A stretch of 64,000 nucleotides of DNA from Chloranthus sessilifolius (Eukaryota > Streptophyta > Magnoliopsida > Chloranthales > Chloranthaceae). Below are positions 1-64,000 of the stretch, one piece after another (within the stretch, counting starts at the first letter, position 1; every line of letters begins with the position of its first letter). The position numbers were made by a program, and so were the translations under genes. The stretch is from positions 32,676,936 through 32,740,935 of the forward strand of contig CM037597.1 in assembly GCA_021018995.1 (NCBI GenBank). The letters are read 5' to 3'. The notes beneath the pieces are model-generated. The model searched no databases and was not told where the DNA came from. It was given only the letters and a program-made list of their open reading frames with translations.

Positions 1-112
1 CCTAATTGTATGGAGAACATCGGTGCAATGAAAGAATGTGTGGATCCAGGGTCGATTAGAACTCTTGCCTCAACCTCACATATGTCTTGTTCTTGACATA
101 TATGAAGAGTAC
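1..112 (-). pseudogene. Element A protease, N-terminal piece cut by the window edge
   Basis: After the intron the minus strand reads into a retropepsin active-site motif LIDPGSTHSF. C has the identical motif and D has a one-residue variant. The gypsy RVP_2 family uses a D-x-G catalytic loop. Only about 37 codons lie inside the window. Confidence 0.75.
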
Positions 113-255
113 CTTGAGTTATATATTCACATACACGTCATGCATATATTATAGTACATAGTAGTCACAATATTCCTATGCATTTAAGATCTACTAACAC
201 GTTCTAAAGTAACTGAAATTAATAACAGAATTTAACCCCAAAACGTAATGATACT
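113..255 (-). other. Intron between gag and protease of element A (143 bp)
   Basis: The minus-strand donor is GTATCATTACG after the codons for V-I-Q, and the acceptor is CTCAAG. Removing it joins gag to a protease reading frame beginning S/G-T-L. Elements C and D have an intron of 142-143 bp at the same codon. Splicing is inferred from this conservation. Confidence 0.65.
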
Positions 256-1532
256 TTGGATGACATTGTTCGATGTCAGAGCATCGATAGCGGTAATGAC
301 ATATGCACGACCTTAAACAACAGGTTATGACGATCTCTGAGTGGATACTGATCCAGCCCGCTCTTTGCTCTCATTTGGGCAGTTCCTAATCAGGTGGCCC
401 ATCTTGCCACACCTGAAGCACAGCCCTATATCTATCCTGTAGTCCTCTGTCTTGTGTGGTTTCCCACACTTTGCACATAATGGTGCTGGAGTGAATGAAG
501 AGACCTGTGAAGATCCTTGTACTGTAGAAGCTCTACTGACAGAAGAACCATAAGCTCTAAATGGGCTGGAGGATGCAGGTACTGACAACCTCTTATACGA
601 ACTCGGGCCGAAAGATATAGCTGGTCGGGAGGGAGAAGGGTACCTAGGAGGTTTGGAGAATCTAGCCCTCTTATTGTGCTCAGGGTCCTGAGATTGTCCT
701 TGGTAAGACCTCTCCTTATTCTGTTTCTCTCTCCAAGCAAATTGTTTATGGTTCTCCTCTTCTGCAATGAGAGCTTTAGACATCACACTCTCATATGTCT
801 CCATCTCCCATATGGCTACATCTTTTTTATAAGTTCTGCCTCAAACCAAGCTGAAACTTACGATCTCTCATCAGCTCAGTGGCCCCATGCTGTGGTGCGA
901 ATCTAGATAATTGATCAAACTCAGTACCATATTCCCTTACTGTCATAGCTCCTTGTTTCAACTCAATGAACTTAACCTCCCACTGATGCCTCACTATCTT
1001 TGGGAAGTACTTGTTGTAGAAGACTTCAGTAAACTCCTCCCAAGTCCAATGAGTATTAGGGAATTCTCTCTCTATTCCGTGATACCGACTTCAACTAAGG
1101 TCCGACATCACCATCTAACTTGAAAGTGGCCCAACGTACTTTCTCTGCATCACTACACTGGAGCACTTCAAATAACTTCTCCATTTCCTCTATCCATCCC
1201 TCAGCTTCGATGGGATCAGTTTGACCAGAGAAATTATGAGGTCTCATTCACCTAAACTCGACAAAATTGCCGGGTAGGTGAGGTGGTCTAGCTGCTTGTT
1301 GATTCAAAGCAGCGGTTTGTTGAGCAACATTGGTAGCCAAGGCTTCCAACACCTACTCCATGCTTCCATCTACACCTCCTCTACCTCCTCTACGTCCTAC
1401 GAGAACTGCATTATCTCCCGATAAAAACCCCAATCCCCTCGATGTTTCGATAACATTGGGAATTTCTTGCAAAGGGACTTCTCTCTGTCCTTGTCTGCCA
1501 CCACTGTGCCCCCCTCTAAACTTTGGGCCCAT
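256..1532 (-). pseudogene. gag: Element A gag (nucleocapsid with CCHC knuckle), broken
   Basis: The start at 1532 is the first Met after the primer site and opens a G/R-rich tail. The capsid part follows, with the gag motifs EAEGWIEEMEKLFE and KQGAMTVREYGTEFDQLSRFAP. Near 325-470 lies the double-Cys region: a CAKCGKPHKTEDY half-site and a full knuckle CFRCGKMGHLIRNC (C-x2-C-x4-H-x4-C). In-frame stops and frame changes occur between about 800 and 1350, so no full-length product is possible. The 3' end splices into the protease exon at the intron donor at 255. Gag packages the element RNA into virus-like particles in the cytoplasm. Confidence 0.85.
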
Positions 1533-1628
1533 AGTACCGGTCTGTCATTGTGAAAACAATAACATTGTTCAGTACATAGATTGAAAAAAAATAATCCATT
1601 CTGAACCCGTAGTTTAACCTAAAGCCTA

Positions 1629-1642
1629 GGCTCTGATACCAA
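1629..1642 (-). other. Element A primer-binding site (initiator Met tRNA)
   Basis: The minus strand reads TTGGTATCAGAGCC two bases inside the LTR. This is the standard plant primer site complementary to the 3' end of initiator Met tRNA. Confidence 0.85.
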
Positions 1643-1644
1643 CT

Positions 1645-4242
1645 ATGACAGCCCGTATTCCTGCACTCGGATATCCATGCCATCAGGATCATGCTCTGAA
1701 TGTTCCCAGGGACAAATTAAAGAGTGTCTACTCATATAGCAAAAATTGGAGTAGACACAATCCAGTAGTGGGAGATCGAGTCATCATATTAGGCACTAAA
1801 AGAATAAAGAAACAAAACCATGCATATATATAAGGACAAAAGAATATACATCCTCAAAAAGGAACCAAGAAGAACCACTGGTGATGGACATCCATCACCC
1901 AAAACAATGGTTCCTAATAGTGGTTCCTATAGAATGTATAATAATACACGTAAAAAGAAAACAACATCCATAGTTAATAAATACAGACGGTGGCTACCAG
2001 GTGCACAATAATCTAGAGTACAAAATAGATACCAAAATATAACTAAGTGCCCAATGTTGCTAATAAAACTCGAGGGTATTTCGGATCCTCCTCCTCGACC
2101 TCAGCCCGCCTCGGGTCATAACTGTGGTCGCTACCTCGTAACCTATTAATGTTATAGAAAATAGGGTGAGCTACATCTAAGCTCAGTAGAAGAATTTCAA
2201 TTAAACTTGCATCTTAATTGTAAAATATGATTTCAGAATGTATCTCATACAGATAAGGAAGCAGAGTATAAACAGAACTGAACAGATATAGACAGATGAT
2301 ATTACATGTAGAAAAATCAGAATGCAGAACTGGCAAGAGCAAACAGAACCTCAGAATTTGCAGGATGCTATGCGTATAGTATTTAGATGACTCAAACCAT
2401 GCATATCCCTAACTTAAGTAGCTCCCGTGAATATATAACACATGGTAGCCAGATGTGTGCCGATAGGAAATCCCAACCAATCGTCGTTCAATGACCAATT
2501 TCAGAAGGTGCAACAAGCTTCTACAATAGAAGAGTACTTGTGCCAGGAGGAATTTCCAGGCAGATGCACAAATATACCGCTGTGCCGGTCACGGTTATAT
2601 CGCCGAGTCGGTAGGGATCATCTGGATTCAAACTTAAAATCAAATACAAACATATGACCTCAAGAATCAGATATCAGAGCAGATAGCAGAAATCAGAAGC
2701 AGGCATCAAAATACAGGAAGTAGAGTTTGACTGAGCTTCATGTATATGCAGGCATGCTTTTTAAAACTAGAGTCAGAATACAGACGTTTAAGATAACATG
2801 CAGTCAAAATTAGATACATTTTAAGTTGAATTTCCCCTACCTCAGATCAGACTTTTTTAAGCAAATCCAAAGCTTTTTAAAGCATCACGGTCTGATCCTA
2901 GACCATATACATAGCATACTTGATGTCAGACATCTCAAAATACTAACTGGTACAGTGTCCAGTAGTGTTTTGTCTATAAAACTAAAATAACAGAAAATAG
3001 GGGTGATTGATCGATCAATGTCCGTGCTTGATCGATGAATCATCGAATTTGATCAATCAATTACTTCCCTTGATCGATCAATATCTTCCTTTAACTGACA
3101 AATAACATAGGGGATTTGATTGATCATTGCCCTTGCTAGATCGATCAATCCACCTCATTGATTGATCAATCTTGTCAAACTCAAATTTTCCTCCTCCTGT
3201 TTGCACACTTGACTTATAAAATTTGATCGATCAATCTTTCTCATTGATCAATCAATGTCCACATTGATCGATCATTCTTGCCTTTGATCGATCACCTCTC
3301 TGTGATCGATCAACCTCTCATATTGATCGATCAATTCTAAATTTGATCGATCAACCTTCAGAATTGATCGATCAATGCCCATCGGGCATTGATCGTCCAG
3401 AAAAGCACTCTACTATTCTAATTAACTTCTTATACGAATTGATCGATCAATTCCTTACAGTGTTCAATCAATCCCAATCTTGATCGATCAATTAACTACC
3501 TTGATCGATCAATAATGAAAGTTTTTGTCATTAATGGCGATCACTATATTTTGACCTATTTTGACCTTTAACCCTTAATGGTTTCTAACAACCACTCATA
3601 CACATCCTTTTACACATTTATGATGATTAAACCTTAACAATCTTAGTCTAAAAACTCACCTATTTAAAGTCCTTTCCGGGATCTCGGCAAAACGATCCGA
3701 AGAGGGTTTCAGATCTCAAATCAGAGGTTTTGTCGCCGTCACGACCCGGAACAGCAGATGCTCGGCTCCGCTTTAACACACAGAGGTATCATACATCCTT
3801 GCAAGCCAACTCGACGTACCGACATCAATTCTGCCTTCTCAAATCAAACAACCTCAAACCTAGGTCTCTCCCAACTGTGGTTTCTCAAAGCAACCATCAA
3901 AAACAATAACCTAGGCTATAGATTTTCAGGAAAATAAGAAGGAGAAGATGAAAGGTAATCATTCCAGCCTTCATCCTTCTCTTATAAGCTAACCAATGGG
4001 ATATCTAGATATTTTCCTATTTTCTAAATTCTAATTTCCCGTGTGGAGCACATACACACCTCCTCGGCATATCACGCCTCATCACACATTAGACGCAACT
4101 TGGATTTACGTAAGAAGTCACCTAGGACTTTAATTTTCCATCGATTAATATTATATTCAAAAATTTTAATTTGTCTCGATTTCCGTGTCGAGCACACTTA
4201 TCGAAGCAATCGGGTTATGTTCAGAATTTTAGGATCGTTACA
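1645..4242 (-). repeat. Element A 5' LTR (about 2.6 kb)
   Basis: The minus-strand LTR begins TGTAACGATCC at 4242 and ends CGGGCTGTCATA at 1645, directly before the primer site. The expected terminal ACA is changed to ATA; element C still reads TGTCACA. No second copy is in the window, so the ends were set from the termini shared with C and D. It contains a palindrome array at 3003-3513 and otherwise no coding sequence. Confidence 0.75.
3003..3513. repeat. Palindrome array in LTR A (ATTGATCGATCAAT type)
   Basis: There are many irregularly spaced copies of TTGATCGATCAA with one or two mismatches, for example at 3321-3335 and 3361-3375. Spacer sequence between copies is not conserved, so this is not an ordinary tandem repeat. 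It stops abruptly on both sides within the LTR. Confidence 0.85.
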
Positions 4243-5472
4243 CACACCTTCTTTCTCTCAACACAATCTTCATTTCCTTTGAATTTTCAAATTTGAAGTG
4301 GCCATCTTCTCATCTTCTTTCAATTTTCAAATAAAGTGACTTCTCATTTTTGTTTTGCTTTTCTATTTTTCTTTCTTATTGTATTCTTTTCTTTTGTATT
4401 TTTCTCATTGTTTTTTTATATGGGCTAAAATGTCACAACTATACCTCTGATGCACTATTTTTCTTTAGCTTTTCTCCCTTATCCTTCTACCAAATATCAA
4501 ACCTTACTCCTTTAACCTCACTTCTCCCTCCTCTTCCTAATTTCTTAGATTGAGGGTGAACTGAACCAGGTCAAAAGGTCCAGGAAAAAAAAAATTTGGT
4601 TTTTGTCAAAGAAGAATGAAAATTTTCAGGCTCAAATGATGTATACGAAGGCAGTTCAAAAGGTAGGGATTTTTAGCTCCAACTGTCCAAAAGATGGCCT
4701 TACATCATGTCTTTGATGTCATGAGTTTTGTCAATTTGTCTCAACTTGGAGTGCATAACTTCTAGTGAAAGAAAATAGGTTCAGACAGTCCTTAGAGCAG
4801 AAAGATTTTGCAAAACACTCTTCAAAAGAAATTTTTACAGGCCCAACTCTCACTGGGTATGGTCTTCCTTAGGACTCTCAAGACATGTTCTTACTTTTTC
4901 TTTCCTTAATGGTTCGCTACATATTGATTATGATAAAAAAGAAATTTCGTGATGATGCCTTTCATGGAAATGATGAATTTTCAAAAGGATCCAAAAATTA
5001 AACAATCTATCATACATTTTTCTAAATCTTTCTTTTTCAAAACTGTTCAGTTTGAAATTCTGCTAAATTTGTTTTGATCTCATCCATACAATTGCACTTG
5101 GCTTAATTATCTCATACAAAATTTTCAAAATTACCTTGCTATACCCCAAAAACTATGAGGAACAGTGTCCTCACTGTTTTGGAAGTATAACAAAAAGAAT
5201 AGTAGGGTAAGCACAAGGACAGTAGCAAATGAAGCATAAAGAACAAATGAGAACAAAAGTAAATATAAAGGAAAGCAAGAAACACAGTGGAACTGTCAAA
5301 ACAGAAATTTTATTTCACACAAGTAGTTACAAAGCACAAAAGAAACAATACATTCTAAACAAAAAGTATATACAGCATAATCCTACATACAAACTAATAA
5401 CTAAAAAAATTTAAACACAATATATACCTAATCAGAATTTTAGTCAAAGCTTGATATGGTCATTGGCTCCCA
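4243..5472. other. Non-coding stretch, probably 3' untranslated part of element B
   Basis: No reading frame resembles a known family. The sequence is AT-rich with pyrimidine-rich runs at 4245-4560. It lies downstream, in the minus sense, of the extra ORF of B and upstream of where the missing 3' LTR of B should be. Athila-type elements often have long 3' non-coding regions, which fits. I see no match to LTR 15059-17338 here. Confidence 0.45.
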
Positions 5473-8216
5473 TCATTTTTGTGCAGCAAGTTTGTCATAC
5501 TCCTCCTTGAGCTTCTCCTTCCTCTTTAGTTTCTTAGTGCTGGCAACACCCTCCAAAGTCCTTTTGGTAGATGGTTTCTGAAGCTTGGTGCTGCCCTAGG
5601 CCATGGTGGGCTCCTTAATGGAAAGGCTTTTGGATTCGAAAGGACCCAAGGCTGAATATAAGGAGAGGGTCTCAACTAACCTACCCAGCATCTCAGATTT
5701 TTGCTTGCACATCTCGTAAAGGTCCAGGGATTTGAGGACCATTTTCCATAACTTCCACTCCTCTATCCCATGAGGTTCTAAAATAGGGTCAATCTCCTCC
5801 TACTGTACTTGATGTAGTAACACCATGACTGCATCCACTAAAAATTGCACATCCTCTTTGACATATGGGTTGGTCTTAATGGCTTTGGTGAGGGATGGCA
5901 GAGGTGAAAAGGTGTTGGTGCCATATGGGACAATGGCCCAATGGTGAGGTCATCCATGGAGGAGGGGGTGATGGGCAGCTCAAGAAGTGGTGGTGATGGT
6001 ACAATTAGGGTCAATGGCCGCTCCTCTTCCACAACAATAGACTCAAGTGGGGTGGTGGGGTAGGTAAAAGGTAAAAAGGGTAAGTCAGCGTCTAAGGGGT
6101 CAGTTGGGGTTGTAGCAGGGATGGGTAGAGCTTCTTCCTCAAAATCAGTTTGAGTTGAGGAGTCCCTGGTAGAAGGGGTAGGGATTGATTCTGCTACCTC
6201 AGCAGTGGAAACCACTACTAGAGGGGACAGCTGAGGGGATGGAGGTGGAGTGGGCACTAGAGTAGGTGTAGAAATAGTAGTTATAAGAGGTTGACTGGTA
6301 GAGATGGATGGGATTAGAGTGGAATGAATGGCCTGAAGGCAGGTGGCCATAGCAGACTGGTTTGCTGTGTTGGCTTGGAGCCGGGCTAGTATGGATGTGA
6401 GAAGGGAAAGAATTTGGGCAAAGGCCTCTGGTAGGATTTGGGCTTGGGTAATAAGTGGAATGGGTATAATGGACTGGAAAGGAGATGTGGGGGCATGCTG
6501 AAAAGGTGGGGTGAGAGTATGCTGGAATTGAGAAGGCTATGGAGAGTCAGGTAAAGGGGAGTACTCATGCCCAATGTCCTCCACAATGGAGTCAATCAGG
6601 GAGGAGTACCCCTTAATGGTAAAATGCTCTAAATCCTAGGTATGTGGATGTGAAATGGAAGTAGTGAGGCAATATCAGAGGGTATGGAGGGTGGAGAGGT
6701 GGTGATAGGGTAATATGATGTAGAAGGAGCTGCTGGTGCATGGCTCAAGGGTTCAACAACTGGGATGGATGGGCTAGCTGGAGGGGTTGTGGGTGGCTTT
6801 GATTTTCTCTGGTAAGTGGATGTGATGGGGAGTGAAGGTAAGGTGACAATAGGGTCTGTGGTAGGAGGAGCTGATAAAGGTGTGATTGTGGTGATGGTGG
6901 AAGGGGTGACTGAGCTGCTGGGAGGTATGGGGACTGAGATGGATGGTATAGAGGGTGATGGAATGGGAATGCTGACAACATCAGAACTAATAACAGGCAA
7001 AGGCACAGCAGTGGAGGGAAGGAGTAGGGATGCAGAGGTTACAGGTGCATGCATTAACTAGGACCAGCAGAGGTGGGCAGAGGTTCTGAGCTAGCATATG
7101 TAGAGGTCCCAGCTGCAGCTGATGGGGCTATAGGGATCACAGGTGCAACTCCTGAGCTGGTCACCTAAGGGGCTTCTTTTTCAGGACTCTCAACTAATTT
7201 TTTCTTGCTTTTCCCAATCAGGATCCTACTAGTAGACCAGACCCTACTTCCAAATACCTTAGGGCTCACTTTCTCCATTGGCTCATCATGTTGTATCACA
7301 AATTTCCCTTTTCTTAGCAAAGCAGTGATGAGTCTACTGTAGGGTAACCCTGGCAAGGCTTGTCCTCTTTTGATCTTTTCATTCACATCTACCATGACCT
7401 CAAATATCAGCTGGGAGGAATTTATGAACTAACCCTTGGAGAAAAAGTACAGGGCATCCACTATAGGAGTTCTTCTCTCTTGCTGATGTCCACTGACATA
7501 GATGTTCTTCCTCAAGATTGAGTCTATGAAAAGTAGGCTAGGGTCAAGGTCTCTCCTAATCAATGACTCCCTAGAGCCCACAATGCCTTGAGTCAGATGT
7601 CTGGCCATTGCTCTAAAGGACACATTCTCAGGTGCTCCTAAACCATAAACTGGGTCAAACTGATGGGACCCCTAATGCCAACCCACTATGACTGTAGTCC
7701 GCAACCAATTCCCAATTATCAATCAAAATTACAGGGGTAGGCTCAGTTGACCCTGGCTTCATCTTCTTCCTGATATTCTGACACCACAATTTGACCAGTC
7801 TAGGGTAGGATTTTTCATATAATGGGGTCAACAAAGGTGTCAGGGATGCCTTCACCAAAGTAGTCTAAGGTCTGCTTGCACTCCTCTACCTTAGAAAAAT
7901 AAGGGAGGTAAAAAATTATCTCAGGAATCAGGCCTAAGGCATCCACAAACTCATTGGGGGTTGCTAGGTTCTCAGGGATTCCAGGGATTTCAGGTACAAC
8001 CTTAGGTTGAGGTTCAGGCATAGGGACATCCTCAGCTATTTTCTTAGCAATTTTGGCCTTCTTAGCTTTCTTAGGTTTTTCCATGATGAGCTTCGTCTTA
8101 GCAGGTGGGTCCTCTTTGGGCTGTGTGGCTAGCCTACCGGATTTTCTGATAGATTTTTAGGTAGATTTGGAAGGGGCTTTGAAAAGATCAACTAGGGTAT
8201 CCTCACGGTCAACCAT
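5473..8216 (-). pseudogene. Extra ORF of element B, PF20167-like plant transposon protein, broken
   Basis: The start at 8216 opens an acidic then Lys-rich N-terminus (KKAKKAKIAKK near 8050). The middle part (about 7930-7180) has the pattern of the putative plant transposon protein family PF20167: an LVKLWCQNIRKKM block, then LDPSLLFIDSILRKNIYV, and IFEVMVDVNEKIKRG followed by LPYSRLITALLRKGKF. The C-terminal half (about 7100-5850) is extremely Ser/Thr/Pro-rich. A short Lys-rich coiled tail ends at the TGA at 5473. Frame changes occur near 7817 and 7640, and stops near 7430 and 7165. The function of the family is unknown. It sits where Athila elements carry their env-like ORF, but I see no transmembrane segment. 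Lys-rich ends would suit a nuclear or DNA-binding protein, which is inference. Confidence 0.65.
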
Positions 8217-8559
8217 TGGTCACTCAATCCCCAAAATCAACTCTCACAACCCACAGTAATCCTTCTTTCTCAATCAAATTAACCACACATTCCGAACTAT
8301 GGAAGTACAAAGCTTGAACACCACAGAGTGGAGGTTGAAGAAGCACTTACCCACAAAACCTAGGGTTTCTCAGATCTTGTAGTACACGACACCAAATTGA
8401 TAGAGACTAGGTGTAAAATGTCGCCTTTGTAAAATTAAAGCAATTGGAGCAATGGCAGGATGATTGGGGTTAGAACCAGTGAGGAGGAGGAGAAAGAAGG
8501 CAGTTGGAAATCGAGCAAAGGAGGAACAGAGCTCTAAGCAGAAGATGTCAACTGGATAA

Positions 8560-9022
8560 AATGACCTCTCGACAGGTTTAAAATGAGTAAAAATCTCTTT
8601 CGATAGGTTGGAGAGGAGATTTCAACAGGTTGAAGCAACCTGTCGAAAAATTAAAAGCTTTATAGTTTATAGGTCTGTCAGGATGAAGGTCTCGAGAGGT
8701 TCCTTCAACCTCTCGACAGGTACACGGACTTAAGATTTTACAAGTCGAGAGGTTCAAACATCCTCTCGACAAGTTTAAAATTCTCAGCAATTAACGTCTC
8801 AGCAAGTATCGGAACATGTCGAAAACATAGCCTATAGCTTCAGTACCTATCGAATTTCTCTCTCAACATCTCGATAGGTTCATAGGTCCTGTCAAAATTC
8901 ACATTTACACCTTCAATACCTGTAAAACATTAACTCAACCCTCTCGACAGGTATTAAAACCTGTCAAAAAGCAAATTGGGAACCCTCAGTCCCTACCAAA
9001 ATGTTCTCTCTACCTCTCGACA
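8560..9022. repeat. Palindrome array between pol and extra ORF of B (CTCTCGACAGGTT type)
   Basis: Many copies of CCTCTCGACAGGTT and variants occur in both orientations. Some pairs form perfect short hairpins: CGAGAGGTT at 8693-8701, a 5-base loop, then AACCTCTCG at 8707-8715. The same motif fills part of the B LTR at 16380-16950. Sequence between copies is unrelated. Confidence 0.85.
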
Positions 9023-9242
9023 GGTTGTTGTTCAATTCAAAAGTATTTCTCATCAGTTCACAGTCCATTCCCCACACAAATTTGTCAATCCTATTCTTCT
9101 CCCATTCATTTATCATGCCTTGGAATAGATGACTCATGATTCTAAATGAAAAAACTAAACAAAATTGGCAATATACAAAGCCAAACGGTTTTGAAAATAG
9201 TAAAAACTGATAGTTATGATACATAATATACAATATTGAAAA

Positions 9243-10437
9243 TCAGTCACACTTTGGAGGTTCTTGAAGGTGAATGGCCACCACAGGCTCAACTATATTT
9301 TCAACAAATATTTTGAGCCTTTGACCATTGACTTTCATTATCCTACCATCCTTTGGATCCATAATTTCAACAGCTCTAGATGGGGATACATGCATTACAA
9401 TATAAGGTCCCTCCCATCTAGATCTCAACTTGCCTGGGAAAATTTTTAATTTGGAATTGAACAACGATACCTTATTGTCAACAATAAACTCCTTTCTCAG
9501 CAAATGCTTGTCATAAAAAGCTTTGGCTTTTTCTTTGTAGTTCCTTGCATTGGAGTAGGCTTCTAATCTTAGCTCTTCCAGCTCTGACAACTGCAACTTC
9601 CTATGCATTCCAGCAGAAGTTAGATCGACATTCAATGATTTAATAGCCCAGTAGGCTTTGTGTTCTCACTCTACTGATAAATGGCATGCCTTGCCATATA
9701 CCAACCTAAAGGGAGACATCCCTATTAGGGTCTTATAGGTAGTTCTATAAGCCCAAAGAGCATCAGTTAACTTCAGGTACCAATCCTTCCTATCTCCTCT
9801 CACAGTTTTCTCTAAAGTATGTTTGATTCTCTATTAGAAATTTTCACCTGCCCACTGGTCTGTGGCTAGTATGGGGTGGCAACTCTATGTGTCACAGAGT
9901 ACTTTCTAAGTAGGTTTTCAAACTGTCTATTGCAGAAATGGGCTCCCACATCACTAATGATAGCTCTGAGGGTGCCAAACGCGAGAAAATTATGTCCTTC
10001 AAGAAATTGAGGACAACTCTGTGATCACTGGTTCTTGTGGCTATGGCCTCAACCCATTTGGACACATAGTCCACAGCCACAAGAATAAAATTGTATCCAT
10101 AAGCAGGATGGAAAGGACCCATGAAGTCAATCCTCCAAATGTCAAATAGTTTAACAACCAGTATAGGCTGTAAAGGCATGAAATTTCTTTTGGAGATACT
10201 TCCCATTTTCTGGCATCTTTTACAAGCTTTGCAATGCTGCCATGCATCTTTGAAGAGAGTGGGCCAATAAAACCCACTTTGAAGTACCTTTACAGCAGTC
10301 TTGTTTCCACTGAAATGGCCTCCACATGCCTGTTCATGACACATGGTTAATATGTTGTGAAATTCATTCTCAGGGACACACCTCCTCACAACTTGGTATA
10401 CACAATGCTTGAAAAGGTATGGATCCTCCCACATGTA
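9243..10437 (-). pseudogene. Element B integrase, broken
   Basis: The N-terminal zinc-binding HHCC domain is visible around 10380-10200 (H-E-Q-A-C-G-G-H, then CKACKRCQKMG). The catalytic core follows with first Asp in WRIDFMGPF (near 10130) and second Asp in IISDVGAHF (near 9945). The expected catalytic Glu of the GQVE motif reads GQVKIS (near 9850), so the third catalytic residue is Lys. The C-terminal region retains KLFPGKLRSRW-like and KVNGQRLK motifs and ends at 9243. Frame breaks near 9960 and 9650 and a stop near 9860 make it inactive. Integrase would insert the cDNA copy into chromosomal DNA. Confidence 0.9.
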
Positions 10438-10599
10438 CTATCTGATTTGGGAAAAGACCTGTCCATTTTATTCCAATGTGGGGGAATCCTACCCACTGCC
10501 AAGTAATTTACTATGTCTGCAAACCAAGGTGTTGTCCTGCTGACAGTAAACAACTGTTCATCAGGAAATGAGTCATTGATGGGCAGCCTATCAAACTCA

Positions 10600-10985
10600 G
10601 CAACTAGGATCCTTGATAGGTGGTCTACAACCACATTTTCAACCCCTTTTTATCTTTAATCTCAAGATCAAACTCCTGTAATAGGAGGATCCATTTGATT
10701 AATCTTGGCTTGGCATCCTTTTTAGACAAAAGGTACTTAAGGGCTGAGTGGTCTGTGAACACCACAATCCAACATCCTAACACATAAGAGCTGAATTTCT
10801 CCAAAGCATAGAAAATGGCCAACAATTCCTTCTTAGTTGTGGTGTAATTTAGCTAAGCATCAATCATGGTTTTGCTTACATAAGCAATCACACAAGGTAA
10901 CTTATTCTTCCTTTACCCCAAAACTTCACCAATAGCAAAATATGATGCATCACACATCAGCTCAAATGGCAAAGAGTAATCATGT
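10600..10985 (-). pseudogene. Element B RNase H, broken
   Basis: The three acidic blocks can be read: CDASYFAIGEVLG near 10950, [17 protein letters not shown] near 10810, and [13 protein letters not shown] near 10760. The [15 protein letters not shown] segment follows, then the VVDHLSRIL hinge to integrase near 10630. The family removes RNA from the RNA-DNA hybrid during reverse transcription. A frame change lies near 10640 and a stop near 10855. Confidence 0.88.
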
Positions 10986-12370
10986 ATTTAAAGGACAAGT
11001 GCGGAGGTTAAACAAACTTTTAAAAACTCAAAAGCAATGAGACATTCATCATTAAATTCAAAAGGAACCTCTTTGCACAGTAAGTGACAAAGAGGTTTTG
11101 AGATTTTGCTAAAATCATTGATGAATCTCCAATAAAAACCAGCATGCCCCAAGAAAGATCTAACTTGTTTGATAATTTTAGGTGGGGAAAAATGTGCCAT
11201 CAAATCAATTTTAGCCTGGTCTACCTCTATGCCTTTGTGGGAAACAACATAGCCAAGGACAATGCCTTGATTGACCATAAAATGACTCTTTTCCCAACTC
11301 AACACCAAGTTGGTTTCCTCACATCTCTATAGTACTAGGCTGAGATGATATAGACATTGGCTAAAACTTTTTCTAAAGATAGAGAAATCATCCATGAATA
11401 TCTCTAAAAATTGATCAATCATGTCAGAGAAGATGGCATACATACACCTTTGAAAAGTTAGGCATCCTTCTATAAGAAAAAGGTGCTAAATGGACATGTG
11501 AAAGCTATCTTTTCCTAGTGTTGTGGATACACAAGGATTTGGTTATACCCAGAATATCCATCAAGAAAGCAATAAAAAGCTTTGCCTGCCAACTTATCCA
11601 AAATCTGGTCTATGAAGGGCAAATGAAAATGGTTTTTTCTGGTTTTTAAATTGAGCTTTCAATAGTCAATGCACACCCTCCAACCAGTGGTTTCCTTAGT
11701 TGAAATTATCTCACCAGAATCATATTTAACCACAGTGATTCCAGATTTCCTAGGTACCACCTGAGTAGGTGTCACCCATTCATAATTTGAAATGGGATAG
11801 ATGACTCCAACATCTAACAATTCGACTACCTCCTTCATTACTACCTCTTGCATGTGGGGATTTCACTTTCTCTGCATCTCTCTAGAGGGTTTGGAATGCT
11901 CTTCCATGTGGATCTTATGCATACAAATAGCAGGGCTGATGCCTCCAAGATTAGTAAAAGTCCAACCTATTGCTCTCTTATGCTTTTTGAAAACACACAA
12001 CAGTTCTTCCTCTTGCTCATCAGTGAGGGAGGAAGAAATGATCACAGGCAACTTCTGATTAGCTCCAAAAAATATATATTTCAAAGACTTGGGCAGCTGT
12101 TCCAACTCTACATCAGGTGGACTTATGAGTGAAGGCAACAAAGGTGCCTTTGAAGGTTATGAAAGAGGCAACACAGCTGGTTTCCAAGGAGGATACCTTG
12201 TTGCTGGCCCCATATCAAATTTAAGGCTTTCACCTCTTGAATCATAAGTTTGGGGGCCTTTTCTTCCACAATTTCACTCCACACATTTTCAAAAATACCA
12301 CACAAATCATCACAATGTAGCAGCTTGGGCAAAGTCTCTTCCACAAGCTCATCCAATGCATCAATCAAAA
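10986..12370 (-). pseudogene. Element B reverse transcriptase with upstream linker, broken
   Basis: The linker at 12141-11870 carries the Athila-type block SLTDEQEEELLCVFKKHKRA and GWTFTNLGGISP. RT fingers begin at VVELLDVGVIYPISNYEWV (near 11820) and TGWRVCIDY (11660). The catalytic box reads FMDDFSIF at 11377-11399, so both Asp residues are kept. The thumb/connection block SFLGHAGFYWRFINDFSKIS lies near 11130. There are frame breaks between 11340 and 11650, and stops at several places. The FMDD variant of YxDD is usual for this branch. Confidence 0.9.
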
Positions 12371-12424
12371 ATCAATCTTCACTATCCAAGTGAGACCGAC
12401 TTGCTGCATTGTAAACATTCAATT

Positions 12425-12937
12425 TTACTTCATATTGCCAAAAGATACCTCCATTACACCTGATCTACGTTGTATACAAGCATTGGCAGTGTCCAAGAAA
12501 GGCTTTTCCAAAATTACAGGAATGGAAGTAGTGCACTTGCTTGGTTCCATGTCAAGAACCAGAAAATTTGCTAGATAAAAGAATTTGTCAATCCCAACTA
12601 ACACATTTTCTATCATTCCCACTGGCCTCCTTTCATATTTATCAGCCAGCTGTAGCACCATATGTGCGGGCTTTAATTCTCTCAAACTTAACTTCTCATA
12701 AACTAAATATGGAAGTAGGTTCATAGTTGCTCCCAGATCTAACAAGGCTTTTTCAATTGTGTGATCCCCAATGATGCAAGGGATTGTGGGAACTTCAGGG
12801 TCTTGGAGCTTTGTTGGGGTTGCAATAGACAACACTTGATTTACTTTTTCAGCACAAAAGACCTTCTTGAATAGGTGTATCCCAGATTGTCTTTTGTGTG
12901 TGCACAAATATTTCAAAAATTTTACGTAGGCTGGCAC
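12425..12937 (-). pseudogene. Element B aspartic protease, open but isolated
   Basis: A 170-codon open stretch carries TIPCIIGDHTIEKALLDLGA, where DLGA is the catalytic loop in Athila-type proteases. A conserved LQLADKYERRPVGMIENVLV block follows, then VPVILEKPFL-like and RRSGVMEVSFGNM ends. This is the best-preserved part of B. It cuts the Gag-Pol polyprotein. It follows gag directly, without the intron seen in A, C and D. Confidence 0.9.
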
Positions 12938-12939
12938 TT

Positions 12940-14612
12940 ACTTGAATGCATTAAGTAAAGGCAAGTTGATCTTCACTTGTTTAAATGTTTCCATCATTTT
13001 CTCAACTTGAGCATTCCCCTTGTGAAAAGGAGAAGGTGCTTGAAGTGCATTGGGAAATGGAAAATGAAGGACTGATCTCCCATTTGTCGTCTTAGTAATC
13101 TCGTCAGTTTTTTCTTTGCTTTTATTTTCATTTTTTTGTTGGGGCTCATCAACACCCCCTTGTTTTTCATATGTTGCTCCTACTGCATATCATCATAGGC
13201 AGTTCTTTCATTTCCTGCACTTTTCTCATCAAGCTCAACACTACCTTTGTTATAAACCAGCTTTCCAATTCTCAAAGTGGTGACAGATTTGGCTTCTTCA
13301 TGTAAAGAAGTCTCACCTACCATATATTGCCCTTTTGGGTTGTTCATAGGCTAACTAGGCCGTCTTCCCTCCTCTTTCCTAGTCAAAGTATTGGATAGCT
13401 AACCAAGGTGGTCTTCTATCTTCTTAATACTTTGGCTATGGGAGTTAACAGTTTGAGATAAAGAGCCCAAATTTCACAATAAAGCCAGAACTTGCTCTTC
13501 AAATGTGAGTGATCTAGAGGGTGTTGGAGCTGGTGCACTTTGATGCACAAGTTGTGCTATTGGCTGGGCCATAGGCTGCTGATATTGGGATCTTAGGAAA
13601 TAGTTATGTTGGTAGGGTTGAGCATTTCTATAGGACATGGATTGCTGCTGCTGGTTTTGGAAGGTATCTTATCTCCACCTCAAGTTGGGGTGGTTTCTCC
13701 AATGATAACCAACAGTTGGCTGTTGTCCAAAGGACTGAGCATCCTTCACATGTTCAATAACAAGGTCTAGAAATTGGAAAACAGAAGGGCATTCTTCAAG
13801 GGAGTGAGTGGGGGACTAACGTATCACACATGCCTCCTCCACTTTGGCAGCCATTAGTGATTGCATTGCTCAGATGAGCTTATCAAATTTTTGAGTCAAG
13901 CTATCCACCTTCCTTTCTAAATCATTGTACCCACTGGCCTCATACATTTTCCCTCTTGTAGTATTCTCTCTCACCAATCTAACAGGAGTCTCTATGTCTC
14001 TTGACAAAGTCTCCCTTTGCATGGAGTTTTCACTAATAATATCAAACAACTCCCAAGCCTCACCATCTGTCTTGTGGAGGTAAGTACCACCACATGAGGC
14101 ATCAATCATGTCCCCACTCTTAGGATTAATTCCTTGATAGAAACTTTGAATAAGTTGTCACTCAGAAATTTGGTGATGGGGACGTTGTTTCAAGAGCTCC
14201 TTAAATCTCTCCATGCTTAGTGAAAGTCTTCAGTTGGGGACTAAGCAAAGGAGATTATGCTCTTCCTCAGCTAACTTGTTTTGGACATGGGGAAAAACTT
14301 TGCCAGAAATTGACATTGAAGGTCATTCCAAGACTGAATATTATTGGTTAGGAGCATAGACACCCAAGTTCTTGCTCTATCTAGTTGCTTCCTCCCCAAA
14401 TCTGCAATGTTGAAAGTAGTGCGCAATCCTAGAAATTCATCAATGTACTTGTATGGGTCTTCCTTACTCGGGCCATGATATGAGGGAGGCATTTGAATGA
14501 TGGAAGATTTAATCTCATAGTTCCCTTGGACAGCAGGAAATTAAATGCAGAAGGGGGAGTTGTACACCCCTGGTGCATTGAATTTTTTCAATGTCCTAGG
14601 TTGCTCACCCAT
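12940..14612 (-). pseudogene. gag: Element B gag (capsid/nucleocapsid), broken
   Basis: The start at 14612 gives MGEQPRTLKKFNAPG, a typical Athila/Tat gag opening. Then come YEIKSSIIQMPPSYHGPSKE and WNDLQCQFLAKFFPMSKT near 14280. A coiled segment GYNDLERKVDSLTQKFDKLI lies near 13880, followed by a Gln/Pro-rich tail (13760-13530) containing a WRNHPNLRW motif. A short internal deletion after FNIADLG is likely, because a usual block is missing there. Many stops and frame changes occur between 13870 and 12940. No clear CCHC knuckle is left. Confidence 0.8.
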
Positions 14613-15030
14613 TGTAGAACTATCACAATTAATCACAGGTGTGTGTATGGACTACTTAGGTCTGTGAAGTCTCTCAACTTCAAGATCTAGAGGAACAATC
14701 TAAAGATTGAGAGATTGTCTACCAAGCATACACACAGCAAAATCAAAGTTCAACACACAAAATTACAACACAGATTTCAGCAAAATAATTTCAAAAACAA
14801 ACAACTATTGCTACAAATTTAAAAATGTAAAAGAGTTAGGAAATGCAAACTCTAGCATAGCTTGCTCCTCCTAATTAGCACAGTGCTCCTCCCAGAATCA
14901 CAAATCCAGATCTGAAATATAAAATTAACCTATAAAAAACTACAACAGCAATTAGTCAAATACAAAACAGGCAATTATAAATCTAAATCTAAAATAAGAA
15001 AAACTTAGATCTACCAATTTAGAAACACAA

Positions 15031-15049
15031 ATCCCCAACAGCGGTGCCA
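15031..15049 (-). other. Element B primer-binding site (Asp tRNA type)
   Basis: The minus strand reads TGGCACCGCTGTTGGGGAT. The usual Athila-type site TGGCGCCGTTGCCGGGGA differs at a few positions, two of which are CpG-type transitions. The site lies nine bases inside the LTR edge. Confidence 0.75.
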
Positions 15050-15058
15050 AAAACTTAT

Positions 15059-17338
15059 TGTATTGCTTACCTTACAATTATTAAAGGGTTAAAAATAACA
15101 AACTAAAGGTAAAATCACAGAGAAATGGGATCAAGGTAGCAATCAGTCCTACAAGAACCAGGGTTGTTGCAGCAAGCTTTAAGGGGTAGGTGAGGGTAGG
15201 TTCACAGGAAAATGTGCTCTAAAATATAGTAAATCTCCATATCTATAGCAGATCTGGTACTCTAGCCTATCCTAGTTTAAAATAAAGAAAGAAAGGAAAG
15301 AGGAGAGGTTTTTGAGGGTTATCACTTTACTAAAACTATAGAAAATTAAAGATAAAAGCAAATGATCCAGAACTGATTAAAACACAGATTTAAGGAAATA
15401 GAGAAAGGGATTAAAATCAAAAGAAGGAGAGTAGCAGCAAGCAGTTTTGGTCTTTACTGAAAACTGATTGGTTCAGAGGCCATGCAGGAGCTTGATTTGC
15501 AACAATCCTTCATCTGGCTATAAGATCATATGCAAGGTATAAGAATCCAATCTAGGGCAGAGAATTGGATTGATCTTAAGAGTATGATCTGTCCACTTGA
15601 ATGGTCACAAATCATCCTATAGACTTCTTCCAATCCTATGGTTTTAATTAGAACAATGAAATTATTGCAAATGCTGTGGATGCAAGGCTACAAGCTCAAG
15701 CATCCACAGGGAGATTTAATTTAGGGAAATCAAATGCAATCAAGAGATCTATATATCAAAATATACTCTATAATCCATAATATAATGATTTAATACAAAC
15801 TTATAGTACAATGTGCTCAGATATGCAATCTGTGCAACATCCAATCCCCATACAGAGCCTTGAACCTCTCAATTTACAGTTCTCAACCTCACCCTAGCTA
15901 CTAAGAGCGTTTAGCCATCCATGGTTGGTCTAAAGAGTGAATGGGGAAGAAGAAAGAGGGAAAGAACTTTGGAGGGAAGAGGGATTTCAAATTTTGGTCT
16001 GAGCTCTCTCAATTTTTGGTTGGTTCTTCTGTAAACTCCTCAGGCTTTTAGAGTCTTCCCCTCTATCCTCAGATCTGTTTCAGCCAATCAGAGCTCAAGG
16101 GAATAATTCTATTATTCTGAGCTGCTGATGTGGCTGATTTTGCTTCTATAAACTCTCCACTAATTGATCAAAACTGGATAGGTACATGTGAAGTGGTTAG
16201 AGAGTTCACATTCGCACACATTAATGTTCTAAAAATACTCCCAAGGGTTGTTGAAGTGCCTTGGAATGTGTGCATAGAGCACTGAAGTGAGAAACTGCTG
16301 TGGATGGAGCTGAGAAGTTCCCAAATCGTGTGTTAAGAGGTCCAGGGAACCTTTTGACAAGTTTTGAGTTCAATTGGTGCTCCATTCGACAAGTTAAGAG
16401 TAGCCTTCGACAGGATCTATTGACTGCTCGACAGGTTTGATGCACTTCTCGACAGGATCTGTTGATCTGTTCGACAGGATGAAGTCAAAACCTAGCTGTT
16501 GTCCTAACTCCATTCGTCCTCTCGATAGGTTATAAATCAACCTGTCAAACTCTTACACAGCTCCAGGTATCTTCTCGACAAGTTGCAGGCAGCTTCAACC
16601 ATCCTGTCGACATGTTGATGGAACCTCGCGAGATCTGATACAACTTTAGGTAAGTCTTCGACAAGATGTTCTAACTACTCGATAGGTTCAAGGGAACCTC
16701 TCGACAAGATGAATTGCACCAATCTGCACCTCGCAAGAAATACTGCCTCAGGCGACCTCTCGACAAGATGATTTGCACCAATCGATAGGTTCTGTCAACT
16801 TCTCGAAATCTCTATTTCTTCACATTAGAACCTCTCGATAGATTCTTATGCAGCTTCAGGTATTCTTCGACAGGTTGCTTCATCCAGTTGCACTCCTCGA
16901 GTGGTTGCTCTGTTGCAGCTTAAGCCATTCGACAGGTTCTGTCATCCTCTCGAAATCTTCACATCTCAACACACAGATTCCACAGCTGGCACACAGTTTT
17001 GGGGTGTTGTTCTTCCTCTATCCAGTCCTCAGTAGCCTTTAGGGGGTTCAATCTTCATCAACTGCAACTGGTCTTGCTATCATGTGTGCCCATGTGGACA
17101 CATGTCATTGCCATGGAGCTCTGAGGCTTTGTGAACTGCTCTATGGCTGGCCTTTTGGGCTGCATGAGCACATGTTAAAGCAGCATCTCTTCTTTGGTAC
17201 TTTTAGGTGGATGTCTACACTAAGATTGCAATTTATTACTTATCTATAAAACACACTCAAGACACATTATTAGTCAACTCAAAGGTCCATCAAAGGTCAG
17301 GTTAGGAGGTGAAAAATGGTATTTTTCACTGATCAACA
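15059..17338 (-). repeat. Element B 5' LTR (about 2.3 kb)
   Basis: The minus-strand LTR starts TGTTGATCAGTG at 17338 and ends GGTAAGCAATACA at 15059, giving TG...CA termini. The left end is set by the adjacent primer site, the right end by the abrupt return of C coding sequence at 17339. The part at 15059-16200 is AT-rich without coding signal; 16380-16950 holds the palindrome array. Confidence 0.75.
16380..16950. repeat. Palindrome array in LTR B (CTCTCGACAGGTT type)
   Basis: Copies of ctcgacaggtt, cctctcgacaag, ctctcgataggtt and their reverse complements recur irregularly every 20-50 bases. The motif is the same as in the spacer at 8560-9022, while the sequence between copies differs. Both places lie outside coding sequence. 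Confidence 0.85.
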
Positions 17339-18369
17339 GGGTGTTGATGTCAATTTTTGTTTAAGCTCTTTAAATATCTTCTCACACGCGTCGGTTCAGT
17401 CAAATTTGACATTCTTTCTAGTGAGTTGTGTGAGTGGTCCGGCGATCCTCGAGAATCCTTCCACAAATTTGCGATAATAGCCAGCAAGCCCAAGAAAACT
17501 ATGAATCTCGGTGACACACTTGGGTTGTTCCCAATTTACCACAGCTTCGACTTTTGATGGGTCTACTGTTACACCCGATTCTGAGATGATGTGCCACAGG
17601 AAGCTCACCTGCTCCAACCCAAATTCACATTTACTGAGCTTCGTATATAATTGATGATCTCGAAGTGTTTGAAGTGCTAAGCGTAGATGTTGCTCGTGGT
17701 CCTCTCTCATCTTGGAATAAATGAGTATGCCGTCTATAAAAATCATCACCAACTGATCCAGATGGGGTTCAAATACTCAATTCATAAGGTCCATGAAGGA
17801 TGTAGGTGCATTGGTCGGCCCAAATGGCACTATGAGGAACTCATAATGGTCATATCTTGTGTGAAAGGTTGTTTTAGGGACATCTTCATCTTTCACCTTC
17901 ATCTAATGGTAGCCAGACCGTAGGTCTATCTGAGAGAAAAATCTCGCTCCCTTCAATTGGTCAAAGAGGTCATCAATTCTTGAGAGCAGATTTCGTTTCT
18001 TTGTGGTCAACTTGTTCAATTGCCGGTAGTCTATACACAAACTCAAAAAGTCACACTTCTTCTTAACAAACAATACAGGTGCTCCCCATGGAGACGCATT
18101 AGGTCGAATGAATTCTTTATCGAGTAATTCCTGTAACTACTCCTTTAACTCTCTCCACTCGATCGGTGCCATTCGGTATGAAACTTTTGACATTGGTTCC
18201 GTGCTTGGAGCTAAATCGACTGTAAATTCAACCTCTCTTTCTAGTGGTAAACCCGATAATTCCTCAGGGAATACATCGGAAAACTCACAGGCAATTAGAA
18301 TGCTGACAATTTTAATCCTCTCGCCCTCTCATCCTTGAATGAAGGCAAGGTATCTCTGATATCCTTTAT
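17339..18369 (-). pseudogene. Element C reverse transcriptase, cut by element B
   Basis: RT can be followed almost continuously: [19 protein letters not shown] (near 18110), [11 protein letters not shown] (18020), an [12 protein letters not shown] block (17940) and the catalytic box VMIFIDGILIYSK at 17752-17715. The box reads FIDG instead of FIDD, so the second catalytic Asp is Gly. The thumb and connection follow ([23 protein letters not shown]). Reading stops at 17339 with the B insertion. A few stops and a frame shift are present. Confidence 0.9.
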
Positions 18370-18729
18370 TGATCCGTCTTTCGGCTCCTGGGTAGAGTGA
18401 CCTTTTTCTCTAAGCAATCCACTTTGACTCGTAGTTTGGTTAGCCAATCCATACCAACTATTGCATCAAATCCTTGCATTTCCAGCAGGACGAGGTCAGC
18501 TATAGTGTGATGATGTGCCATGGTGATAACCACCGATCGACATACTATATCCATATTTACTACACTCCTATTGGTGTAGAGATTGCTAGGACAAAATTTA
18601 GGGGTTCCGGCGCGTAGCCGATCTCTCTAACAAACGTTGGCATGATAAATGAGTGCGTAGACCCCGGGTCTATCAACCCTAGGGCCCTGTGGGCACATAT
18701 ATCATTTTGTTTACTCAAGCAAATGATTC
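18370..18729 (-). pseudogene. Element C aspartic protease, near-intact exon
   Basis: It begins at the intron acceptor and reads GIICLSKQNDICAHRALG, then the active site LIDPGSTHSFIMP. The flap and C-terminal region include VITMAHHHTIADLVLLEMQG and the hydrophobic IVGMDWL block typical of RVP_2 proteases. There is a frame change near 18558. DPG replaces the more common DSG/DTG loop, as in A and D, so it appears to be a family trait. Confidence 0.85.
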
Positions 18730-18871
18730 CTAGATTAAACATATATATATAACAAAAATAATTAGTCGTGTGTGTAACATTCTATGGTACTAAGCATAAT
18801 AATTCTAGTGATGATACACCTTCTTCAGCTAAAATGTGAAATAATACTGTCATTGTAAGTAAAGATCATAC
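18730..18871 (-). other. Intron between gag and protease of element C (142 bp)
   Basis: The minus-strand donor is GTATGATC at 18871, after codons V-I-Q. The acceptor is TTTAATCTAG ending at 18730, with a pyrimidine/AT-rich stretch before it. Position and length match A (143 bp) and D (143 bp). Confidence 0.7.
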
Positions 18872-20023
18872 CTTGTATGACCTCATTACCAGCTTGAGCA
18901 TCCTACGTGGACACTGCATATGCCCGGCCTTGCATCGTGGGTCGCATAACTCTCTGATTTGCTGTAGTAGTGGCTGCAACACCCTTCATCTCAGGGCACT
19001 CTCGAATGCGATGCCCCATTTGGCCACACCTAAAGCTGGCCCTGGTAGCTTTTCTGCACTCCTCAATTTTGTGTGGTCTCCCACACTTTGCACATGAAAT
19101 CTGAGGTACAGAAGATGCAGTGTGAGAAGTCGTTGATTGGGCTCTTGGTACTCCGGTTGTCGCAGTGTTGGAGGTAGTGAAAGCCCTTGGAGGCCTAGGA
19201 GGCAAGGCTACCGAATAGAGTGGTCGAGATGCTGTCATGGTGGTAGGTTAAGTCGGCGGCGGCATCAAGTACTTTGGTTGTTTATTGTCTTGGTTGGGAC
19301 CAAATGCTTGCAAAGGGCGTTTTCTATTTCTGTTATGCTCTTCCCGCCTCTGGATCATACTATATACATCCTTCTCTGCAATTAGTGCTAGTCTCACTTC
19401 CCATTCATAAGTCACTGCTTCAAAAAGGGATATCCTTTCCTTAATGGTTGGCTTCAACCCGTACTCGAACTCTGCTTCATACTCTCAAAATGTAATATCA
19501 CCTTGTACCAAATTGGAAAAGTGTATCTCCATCTGCAGTCTTTCTGTTGCTGGAAAGTATTTCTCATTAAAGACTTCTGTAAATGCAGCCCATGTCCAAG
19601 GATTCCCTGATGCCCGAGTTCTCTCCAGGGGTCAACTTCTCCCTCGAGTTGGAATGATGCCCAACTCACCTTCTCTTCTTCAGTGCACCTAATCCTCTGA
19701 AGTATCTGCTCTACTTGATTCAACCATTGTTCCACCTCAAACGAGTCAGTTTGACCATTAAAGCTTGGAGGTCTCAATCCTCTAAATCTGGACGGATGTC
19801 CCCTCTCCGCGAGCATGGTCATGGCATTCGCGACGTTTTCCAATAACTGTTGGTTGTTTCCAGCCTTCCTCTCGACTTCAGGAGTATTTCCCAAATTGTT
19901 GTCCACTCCGAAGGCAATGTTATTGTTTCCAAGTGGGGCATTATTAGGTTCTGTGACAAATCCCTGATCGTTGTTTACGTCTCCGGTATTTACTATTTTG
20001 GGTCTTCCTCTTCTCGGAGGCAT
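18872..20023 (-). pseudogene. gag: Element C gag with CCHC knuckle, broken
   Basis: The start at 20023 lies about 140 bases inside the primer site and gives MPPRRGRPKI, a basic opening. The capsid follows, with PPSFNGQTDSFEVEQWLNQV and RIRCTEEEKVSWASFQLEGE. A frame shift near 19640 is followed by the other half in a different frame. The nucleocapsid has CAKCGRPHKIEEC and FRCGQMGHRIREC near 19100-18990; the first Cys of the second knuckle reads Phe-adjacent Ser/Phe, so it is imperfect. The exon ends at the intron donor. Confidence 0.88.
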
Positions 20024-20162
20024 GTTGACCTGCGATGGTCACATAAATAGTACATCAGATCAGCCTAGTCAACTCTAAGAGCCTAACCTAAAATTTATAG
20101 ACTTTAATGTCATTGCTTCTACTCTATCATAGCTCTGAACACACATAAGACATACAACCTAG

Positions 20163-20175
20163 GGCTTTGATACCA
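20163..20175 (-). other. Element C primer-binding site (initiator Met tRNA)
   Basis: The minus strand reads TGGTATCAAAGCC, one mismatch from the usual TGGTATCAGAGCC, directly inside the LTR edge. Confidence 0.8.
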
Positions 20176-20985
20176 CCTGTGACAGCCCGGATTTCCTTAC
20201 CTAAAAATTCCCCGTCAAACCAAGCATGATCTGAATTAAACTGATATTATGGTATCGAAATGCGACCATCACTTCACGACAGCTCGATCTTTCCACTTTA
20301 ATAAATCGGAAGGATCGAGCCATCAATTTAAGGTAAGCATATGAAACGGAGGCAAAGTGCGCATATGTAAAGCAACAGAGCTATAAGAGTAAATGCAATA
20401 ATGACATAAAACCCTAGAATAAACTTGTCCAAAACTATACATCAAAATTATCCATCCATCGATGAAGGCCAACCTTCATCTAAACAGTGGAACAAAATGT
20501 TCAGTATATTTGATTAAGTATCTCACTACAGAGTTTATCAAAAACCCAAAATAACATGTCAATATACACGCTCAAAGTTTTTCCCAAATGCTATGGAAAT
20601 TGCCTCTCAGGCAGATCCTGCTCCTCTACAGGCATGTGGTCCAGGTCCTCCTCTTCACTAGGGTCACGGTCCAGGTCCACACCTACAGCTGTGATGTACA
20701 GTCGGGGAATGAGCTTCATCCGAGCTCAATAGGAAATAAAATTTGCGAAATCTCTCATTTAACACCTTCAATTTCATGAATCTTGATGCATATATATGAA
20801 AGCAATTCTTTAAAATAAAAGTCAAGGCTTTGGCTACATTATCAAAACATATCTTTTCAAGGATGCAAGTAAACGTATTCCAAATAATGCATATCAGATA
20901 GACAAAAACATGTAATGAGCTCGGAAACATATTGAACAAACGAGTTACAATAATGTAATTAGAGTTTCACAAAACGTGTAAGATA

Positions 20986-21207
20986 CCAAGCCCCTGAGCT
21001 ACGTTAACAAGGTTGCTTGGGCGAAGAATCCAAGCCCTTGAGCTACGTTAACAAGGTCGCTTGAGATAAGAATTCAAGCCCTTGAGCTTTGTTAGCAAGG
21101 TCGCTTGAAACGAAATGCCAAGCCCCTGAGCTAAGTTAACATGGTCACTTGCACTGAGACCATCAAGTCCTTCAGCTATGTTAATAGGGTCGCTTGATCA
21201 GAGACCC
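20986..21207. repeat. Five degenerate tandem copies of a 45-bp unit in LTR C
   Basis: The unit runs CAAGCCC-TGAGCTACGTTAACAAGG-CGCTTG, with CAAGC and GCTTG forming inverted ends. Five copies follow each other with 10-25% differences. GTTAAC and GAGCT cores are kept in most copies. Confidence 0.85.
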
Positions 21208-21764
21208 GTCAAAAGTACCAAAGTCGAATACTTGAACAAAGTAGATAATAGTAATACAGATCAAAATATAAAAGTCACATGATTAGGGAGCCAAATGAAA
21301 AATTATGTAGTAAGATGTCATTTACTAAAGCATTAAAAGAAACATGCACAAATCATATTTAAAGACTTCAAAGAGCATCACTAAGTTTTCATATATTAAT
21401 CTTGATAATTTTAGATATATTCCATGCACATCAATAACAAGAACTCGAGGAAAAACAAGAATCATGCATAAAGTTATTCCCTTTAATTGTTGATAATATC
21501 CGTTAAAACAACGTGTCCGGGAATACCTCGCTCCACCTAATTCATAATAGACTCATGAGTTTCTAAGCATGATCAGGGCGTCAAACCCACCTGGGTCAAT
21601 TACTAAAGAATCCGGTTGTGATTCGACTAGTTCTGGTGAAGGAAAAGGTCGTTTGGTTGGCTTTACTGATTTCAAGTGGCACACAAAGTTACCCTCTTCA
21701 AGTGGCACCTAAAGTCGCCCTCCAAATTGGCCCCTTTAAGTCACCCCTTTCAGATGGCACCTAA

Positions 21765-22075
21765 AGTTGCTCGGGCAAGTGTGGAAGGTCGCCCAGCGGC
21801 TTCTTCTTTTAAAGTCTCAAGTGTACTTCAAGTTGCCCAAACGGCTTTTGTCAAAAAAATTTGGCTTATAAAACTCACCCGGGCGAGCTCATTCCTGTGT
21901 ATTATGCTTTGCGCCTTAAAGACACTCACCCGACGACTTTAAAAGTTGCTCGCGCTAATTCTTTGGACTTTTTTAGTCGCCCAGGCAAAATTTTCCCGAA
22001 CATTTTTCCCCTTTTGTCTCCCCTCCCCAGCTGTGGGCTTGCCTGGCTAGCTCTTGCTTAGCCCGGGCGATTTCG
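21765..22075. repeat. Degenerate palindrome cluster in LTR C (TCGCCCGGGCGA type)
   Basis: Copies include cacccgggcgag (near 21887), tagcccgggcgat (near 22058), tcgcccaggcaa (near 21976), tgctcgggcaag (near 21768) and tcgcccagcggc (near 21790). It is more degenerate than the arrays of the other elements and GC-rich against an AT-rich background. Confidence 0.6.
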
Positions 22076-23120
22076 GCCATTCAAGCCCCGCCTTTCATCT
22101 CTTCTCTATGCCCACACTCTAGATTTCTCTTATTTGATTCCCTTGCATGTGATCTCGGTTCACCATGATTAGTCAAAAACACATAGATTTTACATTTTGA
22201 TCCACATTTAGCCGTTGCATTTTCTCGCATGCAACATTTTCGATAATCGATTATCAGACGTTATCATTTCTCCCATGTACGATCGTCGAACTCGTTGCAT
22301 GTGATCATGCTAACGTCGGTTTTCTATTTCAATTATTAGGGTGTGTGTTTTACGCCACCTCGATGCGGTACGTACCTTTTTACACCCAGTTTGCACACTC
22401 GGCGTTGACAAGAATTGACGTGGAGCTTGGGGCACGTCCGATGTTTTTGATCACCACTCTCAACCGAGTTGTGGAGCTCGCTCTACTATAAATATCCCTA
22501 TAGATCCGATGATCAGCTAGTTTCCAACCTTTGGGATTTTCGAGAGTTGAGTTTAGGAGGTTCACTCTCTCTTGTTTTCAACGAAAAACCAAAGGCTCCT
22601 TTTGCGTGTGAGATAGAACTTATAGGTGGGTGTTCAAATCAGGGGTGTATGTTGCACACACTAACGAGGGTGTATGGGCCATCGTGTGGCTCTCTCTCAA
22701 TGGGTCTTGAATGCATGGGTTTTAGTTACTTGGGTCTTAAGGGATTCAGTCTCAAAGGCCATTACATGGGTCAGGTCCGAATACCCCAAGAGCTTATTAT
22801 TTCCAAAATGCTTGTTCTAGTGTGAAACTTATACACTCAATAGTTATGTGCGGGTCCACGGGTCATCTGTGTATTGGGCCGATCTAGGATTAGATCTGAT
22901 ACACGACGTTATTTCTAGTGTACCGTTGACACAAGGGTATGTGTGTGTGGTCCATCAAAGGTTGTAATCTATTTGTGTGTTCACTCTCACACGTGTACTC
23001 GACTTTCAATGGAACCGGTTAGTTGACCCCTTCACGGTATACGAAACGTGATACTGTGCACCGACACCCGATACTGGGTATTTACATGATGTACAAGGTT
23101 CGGATTCTTGGGGTGTTACA

Positions 23121-23385
23121 ACCATGATCTTTTTTTGAATCTGTGCCACTTGAAATTAAAAAATCGACCGTATGATGATATGGCCATGATCTCAATATCA
23201 GTTTCATGGAAGATTGGAACTAAAAACAATCTCCATCGTCTAATTCAAAGGAATCAACAGGCTTTATTTCATACTACCGACCTGACATGGTCCCTACTTC
23301 ATGAAATAAGTCAGCACCAACTTTTCATTTTGTGGGTTTTAACTTCAAACGAAAATGTAACGTGTATAGTAAAAGGGTAAAAAAG
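23121..23385. other. Short non-coding flank with a diverged MITE-like segment
   Basis: The stretch tatgatgatatggccatgat and the following aatctccatcgtctaattcaa resemble the interior of the foldback element at 63211-63510. No terminal repeats are preserved. It separates LTR C from the presumed left end of MULE E. Confidence 0.35.
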
Positions 23386-24375
23386 ATAATATTCGAAAAA
23401 GGTGAAATGACAAAAATGTCATCGTTTTAAATAAGCTGAAAAGTCATCGATTTAAATAACAAAAATGGCATCATTTTAAAATAAATGAGCGGGCATTCCT
23501 TCTTTCTCCTTCTTCCTCTCATCTTTGTTTAAAACCCTTCTTCCCTCCCAAGGCATCACAGTCCCTGCCGGATCTCATTACCGTTGATAAAAGTTTGTCG
23601 GTCGTCGTTGCAGTCGAAAGAAGACTTGCAGAGAAACCCATAAAGGTCAAATTTTTTATTTTTTCCATTTGTAAAACTATAATTTTTAGAGTTTAGGGTT
23701 ATGATTTTGGTTTGTTTCCATTTGTAAAACTCTAATCTTTAGGGTTTATAGTTATGATTTTAGTTTTTGTAGAAATAAAGTAGGGCCAACCAAGAGAAAA
23801 GAGAAAAAAGAAAAAAAAGAAGAACAAGAAAAATCCTTTGGTTGAATCTCTGAGTCATACGCTGCTTAGATGATTATTTGGGCTTCTGTTATGCGATTAT
23901 ATTCATCGTTTTTTAGTTTATTACGGTTTAGGGTTATGATTTTAGTTTATTTCTATTTACAAAACTCTAATCTTTAGGGTTTAGAATTATGATCTTTGAT
24001 TGTTGGAAATGAAATAGGGTTTACCCTAACTCGGTACAAACAGAGGCATTAATTTTGCCCTATTTTTTAGTATATTTTTGTATTTTTTTAAACACTGATC
24101 TTTAGAGTTTAAGCTTATTTTTTCCTTTGTTCGTAAGTAATTATAAAAATTCATAAATTTTAGGGTTTGTATACTGTTACACATGGCGAATTATCTTTCT
24201 AACCTATATTGTATAGATTGAATTATTTGTTTGAGTCGAAATGTGATTTTTAATCTTTATAGAATATAAAATTATGATCAAGAAAATGAATTTTTTATTA
24301 TTTATCGATTTTGCATGCGTAAAGACATGCTTCCATTATACATTGATAAAAAATTTAGAACAATCGCAACGATGG
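23386..24375. other. Left terminal region of MULE E, no gene seen
   Basis: AT-rich sequence with a CT-rich strip (23495-23570) and several scattered tttagggtt copies between 23690 and 24170. These are telo-box-like elements often found in plant promoters and 5' untranslated regions, so this may hold the promoter of the transposase gene. No reading frame with family features. Confidence 0.4.
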
Positions 24376-24379
24376 TAAG

Positions 24380-24700
24380 TCATGATCAATCTTTTAGTAG
24401 ATCGTATCGTCCATTTATTAGTCAGTTGCTTGTCAATGACATAATGAGTCTTTTATAAGACCGTATTGTTCATTTATAAGTCAGTATCTTGTAGAAGACA
24501 TGATCAAATCAGCCTCTTATAAGTCAGTATCTTCGTTAGGTAGTTTCTTCCTTTAGACATGATCAGTTGTTTCTATATAAGACGCATCATAGTTTGTAAA
24601 TAAGACTGCGATGTCCCTTTGTTAGGTAGTGTCGTCTTTAAAATATGATCAGTGTCTTCTTTAAGACATTAGGGTTTAAGAAATTATTTCTTTTTTTATT
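24380..24700. repeat. Motif array upstream of the E transposase (GTCTTATAAGAC type)
   Basis: Repeated short units such as agtcttttataagac, cttataagtcagtatctt, tagacatgatcagt and ctttaagac alternate over about 320 bases. Several are palindromic or near-palindromic (GTCTTnTAAGAC). The array lies just upstream of the transposase relic. Confidence 0.65.
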
Positions 24701-25019
24701 TGGCTTTTATATAAGACGCATCGTAGAAGTATGAAACAAAATATTAGGATCACCAATTAATTGTTCGTGGTTGTATTCTCCGTACCAATTCGAATTAGAT
24801 AATCCTTATATATGTAGGCTTCACATGTAGTTGTGTTATAGGTACAGACCCAATTATACTAGTATGTGACTATAATGGGCTATTTAATCTTTATTGAGTT
24901 GGATAATGCCTTATATATTAATATATGTAGGCTTCACATGCAGATGCATTAAAAGTACTGACAGAGTTATACTAGTATGTCACTATAATGGGCTATTGAA
25001 TGTCCAAGGAAAGAATATG

Positions 25020-27440
25020 ATGTATAGTGGCAAAAAATATAAATAAAAATCGAGTAGTCGAGATGCGACATATAACGAATTTATTGAAAAGATGTATGAC
25101 TTGTGTAAGTCAATATCGGAGCAGATGGATCTAAGGTTTAAATATAGATACTCGACTACCGAAGGGAGTTTTATTTTTGACATAGACAATGAAACCGACT
25201 ATCATGACATGATGACCCTATGCCCTATTGACTGTCTTAAAATTGTCCTTTATATTTCTAAAAATACCGTAGAGTCAAAAAAGGTCAACGAGCATAAAAG
25301 AAAGGAATGTCTGGAGATAGGAATGCTAGGAAGGTGTGTGCTAGTAGATTGGAAGTAAATGTAATTAAATTTATTAAGTAGTCAAATATTTCATACTTTT
25401 TGTTACTTGTTTGGTAGTGAGAAATCTTACGGCTCGTGTAGTAAAGGTGTTGGATGTATTGAACCACACAACCTCTACTTAGACACAGTGAAGAAATGGG
25501 AGGAAACAGAGACATTTAGGTAAGTCGATGAAGTTATATGTTGGTTATTTAATATTAATTGAGAAATTGTCAATAAGATTACTGATATATATTATTCTTT
25601 CGAACGTAGAATTGCTCATGACCGCATGTTTCTTAATTCAAGAGCACATCAAACTCACCGATCGTGCTATTAATCCGATCCACGATAGTGAGTATTTTAC
25701 ATTATTTTTTATATAGTTTATAATTATTTTCTTATATGCATACTACTCAACCTCTCGCAATACTTATGGTTTAGTTTTTTGTCCCCTGTTGTCGAAGAAA
25801 AGCGTGAACGGAGTACCAATTTTAGGTGGGTTGGTCTCCCATTTCCTTCGAGCATTCATGTCTATTTCCACATCCCCTCCCTGATACTCGTGTAGAGTAA
25901 GTAATTGAAGAGGGGAAGTATATGAAGACTCAAATTCGATGAAAAATTCCCTCCAATTCAGAGGTCATTATGAATTCAGTTTGTACATAATCATGTATAA
26001 TATTATAGTCATATCTCACATATGAGTGACACTAGGTATATCTATTTTAATTGAAGGAACGAGAGTGCTCCGCCATCGAAGATATGGGTTTCGATTCAGT
26101 TAGTACCCAGAATTATAGTATCGAGGAACTATCAGGAGACGATGAGATTACTAAATATACGGGCTTAGATAACGACTCAAGTTATTCAGTTTGAGTGGGA
26201 TTTTAGAGACAAATTATTGGGAATAAATCAAAAGATGCAGACTTCAAAATTAAAGATGATAGCTTAGAAGGAGTGAGTTCCGCAAGGAAGCCGAGATTTG
26301 ATAGGACTGGAAATACATCTTTGGCTGTCGGAAAAACTTTTTCTTCTCGAGAAGAATTTCTCACTGTCTTGAAGAATAATGTTATGCTGGGAAACTTTTA
26401 ATTGAAACTAATAAAGATAACTAAGAGGATTATTGATGCTAGATGTGCGGATAATATTTGTCCATGGCGTATTTGTGCGAGTAGGGGCAACGTCGGTGGC
26501 GATTCTTTCATAATTAAAATAATGAATCCTGAATACAAGCACAATCCACTCAGTGTAGCTATGCAAAAAAAGGGAGGTCATCGACAAGCCTCAAGTGATT
26601 GGGTAGCTTCTAAAATAATAAATATGTTGAAGGATGCTACTGATTATGCACCTGCCAAAATTATCTATAAAATCTAAACAAATTAGGGGGTTATAATAAG
26701 CTATCGTAAAGCGTGGAAGGCGAAAGAGATAGCGTTGTTTAACATTAGGGGTGGTTGAGAGTCGTCTTATGCTAATCTCCCTTCATATATTATAGAATTG
26801 CATAGATTCAATCCCAAATGCCTTAACGAAACTACAATGTTTGTATGATGACTCATTCCTTAGACTTTTTTGAGCATTCAGTCCCTTTATCAATGAATAT
26901 AGAAGAACCTGTACGCCCATAATTTCAATTGACAGAACACACTCAAAAGGTAAATTTTCCTGCCCGATGCTAATTATGACATGTGTCGATGGCAACAACG
27001 GTCTGTTCCTCATTGCTTTTGCTGTAGTTGATGGTGAAGAAGATCCTTGAGAATGGTTTCTTCGATGTCTTCGAGAAGCGATCATGGATGATGATAGAGC
27101 AATTGTCGTAATTTCTGACCATACAGATGCAATTAGATCGATGGCTCTAAAAGTATTTCCCAATGCCACTCATAGATTTTGCTTCTTTCACATTGCCAAG
27201 AACTTCAGGTAGAAGTTTAAAAATCCGAATTTGTGGAGTAAGGCAATCAAAACGACTCTAGACGAATCTCAATGGCACGTCAAGCATATTAGTCCTGTCG
27301 TTCACCTGCCTCACTGCAGGAACCCCCTAGGTTACCCACAAAAAAGGAGGTTGAAATCCGTACTTGAAAAGAAATAGAAAATGCATTGCACAACTTGTAA
27401 GCAGGAGAGATACAATCGTTCAACTTGTCAAGGACCATAG
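25020..27440 (+). pseudogene. Element E MULE transposase, broken
   Basis: Domains in order: a PB1/ubiquitin-like N-terminus (about 25030-25290, with TEGSFIFDIDNETDYHDM); the Mutator DNA-binding domain (26300-26675) with CPWRICAS and HRQASSDWVASKI; a KAWKAKEIAL helix (26710); and the DDE core at 26870-27214, with SIDRTHSKGKF (first Asp; normally DGTHL) and VVISDHTDAIRS (second Asp), then FPNATHRFCFFHIAKNF. After that much of the core and the SWIM finger are missing. The reading resumes at NPLGYPQKRRLKS and a degraded zinc knuckle CTTCKQERYNRSTC. Stops and frame changes are frequent. The transposase would cut at the terminal repeats and move the element. Confidence 0.88.
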
Positions 27441-28035
27441 TCGAGAAAATGCAAAAAAAAATAATTAATTATTGTAAGTGAGATAATTGTAATAAGTAGA
27501 GAATTCAATCATAAAAATAGTGAGAAATGTATAAAACATTGGTAGGCATTTATTTAATCAATCCATAATGTTTGTAAGAGGTTCTCTTATGTCTCATATA
27601 AATTACTTAACATGTCTCTCATCGGTCATTTAATGTCATATTTACTTCTTGAACTTTACTAATGCAGGGGACAAATGAAGTTTAAAGTGTTATTTCAACT
27701 CTCATATAAGTCCTTTATTAGTTGACAACAGTACTTTATTGTCTCATATCAATTCTTACAATGTCATCGGCTCTTCTTATTCTTACTCACTCATATGTCT
27801 GAAGGTGGATCTTATTTCAGATATCCAGGTCTCCTTAAAAAGTAAATTGAGAATGACGAAACACTTGAGGAAAGGAAAATGGGAAGTTGACGATGGGCAT
27901 AATCATTGCACTTGACAAGGACCACGGTAAAAAAAATATAGAAAGAAATGTCTAATTTTGCTAAGCCTCAAGCTTGTTGTAATAAGTAGGGTATTGAATG
28001 AGAAAAGTGGTGAGACATGTATAGAACATTGTAAT
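27405..28035. repeat. Duplicated tail of the E transposase gene
   Basis: The segment 27410-27545 (zinc-knuckle codons, caaggaccat, then the gtaataagta...gtataaaacatt block) is repeated in diverged form at 27895-28033. In between, at 27854, a short frame reading MTKHLRKGKWEVDD resembles the start of the DUF1985 ORF at 28852 (MAKRLRKGNSKVDED). Direct duplication of roughly 490 bases is the simplest reading. Confidence 0.6.
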
Positions 28036-28189
28036 AAGTATATTATCGAACAATGTACAACTTCTCATTATACGACCACTATACTTAATAATGTTATTAG
28101 ATAATTCAGTGTTTTTTTCTCTAATGTGTATTATATGTGAATCGGATAAATTTACCCATGCAGCGTAAAATATAGTATAATGTTGAAAA

Positions 28190-28790
28190 GGAGTGATATC
28201 AGTCCTGCGCTAAAATGCATCAGTATATTATTGTCTGATATTAGTCATGCACAGTCTCACATTTGTACCTTATTTTCTGATATCAGTCCATGAATGTTCT
28301 CACATCAGTACTTTACAATATCTGTTAACTCATGCAGGACTGAATGTAGTTTAATTTTGAGAATGAGTCTGATGTCAGTCCTGCACTAACTCACATCAGT
28401 ACATTATTGTTTGATATCAATCTTATAATATTCTCACATCAGTCCTTTATAACATTCAAAGTACTCATACAGGTTAGAATGTAGTTTAATGCTAAAAAGG
28501 GTCTGATATCTGTACTGATAAGAATTCGTACATTATTGTCTGATATTAGTCTTGTACTGTCACGTCAATACATTATTATTTCTTATCAGTCCTTGATTGA
28601 TCTCACATTATTAATTTATAGGATTTTATAACTTATGTAGATCATAATATAGTTTTCTGCTTAAATTGAGTCGAATATCAGTCCTACAGTGTCTCACATC
28701 AGTACATTACTATCTAATATCAGTCTTATAATGTTCTCACATCAGTCTTTTAATGTATTATAATGTCTTATCTCGATGTCCTATTAGTCA
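28190..28790. repeat. Motif array upstream of the plus-strand Ulp1 gene of E (GATATCAGTC / CTCACATCAGTAC)
   Basis: A compound unit of about 60-70 bases recurs: gatatcagtcctgcactgt, ctcacatcagtac, attattgtctgatat. The core CTGATATCAG is a palindrome. The block lies between the transposase tail and the DUF1985 ORF. Confidence 0.8.
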
Positions 28791-29699
28791 TTTAACATCT
28801 TACAATCTTCTTATTTCAGATATTGAGTTATGATTTTAAGTTAATAAGAAAATGGCAAAACGGTTGAGAAAAGGCAACTCGAAAGTCGATGAGGATTAGA
28901 GACAAGTTATCAAAGGTGTGATAAACTATCAGAAATTGGTCCGATGGTACTGCCAATTAAGTAGTGACAGGAAAGAGCTCCTTGTCTCCTCAAGTTGTTT
29001 CCAATACTTATAGTTAATTAGCCAATTCCTCATGTAATCCGGGCAGCTTGTGCATGCTATTGTTAGAGGATTTGATTTAGAACAGGAGACTTTCATGATT
29101 GGAGAGTATGTTGTTCATTTCCTCTAGACTGACGTGAGTAAGATTTTAGGTTTTGGGTCCTCTTTCACATCGGAAATACCTTCAGTGCCGACAGATCCTG
29201 AGGGTGCACCGACTTTTAGAGAATGCTTATTTGGCAAACTGGCAGCTGGGCAGTTGGTCACGAGGGATCTTCTTGAGTCAGCCCTCACTACACCAAGCCT
29301 ATCCGATGTAGACTTCATCCGGCTTGGGAACTTATATATGTTAGCGAATTTCCTCCTCCCTGACATTCACCACAGGATCGATTGGGACTACATTGATCTC
29401 GTGAATGATCTTCGCATGTTCAATGGCCACAATTGGGAGGATGTGGTTTACGCTTACTTGATCGATTCCATACATGCAACCACGTGTTCTATTGGTGGTA
29501 AGAGATATTGAGTGCTAGGCTGCACTATTGTGCTACATGTATGGGCGTTCGGGCATGTTCCTTAAATTTTGCTAGGTAAAGTGAAGAATGAATGTGACAA
29601 GTGAACACTGTTCTTAAAATATGTGCCTCTAAATATTTTGCGATCCAATGCGAACTTCTACTATCTAAAGTTTCAGAAGTTTGAGGTACTATTCTATGA

Positions 29700-30125
29700 G
29701 CAAGATCAGTACTGATATCAGTCCATTACAGGACTAAAATAAGACAATCAATGTCTGTGATATCAGACCATCAGAAGACTGATATCAGACATTTATCAGA
29801 TATTTAATAAACTACTGATATCAGAGCATTAGGGGACTGATATCAGATATTTAATAATGTATTGATATCAGACCATTACAGGACTAATATCAGACATTTA
29901 ATAGAGTATTAATATCATACCATTACTAGACTGATATCAGACATTTAATGTTTGTGATACAGACCATTAAAGGACTGATATCTGACAATAAAGTTCTAAT
30001 ATGACACATTTAATGAAGTACCGATATCAGACCATTAGAGGACTGATATCAGAAAAGCCTTAATATATTTATATCAGACCATTAGAGGATTGACCCTTGA
30101 CATTTAATATAGTACTGATATGCAC
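29700..30125. repeat. Palindrome array in an intron of the plus-strand E gene (CTGATATCAG)
   Basis: Six exact CTGATATCAG copies (near 29711, 29789, 29815, 29837, 29930 and 30046) plus many variants lie among units of the form accattagaggactgatatcagacatttaat. The array stops just before the splice acceptor tatag at about 30142. Confidence 0.9.
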
Positions 30126-30552
30126 ATGTCTATTACTATAGGTTATCGCTGGAGATCTTGAGCCACCAAAGGGACCTGGACTTCATAAACCAAGCAGCCC
30201 CAAAAAAGTACCAAGGAAAAGAGAAATATAAAAAGAGGGAGATGATGAAAGTATAGATGGAGATGACGATGAAAAAGAGGAAGAACATGATGACGTCGAT
30301 GTCGATGAGTATAGTGTGTAGCCGAGATCGGCTACAGTTGGCATTGGTTTACGAGATTCTGATGTAGAAAGAAGACTTCTTGCTAGAATTGAATCATTAG
30401 AAGTAGAGGCGAGGTCGATTCAGCCCCTTCTCGCCGTTGTTGAGAAGCAAGCTAAGTCGATCAAAGTCCTCAAAAAATAGAATTTGATGTTATTGAAACG
30501 TGTTATATTTGTTGAGTCGACATTAGAAAAAGGCGAGCAAACCGAGAATGGA

Positions 30553-30864
30553 GAGGGCAGAGAGGGAGACGAGACTGGAGGAAGTAGAGAGTTTGAGAGA
30601 GATGGAGATGGCGAAAAAGAGAGAGTGGGAGAGGGCAGAGAGGGAGACGAGACTAGAGGAAATAGAGAGATTGAGAGAGATGGAGATGGCGAAGAAGAGA
30701 GAGTGGGAGAGGGCATAGAGGGAGATGACATTGGAGGAAATAAAGAGTTTGAGAAAGATGGAGATGACCAAGAAGAGAGGGTGGTAGAGAGTATAGAGGG
30801 AGATGACATTGGAGGAAATAAAGAGTTTGAGAGAGAATGAGATGACAAACAAGAGAGGGTGGGA
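30553..30864 (+). repeat. Four tandem 78-bp units encoding a charged coiled coil
   Basis: Units start at 30553, 30631, 30709 and 30787. Each encodes 26 residues of the type ERAERETRLEEVESLREMEM. An exact multiple of three keeps the frame. The first two copies are open; later copies have stops from single changes. Confidence 0.9.
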
Positions 30865-32814
30865 GAGGGAGTTGACAATGCGACAATCGAAGTTGAAGAG
30901 AGAGGAGAAGCCAGTGCGAGTATTGTTGAAGGAGAGCAAGTATTTATTTCGAATTAAATGTACTTGCCCATGCAGTCCTCTATCTACTTTTACACGATAT
31001 TGTCATATATCCATAACGCTTATTGACCCTTCAATAACATTGTGATTTGTTTAACTATAGGTTTCAATGAAAAGGGCGTGTTCTACTGAGCTCAGCCTTG
31101 CTCAGCAGCTTCTAGTACGAGAGAAAAGGCGTAAGCGACAGGATGACATAACTATCTTATCCGCTGAAAGGTTGTGGACAAAGTTGAAAAAGCAGGGGAA
31201 AGTAAAGCAGAAGTTAGGAAAATCGTCTGTAGTTACCGAGAAGCAGAAGGAAATTTTTTCATCAGATTGCCCCTCATTAGATGAGGCCTAGCTGGCTGCC
31301 AAAATCTGACAAAAAATTGATGAAGCGAAGAAGATGGAGGATATGACGGAAGAGGGCAGAAATAAGTTTGCGAACTTCTTTTGGGGCTTGCCGGACACAG
31401 CTGATAAGTAATATATCTTACTTAAGCAGGCCGATATTTAATTTATCATTTATCTGTTAATGATCCTCTCACAAATCTGATAATTGGTGTAATTTACAAA
31501 TTTATGGTGTCTAAGGCTGAGGAGCTCCAGATAAGACTCACCCTTATTAAGAGTCTTAGGCCCAATCAAGAGGTGGAGGACGATGTGTTCAATACAATGA
31601 TGATGGGCCTATATCGTAAACACAATTCGCATACCGTGTACATTCTATCGGTTATATTTGCGGTGAGCACTCATCTCGCACACTCATTTCCTTGGGTCCT
31701 ACAAGTTGTGACTGGTAATCATTAAATAAGTGTACTTCAATGTAGAAATTGCTCAAGGAGGAGGTCCTGAAATTTGAGGAGGCTCAAAAAAATGACTTGA
31801 TATACCGTGAAATTAATGAGGAGCGATAAAAATAGCCATTTGGGAGGGCGATGAAAGGTTTCATCATTCTTGTCTTCCTTTCCTCAACAAACCCTACTTT
31901 AAACATGTGGCTACCCGTTGTGCAACGGTAACTGTAATTTGTTCTTTAGAAGAAATTTATTATTCACTACTCATATAATTAGTATTCTGTAATATGAGTG
32001 TCCCATCGCTAATCACAACTTAGATTATATCTAGAGGTTTTAATGCCGTTGCACAGCGAAAATGGCTCCCACTATGCGTTAGCAAGCGTTGACCTCAAAG
32101 AGAAAGTAATTTTACTACAAGACCCATCGGCGGAGCCAATTTTAAGCATGTGGAAAAATCACACTTATGCCTTGGTAAGAAAATAAGTGGGTCATTTATT
32201 TTATTAATTTATTTCTCATATATAGGTTATATACTTTGCATTTATGTACTCGTTTCCATTCAGGCCTCCCATCTCCCACGGTTTCTATACCTGAATGAAA
32301 AGGAGGATGCACTCGATAAAGCTCTATCATGGCCAGTATCCTTCAGAAAAGATCGCACAAAATAGTATCGAGGATCAGTGGACTGCGCACTATTCGTCCT
32401 TAAATACGTCGAAGACATAATGGTCGGGGGAGAAGGTAAGTTCCGTCTTGGAGCCGAAGAGATAGTTGCTTTTTGAACACAATGCGTGTCAGATATTCTA
32501 ATGTACCAGACTCAAGTATGTCAATAGCCTTATTTCGTTTACGACATTTCGATAGTTGATGGCAATGATTTTCTGAATCTGTGAAACTGTATGCTGAAGT
32601 TGTCAATTTCTGGATGGCTGTGGTTTCTGAACTTTTGAATTGGTATGATGAATATGTGAATTTGTGGGTAATTTAAAGTTCTATACTCCATTACGTCTGT
32701 TATGAGTAGTTTTGCTAGAAACAACTATGTTTATTTCATTAATGCAGGTATTTATGAATAGAAACCGAACGTCTTCGGTGTTTACTAAAAATTGGGTTTT
32801 TTGAATGCATGTGT

Positions 32815-33700
32815 CTGATATGAGTCATTTTTTTACTCTTATAGGACCAAGTCAGTCTCACGTGAGTCCTATATGCTCCAAGACTGATTCTGACGTCGTG
32901 AAAGTCGTGTTGGACTCATCAGTCACTAAAAATTAGGGATTTTGCATGTCTGAATCTGATATAAGTTATTTACTGACTCTTATAATACCAACTGTGTTTG
33001 ATATGAGTCCTCAATGCTCCAAAATTGTCCTGCACTCACGTGAGAGTCATGTTTTACACATGAGAGGCACTAAAAATTGGGATTTTGCATGACTTGGTCA
33101 CAAGTCAGACTCATGTGAGACATGTTGGATCTAAATCTGATAGTCAATGAGATCAGTCATGTTAAACAATGATAACATTGATGGACCCATAGGGATCTTG
33201 CATGAATTTGTGATAATCAATGCTAATGTTGTGAATTTGTAGATGGTAAGCGTTTTTATACTCCATTATGTCTTAGATGTTTCACTGCCTGCATGTTGCA
33301 CGTACTTACGATATTTTAATGAAATTGATGCTGCAATATTTTAAACATATTGAATGCAGTTAAGTACCAATAGGCATTTTTCATACTAGGTCTGATATGA
33401 GTAACTTACTGACTCTTAGGAGTCCAAGTGAGTCTCATATGAGACCTATATGCTCCAAATCCGATAGTCAATTACATCAGTCATGCTAAAATTACAGACA
33501 TTGATGTACAACCTTATGATATTGCATGAATTGGTCACATACGAGTTATTTACTGACTCTCATGAGCGGAAGTAAGTCTCAATAGTCATGTTATAGTCTG
33601 ATAACAGTAATATACCAATCACCAATTTATGTCTACTGGGTCTCATATGAGTCATTAACGAACTCTTAAAAGTCCCACAGAGACTCATGTGAGTCCAGCA
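32815..33700. repeat. Palindrome array between the two convergent Ulp1 genes of E (GACTCAYRTGAGTC)
   Basis: Units read tctgatatgagtcatttactgactcttaggagtccaag..., with palindromic cores tctcatatgaga (33433-33444), ctcacgtgag (near 32858 and 33038) and gactcatgtgagtcc (near 33672). The motif differs from CTGATATCAG but shares the TGAGTC and GATATGAG parts. It fills the gap where both genes end. Confidence 0.8.
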
Positions 33701-34031
33701 GGCCTTTGAGGAATGGATTGAATATCACTAAATTGAAAGAAGACTCCCTAGTTCACAGACAGACGTATATATGCATGATAATATACCTCGGCTTCTATTA
33801 AAAGACCAGAAATCTGCTTCACTTTTTCATCTGTCACATTCGTTGCATATAACAGAAACCGAAAAAAGTTTATAGTAGTACGCACCTTTATAACATTATG
33901 GTAGTATACTATATTTACTTCTACAAATGACTTTCAAGAAATTAAAAAAACTTCAGTACCTCGCCTGTAACAGTAAAAAATTATTAAACAATCATAGATA
34001 AAGCTAACTAAAATATATAGAGAATCCTAAA

Positions 34032-34548
34032 TCAAGGAAGGCTTCCTTTTCCTTTACTGCTTATTGGCGTAGTCACCAAACATTTTTTGGCGAGCTCTTT
34101 AATCTCCACCGTCACTTTAACTTTTAAATCATCCCTTTCAATGTTCTCCAACTTCGAAGTCGGCGCTGAGGTTGGAGAACTTTCTTCCAACCAGCTAAAG
34201 TACTGACATTGAAAACATGTAAAGTACTTACACCCGAGATTCTTGAGAGTTTGAAACTCGCAGAGTTGATTGCTTCTGACAGTAACAAAGAGGACGTTGA
34301 TCGTCCAAGTGAACCGTTTCATTGTTCCTAACGGTCTGATTTACGAATCTCGAAAATTCTTCCTCCCATCTAAAGAACCCACAATGGTAATACTTATAAT
34401 ATTTACGGTCGGGATTCTTGTCGGTGTTTGAAATCCGAAGCTCTGCTGGTTTTTTACAGTAACAAAAGGGTGCACCCTTTTCATCAACGATCTTCTTTTG
34501 CCAACAATCTTTAATCCAATGTCCATGCATTCTACAATCAAAACACAT
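34032..34548 (-). pseudogene. E minus-strand zinc-knuckle plus double GRF zinc-finger protein
   Basis: From the right: a CCHC knuckle CFDCRMHGHWIKDC, then GRF finger one, CYCKKPAELRISNTDKNPDR ending in YYHCGFFRWEEE. A linker follows, then GRF finger two, CYCQKQSTLRVSN...CFQCQYFSWLEE, after a frame change near 34235. A Lys-rich coiled tail ends at 34032. GRF fingers bind nucleic acid in other proteins. Two such fingers after a knuckle, next to MULE Ulp1 genes, suggests a nucleic-acid-binding accessory protein. It could be the last exons of the neighbouring minus-strand gene or a separate gene. Confidence 0.78.
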
Positions 34549-34743
34549 CCATTTCAGTTTCTCTGTATAAAGATTTGATATACAATTGCAAGTAAATTGA
34601 ACATATAATAGAATAAATGCGAAAATGATAAAAGGCAGTATAATTATAATTTAATTAAAGAACACTTCACAGAAAAGAATAAAGTTAGAAATGTTATATG
34701 ACAGCGTAAGTCAAATAAAGTCTTAATAACTCATAGTTCAGTT

Positions 34744-37700
34744 CTAAAAAATATATTTAATTATTGATGAACATATTGATAAACTACTGCTTGTTTGATG
34801 TGGTAAGAGAAAAATAGCATATGATACAAGAGACGGGATCATTTTCGTCCAAATTTTGTCAAGGTTTAGCTTCTCCTCTAACATAATCCTATCTCTAAAG
34901 TAAGGCATATGGCATTGGTCAAAATCAAAACTAAGCCCATGGGATGTGTAGTCAATATACTTTATCATAAAGACTTTGCAATGAAAGTAATTTATTTGAT
35001 GCGAGATAGCAATCGGTCTAGTAAACGGTCAATCTCTGACGTCAATGTTATCATCGCCTTGTTGAGCTAGGATCTTAAAAAGAATATTTTTCTGCATTTA
35101 AGAACACTCAAATTTTATTAAGTTGGCATACAATAATAAAGATCAAGAGTTGAATGATATACGTACCAATATATTTACAATGTCAGGACAATGGACACTG
35201 TCTCTTTATCCACTAGACGAGTCTAAATACTCAACTTTCTTCTCCTTCATGTATAATAAGAACAAAGACCAGTAATAGTCTCTATTGACAGGAAGGTCAA
35301 CCTATTAAGTGGAGCCATATTTTAGTTACGATGAGTGACAAACTCTAGCAATCTTACAAGTACGAAGGAAACACATAAAATTTATCCAATTACCTTCTCA
35401 TATTCGCTTATTTTATATCCTAGTGTTTGGGGTAAAGTCTAAGCGATAAGATTTTTGTTTGTATCGGCTTCATCTTTTGCCATCAATTCTTTCAGTTTTA
35501 TCTAAACAAAATATGAAATGGGTTTAAGAGATAATTAAAATTATAGGAAGTGAAAATGAAAAATTAGACTCTTTATAAATTATAAGAAGAAATGACTTTT
35601 TATAAATTTCTTTTTATGATCGTTCTCTTGTTTCTTCATCAAGATAAAGTATGCACCAATTACTTACAAAAATATAGTCGCATATCACCCTAATGGACGC
35701 CAATAGAGAGATGTACTTTCCAAAAAAATCGGATTATCAGACTAACTGACATTAGACGACCTATGGATATCGGACGAACGACTCTATGAATTTCTGCATG
35801 TGTGCCTTTTAAAATATTGGCCTTACCTCACTGTCAAGCCAATTAGTACTGTAAACTGACAACAAGTTCTTCGCCGTGATGGATAGTCTATCAGTCACGT
35901 GAATCTCACATCTGCAAAGCCATATAGGTTGGTAAGAGAAGAATTGAATTAAGTTAACTATAACTCAATAACTTTCAAAGGGGCGAAACCCTACTCCACA
36001 GGACCATCATTAAAAGCTTTATCTATTTCATATTTATCATTCTGTGTTAGTGGTTTCATAGGCCAGTGGAAATCGTCGTAATCCTTCTATGGATAGGGCA
36101 ATCATACAAATTAATAAACGTTCAATTAAATTTAACATATGTTTGAACCTTTACGTTAGCTAATTGACCATTCACCTTCAGCGCACCCTTTGGAGGTGGT
36201 ATCTTGGTTGTATTTCTCACACCAGTCCTTCTTCTCTGTGACCTTTCCTTCATGTATATTGTACGATTAAATACGTTAGAAATTTATACTCTTAAAAATA
36301 TATAAGTTATTAATTTCTCCATTTGCAGAGATCACCTTCACTTATTCTCTGGAGTTGCTTTTGAGGGTTCCTTTATTACCCACTATGGAGGTACATGTGT
36401 TTGGGGGTGGACATTCGGAAGATTGACTCTGTCGAGTTGTTTGGCATGTTGAAGTCTTCGGTGGTAATGGGGTTTGTGAAGAACCCTCAAATTTATTTAA
36501 TGATGTCGTTTGCGGAGTAGCTTGGCCTCTTAAAGTAGCCCACACTCGCTTATAAGTATCCATTACGCTCACCGACCTTGTTTCACTTTCGCCAAATGGT
36601 TCCTTTTTATTGTTATCATATGCTGATGTAAATTTAGTTTTCTCTATAGATTCTTCTCTCATCTCCCCGACAAATTCTCTATCATTGACTTATTTTATGG
36701 ATGTTTGATCGGCTAGCATCTCTGAAACTCGCATAATTTCATCGGTAAGAACAATGAAAGGCACATGCTCTTCATTATCTATTATCTATTATCAAATATT
36801 CTTCACGGTTTCTCTTCTCATCATCGATTATCTTAAAAGCATGACTCGTTCCATCAGTACGAGGGTCAATAGTGATCGGCTCTACTTTTATGGGCATACA
36901 GGCATTTCGACTAGCCTTATTTTGTTTACAAGTATCACGCTGGACTTGCTCTTTTTCCTTGCCTTTCACGTCACTATCCAGAGGGACTTACACTTTTTTC
37001 TTGCGCTTCACATCACTATCCCGAGGTACTTACACTTTTTCTTTGCCTTTCACATCACTATCTCGAGGGACTTGTACTTTTCCTTGCCTTTCACTTCTCT
37101 ATCCCTCAGTGGGTTAGTTGGAGAACTTATATTTTTTGAGTGATTCTTTTCAGTAGAACTACTCATTCTTTTCGCATCTTTATTGCAGTTGGGAGAGGAT
37201 TTGAAATCATACTCTTTACGTTGGCCCTGTTTTACAAAATTAACCTAACAGTTAGATTTTTAAGATATTCTATCAAATAACAAAAATTTCTATTAAGTAG
37301 CTTACCTTCAAAATTGTTATCTCCAACTCTAATAATTTTAGGCCCTTTCTTAGATCACTGTTAAACTTCTTCTGTCTTCGCACTTGATGAATAAGTTTGT
37401 TGTTGGACTTATCCAACGCTATTATGTGACTACCTTATTCTTTGAAAGACATTTCTAGGAGTTGAAGACGATTGAATTCACAACTAACATAATCATTAAT
37501 CCCATCCTGGATCACATCTTCTAATAATTCACGATCACTGAATTCAAATTTTGGAATTATCTATGGATATGTTACCAGGAGGGTGAGAGCAAGTTATCAA
37601 AAGAAGCGACTTCTTCATTTACTCACAGCTATAATATGCAATTGGTTGAGGTTGACGCCAATAATACCTTCGAATTATTAAACTCTGTAAGGTAGTATTT

Positions 37701-38217
37701 TCGATGATGACTTTTTACAGAGGTATACTTTGTATATATTAAAAAATCATCGATAATTGAAGTCGGTGCTATAGTCGGAAAGTGCTCGTATGCCCAAATC
37801 TAAAATAAATCACAAACTAAAGATTTATTAGGGAATATGTGTATTATGCGGCAAACGGTGTGTAAATTGATAACGTTCGCAAAGACAATAGTTAACCTGC
37901 AATGCAAAGATACATCTATCAAGATTGGTATGCACACCGCTCCTCTTAAAATTTAAAGCAGCAGATCGAAAGGAGTTTAACAAACATGTATGAGTAACTC
38001 GTCCCCATGCAATTCTGTTAAAGTACTCAATATTCTAGACTAATCTCACGTACGTCTCTTTAATTTTTTTAGAGTTATTCGGTATCATGAAAGTCACAAG
38101 AATATGCAATAATGTGAGATGAGTAAAATCAACTCTCTCTTTCTCTATACTAGCAAGAGTCACTGCGTTTTCTATTTCACCGACACCATTACTCCCTACC
38201 CGACCAAAATATTTCAT
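34744..38217 (-). pseudogene. E minus-strand gene: DUF1985 domain and second Ulp1 (C48) protease
   Basis: It starts near 38217 (MKYFGRVGSNG) and reads a DUF1985-type block: NIEYFNRIAWGRVTH, then, across an intron whose acceptor is TTTTAG, IWAYEHFPTIAP (about 37780). A coiled segment follows at 37560-37320 (FSDRELLEDVIQDGIND). A Lys-rich linker with 42-bp repeats and a Ser/Thr-rich linker (36662-36342) lead to the protease. There, VDLPVNRDYYWSLFLLYMKE and LDSSSG (35300-35210) hold the His/Asp region, with Tyr at the usual His. The Cys region INYFHCKVFMIKYIDYTSHG (near 34990-34930) ends in MPYFRDRIMLEE. Several introns are likely. It converges on the plus-strand Ulp1 gene. Confidence 0.72.
36955..37110 (-). 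repeat. Four 42-bp repeats encoding a basic 14-residue unit
   Basis: The minus-strand unit encodes DSDVKGKEKVQVPR. Copies two and three carry TAA where copy-to-copy comparison expects CAA, a C-to-T change. The repeats form the basic linker of the minus-strand Ulp1 gene. Confidence 0.7.
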
Positions 38218-38639
38218 ACAAAATAAATTTAATTACATCATAATTAAATTTATGAACATGGGCCAGGAAGGTTTTAAAAAAATAAATGCATTTACAACTT
38301 ATCATGAGTGAATTCAGCTACAAGACTGGTCTTAAACAAATATGGCCTCTTTAAACACTACGAGAGTTTCCTAACAGACCTAACAAAATTCATACAAAAA
38401 ATAAATAAATATACTTGCAATCATAAACATATTTTCCTGATATTAACTGTCATTTTAAAAAAAATTAATGGCATTAAAAGTTTGCCAAGTGATAAAGTAT
38501 AAGAAGGAAATAATCTTATATGAGACGAAAATGGTCTTATATGTGTCCCCTATAAATAGGATAAATAGGGGGGTAGTTGGGACCACGGTCGGTTATTATC
38601 TCTAAAAATAAGTCATTCATTTTTATAAAGGTTAATATG

Positions 38640-38950
38640 AATCTATAAAGTACTGATGTGACAATATGAAAGGACTGATATGAATCAATAATAACCGACC
38701 GTATTCAATGTGAAACTATATTCTAATATGCATAAGTAATTTGATGTGAGATAGTGTACTGATGTGAGATAGTACAGGACTGATATCATACTCATATTTA
38801 ACATTAAACTACATTTTGATATGCATGAGTAATCTAAATATATAAATTACTAATGTGAGAACATTAAAGGACTAGTATCAAAATATAAAGTATAGATGTA
38901 AGACAGTACTCGACTGATATCAGACTCATTATGAGTTAATAAACTATATT
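38640..38950. repeat. Inverted copy of the GATATCAGTC / CTCACATCAGTAC array at the right end of E
   Basis: Units read gtactgatgtgagatagtacaggactgatatcag, the reverse complement of the array at 28190-28790. The two arrays thus face each other across the two convergent Ulp1 genes. Retrotransposon D is inserted directly to the right. Confidence 0.8.
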
Positions 38951-38975
38951 CTGACCTGCATGAGTAATCAGAAAA

Positions 38976-38980
38976 ATTTA
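38976..38980. other. Target-site duplication of D, left copy
   Basis: ATTTA, identical to 51811-51815. Five-base duplications are usual for gypsy integration. Confidence 0.85.
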
Positions 38981-41597
38981 TATAACGTCCCTAAGTTTTA
39001 ACACATGAATAATGTGCCTCGATACACGTGCCCATGGTCTGCACATCGATGACCGTACCGATAGACTAAGTAATGTCTATAGATCAAATCCTATGGAGAG
39101 AATTATGTATAAATGGCTTAAGTTATGGGTTAGTGAACTCTCATACACCAACCTTGGAGTAGTTGTTTTGTACCTAAGCCTAGGGCTTGGTTATAAAAAA
39201 GGAAATAACTACCCATAAAAGCTTGCATTTATTTTCCTTTATTGCATATGATTAGAAGTTAAGAGGGGAGAGGTCGAATCGAGGGCATTGATTGCTTATG
39301 AATGTGAGATCGATTCGTTTGTGATTTGTGAAGTGAAGGATTTGATCGAATTAGAATAAACGTTGTTCACTTGGTGAACCCTAGTCCGATCTAGAAGCAA
39401 GGATTGGGGATTCAGAGGAAATCAAGGTATAGAATTTAAGGTTAGATCGTGAAATTGTGTTGTGTTAGTGTTATTTTTATTCAATTTAGGATCAAAGAAT
39501 CATAAGAATTGGGGTTTGATTTGGGAAAGAAAAGAGAACGAGTGCGAAAACCTAAGAACAGATGAAATTTGTTCATTTCAACCGATTGAAATTTGGTTCG
39601 ATTGATTGAAATGGACTTAAGTAGGAAGAAGTCGACGTTTGAAGAAATACGTTTGATCTAAATCAATTTTGATCAAACAAAATATGTTTCGATCGATCAA
39701 ATCTCACACTCGATCGATCGAAACATATAGAACAGAGATTTTAGAAATCTTGCTGTGAGGATTCGACCGATCAAAATATTTTTTTGACCGATCAAAATAT
39801 TTTTGATTGATCGAATTAGAAATTCGATTAATCGAATTAGAACTTGTTCGATCGAAATGTGTGGTTTGTTAATTAGCTTCTGAGGGATTTGACAAATCGA
39901 AATATTTTTGATCGATCAAATTATATGAGTTCGATCGATCAAATTAGAATTCGATCGAACTGTGTTTTGGTCAAATTGGCTTTTGTGGGATTCAACCGAT
40001 CGAAATTATTTTTGATTGATCGAATTTGTGATTCGTTCGATCGAACTGGGAAATCATTCGATCGAACTGAGAAGTGTTGTATATGTTCTGAAGAGTTTGA
40101 CCGATTGAATGGAGTTCGATCGATCAAAATTGGGTTTCGATCAATCGAAATTCCCAGATTCAGGATTTTGTTGTGTTTTAACTGAGAGATTTAGGGGAAA
40201 TCTTTCGAGGTTTGTTTAACATCGTTCTAACGTATGAACCATGAATTTGATATGTTTAGGTGACTTGGCGCTATGTGATGAAAAGCTAACCCAAAAGGTA
40301 GATCGAGCGTGTGCGGATTGAGATCTCGAGGTAGGGAAAAACCTAATATCATGTGCATTTAATACATTAGCATGTATGTTATGTATGATGTATTCTTTGA
40401 TAAAATCTTATGAATTGTGTTACGATGTGCTCTTTGATAAAACCATGTGAGTTTTGTGATAACTTTGAACTGAAAAGTGATATGCATAAGTGTACTTATG
40501 AAAATGTGTGTTTATGAACAGTCTTTCAAGATTCAATTCGAGTTGATATGTGTGTTTGAGACTTTGGACAGACTTTCAAAATTAGTTATAAATATCACAT
40601 TGCACGGCGATGAGCTATATGTATGCACTTCGATTTAAGGTTCTATGTGAATACCCAACATACACGGCGGTATAACCATGACTGACGCGGCATGATATCC
40701 GTGATGGGTACGGCGGCCAATCCATACACCCTTTGTGCTACGTGTGATTTTGTGACTCCTATCGTACAACGGTAATTATGTTCGGCCAAGTGTCCAACTC
40801 TATTGGACCTTGGATATATGTGAAAATGATTCACGTGAACGACGATGGTGGGTATTCCATCGGGGGCTTGAAGCTATAGTTCATCATGCATATTAAGTAA
40901 AGCACCTTTAAGTTTCTTTTCAATCGTTAAGATCATGATGTGTATATGTGTTATGTTTCCAAGCACCATATATGTGTTTCATTTCATGACATCACTAAGG
41001 TGCATTCGTTTTGCTAAGGTTTGTTTCCATTATGTCATAAGATATATGTTTAATGTTCATAATATGCATACTATAAGTATTTCCCTACTGAGCTTGGATG
41101 AAGCTCATTCCTCGACTAAATGTCACAGGTTCAGGTGAAGATGTTGGAGCAGAGATTTCAGAGAGGGAGGATCCTAATTATTCTCCTGGTGAAGATTTGG
41201 ACGAAATTCCCCCTGAGGGTTGTTTTCTGTGCGCTTGGTCTGACATGTCTGGCCTTAAGTTGAGAGATTAAAATTGTTGAGTTTTGTAAGTGATATGTGT
41301 AAAACTGAATGATGACAGAAATTCTTATTTGGTGAACTATGTTTCGGTAAGGAAGGATACTTAGCAGTGGTTCTTGTCGATTCTTTTTCCAAAGGTATTC
41401 ATATGGAATTAGAACCGTCATTTTGAGCTTTTGATGATAAATGTTAGTACCTCCTTATTTTGTTATGTTAGTTAGTTGGTATGGTTCTGCTTTGTTTCCA
41501 CTGTGCGAATGATATCACGTACTTCGTCCGGGGTTCGGCCTTAGTGCCAACCCACTGACGGTGCGGGTTTCGGGGTGCCAAAATCTGGGTTGTCATA
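38981..41597 (+). repeat. Element D 5' LTR (2617 bp)
   Basis: It begins TATAACGTCCC, with the initial TG decayed to TA, and ends GGGTTGTCATA. It aligns along its length with the 3' LTR, with scattered substitutions and extra motif copies in the palindrome array. Confidence 0.92.
39590..40150. repeat. Palindrome array in D 5' LTR (TTCGATCGATCGAA type)
   Basis: Dense copies of TTCGATCGATCGAA and variants (tcgatcgatcaaa, gaccgatcaaa) are separated by 15-40 unrelated bases. Compared with the 3' LTR it has about 66 extra bases of motif near 39764-39830 and about 22 extra near 40048. Confidence 0.92.
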
Positions 41598-41598
41598 G

Positions 41599-41612
41599 TT
41601 GCTATCAGAGTA
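41599..41612 (+). other. Element D primer-binding site, degenerate (initiator Met tRNA)
   Basis: TTGCTATCAGAGTA lies just inside the 5' LTR; the intact form in A is TTGGTATCAGAGCC. Two or three positions have changed. Confidence 0.75.
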
Positions 41613-41722
41613 ATGGCTTTAGAGACATCTTACAAGTCTTAGACCGTTTAGAGATTTGAGATTTTATTGGATACTAGGGACCGTCTGTTAATGAAGCTTT
41701 TGTTTCATTGTAACAAATTCTA

Positions 41723-43012
41723 ATGGACCAGAGAAGTAGAGGTCGGACTAGAGGAGGTCGCCAGCGAAGTGTTAAAAGTATAGATGATGTTCCTTCGGGA
41801 TCTAGAGGAGAGCAGAGACCACCTCCTTAGGCAGAGAGGGGTCATCAGGATGAGTCAGCAGATAGGATGGCTAGAGCCATGGAAGCCATAGTCGCTATGA
41901 CTCTAGCAATCTTTCATTGCTTTGGCCGAAAGCGATGTTGGCCGCCAATAATGTCATGTCACCATCGAAGACTCCACCACCACCACCACCTCCTGCGCTA
42001 TTGCCATCTTCTTTTGTGGATTTCAGGAGATTGAGGTCTCCAATATTTCTAAGGCGGACAGATCCGCTTGAAGCAGAGAAATGGTTAAAACAGATGGAGA
42101 AATTACTTGAAAGACTCCAGAGCTTTAAAAGCGAGAAAGTTGGTTAGGCTTCCTTCGAACTTGAAGGTGACTCCGACGCTTTGTGGAAGTCGGTGTTAAG
42201 GAAGAGGGAAGTTGAGGGTCCACAAGACTCGTGGACCTGGGCTGAATTTGTAAGGGTGTTTAACAAGGAGTACTTTCCTAAACAAGTCATAAATTACTTG
42301 AAAAAGGATTTTGCCAATCTTGTACAAGGGAGCATGACTGTAAGGGAGTACGGCAATGAATTTGTACGGTTATCAAGGTTTGCTCCAGAATTAGTAGCTA
42401 CGGAGGAAATGAAGGCCAATAGATTTGAGGAAGGCCTGAGACCGAACATTCAGGAAAGGGTGTCGACATTTGAACTGGAAACATACGCCGCAGTGATGGG
42501 AATGGCCATCATTGTAGAGAGAGATATAAATAAGAGGCGTGATTTGAAGAACAAAGAAAGTCTAGGGGGAGTGAGTGACTATGATTCGGGGAATAAAAAG
42601 CCGAGGTTGTCAGCACCTGCTCCGGTTTCAAGACAAGCCTACACAAGTTATCAGAGGTCTAATGCATTTACTCCTATGAGACCGTTCTGCAAAGAAGGCC
42701 CTACTCAGATTCATGCGTCTGGGGTATCAGTCACACAGGGATCTTCAAGAGCGGCATCTTCAAGTCCACAAGTAAAATGTGCCCATTGTAGCAAACCACA
42801 TAAAACATTGAACTATAGACGCGACACAGGAGGATGTTATAAATGTGGGAAGATAGGCCATATGATACGAGACTTCCCTGAGATGAGAAAGGAGGGCACT
42901 GTTCCTACTGCTACGGTGCAAAGGCCTACACATTCCACCTGACCCGTTATTCAAGGCCGCGCTTTTGTCGTTACAGCCGAGGACGCCCGTACAAGTAACG
43001 ATGTCATCCAAG
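41723..43012 (+). pseudogene. gag: Element D gag with CCHC knuckle, broken
   Basis: The start at 41723 gives MDQRSRGRTRGGRQR, a basic opening as in A. A stop and a frame change follow near 41830-41910. The capsid block FLRRTDPLEAEKWLKQMEKL lies at 42040. A long open part (42181-42942) includes AEFVRVFNKEYFPKQVINYL and QGSMTVREYGNEFVRLSRF, and ends with CAHCSKPHKTLNYR and the knuckle CYKCGKIGHMIRDF. The last Cys of the knuckle is Phe. A TGA at 42940 is followed by the conserved PVIQGRAFVVTAEDA region up to the intron donor. Confidence 0.92.
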
Positions 43013-43155
43013 GTATAATTTTTATTATGTTTAAATTCGTTTACTTGCTTTCTAGATAAAGAAAGTGCTTCAATAGAAAGACCTAGGTTCATTTTAATAG
43101 TTGTTTGATTATGACATGCATGTCTGAACGTTAGTATATGTATTAATATATATAG
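43013..43155 (+). other. Intron between gag and protease of element D (143 bp)
   Basis: Donor GTATAATT follows the codons for V-I-Q, and the acceptor is TATATATAG. Removing it joins VIQ to GTLLLYQENDGDRC and the protease. The intron is AT-rich, as plant introns are. Length and position match those of A and C. Confidence 0.7.
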
Positions 43156-43500
43156 GTACGTTGCTACTGTATCAAGAAAACGATGGTGATCGTTGTGATG
43201 CATGAGTTGTGATAGACCCAGGGTCTACCCACTCATATATAACTCCGAAATTCACAGGGAAATTGGAAATTGTACCGAGGAGTTAGATTTTATTTTGGAC
43301 GTGTCAATTCCTACGAGAAGTGCAGTAACCGCAGACACGTGTTGCCGATCAGTGATTGTGCAAGTGGAGGATCAAGGAACCATAACGGACCTCATTTTGT
43401 TGAATATGCAAGGACTTGATGTACTCCTTTGCATGAATTGGCTATCCGCTTATCGTGCAAGCATTGATTGCCTATGAAACGTAGTCACTTTTCATCCGCC
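43156..43500 (+). pseudogene. Element D aspartic protease, broken
   Basis: It reads GTLLLYQENDGDRCDA, a TGA, then the active site VIDPGSTHSYITPKF. It continues to VIVQVEDQGTITDLILLNMQ and the LLCMNWLSAYRASIDC block, where the usual G-M-D-W-L reads C-M-N-W-L. A linker with EFEDVFIEELLGLPP and IDLAPGTELVSKAPY leads into RT at about 43780. Confidence 0.87.
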
Positions 43501-43780
43501 AAAATAAAAATCCTTTCGGTTTATTGGTGAGAAGGGAAAGATAGTGTCGATTATCTCTGCGGTACGAGCTGAGCGGATGATGAAGAATGGGTGCGAAGGG
43601 TATTTAGCCTTCCTACAAGAACATAGGAAAATGAAGAATGTCATCACCGATATCCCAATTGCCTGTGAGTTTGAGGACGTATTTATCGAAGAATTACTAG
43701 GATTGCCACCAGATCGGAAGATTGAATTTTTAATTGACTTAGCTCCAGGCACGGAACTAGTCTCCAAAGCTCCCTATTGA

Positions 43781-44605
43781 ATGGCTCCTACAGAGTTGAA
43801 AGAGTTGAAGGGACAATTGCAAGAGTTATTGGATAAAAGCTTTATAAGACCCAGTGTGTCCCCTTGGGGAGCATCGGTCTTATTTGTGAAGAAGAAGGAC
43901 GCCGGTCTTATTTGTGGAGAAGGACGCCAGTCTTATTTGTGAAGAAGGATGCCGGTCTTATTTGTGAAGAAGAAGGACAGGTCAATGAGACTTTACATTA
44001 ACTATCGTCAATTAAACAAACTTACGATCAAGAACAAGTACCCATTACCAAGGATCGACGATCTATTTGACCAGTTGTAAGGGGCGAAATTCTTTACGAA
44101 GATCGACTTGAGATCTGGGTACCATCAACTAAAGGTGAAAGCCGAAGATGTGTAGAAGACGACATTCAGAACAAGATATGTGCATTACGAGTTCTTAGTA
44201 ATGCCTTTCAGCTTGACGAATGCACCAGCTTCATTTATGGACCTCATGAATCGAGTCTTTAAATAACATCTTGATACATGCATAGTGGTGTTTGTGGATA
44301 ATATTCTTATTTATTCAAAGACCAGAGAAGAACACGAACGTCATTTGCCCATTGCCTTGCAAACTCTACGCGAGCATCAGTTATATGCCAAACTCAACAA
44401 GTGTGAGTTTTGGCTAGAACAAGTGAGCTTTCTCAATCACGTAGTATCGAGCGGTATATGTAGATCGATGAAGATTGAGGGATTAGATTAGGGAACAACC
44501 CAAAGCGTATATGATTAGCTTCCTCGGTCTAGCTGGATATTATCGACGATTTGTGGAAGGATTTTCCAAGATTTTCGGACTGCTCACCAACTTACAAGAA
44601 AGAAT
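43781..44605 (+). pseudogene. Element D reverse transcriptase, broken, with an internal quadruplication
   Basis: RT starts [19 protein letters not shown] and continues [19 protein letters not shown]. At 43876-43975 the segment for [10 protein letters not shown] is present four times in tandem. Then come the [20 protein letters not shown] block, [16 protein letters not shown] and [20 protein letters not shown]. The catalytic box reads [12 protein letters not shown] (44287-44322): FVDN, so the second Asp is Asn. Frame damage occurs near 44460-44600, in the connection. Confidence 0.92.
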
Positions 44606-45280
44606 GTGAAATTTGAGTGGACCGGTGAATGTGAAGAGAGCTTCCAAAAACTCAAGAAATGGTTTACCTCTGCTCCAGTGTTGGCTATTCCATCAAGTAG
44701 TGGGGGATTCGCTGTTTATAGTGATGCGGCGTATGGTGGTTTGGGCTGTGTCTTGAATCAGAATACCAAAGTCATAGCTTATGGATCAAGAAAGTTGAAA
44801 GAGCACGAGAAGAACTATCCGACGCATGATTTGGAGTTAGTTGTGATAATCTTTGCACTCAAGATATGGAGACATTACCTATATGGTGAGACCTTTGAGA
44901 TTTTCACGGATCACAAGAGCCTCAAATACTTGTTTACGCAAAAGGAATTGAATATGAGGCAATGAAGATGGCTCAAATTTCTCAAGGACTATGAATGTAC
45001 TATACAACATCACCCAGGTAAAGCAAACATCATGGCCGACGCGTTGAGTAGAAAGAATGCGGCTCAGTTAGCTAGTCTCATTACGGGACTTCGACGATGG
45101 AAACTATTAGAAGACCTCTCCTTGTACGATAAGAATATAGAGGTCAAGGATACTGGGGTACTGTTGGCAAATCTCACGATCAGACCAACTATTTTTTATT
45201 GCATCTACGAACTTCAGATGAATGATGCAGAGCTCTTAAAGTTGAGACAAGATGTGACAATTTTTTTATTAAGGAGGATG
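44606..45280 (+). pseudogene. Element D RNase H and linker
   Basis: All three acidic blocks are present: [16 protein letters not shown] (near 44712), [18 protein letters not shown] (44820) and [14 protein letters not shown] (44898). One stop at about 44963 follows NMRQ. The hinge PGKANIMADALSRK is typical of this group. A linker of about 70 codons leads to the integrase. Confidence 0.92.
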
Positions 45281-45285
45281 GATCA

Positions 45286-46596
45286 TTGCTATTCCGTGGA
45301 AGGTTATACATACCTGTTGATGCCAAACTGAGGCAGACAATATTGGAAGAAGCACATAAGTCCAAGTATTCCATTCATCCTGGTGGTACTAAGATGTACC
45401 AGGATTTACGAAAGAGTTATTGGAGGGGATTGAAGAAAGACATTGTAGAATATGTGTCGAAATGCCTGGTGTGTCAGCAAGTAAAGGTGGATCACCGACA
45501 CCCAGCAAGTTTATTGCAATCTCTACCAATACAAGAATGAAAATGGGAGTCTATCTCTATGGACTTTATTGTGGGATTACCAAGGACTATGAGGAGCCAC
45601 AATGCTATATAGGTAATAGTGGATAGACTGACAAAGTCGAGAAACTTTCTGCCCTACAACATGACTTATACGGCAAGCAAGTTGGCAGATTTATATATGA
45701 GAGAGATTGTCTGACTACATGGTATTCCAACAAGCATCGTGTCCGATCGTGATCCGTTGTACACCTCGATATTCTAGCAAAGATTTCAAGAAGGTATGGG
45801 CACGAGATTAGACTTTAGTTCGACATTCCATCCGCAGACTGATAGTCAGACAGAGAGAGTCAATCAGATTATTTAAGATATGCTTGGAGCTTGCATGATA
45901 GATTTTTAGGGATTGTGGGATCAGCATCTTTCGTTGATAGAATTCGCGTAAAATAATAGCTTTCAACAGAGCATCGGGATGGCTCCGTATGAAGCACTAT
46001 ATGGACGAAGGTGTAGGTCTCCGACCAACTGGGAAGAAATATGTGACAAATTTGTATTGGGACCAGAAGTCATAAAGAAAAATGTCGAGACCGTTCGTAT
46101 TATACGAGAAAGAATCAAGACGACACAGAGTCGACAGAAGAGCTATGCGGACATCAAGCGATCGACCATGGATTTTCGAGCGGGAGATCACGTGTTTGTG
46201 AGGATATCTCTAATGAAGGGTGTGATGCGCTTAAAAAATCGTGGAAAGTTGAGTCCTTGTTATATTAGACCGTTCGAGGTATTGGGAAGAGTGGGTGAAG
46301 TTACATATAGGGTTGCATTACCCCCACTACTTGATAGAGTGCACGATGTATTTCATGTTTCTATGTTACAGAAGTATGTGCGAGACTCAACTCATATCCT
46401 CGATGCGCCACTAGTTGAAGTCTACAGGGATCTGACGGTCATAGAAGAACCAACGCAAATTTTGGACCGAACCGAACATGTATTGCGCACAAAATGGATT
46501 CCTTTGATGTTGATCCAATGGAAGAATCATTCTAGAGAGGAAGCAGCGTGGGAACGCGAAGCTGAGATTCGCGACCAGTATCCTTCTTTGTTTTAG
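45286..46596 (+). pseudogene. Element D integrase with chromodomain-like C-terminus, broken
   Basis: The HHCC zinc domain is intact (45350-45480: HKSKYSIHPGG ... CLVCQQVK). The catalytic triad can be read: SMDFIVGLP (Asp, 45560), IVSDRDPLY (Asp, 45737) and DSQTERVNQ (Glu, 45842). Stops occur at 45538, 45711, 45776, 45872 and 45908. From 45979 a long open part runs to 46596: a GPEVI linker, the GKLSPCYIRPFEVLGRVG block, and a C-terminal chromodomain-like module (PTQILDRTEHVLRTKWIPLM ... WKNHSREEAAWERE). That tail marks the Tekay/Del chromoviruses, where it helps direct insertion to marked chromatin. Confidence 0.93.
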
Positions 46597-46747
46597 TGAT
46601 TGGAGAGAGAAAGGATTTTATAATAGACAATTGTGACTTCAATGCATGTAAACATGTTAAATAATGAATAAGAGGAGTGACTTTGAAGTCTAAAGTGTGA
46701 AATTATCGAAGAAAACTTAAAAACACAAAAAATTGACTATTTTCTAT

Positions 46748-47159
46748 AATTTTGATTGATCAAAATTATTTCTAATCGATCTAATATGATTTCGATTGAT
46801 CGAAGTGTAAATCGACCGATCGAAATGCCTAGGCCGAAAGTTGATATTCAGTATATTAAAGGCATGATAAATTTGTTCAATCAAATTGATTTTCGATAGA
46901 TCGAATTTAAAATTCGTTCGATCAACAAGAAAAAGTCATTTGGTCGAACTAAGTTTTTGTCTGATCGAAAAGAAATTTTGTCCGATCGAAAATTTTAAAG
47001 GCCAGGGGTTACCTGAGACAACTCGATCGATCAAAATTTACTTGTTTGATCAAATTTTTAATTCGATCGATCAAAATTAAACTCGATCGATCAAAATCGC
47101 ATTTTCGTTCTATTTTATTGACTTTCAATCGATCGAAATTTATTCGATCGATCGAACTG

Positions 47160-47160
<1 letters not shown>
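46748..47160. repeat. Palindrome array between pol and extra ORF of D (TCGATCGATCAAA type)
   Basis: The motif is the same as in the D LTRs, in otherwise unrelated sequence. Copies include tcgatcgatcaaaa near 47024, 47062 and 47083 and attcgatcgatcgaact at 47143. The array runs into an AT microsatellite. Confidence 0.9.

Positions 47161-47161
<1 letters not shown>

Positions 47162-47217
<56 letters not shown>
47162..47217. repeat. AT microsatellite
   Basis: An uninterrupted (AT)n run of 56 bases. Confidence 0.98.
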
Positions 47218-47220
<3 letters not shown>

Positions 47221-47469
47221 CAGGGACTCATTTAGTTCAAAAAAAATTAGAATTTTAGGGGTTTCCGCTTAGGGTTTTCGTGGCTTTCGTTTGTGGGGGC
47301 AAAGGACTAACAAATTGGGCGTGGATTTTCAAAGGGATCAAATCCAAACCTCCTCAAATCAGTAAATACCTAACTTTGAGCTCCAAATTTCAGTTTCTTT
47401 GCACTAAATCTTTGAGGTTGAAACAGAACCCTAGATTTTCCTTTCTTCTTCAAACCATTGCTCCCAAAA

Positions 47470-48898
47470 CGAGATTAGCCTCCAAACCAACTACGTCAAA
47501 GAACCCAAAACCGTAACGGGTTCTTTGCAACCCAAAACCAGCACGGGTTCTTCGCAACCACCACCAAACCCTCCACCGAAACCTATTGTCGAGCCACCAG
47601 CCACTTCACAAGCACCTTGACATGACCAACCAAATGAATGGTGGGCCAAGAAGGGGTTTGCTTATGAGTATACCATAGATTCGACCCTATTTGAGACATC
47701 CAATGTGCCCGGCATTGACGCTTGGGCACTGGACTATTTAAGCAAGGTTGGATTGGATAACCTGTTGAAACCCATCCATCCCTATTTCTATCCTCGCCTC
47801 ATGCGACTCTTTTATCAAAATATGTTTGATGGCCCGAACCCTAAAAATACTATTTTCACCAAGGTTGACGGAAAAACATACGTATTTACCTACCCAATGG
47901 CTTGTAAGGCCTTAGAATGTTTTGAGAGTTATGGGGACGACATTAATCTGTTGCCCCCAAACGAAAAGGATATACCACGCCTACAAATCACAGAAAAGAT
48001 GACAGGGGGTTGACTTGCCTCTGGTCAAGCTATCAAACAAGCAGATCTATCGAGCTATATGTGGATGCTCGATACGATCTTCAAATGCAACTTGTACCCC
48101 ATTCGACACAAGACAGAGAGGTTAGGGGTGTTGATGCAAGCACTATTTTTTGCTTTTGAAGGCCGATGGTTTAATGTCACTGTTGTGGTTTTTGAGGGAT
48201 TGAAGCATGGGAGGAAGAAATTGTTAGCAGGGGCGGAAAAGCCCGAGGAATACATCTCGTACGCGGGCCTTATTTCAGCTATGTTTGATGAGTATGCGGC
48301 GACCACCGTACATAAGATTTCATCTCGAGAGCTTAAATCCTCCGATAATGTGGTGTTCTACACTTTCAAACACTGGAGGAAAACCTAAAATTGGCTAAAA
48401 CCATGCCTTCAGCTAGCTCTTCAAGTACCACCTATCCCACCTCAACCCTAAGAAGGGCCTGCTCAGGACGCACCACAGCCAGACTGACCAGCTCCCGAAA
48501 TTCCTCTTCAAGATCAGTCGGATATCATCCCTCCACCTTTGTAGCCAGACTACGTACCAGTGCCACCCCCTTATCATCAAGCAACTCTTATGACCAATGA
48601 GGCATTGGCTGCTCTCATACCGGAGAGTAATCGCCAGCTCAACCAGCGCCTTGATTACCATGAGCTCCTACTGGAGGACAATCTACACTCTAGGTACCCG
48701 ACAGATTACCTCCAGAGGATGGCGATCATGAGCGAGTGGGTGTTTGGTTCTTCTACGTCAAGTGTTGATGCTGAGAACATCCAGCCTGATGAGCGTGCCG
48801 ACGAGGGTCTAGCCAATGATGTGGCTGGGGGAGCTGATGAGCCTATTGGTCCGGAGGAGGGAGTAGACAAGCCTATCGGACTAGAGTGGGGGAGCTGA
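47470..48898 (+). pseudogene. Extra ORF of element D, PF20167-like plant transposon protein
   Basis: One frame can be followed from about 47500 to 48898, with in-frame stops near 47621, 48012 and 48387 but without frame shifts in the conserved part. A Pro/Thr-rich N-terminus leads to NEWWAKKGFAYEYTIDSTLF, then PYFYPRLMRLFYQNM, KVDGKTYVFTYPMA and MWMLDTIFKCNLYPIRHKTE. LGVLMQALFFAFEGRWFNV and EEYISYAGLISAMFDEYAA complete the family pattern of the putative plant transposon protein domain. The C-terminus is acidic and Gly/Pro-rich. An upstream open frame at 47280-47516 is in another frame and could be the true N-terminus after a shift or splice. The family function is unknown. Presence in a chromovirus suggests capture or exchange with Athila-like elements. 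Confidence 0.75.
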
Positions 48899-49276
48899 TG
48901 CGTGACATTCCTGGCAGATTTTGTGAGCTTAAGAGCTTTTCTTTTTAAAAGTTCAAAAATTTGAAGGTTATGTATAATTTTTTAATTGTGGTGGCATGGT
49001 TGCCACGTTTATTTTTCGTTCGATATAACTACTGTGGCATGGCTGCCACACACATGTTAATCTTTGTTAATCTTTTGAGTTTTGCATCAATTTGTTAATC
49101 TTTTGATGGTCAATGATGTGTCTGAATGGATATTACTAGAATTTATTGTGTGTGGACTGTGTGTGATGAGATTTTTATGATGAAATGGATTGTTTAGTCA
49201 TGTGTGGTACCTTACAAGGTTACCCTTCTTGTGGCTAACTTCTCCGTTGGACCAATTTTCAAGGACAAAAATTCCT

Positions 49277-49289
49277 AAGGTGGAGAGAA
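49277..49289 (+). other. Element D polypurine tract
   Basis: AAGGTGGAGAGAA lies directly before the 3' LTR start TGTAACGTCC. This is where plus-strand DNA synthesis would be primed. Confidence 0.85.
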
Positions 49290-51810
49290 TGTAACGTCCC
49301 TAAGTTTTAACCCATGAACAGTGTGCCTCGGTACACGTGTCGATGGTCTGCACGTTGACGTCCGTACCGATAGACTAAGTAATGTCTATAGATCAAATCC
49401 TATGGAGAGGATTATGTATAAATGGGTTAGGTTATGGGTTAGTGAACTCTCAGACACCAACCTTGGTGTAGTTGTTTTGCACCTTAGCCTAGGGCTTGAT
49501 TATAAAAAATGAAATAACTACCCATAAAAGCTTGCATTTATTTTCCTTTGTTGCATATGATTAGAAGTTAAGAGGGGAGAGGTCGAATCGAGGGCATTGA
49601 TTGCTTATGAATGTGAGATCCATTCGTTCGTGATGTGTGAAGCGAAGGATTTGATCGAATCAGAACAAACGTTGTTCACTTGGTGAACCCTAGTCCGATC
49701 TAGAAGCAAGGATTGGGGATTCGGAGGAAATCAAGGTATAGAATTTAAGGTTAGATTGTGAAATTGTATTAATGTTGTTTTTATTCAATTTAGGATCAAA
49801 GAATCATAAGAAAGGGGTTTGATTTAGGAAAGAAAAGAGAACGAGTGCGAAAACCTAAGAACAGATGAAATCTATTCATTTTGACTGATCTAACTTTGGT
49901 TCGATCGATTGAAATGGACTTAATAGGAAGAATTCAAAGTTTGAAGAAATTAGTTCGATCGAAATCAATTTCGATCGAACGAATTGTGTTTCGATCGATT
50001 GAATCTCACACTCGATCGATCGAAATGTATAGGATAGAAACTTTGGAAATCTTGCTGTGAGGATTCGATTGATCGAATTAGAACTCGTTCGATCGAAATG
50101 TGTGATTCATTAATTAGCTTCTGAGGGATTTGACCGATCAAAATATTTTCGATCGATCGAATTATATGATTTCGATCGATCGAATTAGAATTCATTCGAT
50201 CGAACTGTGTTTTCGTCAAATTGGCTTCCGTGGGATTCAACCGATCGAAATTATTTTCGATTGATCAAATTTATGATTCGTTCGATCGAACTGAGAAGTG
50301 TTGTATATGTTCTAAGGAGTTCGATCGATCAAAAGGAGTTTGATCGATCAAAACTAAGTTTCGATCAATCGAAATTCCCAGATTCGGGATTTTGTTGTGT
50401 TTTGACTGAGAGATTTAGGGGAAATCTTTCGAGGTTTGTTTAACATCGTTCTAATGTGTGAACCATGAATTTGATATGTTTAGGTGACTTGGTGTTGTGT
50501 GATGAAAAGCAAGCCCAAACGTCGGATTGAGCGCGTGCGGGTTGAGATCTCAAGGTAGGGAAAAACTTAATATCATGTGTATTTAATACATTAGCATGTA
50601 TGTTATGTATGATGTATTCTTTGATAAAATCATATGAATTGTGTTACAATGCGCTCTTTGATAAAACCATGTAAGTTTTGAAAAGTGATATGCATAAGTA
50701 TGCTTCTGAAAATATGTGTTTATGAGCAATCTTTCAAGATTCAATTCAAGTTGATACATGTGTTTGAAACTTTGGACGGACTTTCAAAATTAGTTATAAA
50801 TATCACTTTACACGGTGATGAGCTATATATATGCACCTCGATTTAAGGTTCTATGTGAATACCTAACCGACGCAGCGATATAACCGTGATTGACACGGCA
50901 GGATGTCCGTGAGTAGTACGACGGCCAAACCGAACACCCTTTATGATATGTGTGATTTTATGACTCTTACCGTACAACAGTAATTATGTTCGACCAAGTG
51001 TCCAACTCTATGAGACCTTAGATATATGTGAAAATGGTTTACGTGAACGACGATGGTGGGTATTCTATCGGGGACTTTAGGCTATAGTTCCTCATGCAAT
51101 ATATTAAGTAAAGCACCTTTAAGTTTCTTTTCATTCGTTAAGATCATGATGTGTACATGTGTTACGTTTTCAAGCACCATATATGTGTTTCATTTCATGA
51201 CATCACTAATGTGCATTCGTTTCGCTAAACTTTGTTTCCATTATGTCAGAAGATATATGTTTGATATTCATAATATGCATGATATAAATATTTCCCTACT
51301 GCACTTTGATGAAGCTCATTCTTCGACTAAATGTCACAGGTTCTGGTGAAGACGTTGGAATAGAGATTTCAGAGAGGGAGGATCCTGATTATTCTCTTGG
51401 TGAGGATTTCGATGAAATTCCCCCTGAGGGTTGTTTTCTGTGCGCTTGGCCTGACATGTCTGACCTTAGGTTGAGAGATTAAAATTGTTGAGTTTTGTAA
51501 GGGATATGTGTAAAACTGAATGATGACAAAAATTCTTATTTGGTGAACCATGTTTCCGTAAGGAAGGGTCCTTACTGGTAGTTCTTGTTGGTTCTTTTCC
51601 CATAGGCATTTATATGAAATTAGAACCATCATTTTGAGCTTTTGATGATAAACGTTAGTACCTCCTTAGTTCATTATGTTAGTTAGCTTGTATGGGTCTG
51701 CTTTGTTTTGGCTGTGCGAATGATATGCCACGTACTTCGTCCGGGGTTCGGCCTTAGCACCAACCCACTAATGGCACGGGTTTCGGAGTGTCAAAATCTG
51801 GACTGTCACA
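49290..51810 (+). repeat. Element D 3' LTR (2521 bp)
   Basis: It begins TGTAACGTCCC and ends GGACTGTCACA, keeping the proper termini. It is 96 bases shorter than the 5' LTR; a good part of the difference lies in the palindrome array. It is followed by the ATTTA target duplication. Confidence 0.93.
49880..50375. repeat. Palindrome array in D 3' LTR (TTCGATCGATCGAA type)
   Basis: Copies include actcgatcgatcgaaatg (near 50010), ttttcgatcgatcgaatt (50147), tttcgatcgatcgaatt (50170) and gttcgatcgatcaaaagg (50319). It has fewer copies than the 5' LTR. Confidence 0.92.
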
Positions 51811-51815
51811 ATTTA
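51811..51815. other. Target-site duplication of D, right copy
   Basis: ATTTA follows the 3' LTR end ...TGTCACA and matches the left copy. Confidence 0.85.
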
Positions 51816-52240
51816 GGACAGGATTACTACATTTCTATCTACCACAAAGGTTAATCATTTATGACAGCATTACTACATTAACACTAAGGTTAAGCATTTA
51901 GGGCATGATTACTATATTTCTATCTACCACAAATAATTCATTCATTAAAACAAAGAATCAACATTTAAGATAACATTACTGCTTCTGTATATAGCTCAAA
52001 CAAGTCATTCATTAAAATAAAGGTTGAACATTTATGGCATCTTTACTACATTAATACAAAGGTTAAGCATTTAAGGCAGGATTACTTCATTTCTATCTAT
52101 CACAAATAATTCATTCATTAAAATAAAGAATCAACATTGAAGACAACATTACTATATTTGTATATAGCTCAAACAAGTCATTCATTAAAATAAAGGTTGA
52201 GCATTTAGGGCAGCATTACTACAACACTATTTTATGAGTT
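51816..52240. repeat. Tandem repeats of about 173 bp at the right end of MULE E
   Basis: Two nearly complete units start at about 51902 and 52075 (ggca-gattact-catttctatct...), preceded by a partial copy. Each holds sub-units such as caagtcattcattaaaataaaggttga and gcattactacatt. Subterminal tandem repeats are common in MULEs. Confidence 0.85.
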
Positions 52241-52640
52241 GCTCTTATGAGTTTACAGGACGACTGGAGATATGCACGCAAAAAAGTTTAGATGTACGTG
52301 ATCAGGAGAAGATGAAACGTCGGCAGAGTCGAAGGTTTGCAGAGACGACAGCAGCAGACTTCTCCCTATTTGTTCGTCAGCAGAGAAGAAGATGAAGCGA
52401 AGAGAGGGGGGCTATATGAGATCCTAATACTACCTTTACAGGAAGAAGATGAAGAGAAGATGTTATTTTTACAAGAAGAAGAAGATAAGAGAAAACTCAG
52501 TCTTCAGCAGGAAGAAGGTGAAAAGCAGCTAACCCCAAAACACCAGCGTTTTTGGCTCATATGGAAGGATGGGTATTTTATTGCATTTCTGTTAGGGTAT
52601 TTTGGTCATGTAAATATTAACTTAAATTAACAAAATAGAC
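52241..52640. other. Right terminal region of MULE E
   Basis: A GA-rich strip (gaagaagatgaag...) is the counterpart, in inverted sense, of the CT-rich strip near 23500. It ends gggtattttggtcatgtaaat, inversely similar to aaatgacaaaaatgtc near 23407. The 97-codon open frame at 52337-52630 arises from this GA-rich strip and is not called a gene. Confidence 0.4.
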
Positions 52641-54408
52641 ATGTGGAGAATTTTGGGGCCCTTGCAGGTAAATAATAAAAGAAAGTTTAGGGTCAAGACC
52701 CTGCTGAATCATTTCATGAAGTTGGGACCCTAGTGGGTAGATTATAAAGAGTCGGGACCTGACTGGGTAATCCACCCTTTTTAATTTGATGTTTTAAAAT
52801 GGGCCTAATATAAAATCCCTCAGCATCCCCCTTCATAAGCGATGTGGTGGACTTTTTGTGCTAATTTTAATTGTCCAAGTGGCTAACAAAAAAATGCCCA
52901 TAAGATAATTCACGGTATTCAGTGTAGAACGTTCAATATCAATCATTGTTCACATGCATCTTGCCGCTCGGGTTCGATTCCGGGTTTGTGAAAAATATTT
53001 CCTAATTGACCCCAAATAAATGGGATAACTTATAAGGCAATAATGATGATGATGATAAAAGCTTTTTCAGCGAGCTTTTAAGATATTCTATCACTTGGAC
53101 AACTTGAGTTAGTAAAAATCATGTCATATTGCCCATATGGATTGAAATTGAGAATGTGAGTATGGATATTGGGTTGCTCTTGGAGGAGTTCCCAATTTCC
53201 CTTTACTTCCTTCCCTTCTAGAGGATGATTTATCTATCATTCGTCAACACTTCAACCCGGCCTGTATTTCAATATAGGGGTAAGGACCCACAACATTGGG
53301 TTACTTATAGAAAAATAATTGATAATGCTCTTCTTTTCTTGGGCCTAAAGCAAGGATTAATAAGTCAATTCCACTTAAAAGTAGACTTGGTAAAGGTCCT
53401 TGACCCATTCGCTACTCTAATAGTTTGAATGGATCTCTCTCTTTATGCTATGAGGATTTGAATGGGCCAATTCTCCTTGTCCTACAAGGAGGTTGATCTT
53501 CTACTAAGTCGTCACGTGGGGCCAGATCATGTAAGGATCGGGGCAGCATATAAATCAAATTCGAATTTAAGATTGTTTAAAAAATTATTTTTACGATGCA
53601 ATTAAAGCATATTTAAACAATTACGAATTTATGATGCGAATATTCATTAAAACAAAAAAATAATAATAACATGTCATTAAAACAAGGGAGCCATTACTTA
53701 CACATGTTTTTCAAGTGATTGCATCGAATTTAAAGAAAGACTTGATATTTTAGGGACGTGTGATATGTAAAAATGCAAAATAGGTCATCTGATTTGTAGT
53801 TCATAATCAATAGATCTCTGATACATAAAATTAGAATAGGCCATCTGATTTGAAGTTCATGATCAATAGATCTCTGGTACATAAAATTAGAGCAAAAGAC
53901 GATACTTGTCATATGATCTATTGTAGTCAACTATTGAATTATATAATAGCCTTTGACTCCAATTAATCAAATGATGAAACTTATATTTTGTTCTAATCTT
54001 TTTCAATTGATATCTTTAAATCATGGCCTTCAAGTCAAACCGCTTAGATGGTGTTTTGACATAGTAGAGGTCCCCAAATTTGCAAGTCTTTTTTTTTTTT
54101 CTAATAAAGTTTGGTTGGACTATTTTTTTGGGACTATTTTTTAGGGCTATTTTTTCTAATAAAATTTGGTTGGGCTTTGACTGTTTTTTTTTTCTAATAA
54201 AAGTTTGAAGAATGTTTAAAATTTAATTAAATAATTATAGAGGCACAGGTGCATGCTTTTATTCAAATATTTCATTTTCGTTTGTTGCACAATGGCTATA
54301 ACAGACAACGGTTGAACAGTGATTATAACGGACAACGATTAATCTTAGAGCATTTAAGTAAATTATATTTAATTAAAAGAAATTTTTATTATATAACAAA
54401 AATTTGAT
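52641..54408. other. Non-coding stretch with small duplications
   Basis: No gene seen. There is a direct duplication of about 66 bases at 53775-53890 (catctgattt-gttcat-atcaatagatctct-gtacataaaattag). A three-fold tttctaataaa-tttggttgg repeat lies at 54098-54205. A 67-codon frame at 53225-53428 has no recognisable family. Confidence 0.5.
52930..53060 (+). repeat. Possible tRNA-derived SINE remnant
   Basis: GGTTCGATTCC at 52971-52981 matches the pol III B-box consensus, and the segment ends in an (atg)n-type simple repeat. No convincing A box or target duplication is visible. Confidence 0.3.
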
Positions 54409-54411
54409 ATG

Positions 54412-54572
54412 CACTACAAAAATAAAACTATTAGCGATAGTTTTTGGCTGTAAAAAATTGCCTTTATTAACAAAAATGTTATTAAGACTGTTAGCGGCGA
54501 GGGTATTAGCGGCAGTTTTTTGTTAAAAGCGGAAGTTTTTAGCTGCCGCTAATAGTCTTATTTTTTGTAGTG
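54412..54572. mobile_element. CACTA-type MITE (161 bp)
   Basis: It starts CACTACAAAAATAA and ends TTATTTTTTGTAGTG, inverted ends of the CACTA class. It is flanked by the 3-bp duplication ATG (54409-54411 and 54573-54575). The interior folds back on itself (ctattagcg ... cgctaatag). Confidence 0.9.
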
Positions 54573-54614
54573 ATGCTTAAATGACTGGCCCCGATTTTTT
54601 TTTATATAAAAGTA

Positions 54615-54618
<4 letters not shown>

Positions 54619-54673
<55 letters not shown>
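54619..54673. repeat. AT microsatellite
   Basis: An (AT)n run of 55 bases. Confidence 0.97.
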
Positions 54674-54679
<6 letters not shown>

Positions 54680-55308
54680 TTAGGCCGAGTGCGGGCCTAC
54701 ATATATATAATATCCGGGCCGAGTGCGGGCCAGGTGCTAGAACACTCAACCCAAGCCCAGCCCGGATTGATCTGGGTTGTAACATATTTAACCCGTTTCG
54801 GACATCGGGCCGTATTTCTTGATAGACAGTACCACTTTTTTTAGGCTGATTGCGAGCCAAAATCAGGGCCAGCCCTGCCTATTGAGAGCCCTAGATGCAA
54901 GTGAGAAGAGTCAACCTCACTTTTAAAAGTCGGCCACCACGATGTAATTGCAAACTTCTTCCCAACTTCTATCATTAATATAGTAATGGGCAATAGACTT
55001 TGTCCTCTTGGGATTTGACTTTTGCTCTAGTGGTGATGCCCTCAAGAGCAAATCCGACCGACAATTTCAGGTAAATAATCTTGGGAAAAATTAGAAAGAA
55101 TATTAAAATAGCACGAGTTAAAATTATACAAACAAAGAAAAAATCACAATTTTTTTAAAATTTTAGGAATTTTTAAGAAAATTTACATTTTTAGCCCTAT
55201 AATTTTGCTTATTTACAAAAATGGCCCTATACTTTTAATCGTTGCGAAATAGGTCAGCTCCAAACCCAGACGTTTTCACGTTAGGACCAACATTTTTTCT
55301 TATATACT

Positions 55309-55311
<3 letters not shown>
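54674..55311. other. Non-coding stretch, no gene seen
   Basis: A local inverted or tandem pair gggccgagtgcgggcc occurs twice near 54683 and 54717. The AT-rich stretch at 55185-55250 (ccctataattttgc...aaaatggccctat) may be the left end of MULE F, but no partner was found on the right. Confidence 0.4.

Positions 55312-55366
<55 letters not shown>
55312..55366. repeat. AT microsatellite
   Basis: An (AT)n run of 55 bases. Confidence 0.97.
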
Positions 55367-55369
<3 letters not shown>

Positions 55370-55527
55370 TATTCTCCTCTATATTTCATTGTTTTCTGTA
55401 GTATGTTGTCCGTTTTTTTAGTTCAGACTACACTGTAGGCCTGTCAACAACAACCGAGCATTAGGCATTAGTAAGATAGTGTTTTTTATATTAAATATCA
55501 AAAATTTAAAGATAACACCGAAAATGA

Positions 55528-55700
55528 GAGATCCGCTACCTAATGTTAGCGGATCACTCTCTTATGATAGCGATACGCTAACATAAGGTAGCAGTTGTTA
55601 TCTTAAGGTTGTGAACACTACCTTAAGATAGCGAACGCTATCGTAAGGTAGCGGTCACCACCTTAAGATAGCGATCCGCTAACATAAGATAGCAGTCGAT
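55528..55700. repeat. Palindrome array upstream of the F transposase
   Basis: Copies alternate as taagatagcga-(cgcta): gatccgctacctaatgttagcggatc, accttaagatagcgaacgctatcgtaaggtagcgg and so on. The core is the 18-base palindrome CGCTATCTTAAGATAGCG in full or half copies. Confidence 0.9.
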
Positions 55701-55774
55701 TGACTCTTAGGGTGTATGTTAAATATGATATTTTTTACCTTCTAATTTTTATTATTTTTTATATTTTAGGTTGA

Positions 55775-58525
55775 AATGGATGTTCCCCTACTCTGTCATT
55801 TGTCATTTTGATGGGATTCGTATCGGTGATAATACTTATAACGGTGGGCATCGACAGATTGTCGCTATTAAAGAGAAGATATCATTTGATCAATTTGTGT
55901 AAAAAATATATAATGTCAGTAGGACTCGATCAAAAGAAATTTTATTACACTATCAGTTTCATTGCGCATAGGGAAGGAGTTGGTGTTTGCCGAATTGTTG
56001 GACTCCGATAATCTTGTAAACTTATTCAGAGCATATCGTATTAGTGATGATGTGATAAATATTTATATTGAAAAATTATTAGCAACTCTCGTCACGAAAA
56101 TTTTATCGTCTTTCGAACCATTTCAACAATTCCAAGAAACAAACGAAGATTATAAAGAATGTGAGGAAAAGGTCAGATTAGGAGATGATAATGGTGTGAA
56201 CCAAGAATATTTGATTGAAAATAAAGGGATATGGTTTGAAGAAGAGAACATTGCTGCACCAATGATAGTTGACGATAATAAAATTATGAATATAAGATTT
56301 TGTCTATATCGTAGGCCACTGGAGCAACCCTCTTCTGACATTCCAATGAGAGAAGGCGATCAGGACTAAGGAAATTGTCCTCAACTGAATCCGATGCATG
56401 ATACATATCTGCTTAACTTTGAATCGATAAACAATATATTTGATTGAAATCAGTGGGAAATATTTTTGTGAGTCCTTAGTCCATACTAATGGCCTTCCGA
56501 ACTAATAGCTTCGGAGCCAACGATAATCAATGCCATAATATAAGAGTCAATCACACCTCAAACATCCCGACCTCAGCGAACAACAACTGAAGGAAGTGCA
56601 CCTCTACCAACCGTACCTCGACGAACTCAACCCCAAGCACATAATAATCATCCAGTCAATGACAGTGATAATGATCCTGAAAGTACTGAAACACCGCCCT
56701 CGCCCACTTCGCGTTTAGATACTAATAGGAGAATTGATCAACCTCTGATAGACGAAAACTATGATCTTAATGACTCAGAGGGCGGGTATATGGATTCAGA
56801 TGATAGGGAAACTGTATGAATGGGAGCCATTAACTGTTGGTCAAGCATTCTAAAATAAGAATTCCTTTCAGAAAACCCTTAAAGAGTTTGCAATGTTAAA
56901 TAATTTTCAAATTAAACCAATAAAAATTAGTCCACTTCGAGTTACAGAGAGGTATGTTGAAGTAGGGTGTGTTTGGTGAATACATGCATCAAAATTGGTG
57001 GGTGTGGATACGTTTGCTGTGAAGACTTTCCGCCCGTAATATATGTGCGGAAGGTCAGCCTTCGAAAGTGTACAACACCAGTGTACGACATCATGGATAG
57101 CTTCCTTCGTGAGGGATAAATTGTTAAAAGGCTTTGACTAGAATCCTGCTTTAATAATTTTTTATATTAAAAAAAAAATGGTGTAACAGTAGGTTATTAA
57201 AAAGCATGGAGAGGGAAAAAAATGACATTGAATGACATCCGAGGTAGCTGAAAGGAGCAATTTAAGATGTTACTGTCCTATGTTGTCAAATTACAGCGGG
57301 TCGATCCAGACGTAGACACTGAATTGTGTCGCGAGCCTAATAATGACTTTCAGAGGTTCTTCGTGGCATTTGGACCATGTATTAGGAGCTTTCGTAATAC
57401 TTTGCGAAGAATAATTGATGTAGATGAGATATATTTACGGGGGTAATACAAAGGAGTGCTTTTAATAGCTACGGGGATAGACAGGAATAGACATTTATTT
57501 CTCATAGCGTTTGACGTTGTACCCAAAGAAAATGAAGATCATTAGACATGGTTTCTTAAACTATTAGGGAATCGCGTAATTGAGAACTTTGAAGAGCAGT
57601 TTGTATTGATCTTAGACCGCTAGAAGGGGTTGATGAAAGCTGGGCATAATATTTGTCCTAACGATTTTCACAACTACTGTATGTGACACCTAGCTTTGAA
57701 TCTTTTTTATACATATAAGGATACAATCTCCGACCTCTGTTCTAGGTTGCTACTCGTGCATTCTCGGAGGTAAAATTTAATAAAATTTTATGAAAAATAA
57801 AAGACTAAGCCCCCCGAAATGTACAACATGGATTAAAGAAATCAGTGACCATTTTTGAGTGCGCGCATATTTTTCAGGGAGGCGTTATAATATGTTAACA
57901 ACAAATATAGCTGAAAGCAATAATAGTATATTGAAGATAGCCAGAGAGAAACTGATCGTGACAATGCTAAAAATCATTCACACAAAGGTAGCTGAATTCT
58001 ACCTTTGGTGTTAGGAGGAAGGAAATAAAATGACACACGTGTTGACACCGATGGCGGAAGAGCACATAACACGAATTTCAGGGTGGTCCCGTCGAAGAAT
58101 ATTATTCCCTATGGTCGTGATACATTTCAAGTTAAATGGGGAAATACACTCACAGTTTTGATCTAGAGAAATAAACGTGCACATGTGGATGTTGGGCTAT
58201 CCTTTAATTACCATGCTCGCATGTGATCATTGCATTATCGCACAGGAACAGGAAAAGAGAGATTCCTTAGTTTTGTGAGCATTGATTTACTAGTGCCTTA
58301 TTTAAGGAAATTTACAAAGAAATTTTCTTTATTCTGATTGTTGATAAGTGTCAATAGACCGTTTTAAGGGAGGGCATCGAAGTTTTGCCTCCGCACAAGA
58401 TACGTCAAGCCGATCGCCCAAAGAAAATGAGGATAAGATTTAAAGCCGAAGTTCGACTACTACGATATAAAAATTGTAACGAATATGAACATAATCGCCA
58501 CTCATGTAAATTTGTTATAATATAA
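55775..58525 (+). pseudogene. Element F MULE transposase, broken but nearly full length
   Basis: All modules of a MULE transposase can be found in order. The PB1-like N-terminus lies at 55785-55990 (HFDGIRIGDNTYNGGHRQIV). An acidic linker follows, then a Mutator-type DNA-binding region near 56930-57110 (VEVGCVW, CGRSA). The DDE core follows: IIDVDEIYLRG-YKGVLLIAT (57412, normally DGTHL) and GIDRNRHLFLIAFDVVPKEN (57478). NIAESNNSILKIAREKL lies near 57910, the SWIM finger CTCGCW...PCSHVIIALSH near 58170-58240, and a C-terminal zinc knuckle ending EHNRHSCK near 58505. Numerous stops and frame shifts are present. Confidence 0.88.
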
Positions 58526-58629
58526 AACCTATTTCTTAGTTTGTAACTTGCAAAAGTAAAATTGTTATTCTACAATTATAAAAGCAATTGTTATTTATTA
58601 TTCACTTATGCAGAAGCGGAGTAATTTCG

Positions 58630-58755
58630 CATTATAAGACAGCAGACCGCTATCTTACAGTAGCGTTTCGCTATTATACCATAACGAACCGATATTATAC
58701 CATAGTGGACCGATATTAGCAAAAAAAATTATCTTCAAACAATAGAGGACCGCTA
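58630..58755. repeat. Palindrome array between the convergent genes of F
   Basis: Degraded copies: gaccgctatcttacagtagcg, cgctattataccataacg, gaccgatattataccatag. The pattern is that of 55528-55700 and 60425-60575. Confidence 0.75.
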
Positions 58756-58929
58756 AAGTATTTCCAACAATAGTATAAAAAAATAAAGAAAAAATCACAC
58801 AAGTCAAAATTTCATTATATGATTTACGAAATGTATAAAAATATACATTTATTATCTCAAACTTTTTACAAAATATACAAAATAATACAAGTGAAAAGAA
58901 AAAATAAACTAAGTAGTTATAGCTCCAAA

Positions 58930-61900
58930 TGTGAACAATGAATGTCCGATTTTGGCTCGAAGTTGCAGTATATCTTTCTCCTCGAAATCTATTGTCTGTC
59001 ATTTGGAGAAGCATTCAACATACTTCAATACAAATGTACTGCAGTCCCAACAGTTGTGTTGGCATAGAGATCGACATTGTCCATTACCGTTAGCTTCCAC
59101 AGTTGATCGAAAGCAGAACTTAATCCGACAGTGTGAAAAAGTCATGGCAGATGATGCAACAACCTTTCTTTGTGGGCTTCAAACTTCTTTGAATACTCTT
59201 GATCAGCTGGGTCTATCAGCTTCACAACACGATCTGCTACGAACACAATAGCCAATGCCCAATAGTGATGTTTCTGGCTATACATTAGGAAATAAATATG
59301 TGTGCAACCGGAGATCTAATTGGTACTGTGTTAATTAAGAGACATAAAAACTGTTAATGTAATTTAAAAAAGAACTTACTGTCCCACAATCAACAATATT
59401 AATACCGTGTGTCGTACTCTTAAGCTGGACCTCAAGCAGCTTGTAATGATGACAAACCTGCCACCTGTCATAGTATGCCTCCCACCTATCTATGTCGCCG
59501 AGTGGTCTTAGATTTTCATCACGGATAATTTTTTTAAATTTTGAGTGGTCGATTATAACCAAGGACTGAAATTTATCATTAGAAAAAGTCATGAATTGAA
59601 AGGCGTGAATAAAGTAAATAAATAAGGGCAGATAAATAAATAAAATAATAAAGAATAGAAATGATACCTTGGCCGCGGCCGATGCAAACTAGCTCTTATC
59701 CATCTTTTCCAAAAATATAGTCATTCTTACTCTCTAGGACCTTGAAGTACGCATCACTTCATTGTCAAGGCACGCCCTTCCCTTCAGGACCCTTAAATTT
59801 TCGAGAGTGATGTCAATACCCGAGATAGTATTCACGATCACAGAATTGTCATCCGCAGGCCAGTTCAACATACTGACCATAAATTTATGCTCCATGGACT
59901 GTGGCTCAACCTCTTCTTCTTCCATGATAACCACTCTTTGTCATTTTATACAAGCTTTGTTGGTTGGCGTCTTTCTCTTCTTTCGTGCCCGCAGCTCATC
60001 CCGTGCCCTTCCCTTGTCCGTCGGCCTTACTCTTTGATGTAGAGTGCTTTACCAGTAAGGATTTAAGTGATATCGACTACGACTCGTGAGTAGGCTGGGT
60101 TAGTGGAGCATCAACCATTGGGTTAAAGCCCTCGACCGGCGGTTGGGGGCAAGGGGTTGAGAGGAAGAAGGCTAGGGTGCAGAGGGTTGAGGGGCAGAAG
60201 GCTTAGGGATAGGGGGTTCAAAGGCAGGTGGTTGGTGTGTAGAGGGCTGAGGGCTGAGGGGCAGGGGTTTGAGAAGCAGGTTGTTGGGGTGCAGAGGGCT
60301 CAGGGGCAGGGTGATGAGAGGCAGGGGTTGGGGGTAACAAACTCATCAAAGAGCACCGAAGAAAAAAAATCATCCTACATCAGTACAAAACATGAAATTA
60401 TCTAAAGTGAATTCAATACATACCATTACCTAGTGACCCGCTATCTTAAGATAGCGTCCCACTAACTTAACGCTATCTTAACATAGCGGGTCGCTAACTT
60501 AACGCTAGCTTAAGATAGCGATACGCTATGGTAAGATAGTGGATCCCTATTTTAAGCTAGCGATCTGATATCCTAAATTATTTATTTAAGAAAAATTTAA
60601 ATATGTTGAAGTTAGACTAAGTTCATTTGACAAATGAGACTTTACTGTCTCAAGGTCTTTCCTCATTACAACATTTTTGCTAGTCAAATAGGCTTCCTGA
60701 TCTTCTAGAGACCCTACTTGCGCTTGTAGGGTCTTCTTGTCTCTTCCGAGCTGCTCAATAATTATCGCCTATCCTTTTAAAACAGTAAAGGCACGCTTGA
60801 AATCACATTTTATCTCTTTAACCGCCATTCGGAGAGATGAGCACTCTATCCTCAGCTCCGTTACTTCATTTATAAGTTAGGGATGCCTAGCCGACTGTTC
60901 TCTGGTTGACTGCTGCCTACTTTTCGGTTGTTTTCCCTTTGATTCCGCTCGTTGTTGTATAACAACCTCGCACTCGTCATTATTGTCACTATCGTCATCG
61001 TCATCGTCATTATGCTCACTGTCATCATCGTGTAGCTACTGGGCTCTTTTTTGGGTTTGGTATTCTCTTTCCTATTCCCTTTCCATCTCTCTTTGCCTGA
61101 AGAAGAGCCGAACTAATCAATATTGTAATTCGTGTTTTCCAACATCGAGATTTTTGATGACCGAAGAGTTAAAATTCTCGAAAATAATTTAGAGTCCGGT
61201 TGAATTTCAGGGCTTCCCATTTCATCATCCTCGGAAATAGATTTTTCAGCTGAGTACAAGCGAGGTCAACTCCTAGAAAGTTCTCCAATGCCCAAAGTTG
61301 TAGGGCAATAGTCCACCCGTAGACGTTATATTGCCCCTTTTAGCCGGCTGTCCCTAAAAGAATTTGTATCGAATGGTTTCTTCCTCTATCCCAGCCACAT
61401 GCCTAGACTCAGGATCTGTTAACATGTTAAGGCATAAAATCAATGATATATCAAACTCTTACAGTACTACTTTGGTGCTCTTCACCTTGAACACGTTATC
61501 TTGAACCCAAAATATCAAAATCGCGTCAATCAAGTCTCTAATAAACACTAGTTTCTCATAAATCCTAAATAGATGACCGAAAATTGATTCATCTAGTATC
61601 CTCTTCCACTTTTCGTTGTAATGCAAGTAAAATTTCCTAATACTAACCCCTGTACACTTCCTGAAGGCCTTTAAAGACATCGACATCTTAGAATCAGCGA
61701 GTGAGAATTGCAAAAAACATAAGAATAATTAAGTAACAAAAAAATTTGGAGTTCCTTTGATTTCCACTATAAGAAGTCTATATTTTCTCCTAACTTCTTT
61801 TAATATTGTTGTGTTTCACTCCATAAAGACATTATAAAATGAAATAAGTGTATTGGAAGGTATTAGATCTTCAAAGAATCTCTTTACACCATCAATGATT

Positions 61901-61950
61901 TGCTTAAACGGTTTTTTTCCTTCCACTTTTTTCTTCAGATTTAAAAAAAA
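58930..61950 (-). pseudogene. F minus-strand gene: DUF1985-type domain, coiled coil, Ulp1 (C48) protease
   Basis: It reads from about 61950 (VEGKKPFKQIIDGVKRFFED) through a DUF1985-like stretch (61713-61459: SLKAFRKCTGVSIRKF, FGHLFRIYEKLVF). An acidic Asp-rich tract (61030-60970) and a coiled coil (60880-60640: EVTELRIECSSLRMAVKEIK) follow. A Pro/Leu-rich low-complexity part with a palindrome array comes next. The protease follows: a domain start near 59934 (MEEEEVEP, SGIDITLENLRVLKG), WEAYYDRWQVCHHY (59470), His in HHYWALAIVFVADRVVKLID (59270), and Cys in CWDCSTFVLKYVECFSK (near 59040). DCS replaces the usual DCG. Frame shifts lie between the His and Cys regions, and several introns are likely. 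Confidence 0.75.
60425..60575. repeat. Palindrome array inside the F Ulp1 gene (CGCTATCTTAAGATAGCG)
   Basis: A perfect 18-base palindrome lies at 60439-60456. Around it are cttaacgctatcttaacatagcggg, acgctagcttaagatagcgatacgctatgg and ttaagctagcgatc. It sits between the coiled-coil and low-complexity parts, probably in an intron. Confidence 0.92.
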
Positions 61951-63210
61951 TATGTTATTTGAGATGAGTATGCTTATATGATTTTATTATGCTCCATTTT
62001 TATTTTGATGAATTATTTTACTCCATTCATATTGCCTACTTTACTTTGTAATTATGAGTAACATTGCTTTTCTGTGTAGTTTAAGTTGCGTTATGCTCTA
62101 TAAGAATCATAAGGCTCTATAAGAATCATAAGGAAAGTCCCAGATCTGGCAGAAAATTTTATAAGTCCTGCGACTGCTTTACCATCCAATCAACCATAGT
62201 TATTTGTTTCTTTCAACTTGCTTTAAACTATGTAAATGGTTCAGCTTTCGTGATGATTAAATTAATATGAGTTGTCATAAATCATGACTCGATTAGCTGA
62301 GTTCTCTCCTGTTTTGATAAATTGACTAAAATTTCAATCTTTTAATAAAAAACGGAAGAACTTTAGATGCTTGATCTGGGTCCAACATCATTTTTTACAA
62401 TTATTGTTAAATTTTTTTATCAGATGCTCAGGTTGATATGATGGTTAGTCATGTTGGTTGGCTGAGGTATTTTTGTATTTCTTATAAATTGGAGGGATGG
62501 GCATCCATTTTCCTTGGGCCCTGCTTATAAATAAGATTTTAAGACACAAGCCTAGTGATATAATGTGCTCAAAATATTTTGAAATTTGTAGGAAATGGAC
62601 TGCTTAAAAAGTGTAGGACATCAACCATGCTTAGGGCTTATACTTTTTGGCAGTTCGTAGATCAAACAAATACTTAGGGCTTATAATTTGTTATAATCAT
62701 TTTTCATGTATCTACTCTTCATTTAGGTATATTGTGTCAGGTCCTCTGTGATTTGGCAACATGTGTAGGGCAGCTTGTGTCATTGCCTAGTGGAAAATCT
62801 TATGGTTCACTTCCCGCAAGGTCACAATGAACAGTGACGTTTGTATCTTGTTTATACCCAGATTGAGAAGAAAATCTATCTCGAAATGCTGATTTTTTAG
62901 ATAGCTTTATATGGGTATTGTAATCTTAGGTTGCAGCTTCGATGCAAAAGGAGATTTGAGGGCTCGTTCATGGAGAAAGGATTTTAAAAATTTATTCTTG
63001 GATCACTAGAAGTTCTTGTAAAATGATGTAATTATTTTTTTCTTTTGTTTGATTGGTGTAGAAGTTGAAGGATTTGTCAGATTGTGGATTTAATTAGTCG
63101 ATTGTTTGGATTGAGATTTAGGGTAATTTTAATTGAGAGATTGCTCTGTTGATCTCAAATAGTAACTTTAATCGATAGGGTCTTAAGTCTCACTTATTAT
63201 GTCATCTTAA
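61951..63210. other. Non-coding stretch, no gene seen
   Basis: AT-rich DNA with no frame of family character. A 19-base direct repeat (ctctataagaatcataagg) stands twice in tandem at 62096-62133, and gcttagggcttata occurs twice near 62630 and 62672. Confidence 0.5.
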
Positions 63211-63510
63211 AGATTTGTACTGTGGCACATGAGTTAAAAGGAAGGGCCTGATAATCTTGAGACCCATGCTACATGGAACACCATCTAAGGCGTATGATTT
63301 GATGGCCATGATGTAAAGATCTTTGATGCCAAAAATTTGCATGAAATGCAATCTCTATCATCTAATTCAACACAGAACTCGTATTTTGTGTCAATCTTTG
63401 GGGTCAAAGACCTTTATATCATGTCATTCAAATCAAATGGCTTACATTGTGGCACGGGTCTCAAACTTATCAGGTCCTTCCTTTTAACTCATGTGCCACC
63501 GTACAAATCT
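63211..63510. mobile_element. Foldback MITE (300 bp) with long inverted ends
   Basis: The left arm agatttgtactgtggcaca... and right arm ...gtacaaatct are inverted over at least 58 bases with few mismatches, and similarity continues inward, so the element can fold almost entirely. Target duplications are not clear, so the superfamily is open. Related fragments appear at 23121-23330 and near 53940-54060. Confidence 0.75.
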
Positions 63511-63730
63511 CATGTGCAACTTGTAGCTCACCAAAAAAAACTTGTAGGTTAAATGGCACACTTTTTTATTTTTAAAAAAGAATATTATTGCTGGCCATGA
63601 AATATGAATCGTGTAACAAAATATATTTTTATGAAACCACTCGATCATAGCAATTTTTTATATATAATATGAGCCGTGTAACAAAATATATTTTTATGAA
63701 AGGCTTGATGTAATCAGTTCAGGTACAAGA

Positions 63731-64000
63731 TGTAGACACCCAAATTTGGCCCAAGGCCTGATCGAAACATAGTTCGAGAGAGGCACATTTTCGAGCTTTT
63801 GATGGCATGTATGGAACCCTTAGGAATCACCCCAAACCCTTAGGAATCGCCCTAGACCACTTAGGAACCTACCTCGAACCTTCAGAAACCAATCTCGACC
63901 CTTAGAACCCATTTTGAACCCAAAACCTAGCCTTACCAGACTATGGATAAAGAATGGTGCACCAGGACTAGCTGAGGTCTTCTACTGATATCAAACCTCA
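63731..64000 (+). repeat. Possible start of an LTR running off the right edge
   Basis: TGTAGACACCCAAATTTGG at 63731 has the look of a gypsy LTR 5' end, and the sequence changes character here to a repeated aacccttaggaatc/accttcagaaacc style. No second end is available. Confidence 0.35.

What the first reader, a model, noticed from the sequence alone, without database searches (positions are those of the whole stretch)
3003..60575. Every large element carries its own array of a short palindrome
Seen directly: A has ATTGATCGATCAAT (3003-3513), B CTCTCGACAGGTT/AACCTSTCGASAGGTT (8560-9022, 16380-16950), C TCGCCCGGGCGA-like (21765-22075), D TTCGATCGATCGAA (39590-40150, 46748-47160, 49880-50375), E CTGATATCAG and GACTCAYRTGAGTC (28190-28790, 29700-30125, 32815-33700, 38640-38950), F CGCTATCTTAAGATAGCG (55528-55700, 58630-58755, 60425-60575). 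Motifs differ between elements but share palindromy, a length of 10-18 bases, irregular spacing with unrelated sequence between copies, and location in LTRs, introns or spacers, not in coding exons. Two unrelated transposon classes show the same architecture. Ordinary slippage would copy spacers too, so selection for the motif itself, or repeated motif seeding, is suggested.
Basis: partly seen in the sequence, partly recalled or inferred. Interest (0 to 1): 0.88.

Follow-up and report, generated by a model that had tools for sequence, protein, structure and literature searches.

The report
Phased palindrome arrays in plant transposons
Different jumping genes in this plant each carry many copies of a short mirror-image DNA word of their own, set about two turns of the double helix apart in their control regions, which looks like a docking strip for a matching protein that several of these elements may encode themselves.

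Summary
The arrays are real and genome-wide. Counts in the 2.17-Gb genome against the reversed word (also palindromic, same composition): A 30,732 vs 1; D 14,269 vs 10; B 6,904 vs 8; F 1,965 vs 5. In A, B, D and F I found 1 site in about 19.6 kb of coding segments.

(1) Spacing is not irregular: 131 of 262 neighbour distances are 20-21 bp, best pooled period 10.5 bp; 23,724 genome pairs of the A motif lie 20-21 bp apart. (2) All four LTR elements (A-D) carry diverged, partly broken copies of one additional 3' gene (Transposase_32-like); in A, B and D the array lies between pol and that gene as well as in the LTRs. (3) F is Mutator-type, and E has DUF1985, a domain of VANC anti-silencing proteins, which bind family-specific motif arrays.

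Best explanation: binding arrays for an element-specific dimeric protein, most likely self-encoded; a VANC-like system in LTR retrotransposons. Binding is untested. Motif-protein linkage rests on four families with C weak, and four sampled LTR elements showed no such gene.

The parts
1636..4242 (-). Element A (Ty3-type), 5' LTR; its 3' LTR lies left of the window in L033
   Evidence: self-blastn 86.8%, alignment length 2,669
3003..3513 (.). A LTR array, motif TTGATCGATCAA / ATTGATCGATCAAT, often 20-21 bp apart
   Evidence: the same motif in A's pol-aORF spacer and 3' LTR (L033)
328..840 (-). A gag piece with zinc knuckle
   Evidence: Pfam zf-CCHC
5841..8156 (-). B, additional 3' gene region; 7258-7632 is homologous to D's additional protein
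   Evidence: tblastn E down to 4e-8, about 26% identity
8560..9022 (.). B array between pol and the additional gene, motif ACCTSTCGASAGGT
9246..12937 (-). B pol pieces (protease to integrase)
   Evidence: Pfam Integrase_H2C2 over cut-off; rve and protease below cut-off
15047..17337 (-). B 5' LTR (3' LTR in L040/L033, 89%); B is inserted in C, A in B
16380..16950 (.). B LTR array
17399..20038 (-). C gag and RT pieces; pol continues in L040/L041 beyond B
20178..23123 (-). C 5' LTR (3.0 kb, 89% to its 3' LTR in L041)
   Evidence: coordinates converted by me
21765..22075 (.). C LTR palindromes, TCGCCCGGGCGA-like, sparse and degenerate
   Evidence: 4 sites, weak
28190..28790 (.). E left array, CTGATATCAG-like
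29128..29508 (+). E open frame with DUF1985 (domain of VANC proteins), below the curated cut-off
   Evidence: Pfam E 1.6e-5, 25.4 bits against 35.1
29700..30125 (.). E internal array CTGATATCAG
32815..33700 (.). E internal array GACTCAYRTGAGTC
34873..35295 (-). E Ulp1 protease (C48) domain
   Evidence: Pfam 21.7 bits against 20.7
37978..38217 (-). E second DUF1985 match, inverted near the right end, below the cut-off
   Evidence: 19.1 bits against 35.1
38640..38972 (.). E right array, inverted relative to the left one
   Evidence: inverted repeat 28233-28407 / 38751-38925, 78%
38980..41595 (+). D 5' LTR
   Evidence: 86.7% to the 3' LTR
39590..40150 (.). D LTR array TTCGATCGATCGAA
   Evidence: 13 sites
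42148..46593 (+). D gag-pol pieces, Ty3-type with a weak chromodomain match at the end
   Evidence: Pfam Retrotrans_gag, RT_RNaseH, SH3_Tf2-1; Chromo 17.1 bits, below cut-off
46748..47160 (.). D array between pol and the additional gene
   Evidence: 8 sites
47481..48895 (+). D additional 3' gene (broken here), Transposase_32-like
   Evidence: 150 of 150 scored genome matches 69-100% identical to its first piece, the window itself among them; Pfam on relatives
49289..51808 (+). D 3' LTR
49880..50375 (.). D 3' LTR array
   Evidence: 16 sites
55528..55700 (.). F array CGCTATCTTAAGATAGCG, eight sites 20-21 bp apart
   Evidence: up to 5 mismatches of 18
56833..58249 (+). F Mutator transposase: DBD_Tnp_Mut, MULE, SWIM (in three frames)
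   Evidence: Pfam over cut-off
58630..58755 (.). F array after the transposase
   Evidence: 2 sites
60425..60575 (.). F right array
   Evidence: 5 sites, 21 and 32 bp apart

Best explanation
Each array is a row of binding sites for a two-fold symmetric (dimeric) sequence-specific DNA-binding protein, set on one face of the helix two, three, four or more turns apart so that neighbouring dimers can cooperate. Each element family has a motif of its own, so each array marks its own family. The likeliest binder is a protein the element itself encodes: the additional 3' protein (Transposase_32-like) in the LTR elements, a VANC-type DUF1985 protein in E. Its sites lie upstream of its own gene and in the LTR, so it would raise its own expression and that of the element, most likely by removing or blocking silencing, as VANC does in VANDAL transposons. 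Shown here: palindromy, helical phase, location, family-associated motifs, maintenance between lineages, presence and low dN/dS of the additional protein. Inferred: that a protein binds, that it is this protein, and that the effect is anti-silencing or activation.
For: Motif excess genome-wide. Neighbour distances peak at 20-21 bp and group at multiples of 10.5; 23,724 A pairs at 20-21 bp, control 0. Nearly noncoding only in A, B, D and F. Same motif in LTR and in the spacer before the additional gene in A, B and D. Homologous additional gene in A, B, C and D, and 13,856 first-look Transposase_32 candidates in the genome, 150 of 150 scored over the cut-off. dN/dS 0.04-0.12 in 12 of 13 computable pairs of D-type copies, 8 further pairs saturated. 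7 of 8 chosen D-type copies keep the TCGATCGA array. Motif better kept than spacer in 6 of 7 pairs. A basic N-terminal stretch in five of the seven aligned rows and a helix-like C-terminal segment (my reading). E carries DUF1985 and Ulp1; DUF1985 is drawn in VANC proteins by Hosaka 2017 (PMC5735166, passages), where VANC21 binds a short motif arrayed in noncoding regions.
Against: No binding data. No solved relative of the additional protein or of the DUF1985 piece by sequence. Motif-protein linkage rests on four families. C has the gene but only 1-2 spacer palindromes. In none of four other sampled LTR elements (L007, L012, L013, L022) was the additional gene found in the 3' stretch held, although L013 and L022 have arrays there. 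The motifs of A and D share the core GATCGATC / TCGATCGA, and two A-type sites lie in D's arrays, so 'own motif' is not absolute. Transposase_32 scores of D-type and C proteins are below the Pfam cut-off. No DUF1985 seen in F. The VANC motifs printed in the passages are not palindromic. dS is saturated or above 1 in many pairs. The listed D places show weak phase (R 0.33, 19 distances). The out-of-phase count did not complete.
Confidence: 0.5

Rival explanations
1. The arrays bind host transcription factors or chromatin proteins: each family has captured and multiplied a host site as an enhancer; the additional proteins do something else.
For: Sampled LTR elements with arrays but no detectable additional gene (L013, L022). 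A TATA-like run follows the array in D and several relatives. LTR arrays are natural enhancer positions. A and D share a core word.
Against: B, C, E and F words differ from those of A and D and from each other, and further words occur in sampled DNA, which is hard to explain by one host factor. The same motif recurs before the additional gene in A, B and D. TATA next to the array is not general.
Confidence: 0.25
2. Mutational product: tandem duplication of 20-21-bp and longer units, gene conversion or hairpin-driven replication errors made the arrays, without selection for binding.
For: TRF finds units of 20, 21, 22, 41, 44, 47, 103, 107 and 134 bp. Spacers somewhat more alike than random. Motif no better kept than spacer between D's two LTRs and in the closest relative pair.
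Against: Spacers diverge while motifs stay in 6 of 7 pairs. 31-32- and 53-bp distances fit helix turns, not multiples of one 20-21-bp unit. Coding parts avoided. No such arrays in three shuffles of the sampled DNA; 0 of 55 control regions rich in inverted repeats.
Confidence: 0.15
3. The palindromes act in the RNA or in integration, for example genome dimerisation or packaging of LTR elements.
For: They lie in LTR and spacer parts of A, B and D, which LTR elements transcribe at least in part (general knowledge).
Against: The Mutator-type element F has the same design without a packaged RNA. Loop-less 10-18-bp palindromes in helical phase of DNA have no clear role in RNA (inference).
Confidence: 0.07

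Closest known systems
VANDAL Mutator-type transposons and VANC anti-silencing proteins of Arabidopsis (Hosaka 2017, PMC5735166, passages; Sasaki 2023, PMC10398659, passages)
   Same: Family-specific short motifs in arrays in noncoding parts of the element; related elements differ in motif; an additional protein; E has the DUF1985 domain of VANC.
   Different: Here the motifs are palindromic and in helical phase, and most carriers are Ty3-type LTR retrotransposons with a Transposase_32-like protein, not DUF1985. The stems 'palindrom' and 'spacing' occur 0 times in both papers; 'helical' was looked for only in the second, 0 times. A 2026 meeting report mentions unpublished structures of VANC with target DNA (PMC12859917, passages).
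Additional ORFs of plant LTR elements: Athila 3' ORF with Transposase_32 and Tekay 5' ORF (PMC11728184, passages), review PMC7264820 (passages), and the suggestion that such proteins might shape the element's epigenetic state (PMC12844716, passages)
   Same: An extra protein of unknown role; the Athila one is Transposase_32-like, as here. The general idea of a VANC-like role for LTR-element ORFs is already in print as an open question.
   Different: The Tekay ORF there is 5'; here the gene is 3' in all four LTR elements of the window and, in A, B and D, sits behind an array of the element's own motif. The passages seen propose no DNA target for it.
Retand elements with TRP28 antisense ORFs and tandem repeats between pol and 3' LTR (PMC11963269, abstract and passages)
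   Different: Different protein domain, antisense; ordinary tandem arrays; origin and function stated as unknown.
SIRC, short interrupted repeat cassettes of Arabidopsis (PMC10342631, outline and passages)
   Same: Short direct repeats with diverse spacers inside Gypsy, MuDR and other elements; some repeats hold palindromes.
   Different: About 57% of SIRCs have repeats without palindromes; no helical phase or self-encoded binder proposed in the passages seen.

Membership tests
VANDAL/VANC system | Mutator-type transposase | tested here: met
   F only: MULE, DBD_Tnp_Mut, SWIM over cut-off. Not found in E at 29.0-38.6 kb.
VANDAL/VANC system | DUF1985-bearing protein encoded by the element | tested here: inconclusive
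   E: two places below the curated cut-off (25.4 and 19.1 bits against 35.1). None seen in F at 55.5-60.5 kb. A genome-wide DUF1985-piece search did not complete.
VANDAL/VANC system | Family-specific short-motif arrays in noncoding regions | tested here: met
   A, B, D, F. E arrays: coding split not computed.
VANDAL/VANC system | Protein binds the motif and removes methylation | not testable with these tools
   needs EMSA, ChIP and bisulfite sequencing
VANDAL/VANC system (LTR elements A-D) | Being a Mutator-type transposon | tested here: not met
   A, C and D carry Ty3-type gag or pol matches, B integrase domains; so works-like, not member
Transposase_32 (PF20167) additional proteins | Pfam match over the curated cut-off | tested here: not met
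   Three D-type copies 17.4-21.8 bits, C 30.3 bits, cut-off 45; other genome copies over it, 150 of 150 scored
Ty3-type chromovirus (Tekay-like) for A, C, D | gag-pol with integrase followed by a chromodomain | tested here: inconclusive
   D: Chromo 17.1 bits below cut-off 25.1; the lineage name Tekay is my recall, no tree built
Athila-type for B | pol lineage plus 3' ORF | tested here: inconclusive
   3' ORF homology to D's shown; lineage by recall, no tree built

The most novel reading that the evidence does not exclude
Plant LTR retrotransposons run a VANC-like self-recognition system: a Transposase_32-family protein encoded between pol and the 3' LTR binds a family-specific palindrome, arrayed in helical phase in the LTR and in front of its own gene, and so turns on or un-silences its own family. 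Protein and palindrome co-diversify, and Mutator-type and LTR elements reached the same design with unrelated proteins.
Probability: 0.4. Interest if true: 0.93.

Novelty: new variant of a known kind. Interest (0 to 1): 0.8.

Why it matters
The functions of additional ORFs of plant LTR retrotransposons are described as unknown or unclear (PMC7264820, PMC11728184, passages). A concrete DNA target for each makes the question directly testable. If true, sequence-specific anti-silencing or self-activation would not be a peculiarity of VANDALs but a design reached more than once, also in LTR retrotransposons, a dominant class of plant DNA. It would also supply many new protein-motif pairs for reading how DNA-binding specificity evolves, and would explain a class of dispersed short repeats that is so far mainly catalogued.

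Tried and rejected
Homology of the additional protein and the DUF1985 piece outside this genome: the search for homologous proteins gave nothing at E 0.001; PDB sequences nothing. Rfam at gathering score: 0 matches. A general TATA box after the arrays: not general. Additional genes near other A arrays on C1: none found in the three stretches fetched. Additional gene in four other sampled LTR elements: found in none. Counts of a motif pair out of phase (25-26 bp) and at 31-32 and 41-42 bp (115) did not complete, so the phase claim rests and on the in-phase count alone. Structure prediction was not run: its stated list of allowed sources does not name loci cut with the fetch from genomes, and single broken pieces of the window would fold poorly.

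Literature searches. None listed a paper that I recognised as on helically phased palindrome arrays in LTR elements; listings were capped, most subscription papers and preprints are not held, and Sasaki 2022 (PMC9016345) is not held.
Full report
WHERE. The window is C14:32676936-32740935 of a 2.169-Gb genome in 32 contigs. Loci left of the window (L033, L040, L041) show that A is nested in B and B in C: A's LTRs are 1636-4242 and in L033 (86.8%), B's 15047-17337 and in L040/L033 (89%), C's 20178-23123 and in L041 (89%). D runs 38980-51808 with LTRs 86.7% alike. E (28.2-39.0 kb) carries two DUF1985 matches below the cut-off, a Ulp1 protease domain and a GRF zinc finger, with inverted arrays near both ends; no transposase was found in it. 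F carries a Mutator transposase in three frames.

ARE THE ARRAYS REAL. Yes for A, B, D, E and F, weakly for C. The same words read backwards, which are palindromes of the same composition, serve as genome-wide controls: 30,732 vs 1, 14,269 vs 10, 6,904 vs 8 and 1,965 vs 5; C's and E's words were not counted genome-wide. In twenty 10-kb stretches taken at fixed positions (5 Mb of C1-C14, 15 Mb of C1-C6; not random), 126 8-mers recur at least five times in 600 bp with differing flanks, in 24 merged regions; three shuffles gave none. 9 of the 126 are themselves palindromes, against 0.8% of all 8-mers; many of the others sit off-centre in a longer palindrome. 12 of the 24 regions are rich in one kind of inverted repeat (p at most 0.01), against 0 of 55 control regions; at least one of the 12 (L008) also holds an ordinary tandem repeat. 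Words seen differ: TCGATTAATCGA, TCGATCGA, TCGCTCGAGCGA, TCAAA-N-TTTGA, TCAATCGATTGA and others. So about half of such arrays are palindromic, with many different words.

SPACING. Over A (with L033, L002, L004), B, D, seven D-relatives, E, F and three sampled arrays, 262 neighbour distances up to 110 bp were pooled: 131 are 20 or 21 bp, with further groups near 32, 42, 53, 61-64, 74 and 82; the best period is 10.5 bp with R 0.66. Sites were called with mismatches and at least 12 bp apart. A, B, D, D-relatives, F and L009 each beat all 500 jittered sets; L013 and L023 are borderline (0.020, 0.028; n 7 and 5); E does not (0.366, n 14). The best single-family periods for A and F are 11.1 and 11.5 because almost all their distances are 20-21. 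The 50 places listed for each motif on C1 give 34 distances within 110 bp for A (R at 10.5: 0.56) and 19 for D (R 0.33, weak). An exact A pair at 20-21 bp occurs 23,724 times, its control 0 times. The out-of-phase count was asked for nine times and never answered.

PLACE. Sites per segment, segments drawn by me: A LTRs 18 and 18, spacer between pol and the additional gene 13, gag-pol 0, additional gene 0. B LTRs 16 and 16, spacer 11, gag-pol 1, additional gene 0. D LTRs 13 and 16, spacer 8, gag-pol 0, additional gene 0. F 8, 2 and 5 in its arrays, transposase 0. That is 1 site in about 19.6 kb of coding segments. C and E were not split this way; for C.

THE ADDITIONAL PROTEIN. D's frame 47621-48010 has 32,979 first-look candidates in the genome; the 150 scored are 69-100% identical, the 100% one being the window's own, and several have open frames of about 500 aa. 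Related genes lie behind pol in A (E 2e-7), B (E 4e-8) and C (E 4e-32 for one piece, 2e-42 for whole-length queries). Pfam files D-type and C proteins near Transposase_32 but below its cut-off; other copies in the genome exceed it, 150 of 150 scored of 13,856 candidates. Among seven of the eight D-type copies fetched (L025, with a short frame, was left out; the copies were picked partly for long frames) dN/dS is 0.04-0.12 in 12 of 13 computable pairs and 0.35 in one very close pair; 8 pairs were saturated. Where the N-terminus is present the proteins start with a basic stretch, then have a conserved core, a proline-rich stretch and a helix-like end (my reading). In four other sampled LTR elements the gene was not found in the DNA held.

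MOTIF AND PROTEIN TOGETHER. Of eight D-type copies chosen from the 150 listed, seven have a TCGATCGA array in front of the gene; the eighth, L032, instead has four copies of a TGGGCGTATATAATATATACGCCCA-like palindrome in what looks like another element's LTR (the LTR reading is inference). A's related protein goes with TTGATCGATCAA, B's with CCTSTCGASAGG. C has the protein but a poor spacer array. A's and D's words share a core. This is suggestive, not a proof of co-evolution.

SELECTION. Between D-type copies the motif stretches are better kept than the spacers in 6 of the 7 pairs tried (0.76-0.86 against 0.54-0.71); the closest pair shows no difference. The alignment may favour motifs. Between the two LTRs of D itself motif and spacer have changed alike (30 of 249 and 29 of 269), as expected if selection acts on replicating lineages and dead copies decay.

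MECHANISM. Palindromes suggest a symmetric binder, helical phase suggests binding on one DNA face, and family-associated words suggest self-recognition. VANC proteins of VANDAL transposons are the precedent: VANC21 binds YAGTATTAY, arrayed in noncoding parts of VANDAL21, VANC6 has other motifs, and the compared VANC proteins carry DUF1985 (PMC5735166, passages). E may be of that kind. For the LTR elements I propose the same working principle with an unrelated protein. What is not shown: binding, identity of the binder, effect on silencing or transcription.

PRINT. The passages I could see describe additional ORFs without a DNA target (PMC7264820, PMC11728184), raise as an open question whether LTR-element ORFs shape methylation as VANC does (PMC12844716), describe tandem repeats and a possibly DNA-binding antisense ORF in Retand (PMC11963269), and SIRC repeats in Arabidopsis elements (PMC10342631). 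Seven searches listed none that I recognised as on phased palindromes in LTR elements.

Noticed in passing
L037:257-498 and 1933-2400: A TTGATCGATCAA array lies about 1.4 kb from an open frame that reads like a MADS-box type I protein (name by recall).
   Followed up: no
L032:300-510: Four copies of a longer palindrome (TGGGCGTATATAATATATACGCCCA-like) in front of a D-type additional gene, in what looks like another element's LTR.
   Followed up: partly
47162-47217 and 54618-54673: Two pure AT dinucleotide runs of 28 units; the first directly follows D's spacer array, where some relatives have a shorter TATA-like run.
   Followed up: partly
22451-22822: An open frame of 124 aa lies antisense inside C's LTR and matches C's other LTR region at 82-86%.
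   Followed up: no
L021:8844-9262, L015:7256-7765, L020:8352-8935: Further dispersed palindromic or gapped inverted-repeat arrays with other words (TGACACATGTGTCA, GTCAAA-N-TTTGAC) in the sampled DNA, element type not determined.
   Followed up: partly
20986-21151: A 44-bp tandem repeat in C's LTR whose consensus unit holds TCGCTTGAGCGA.
   Followed up: no
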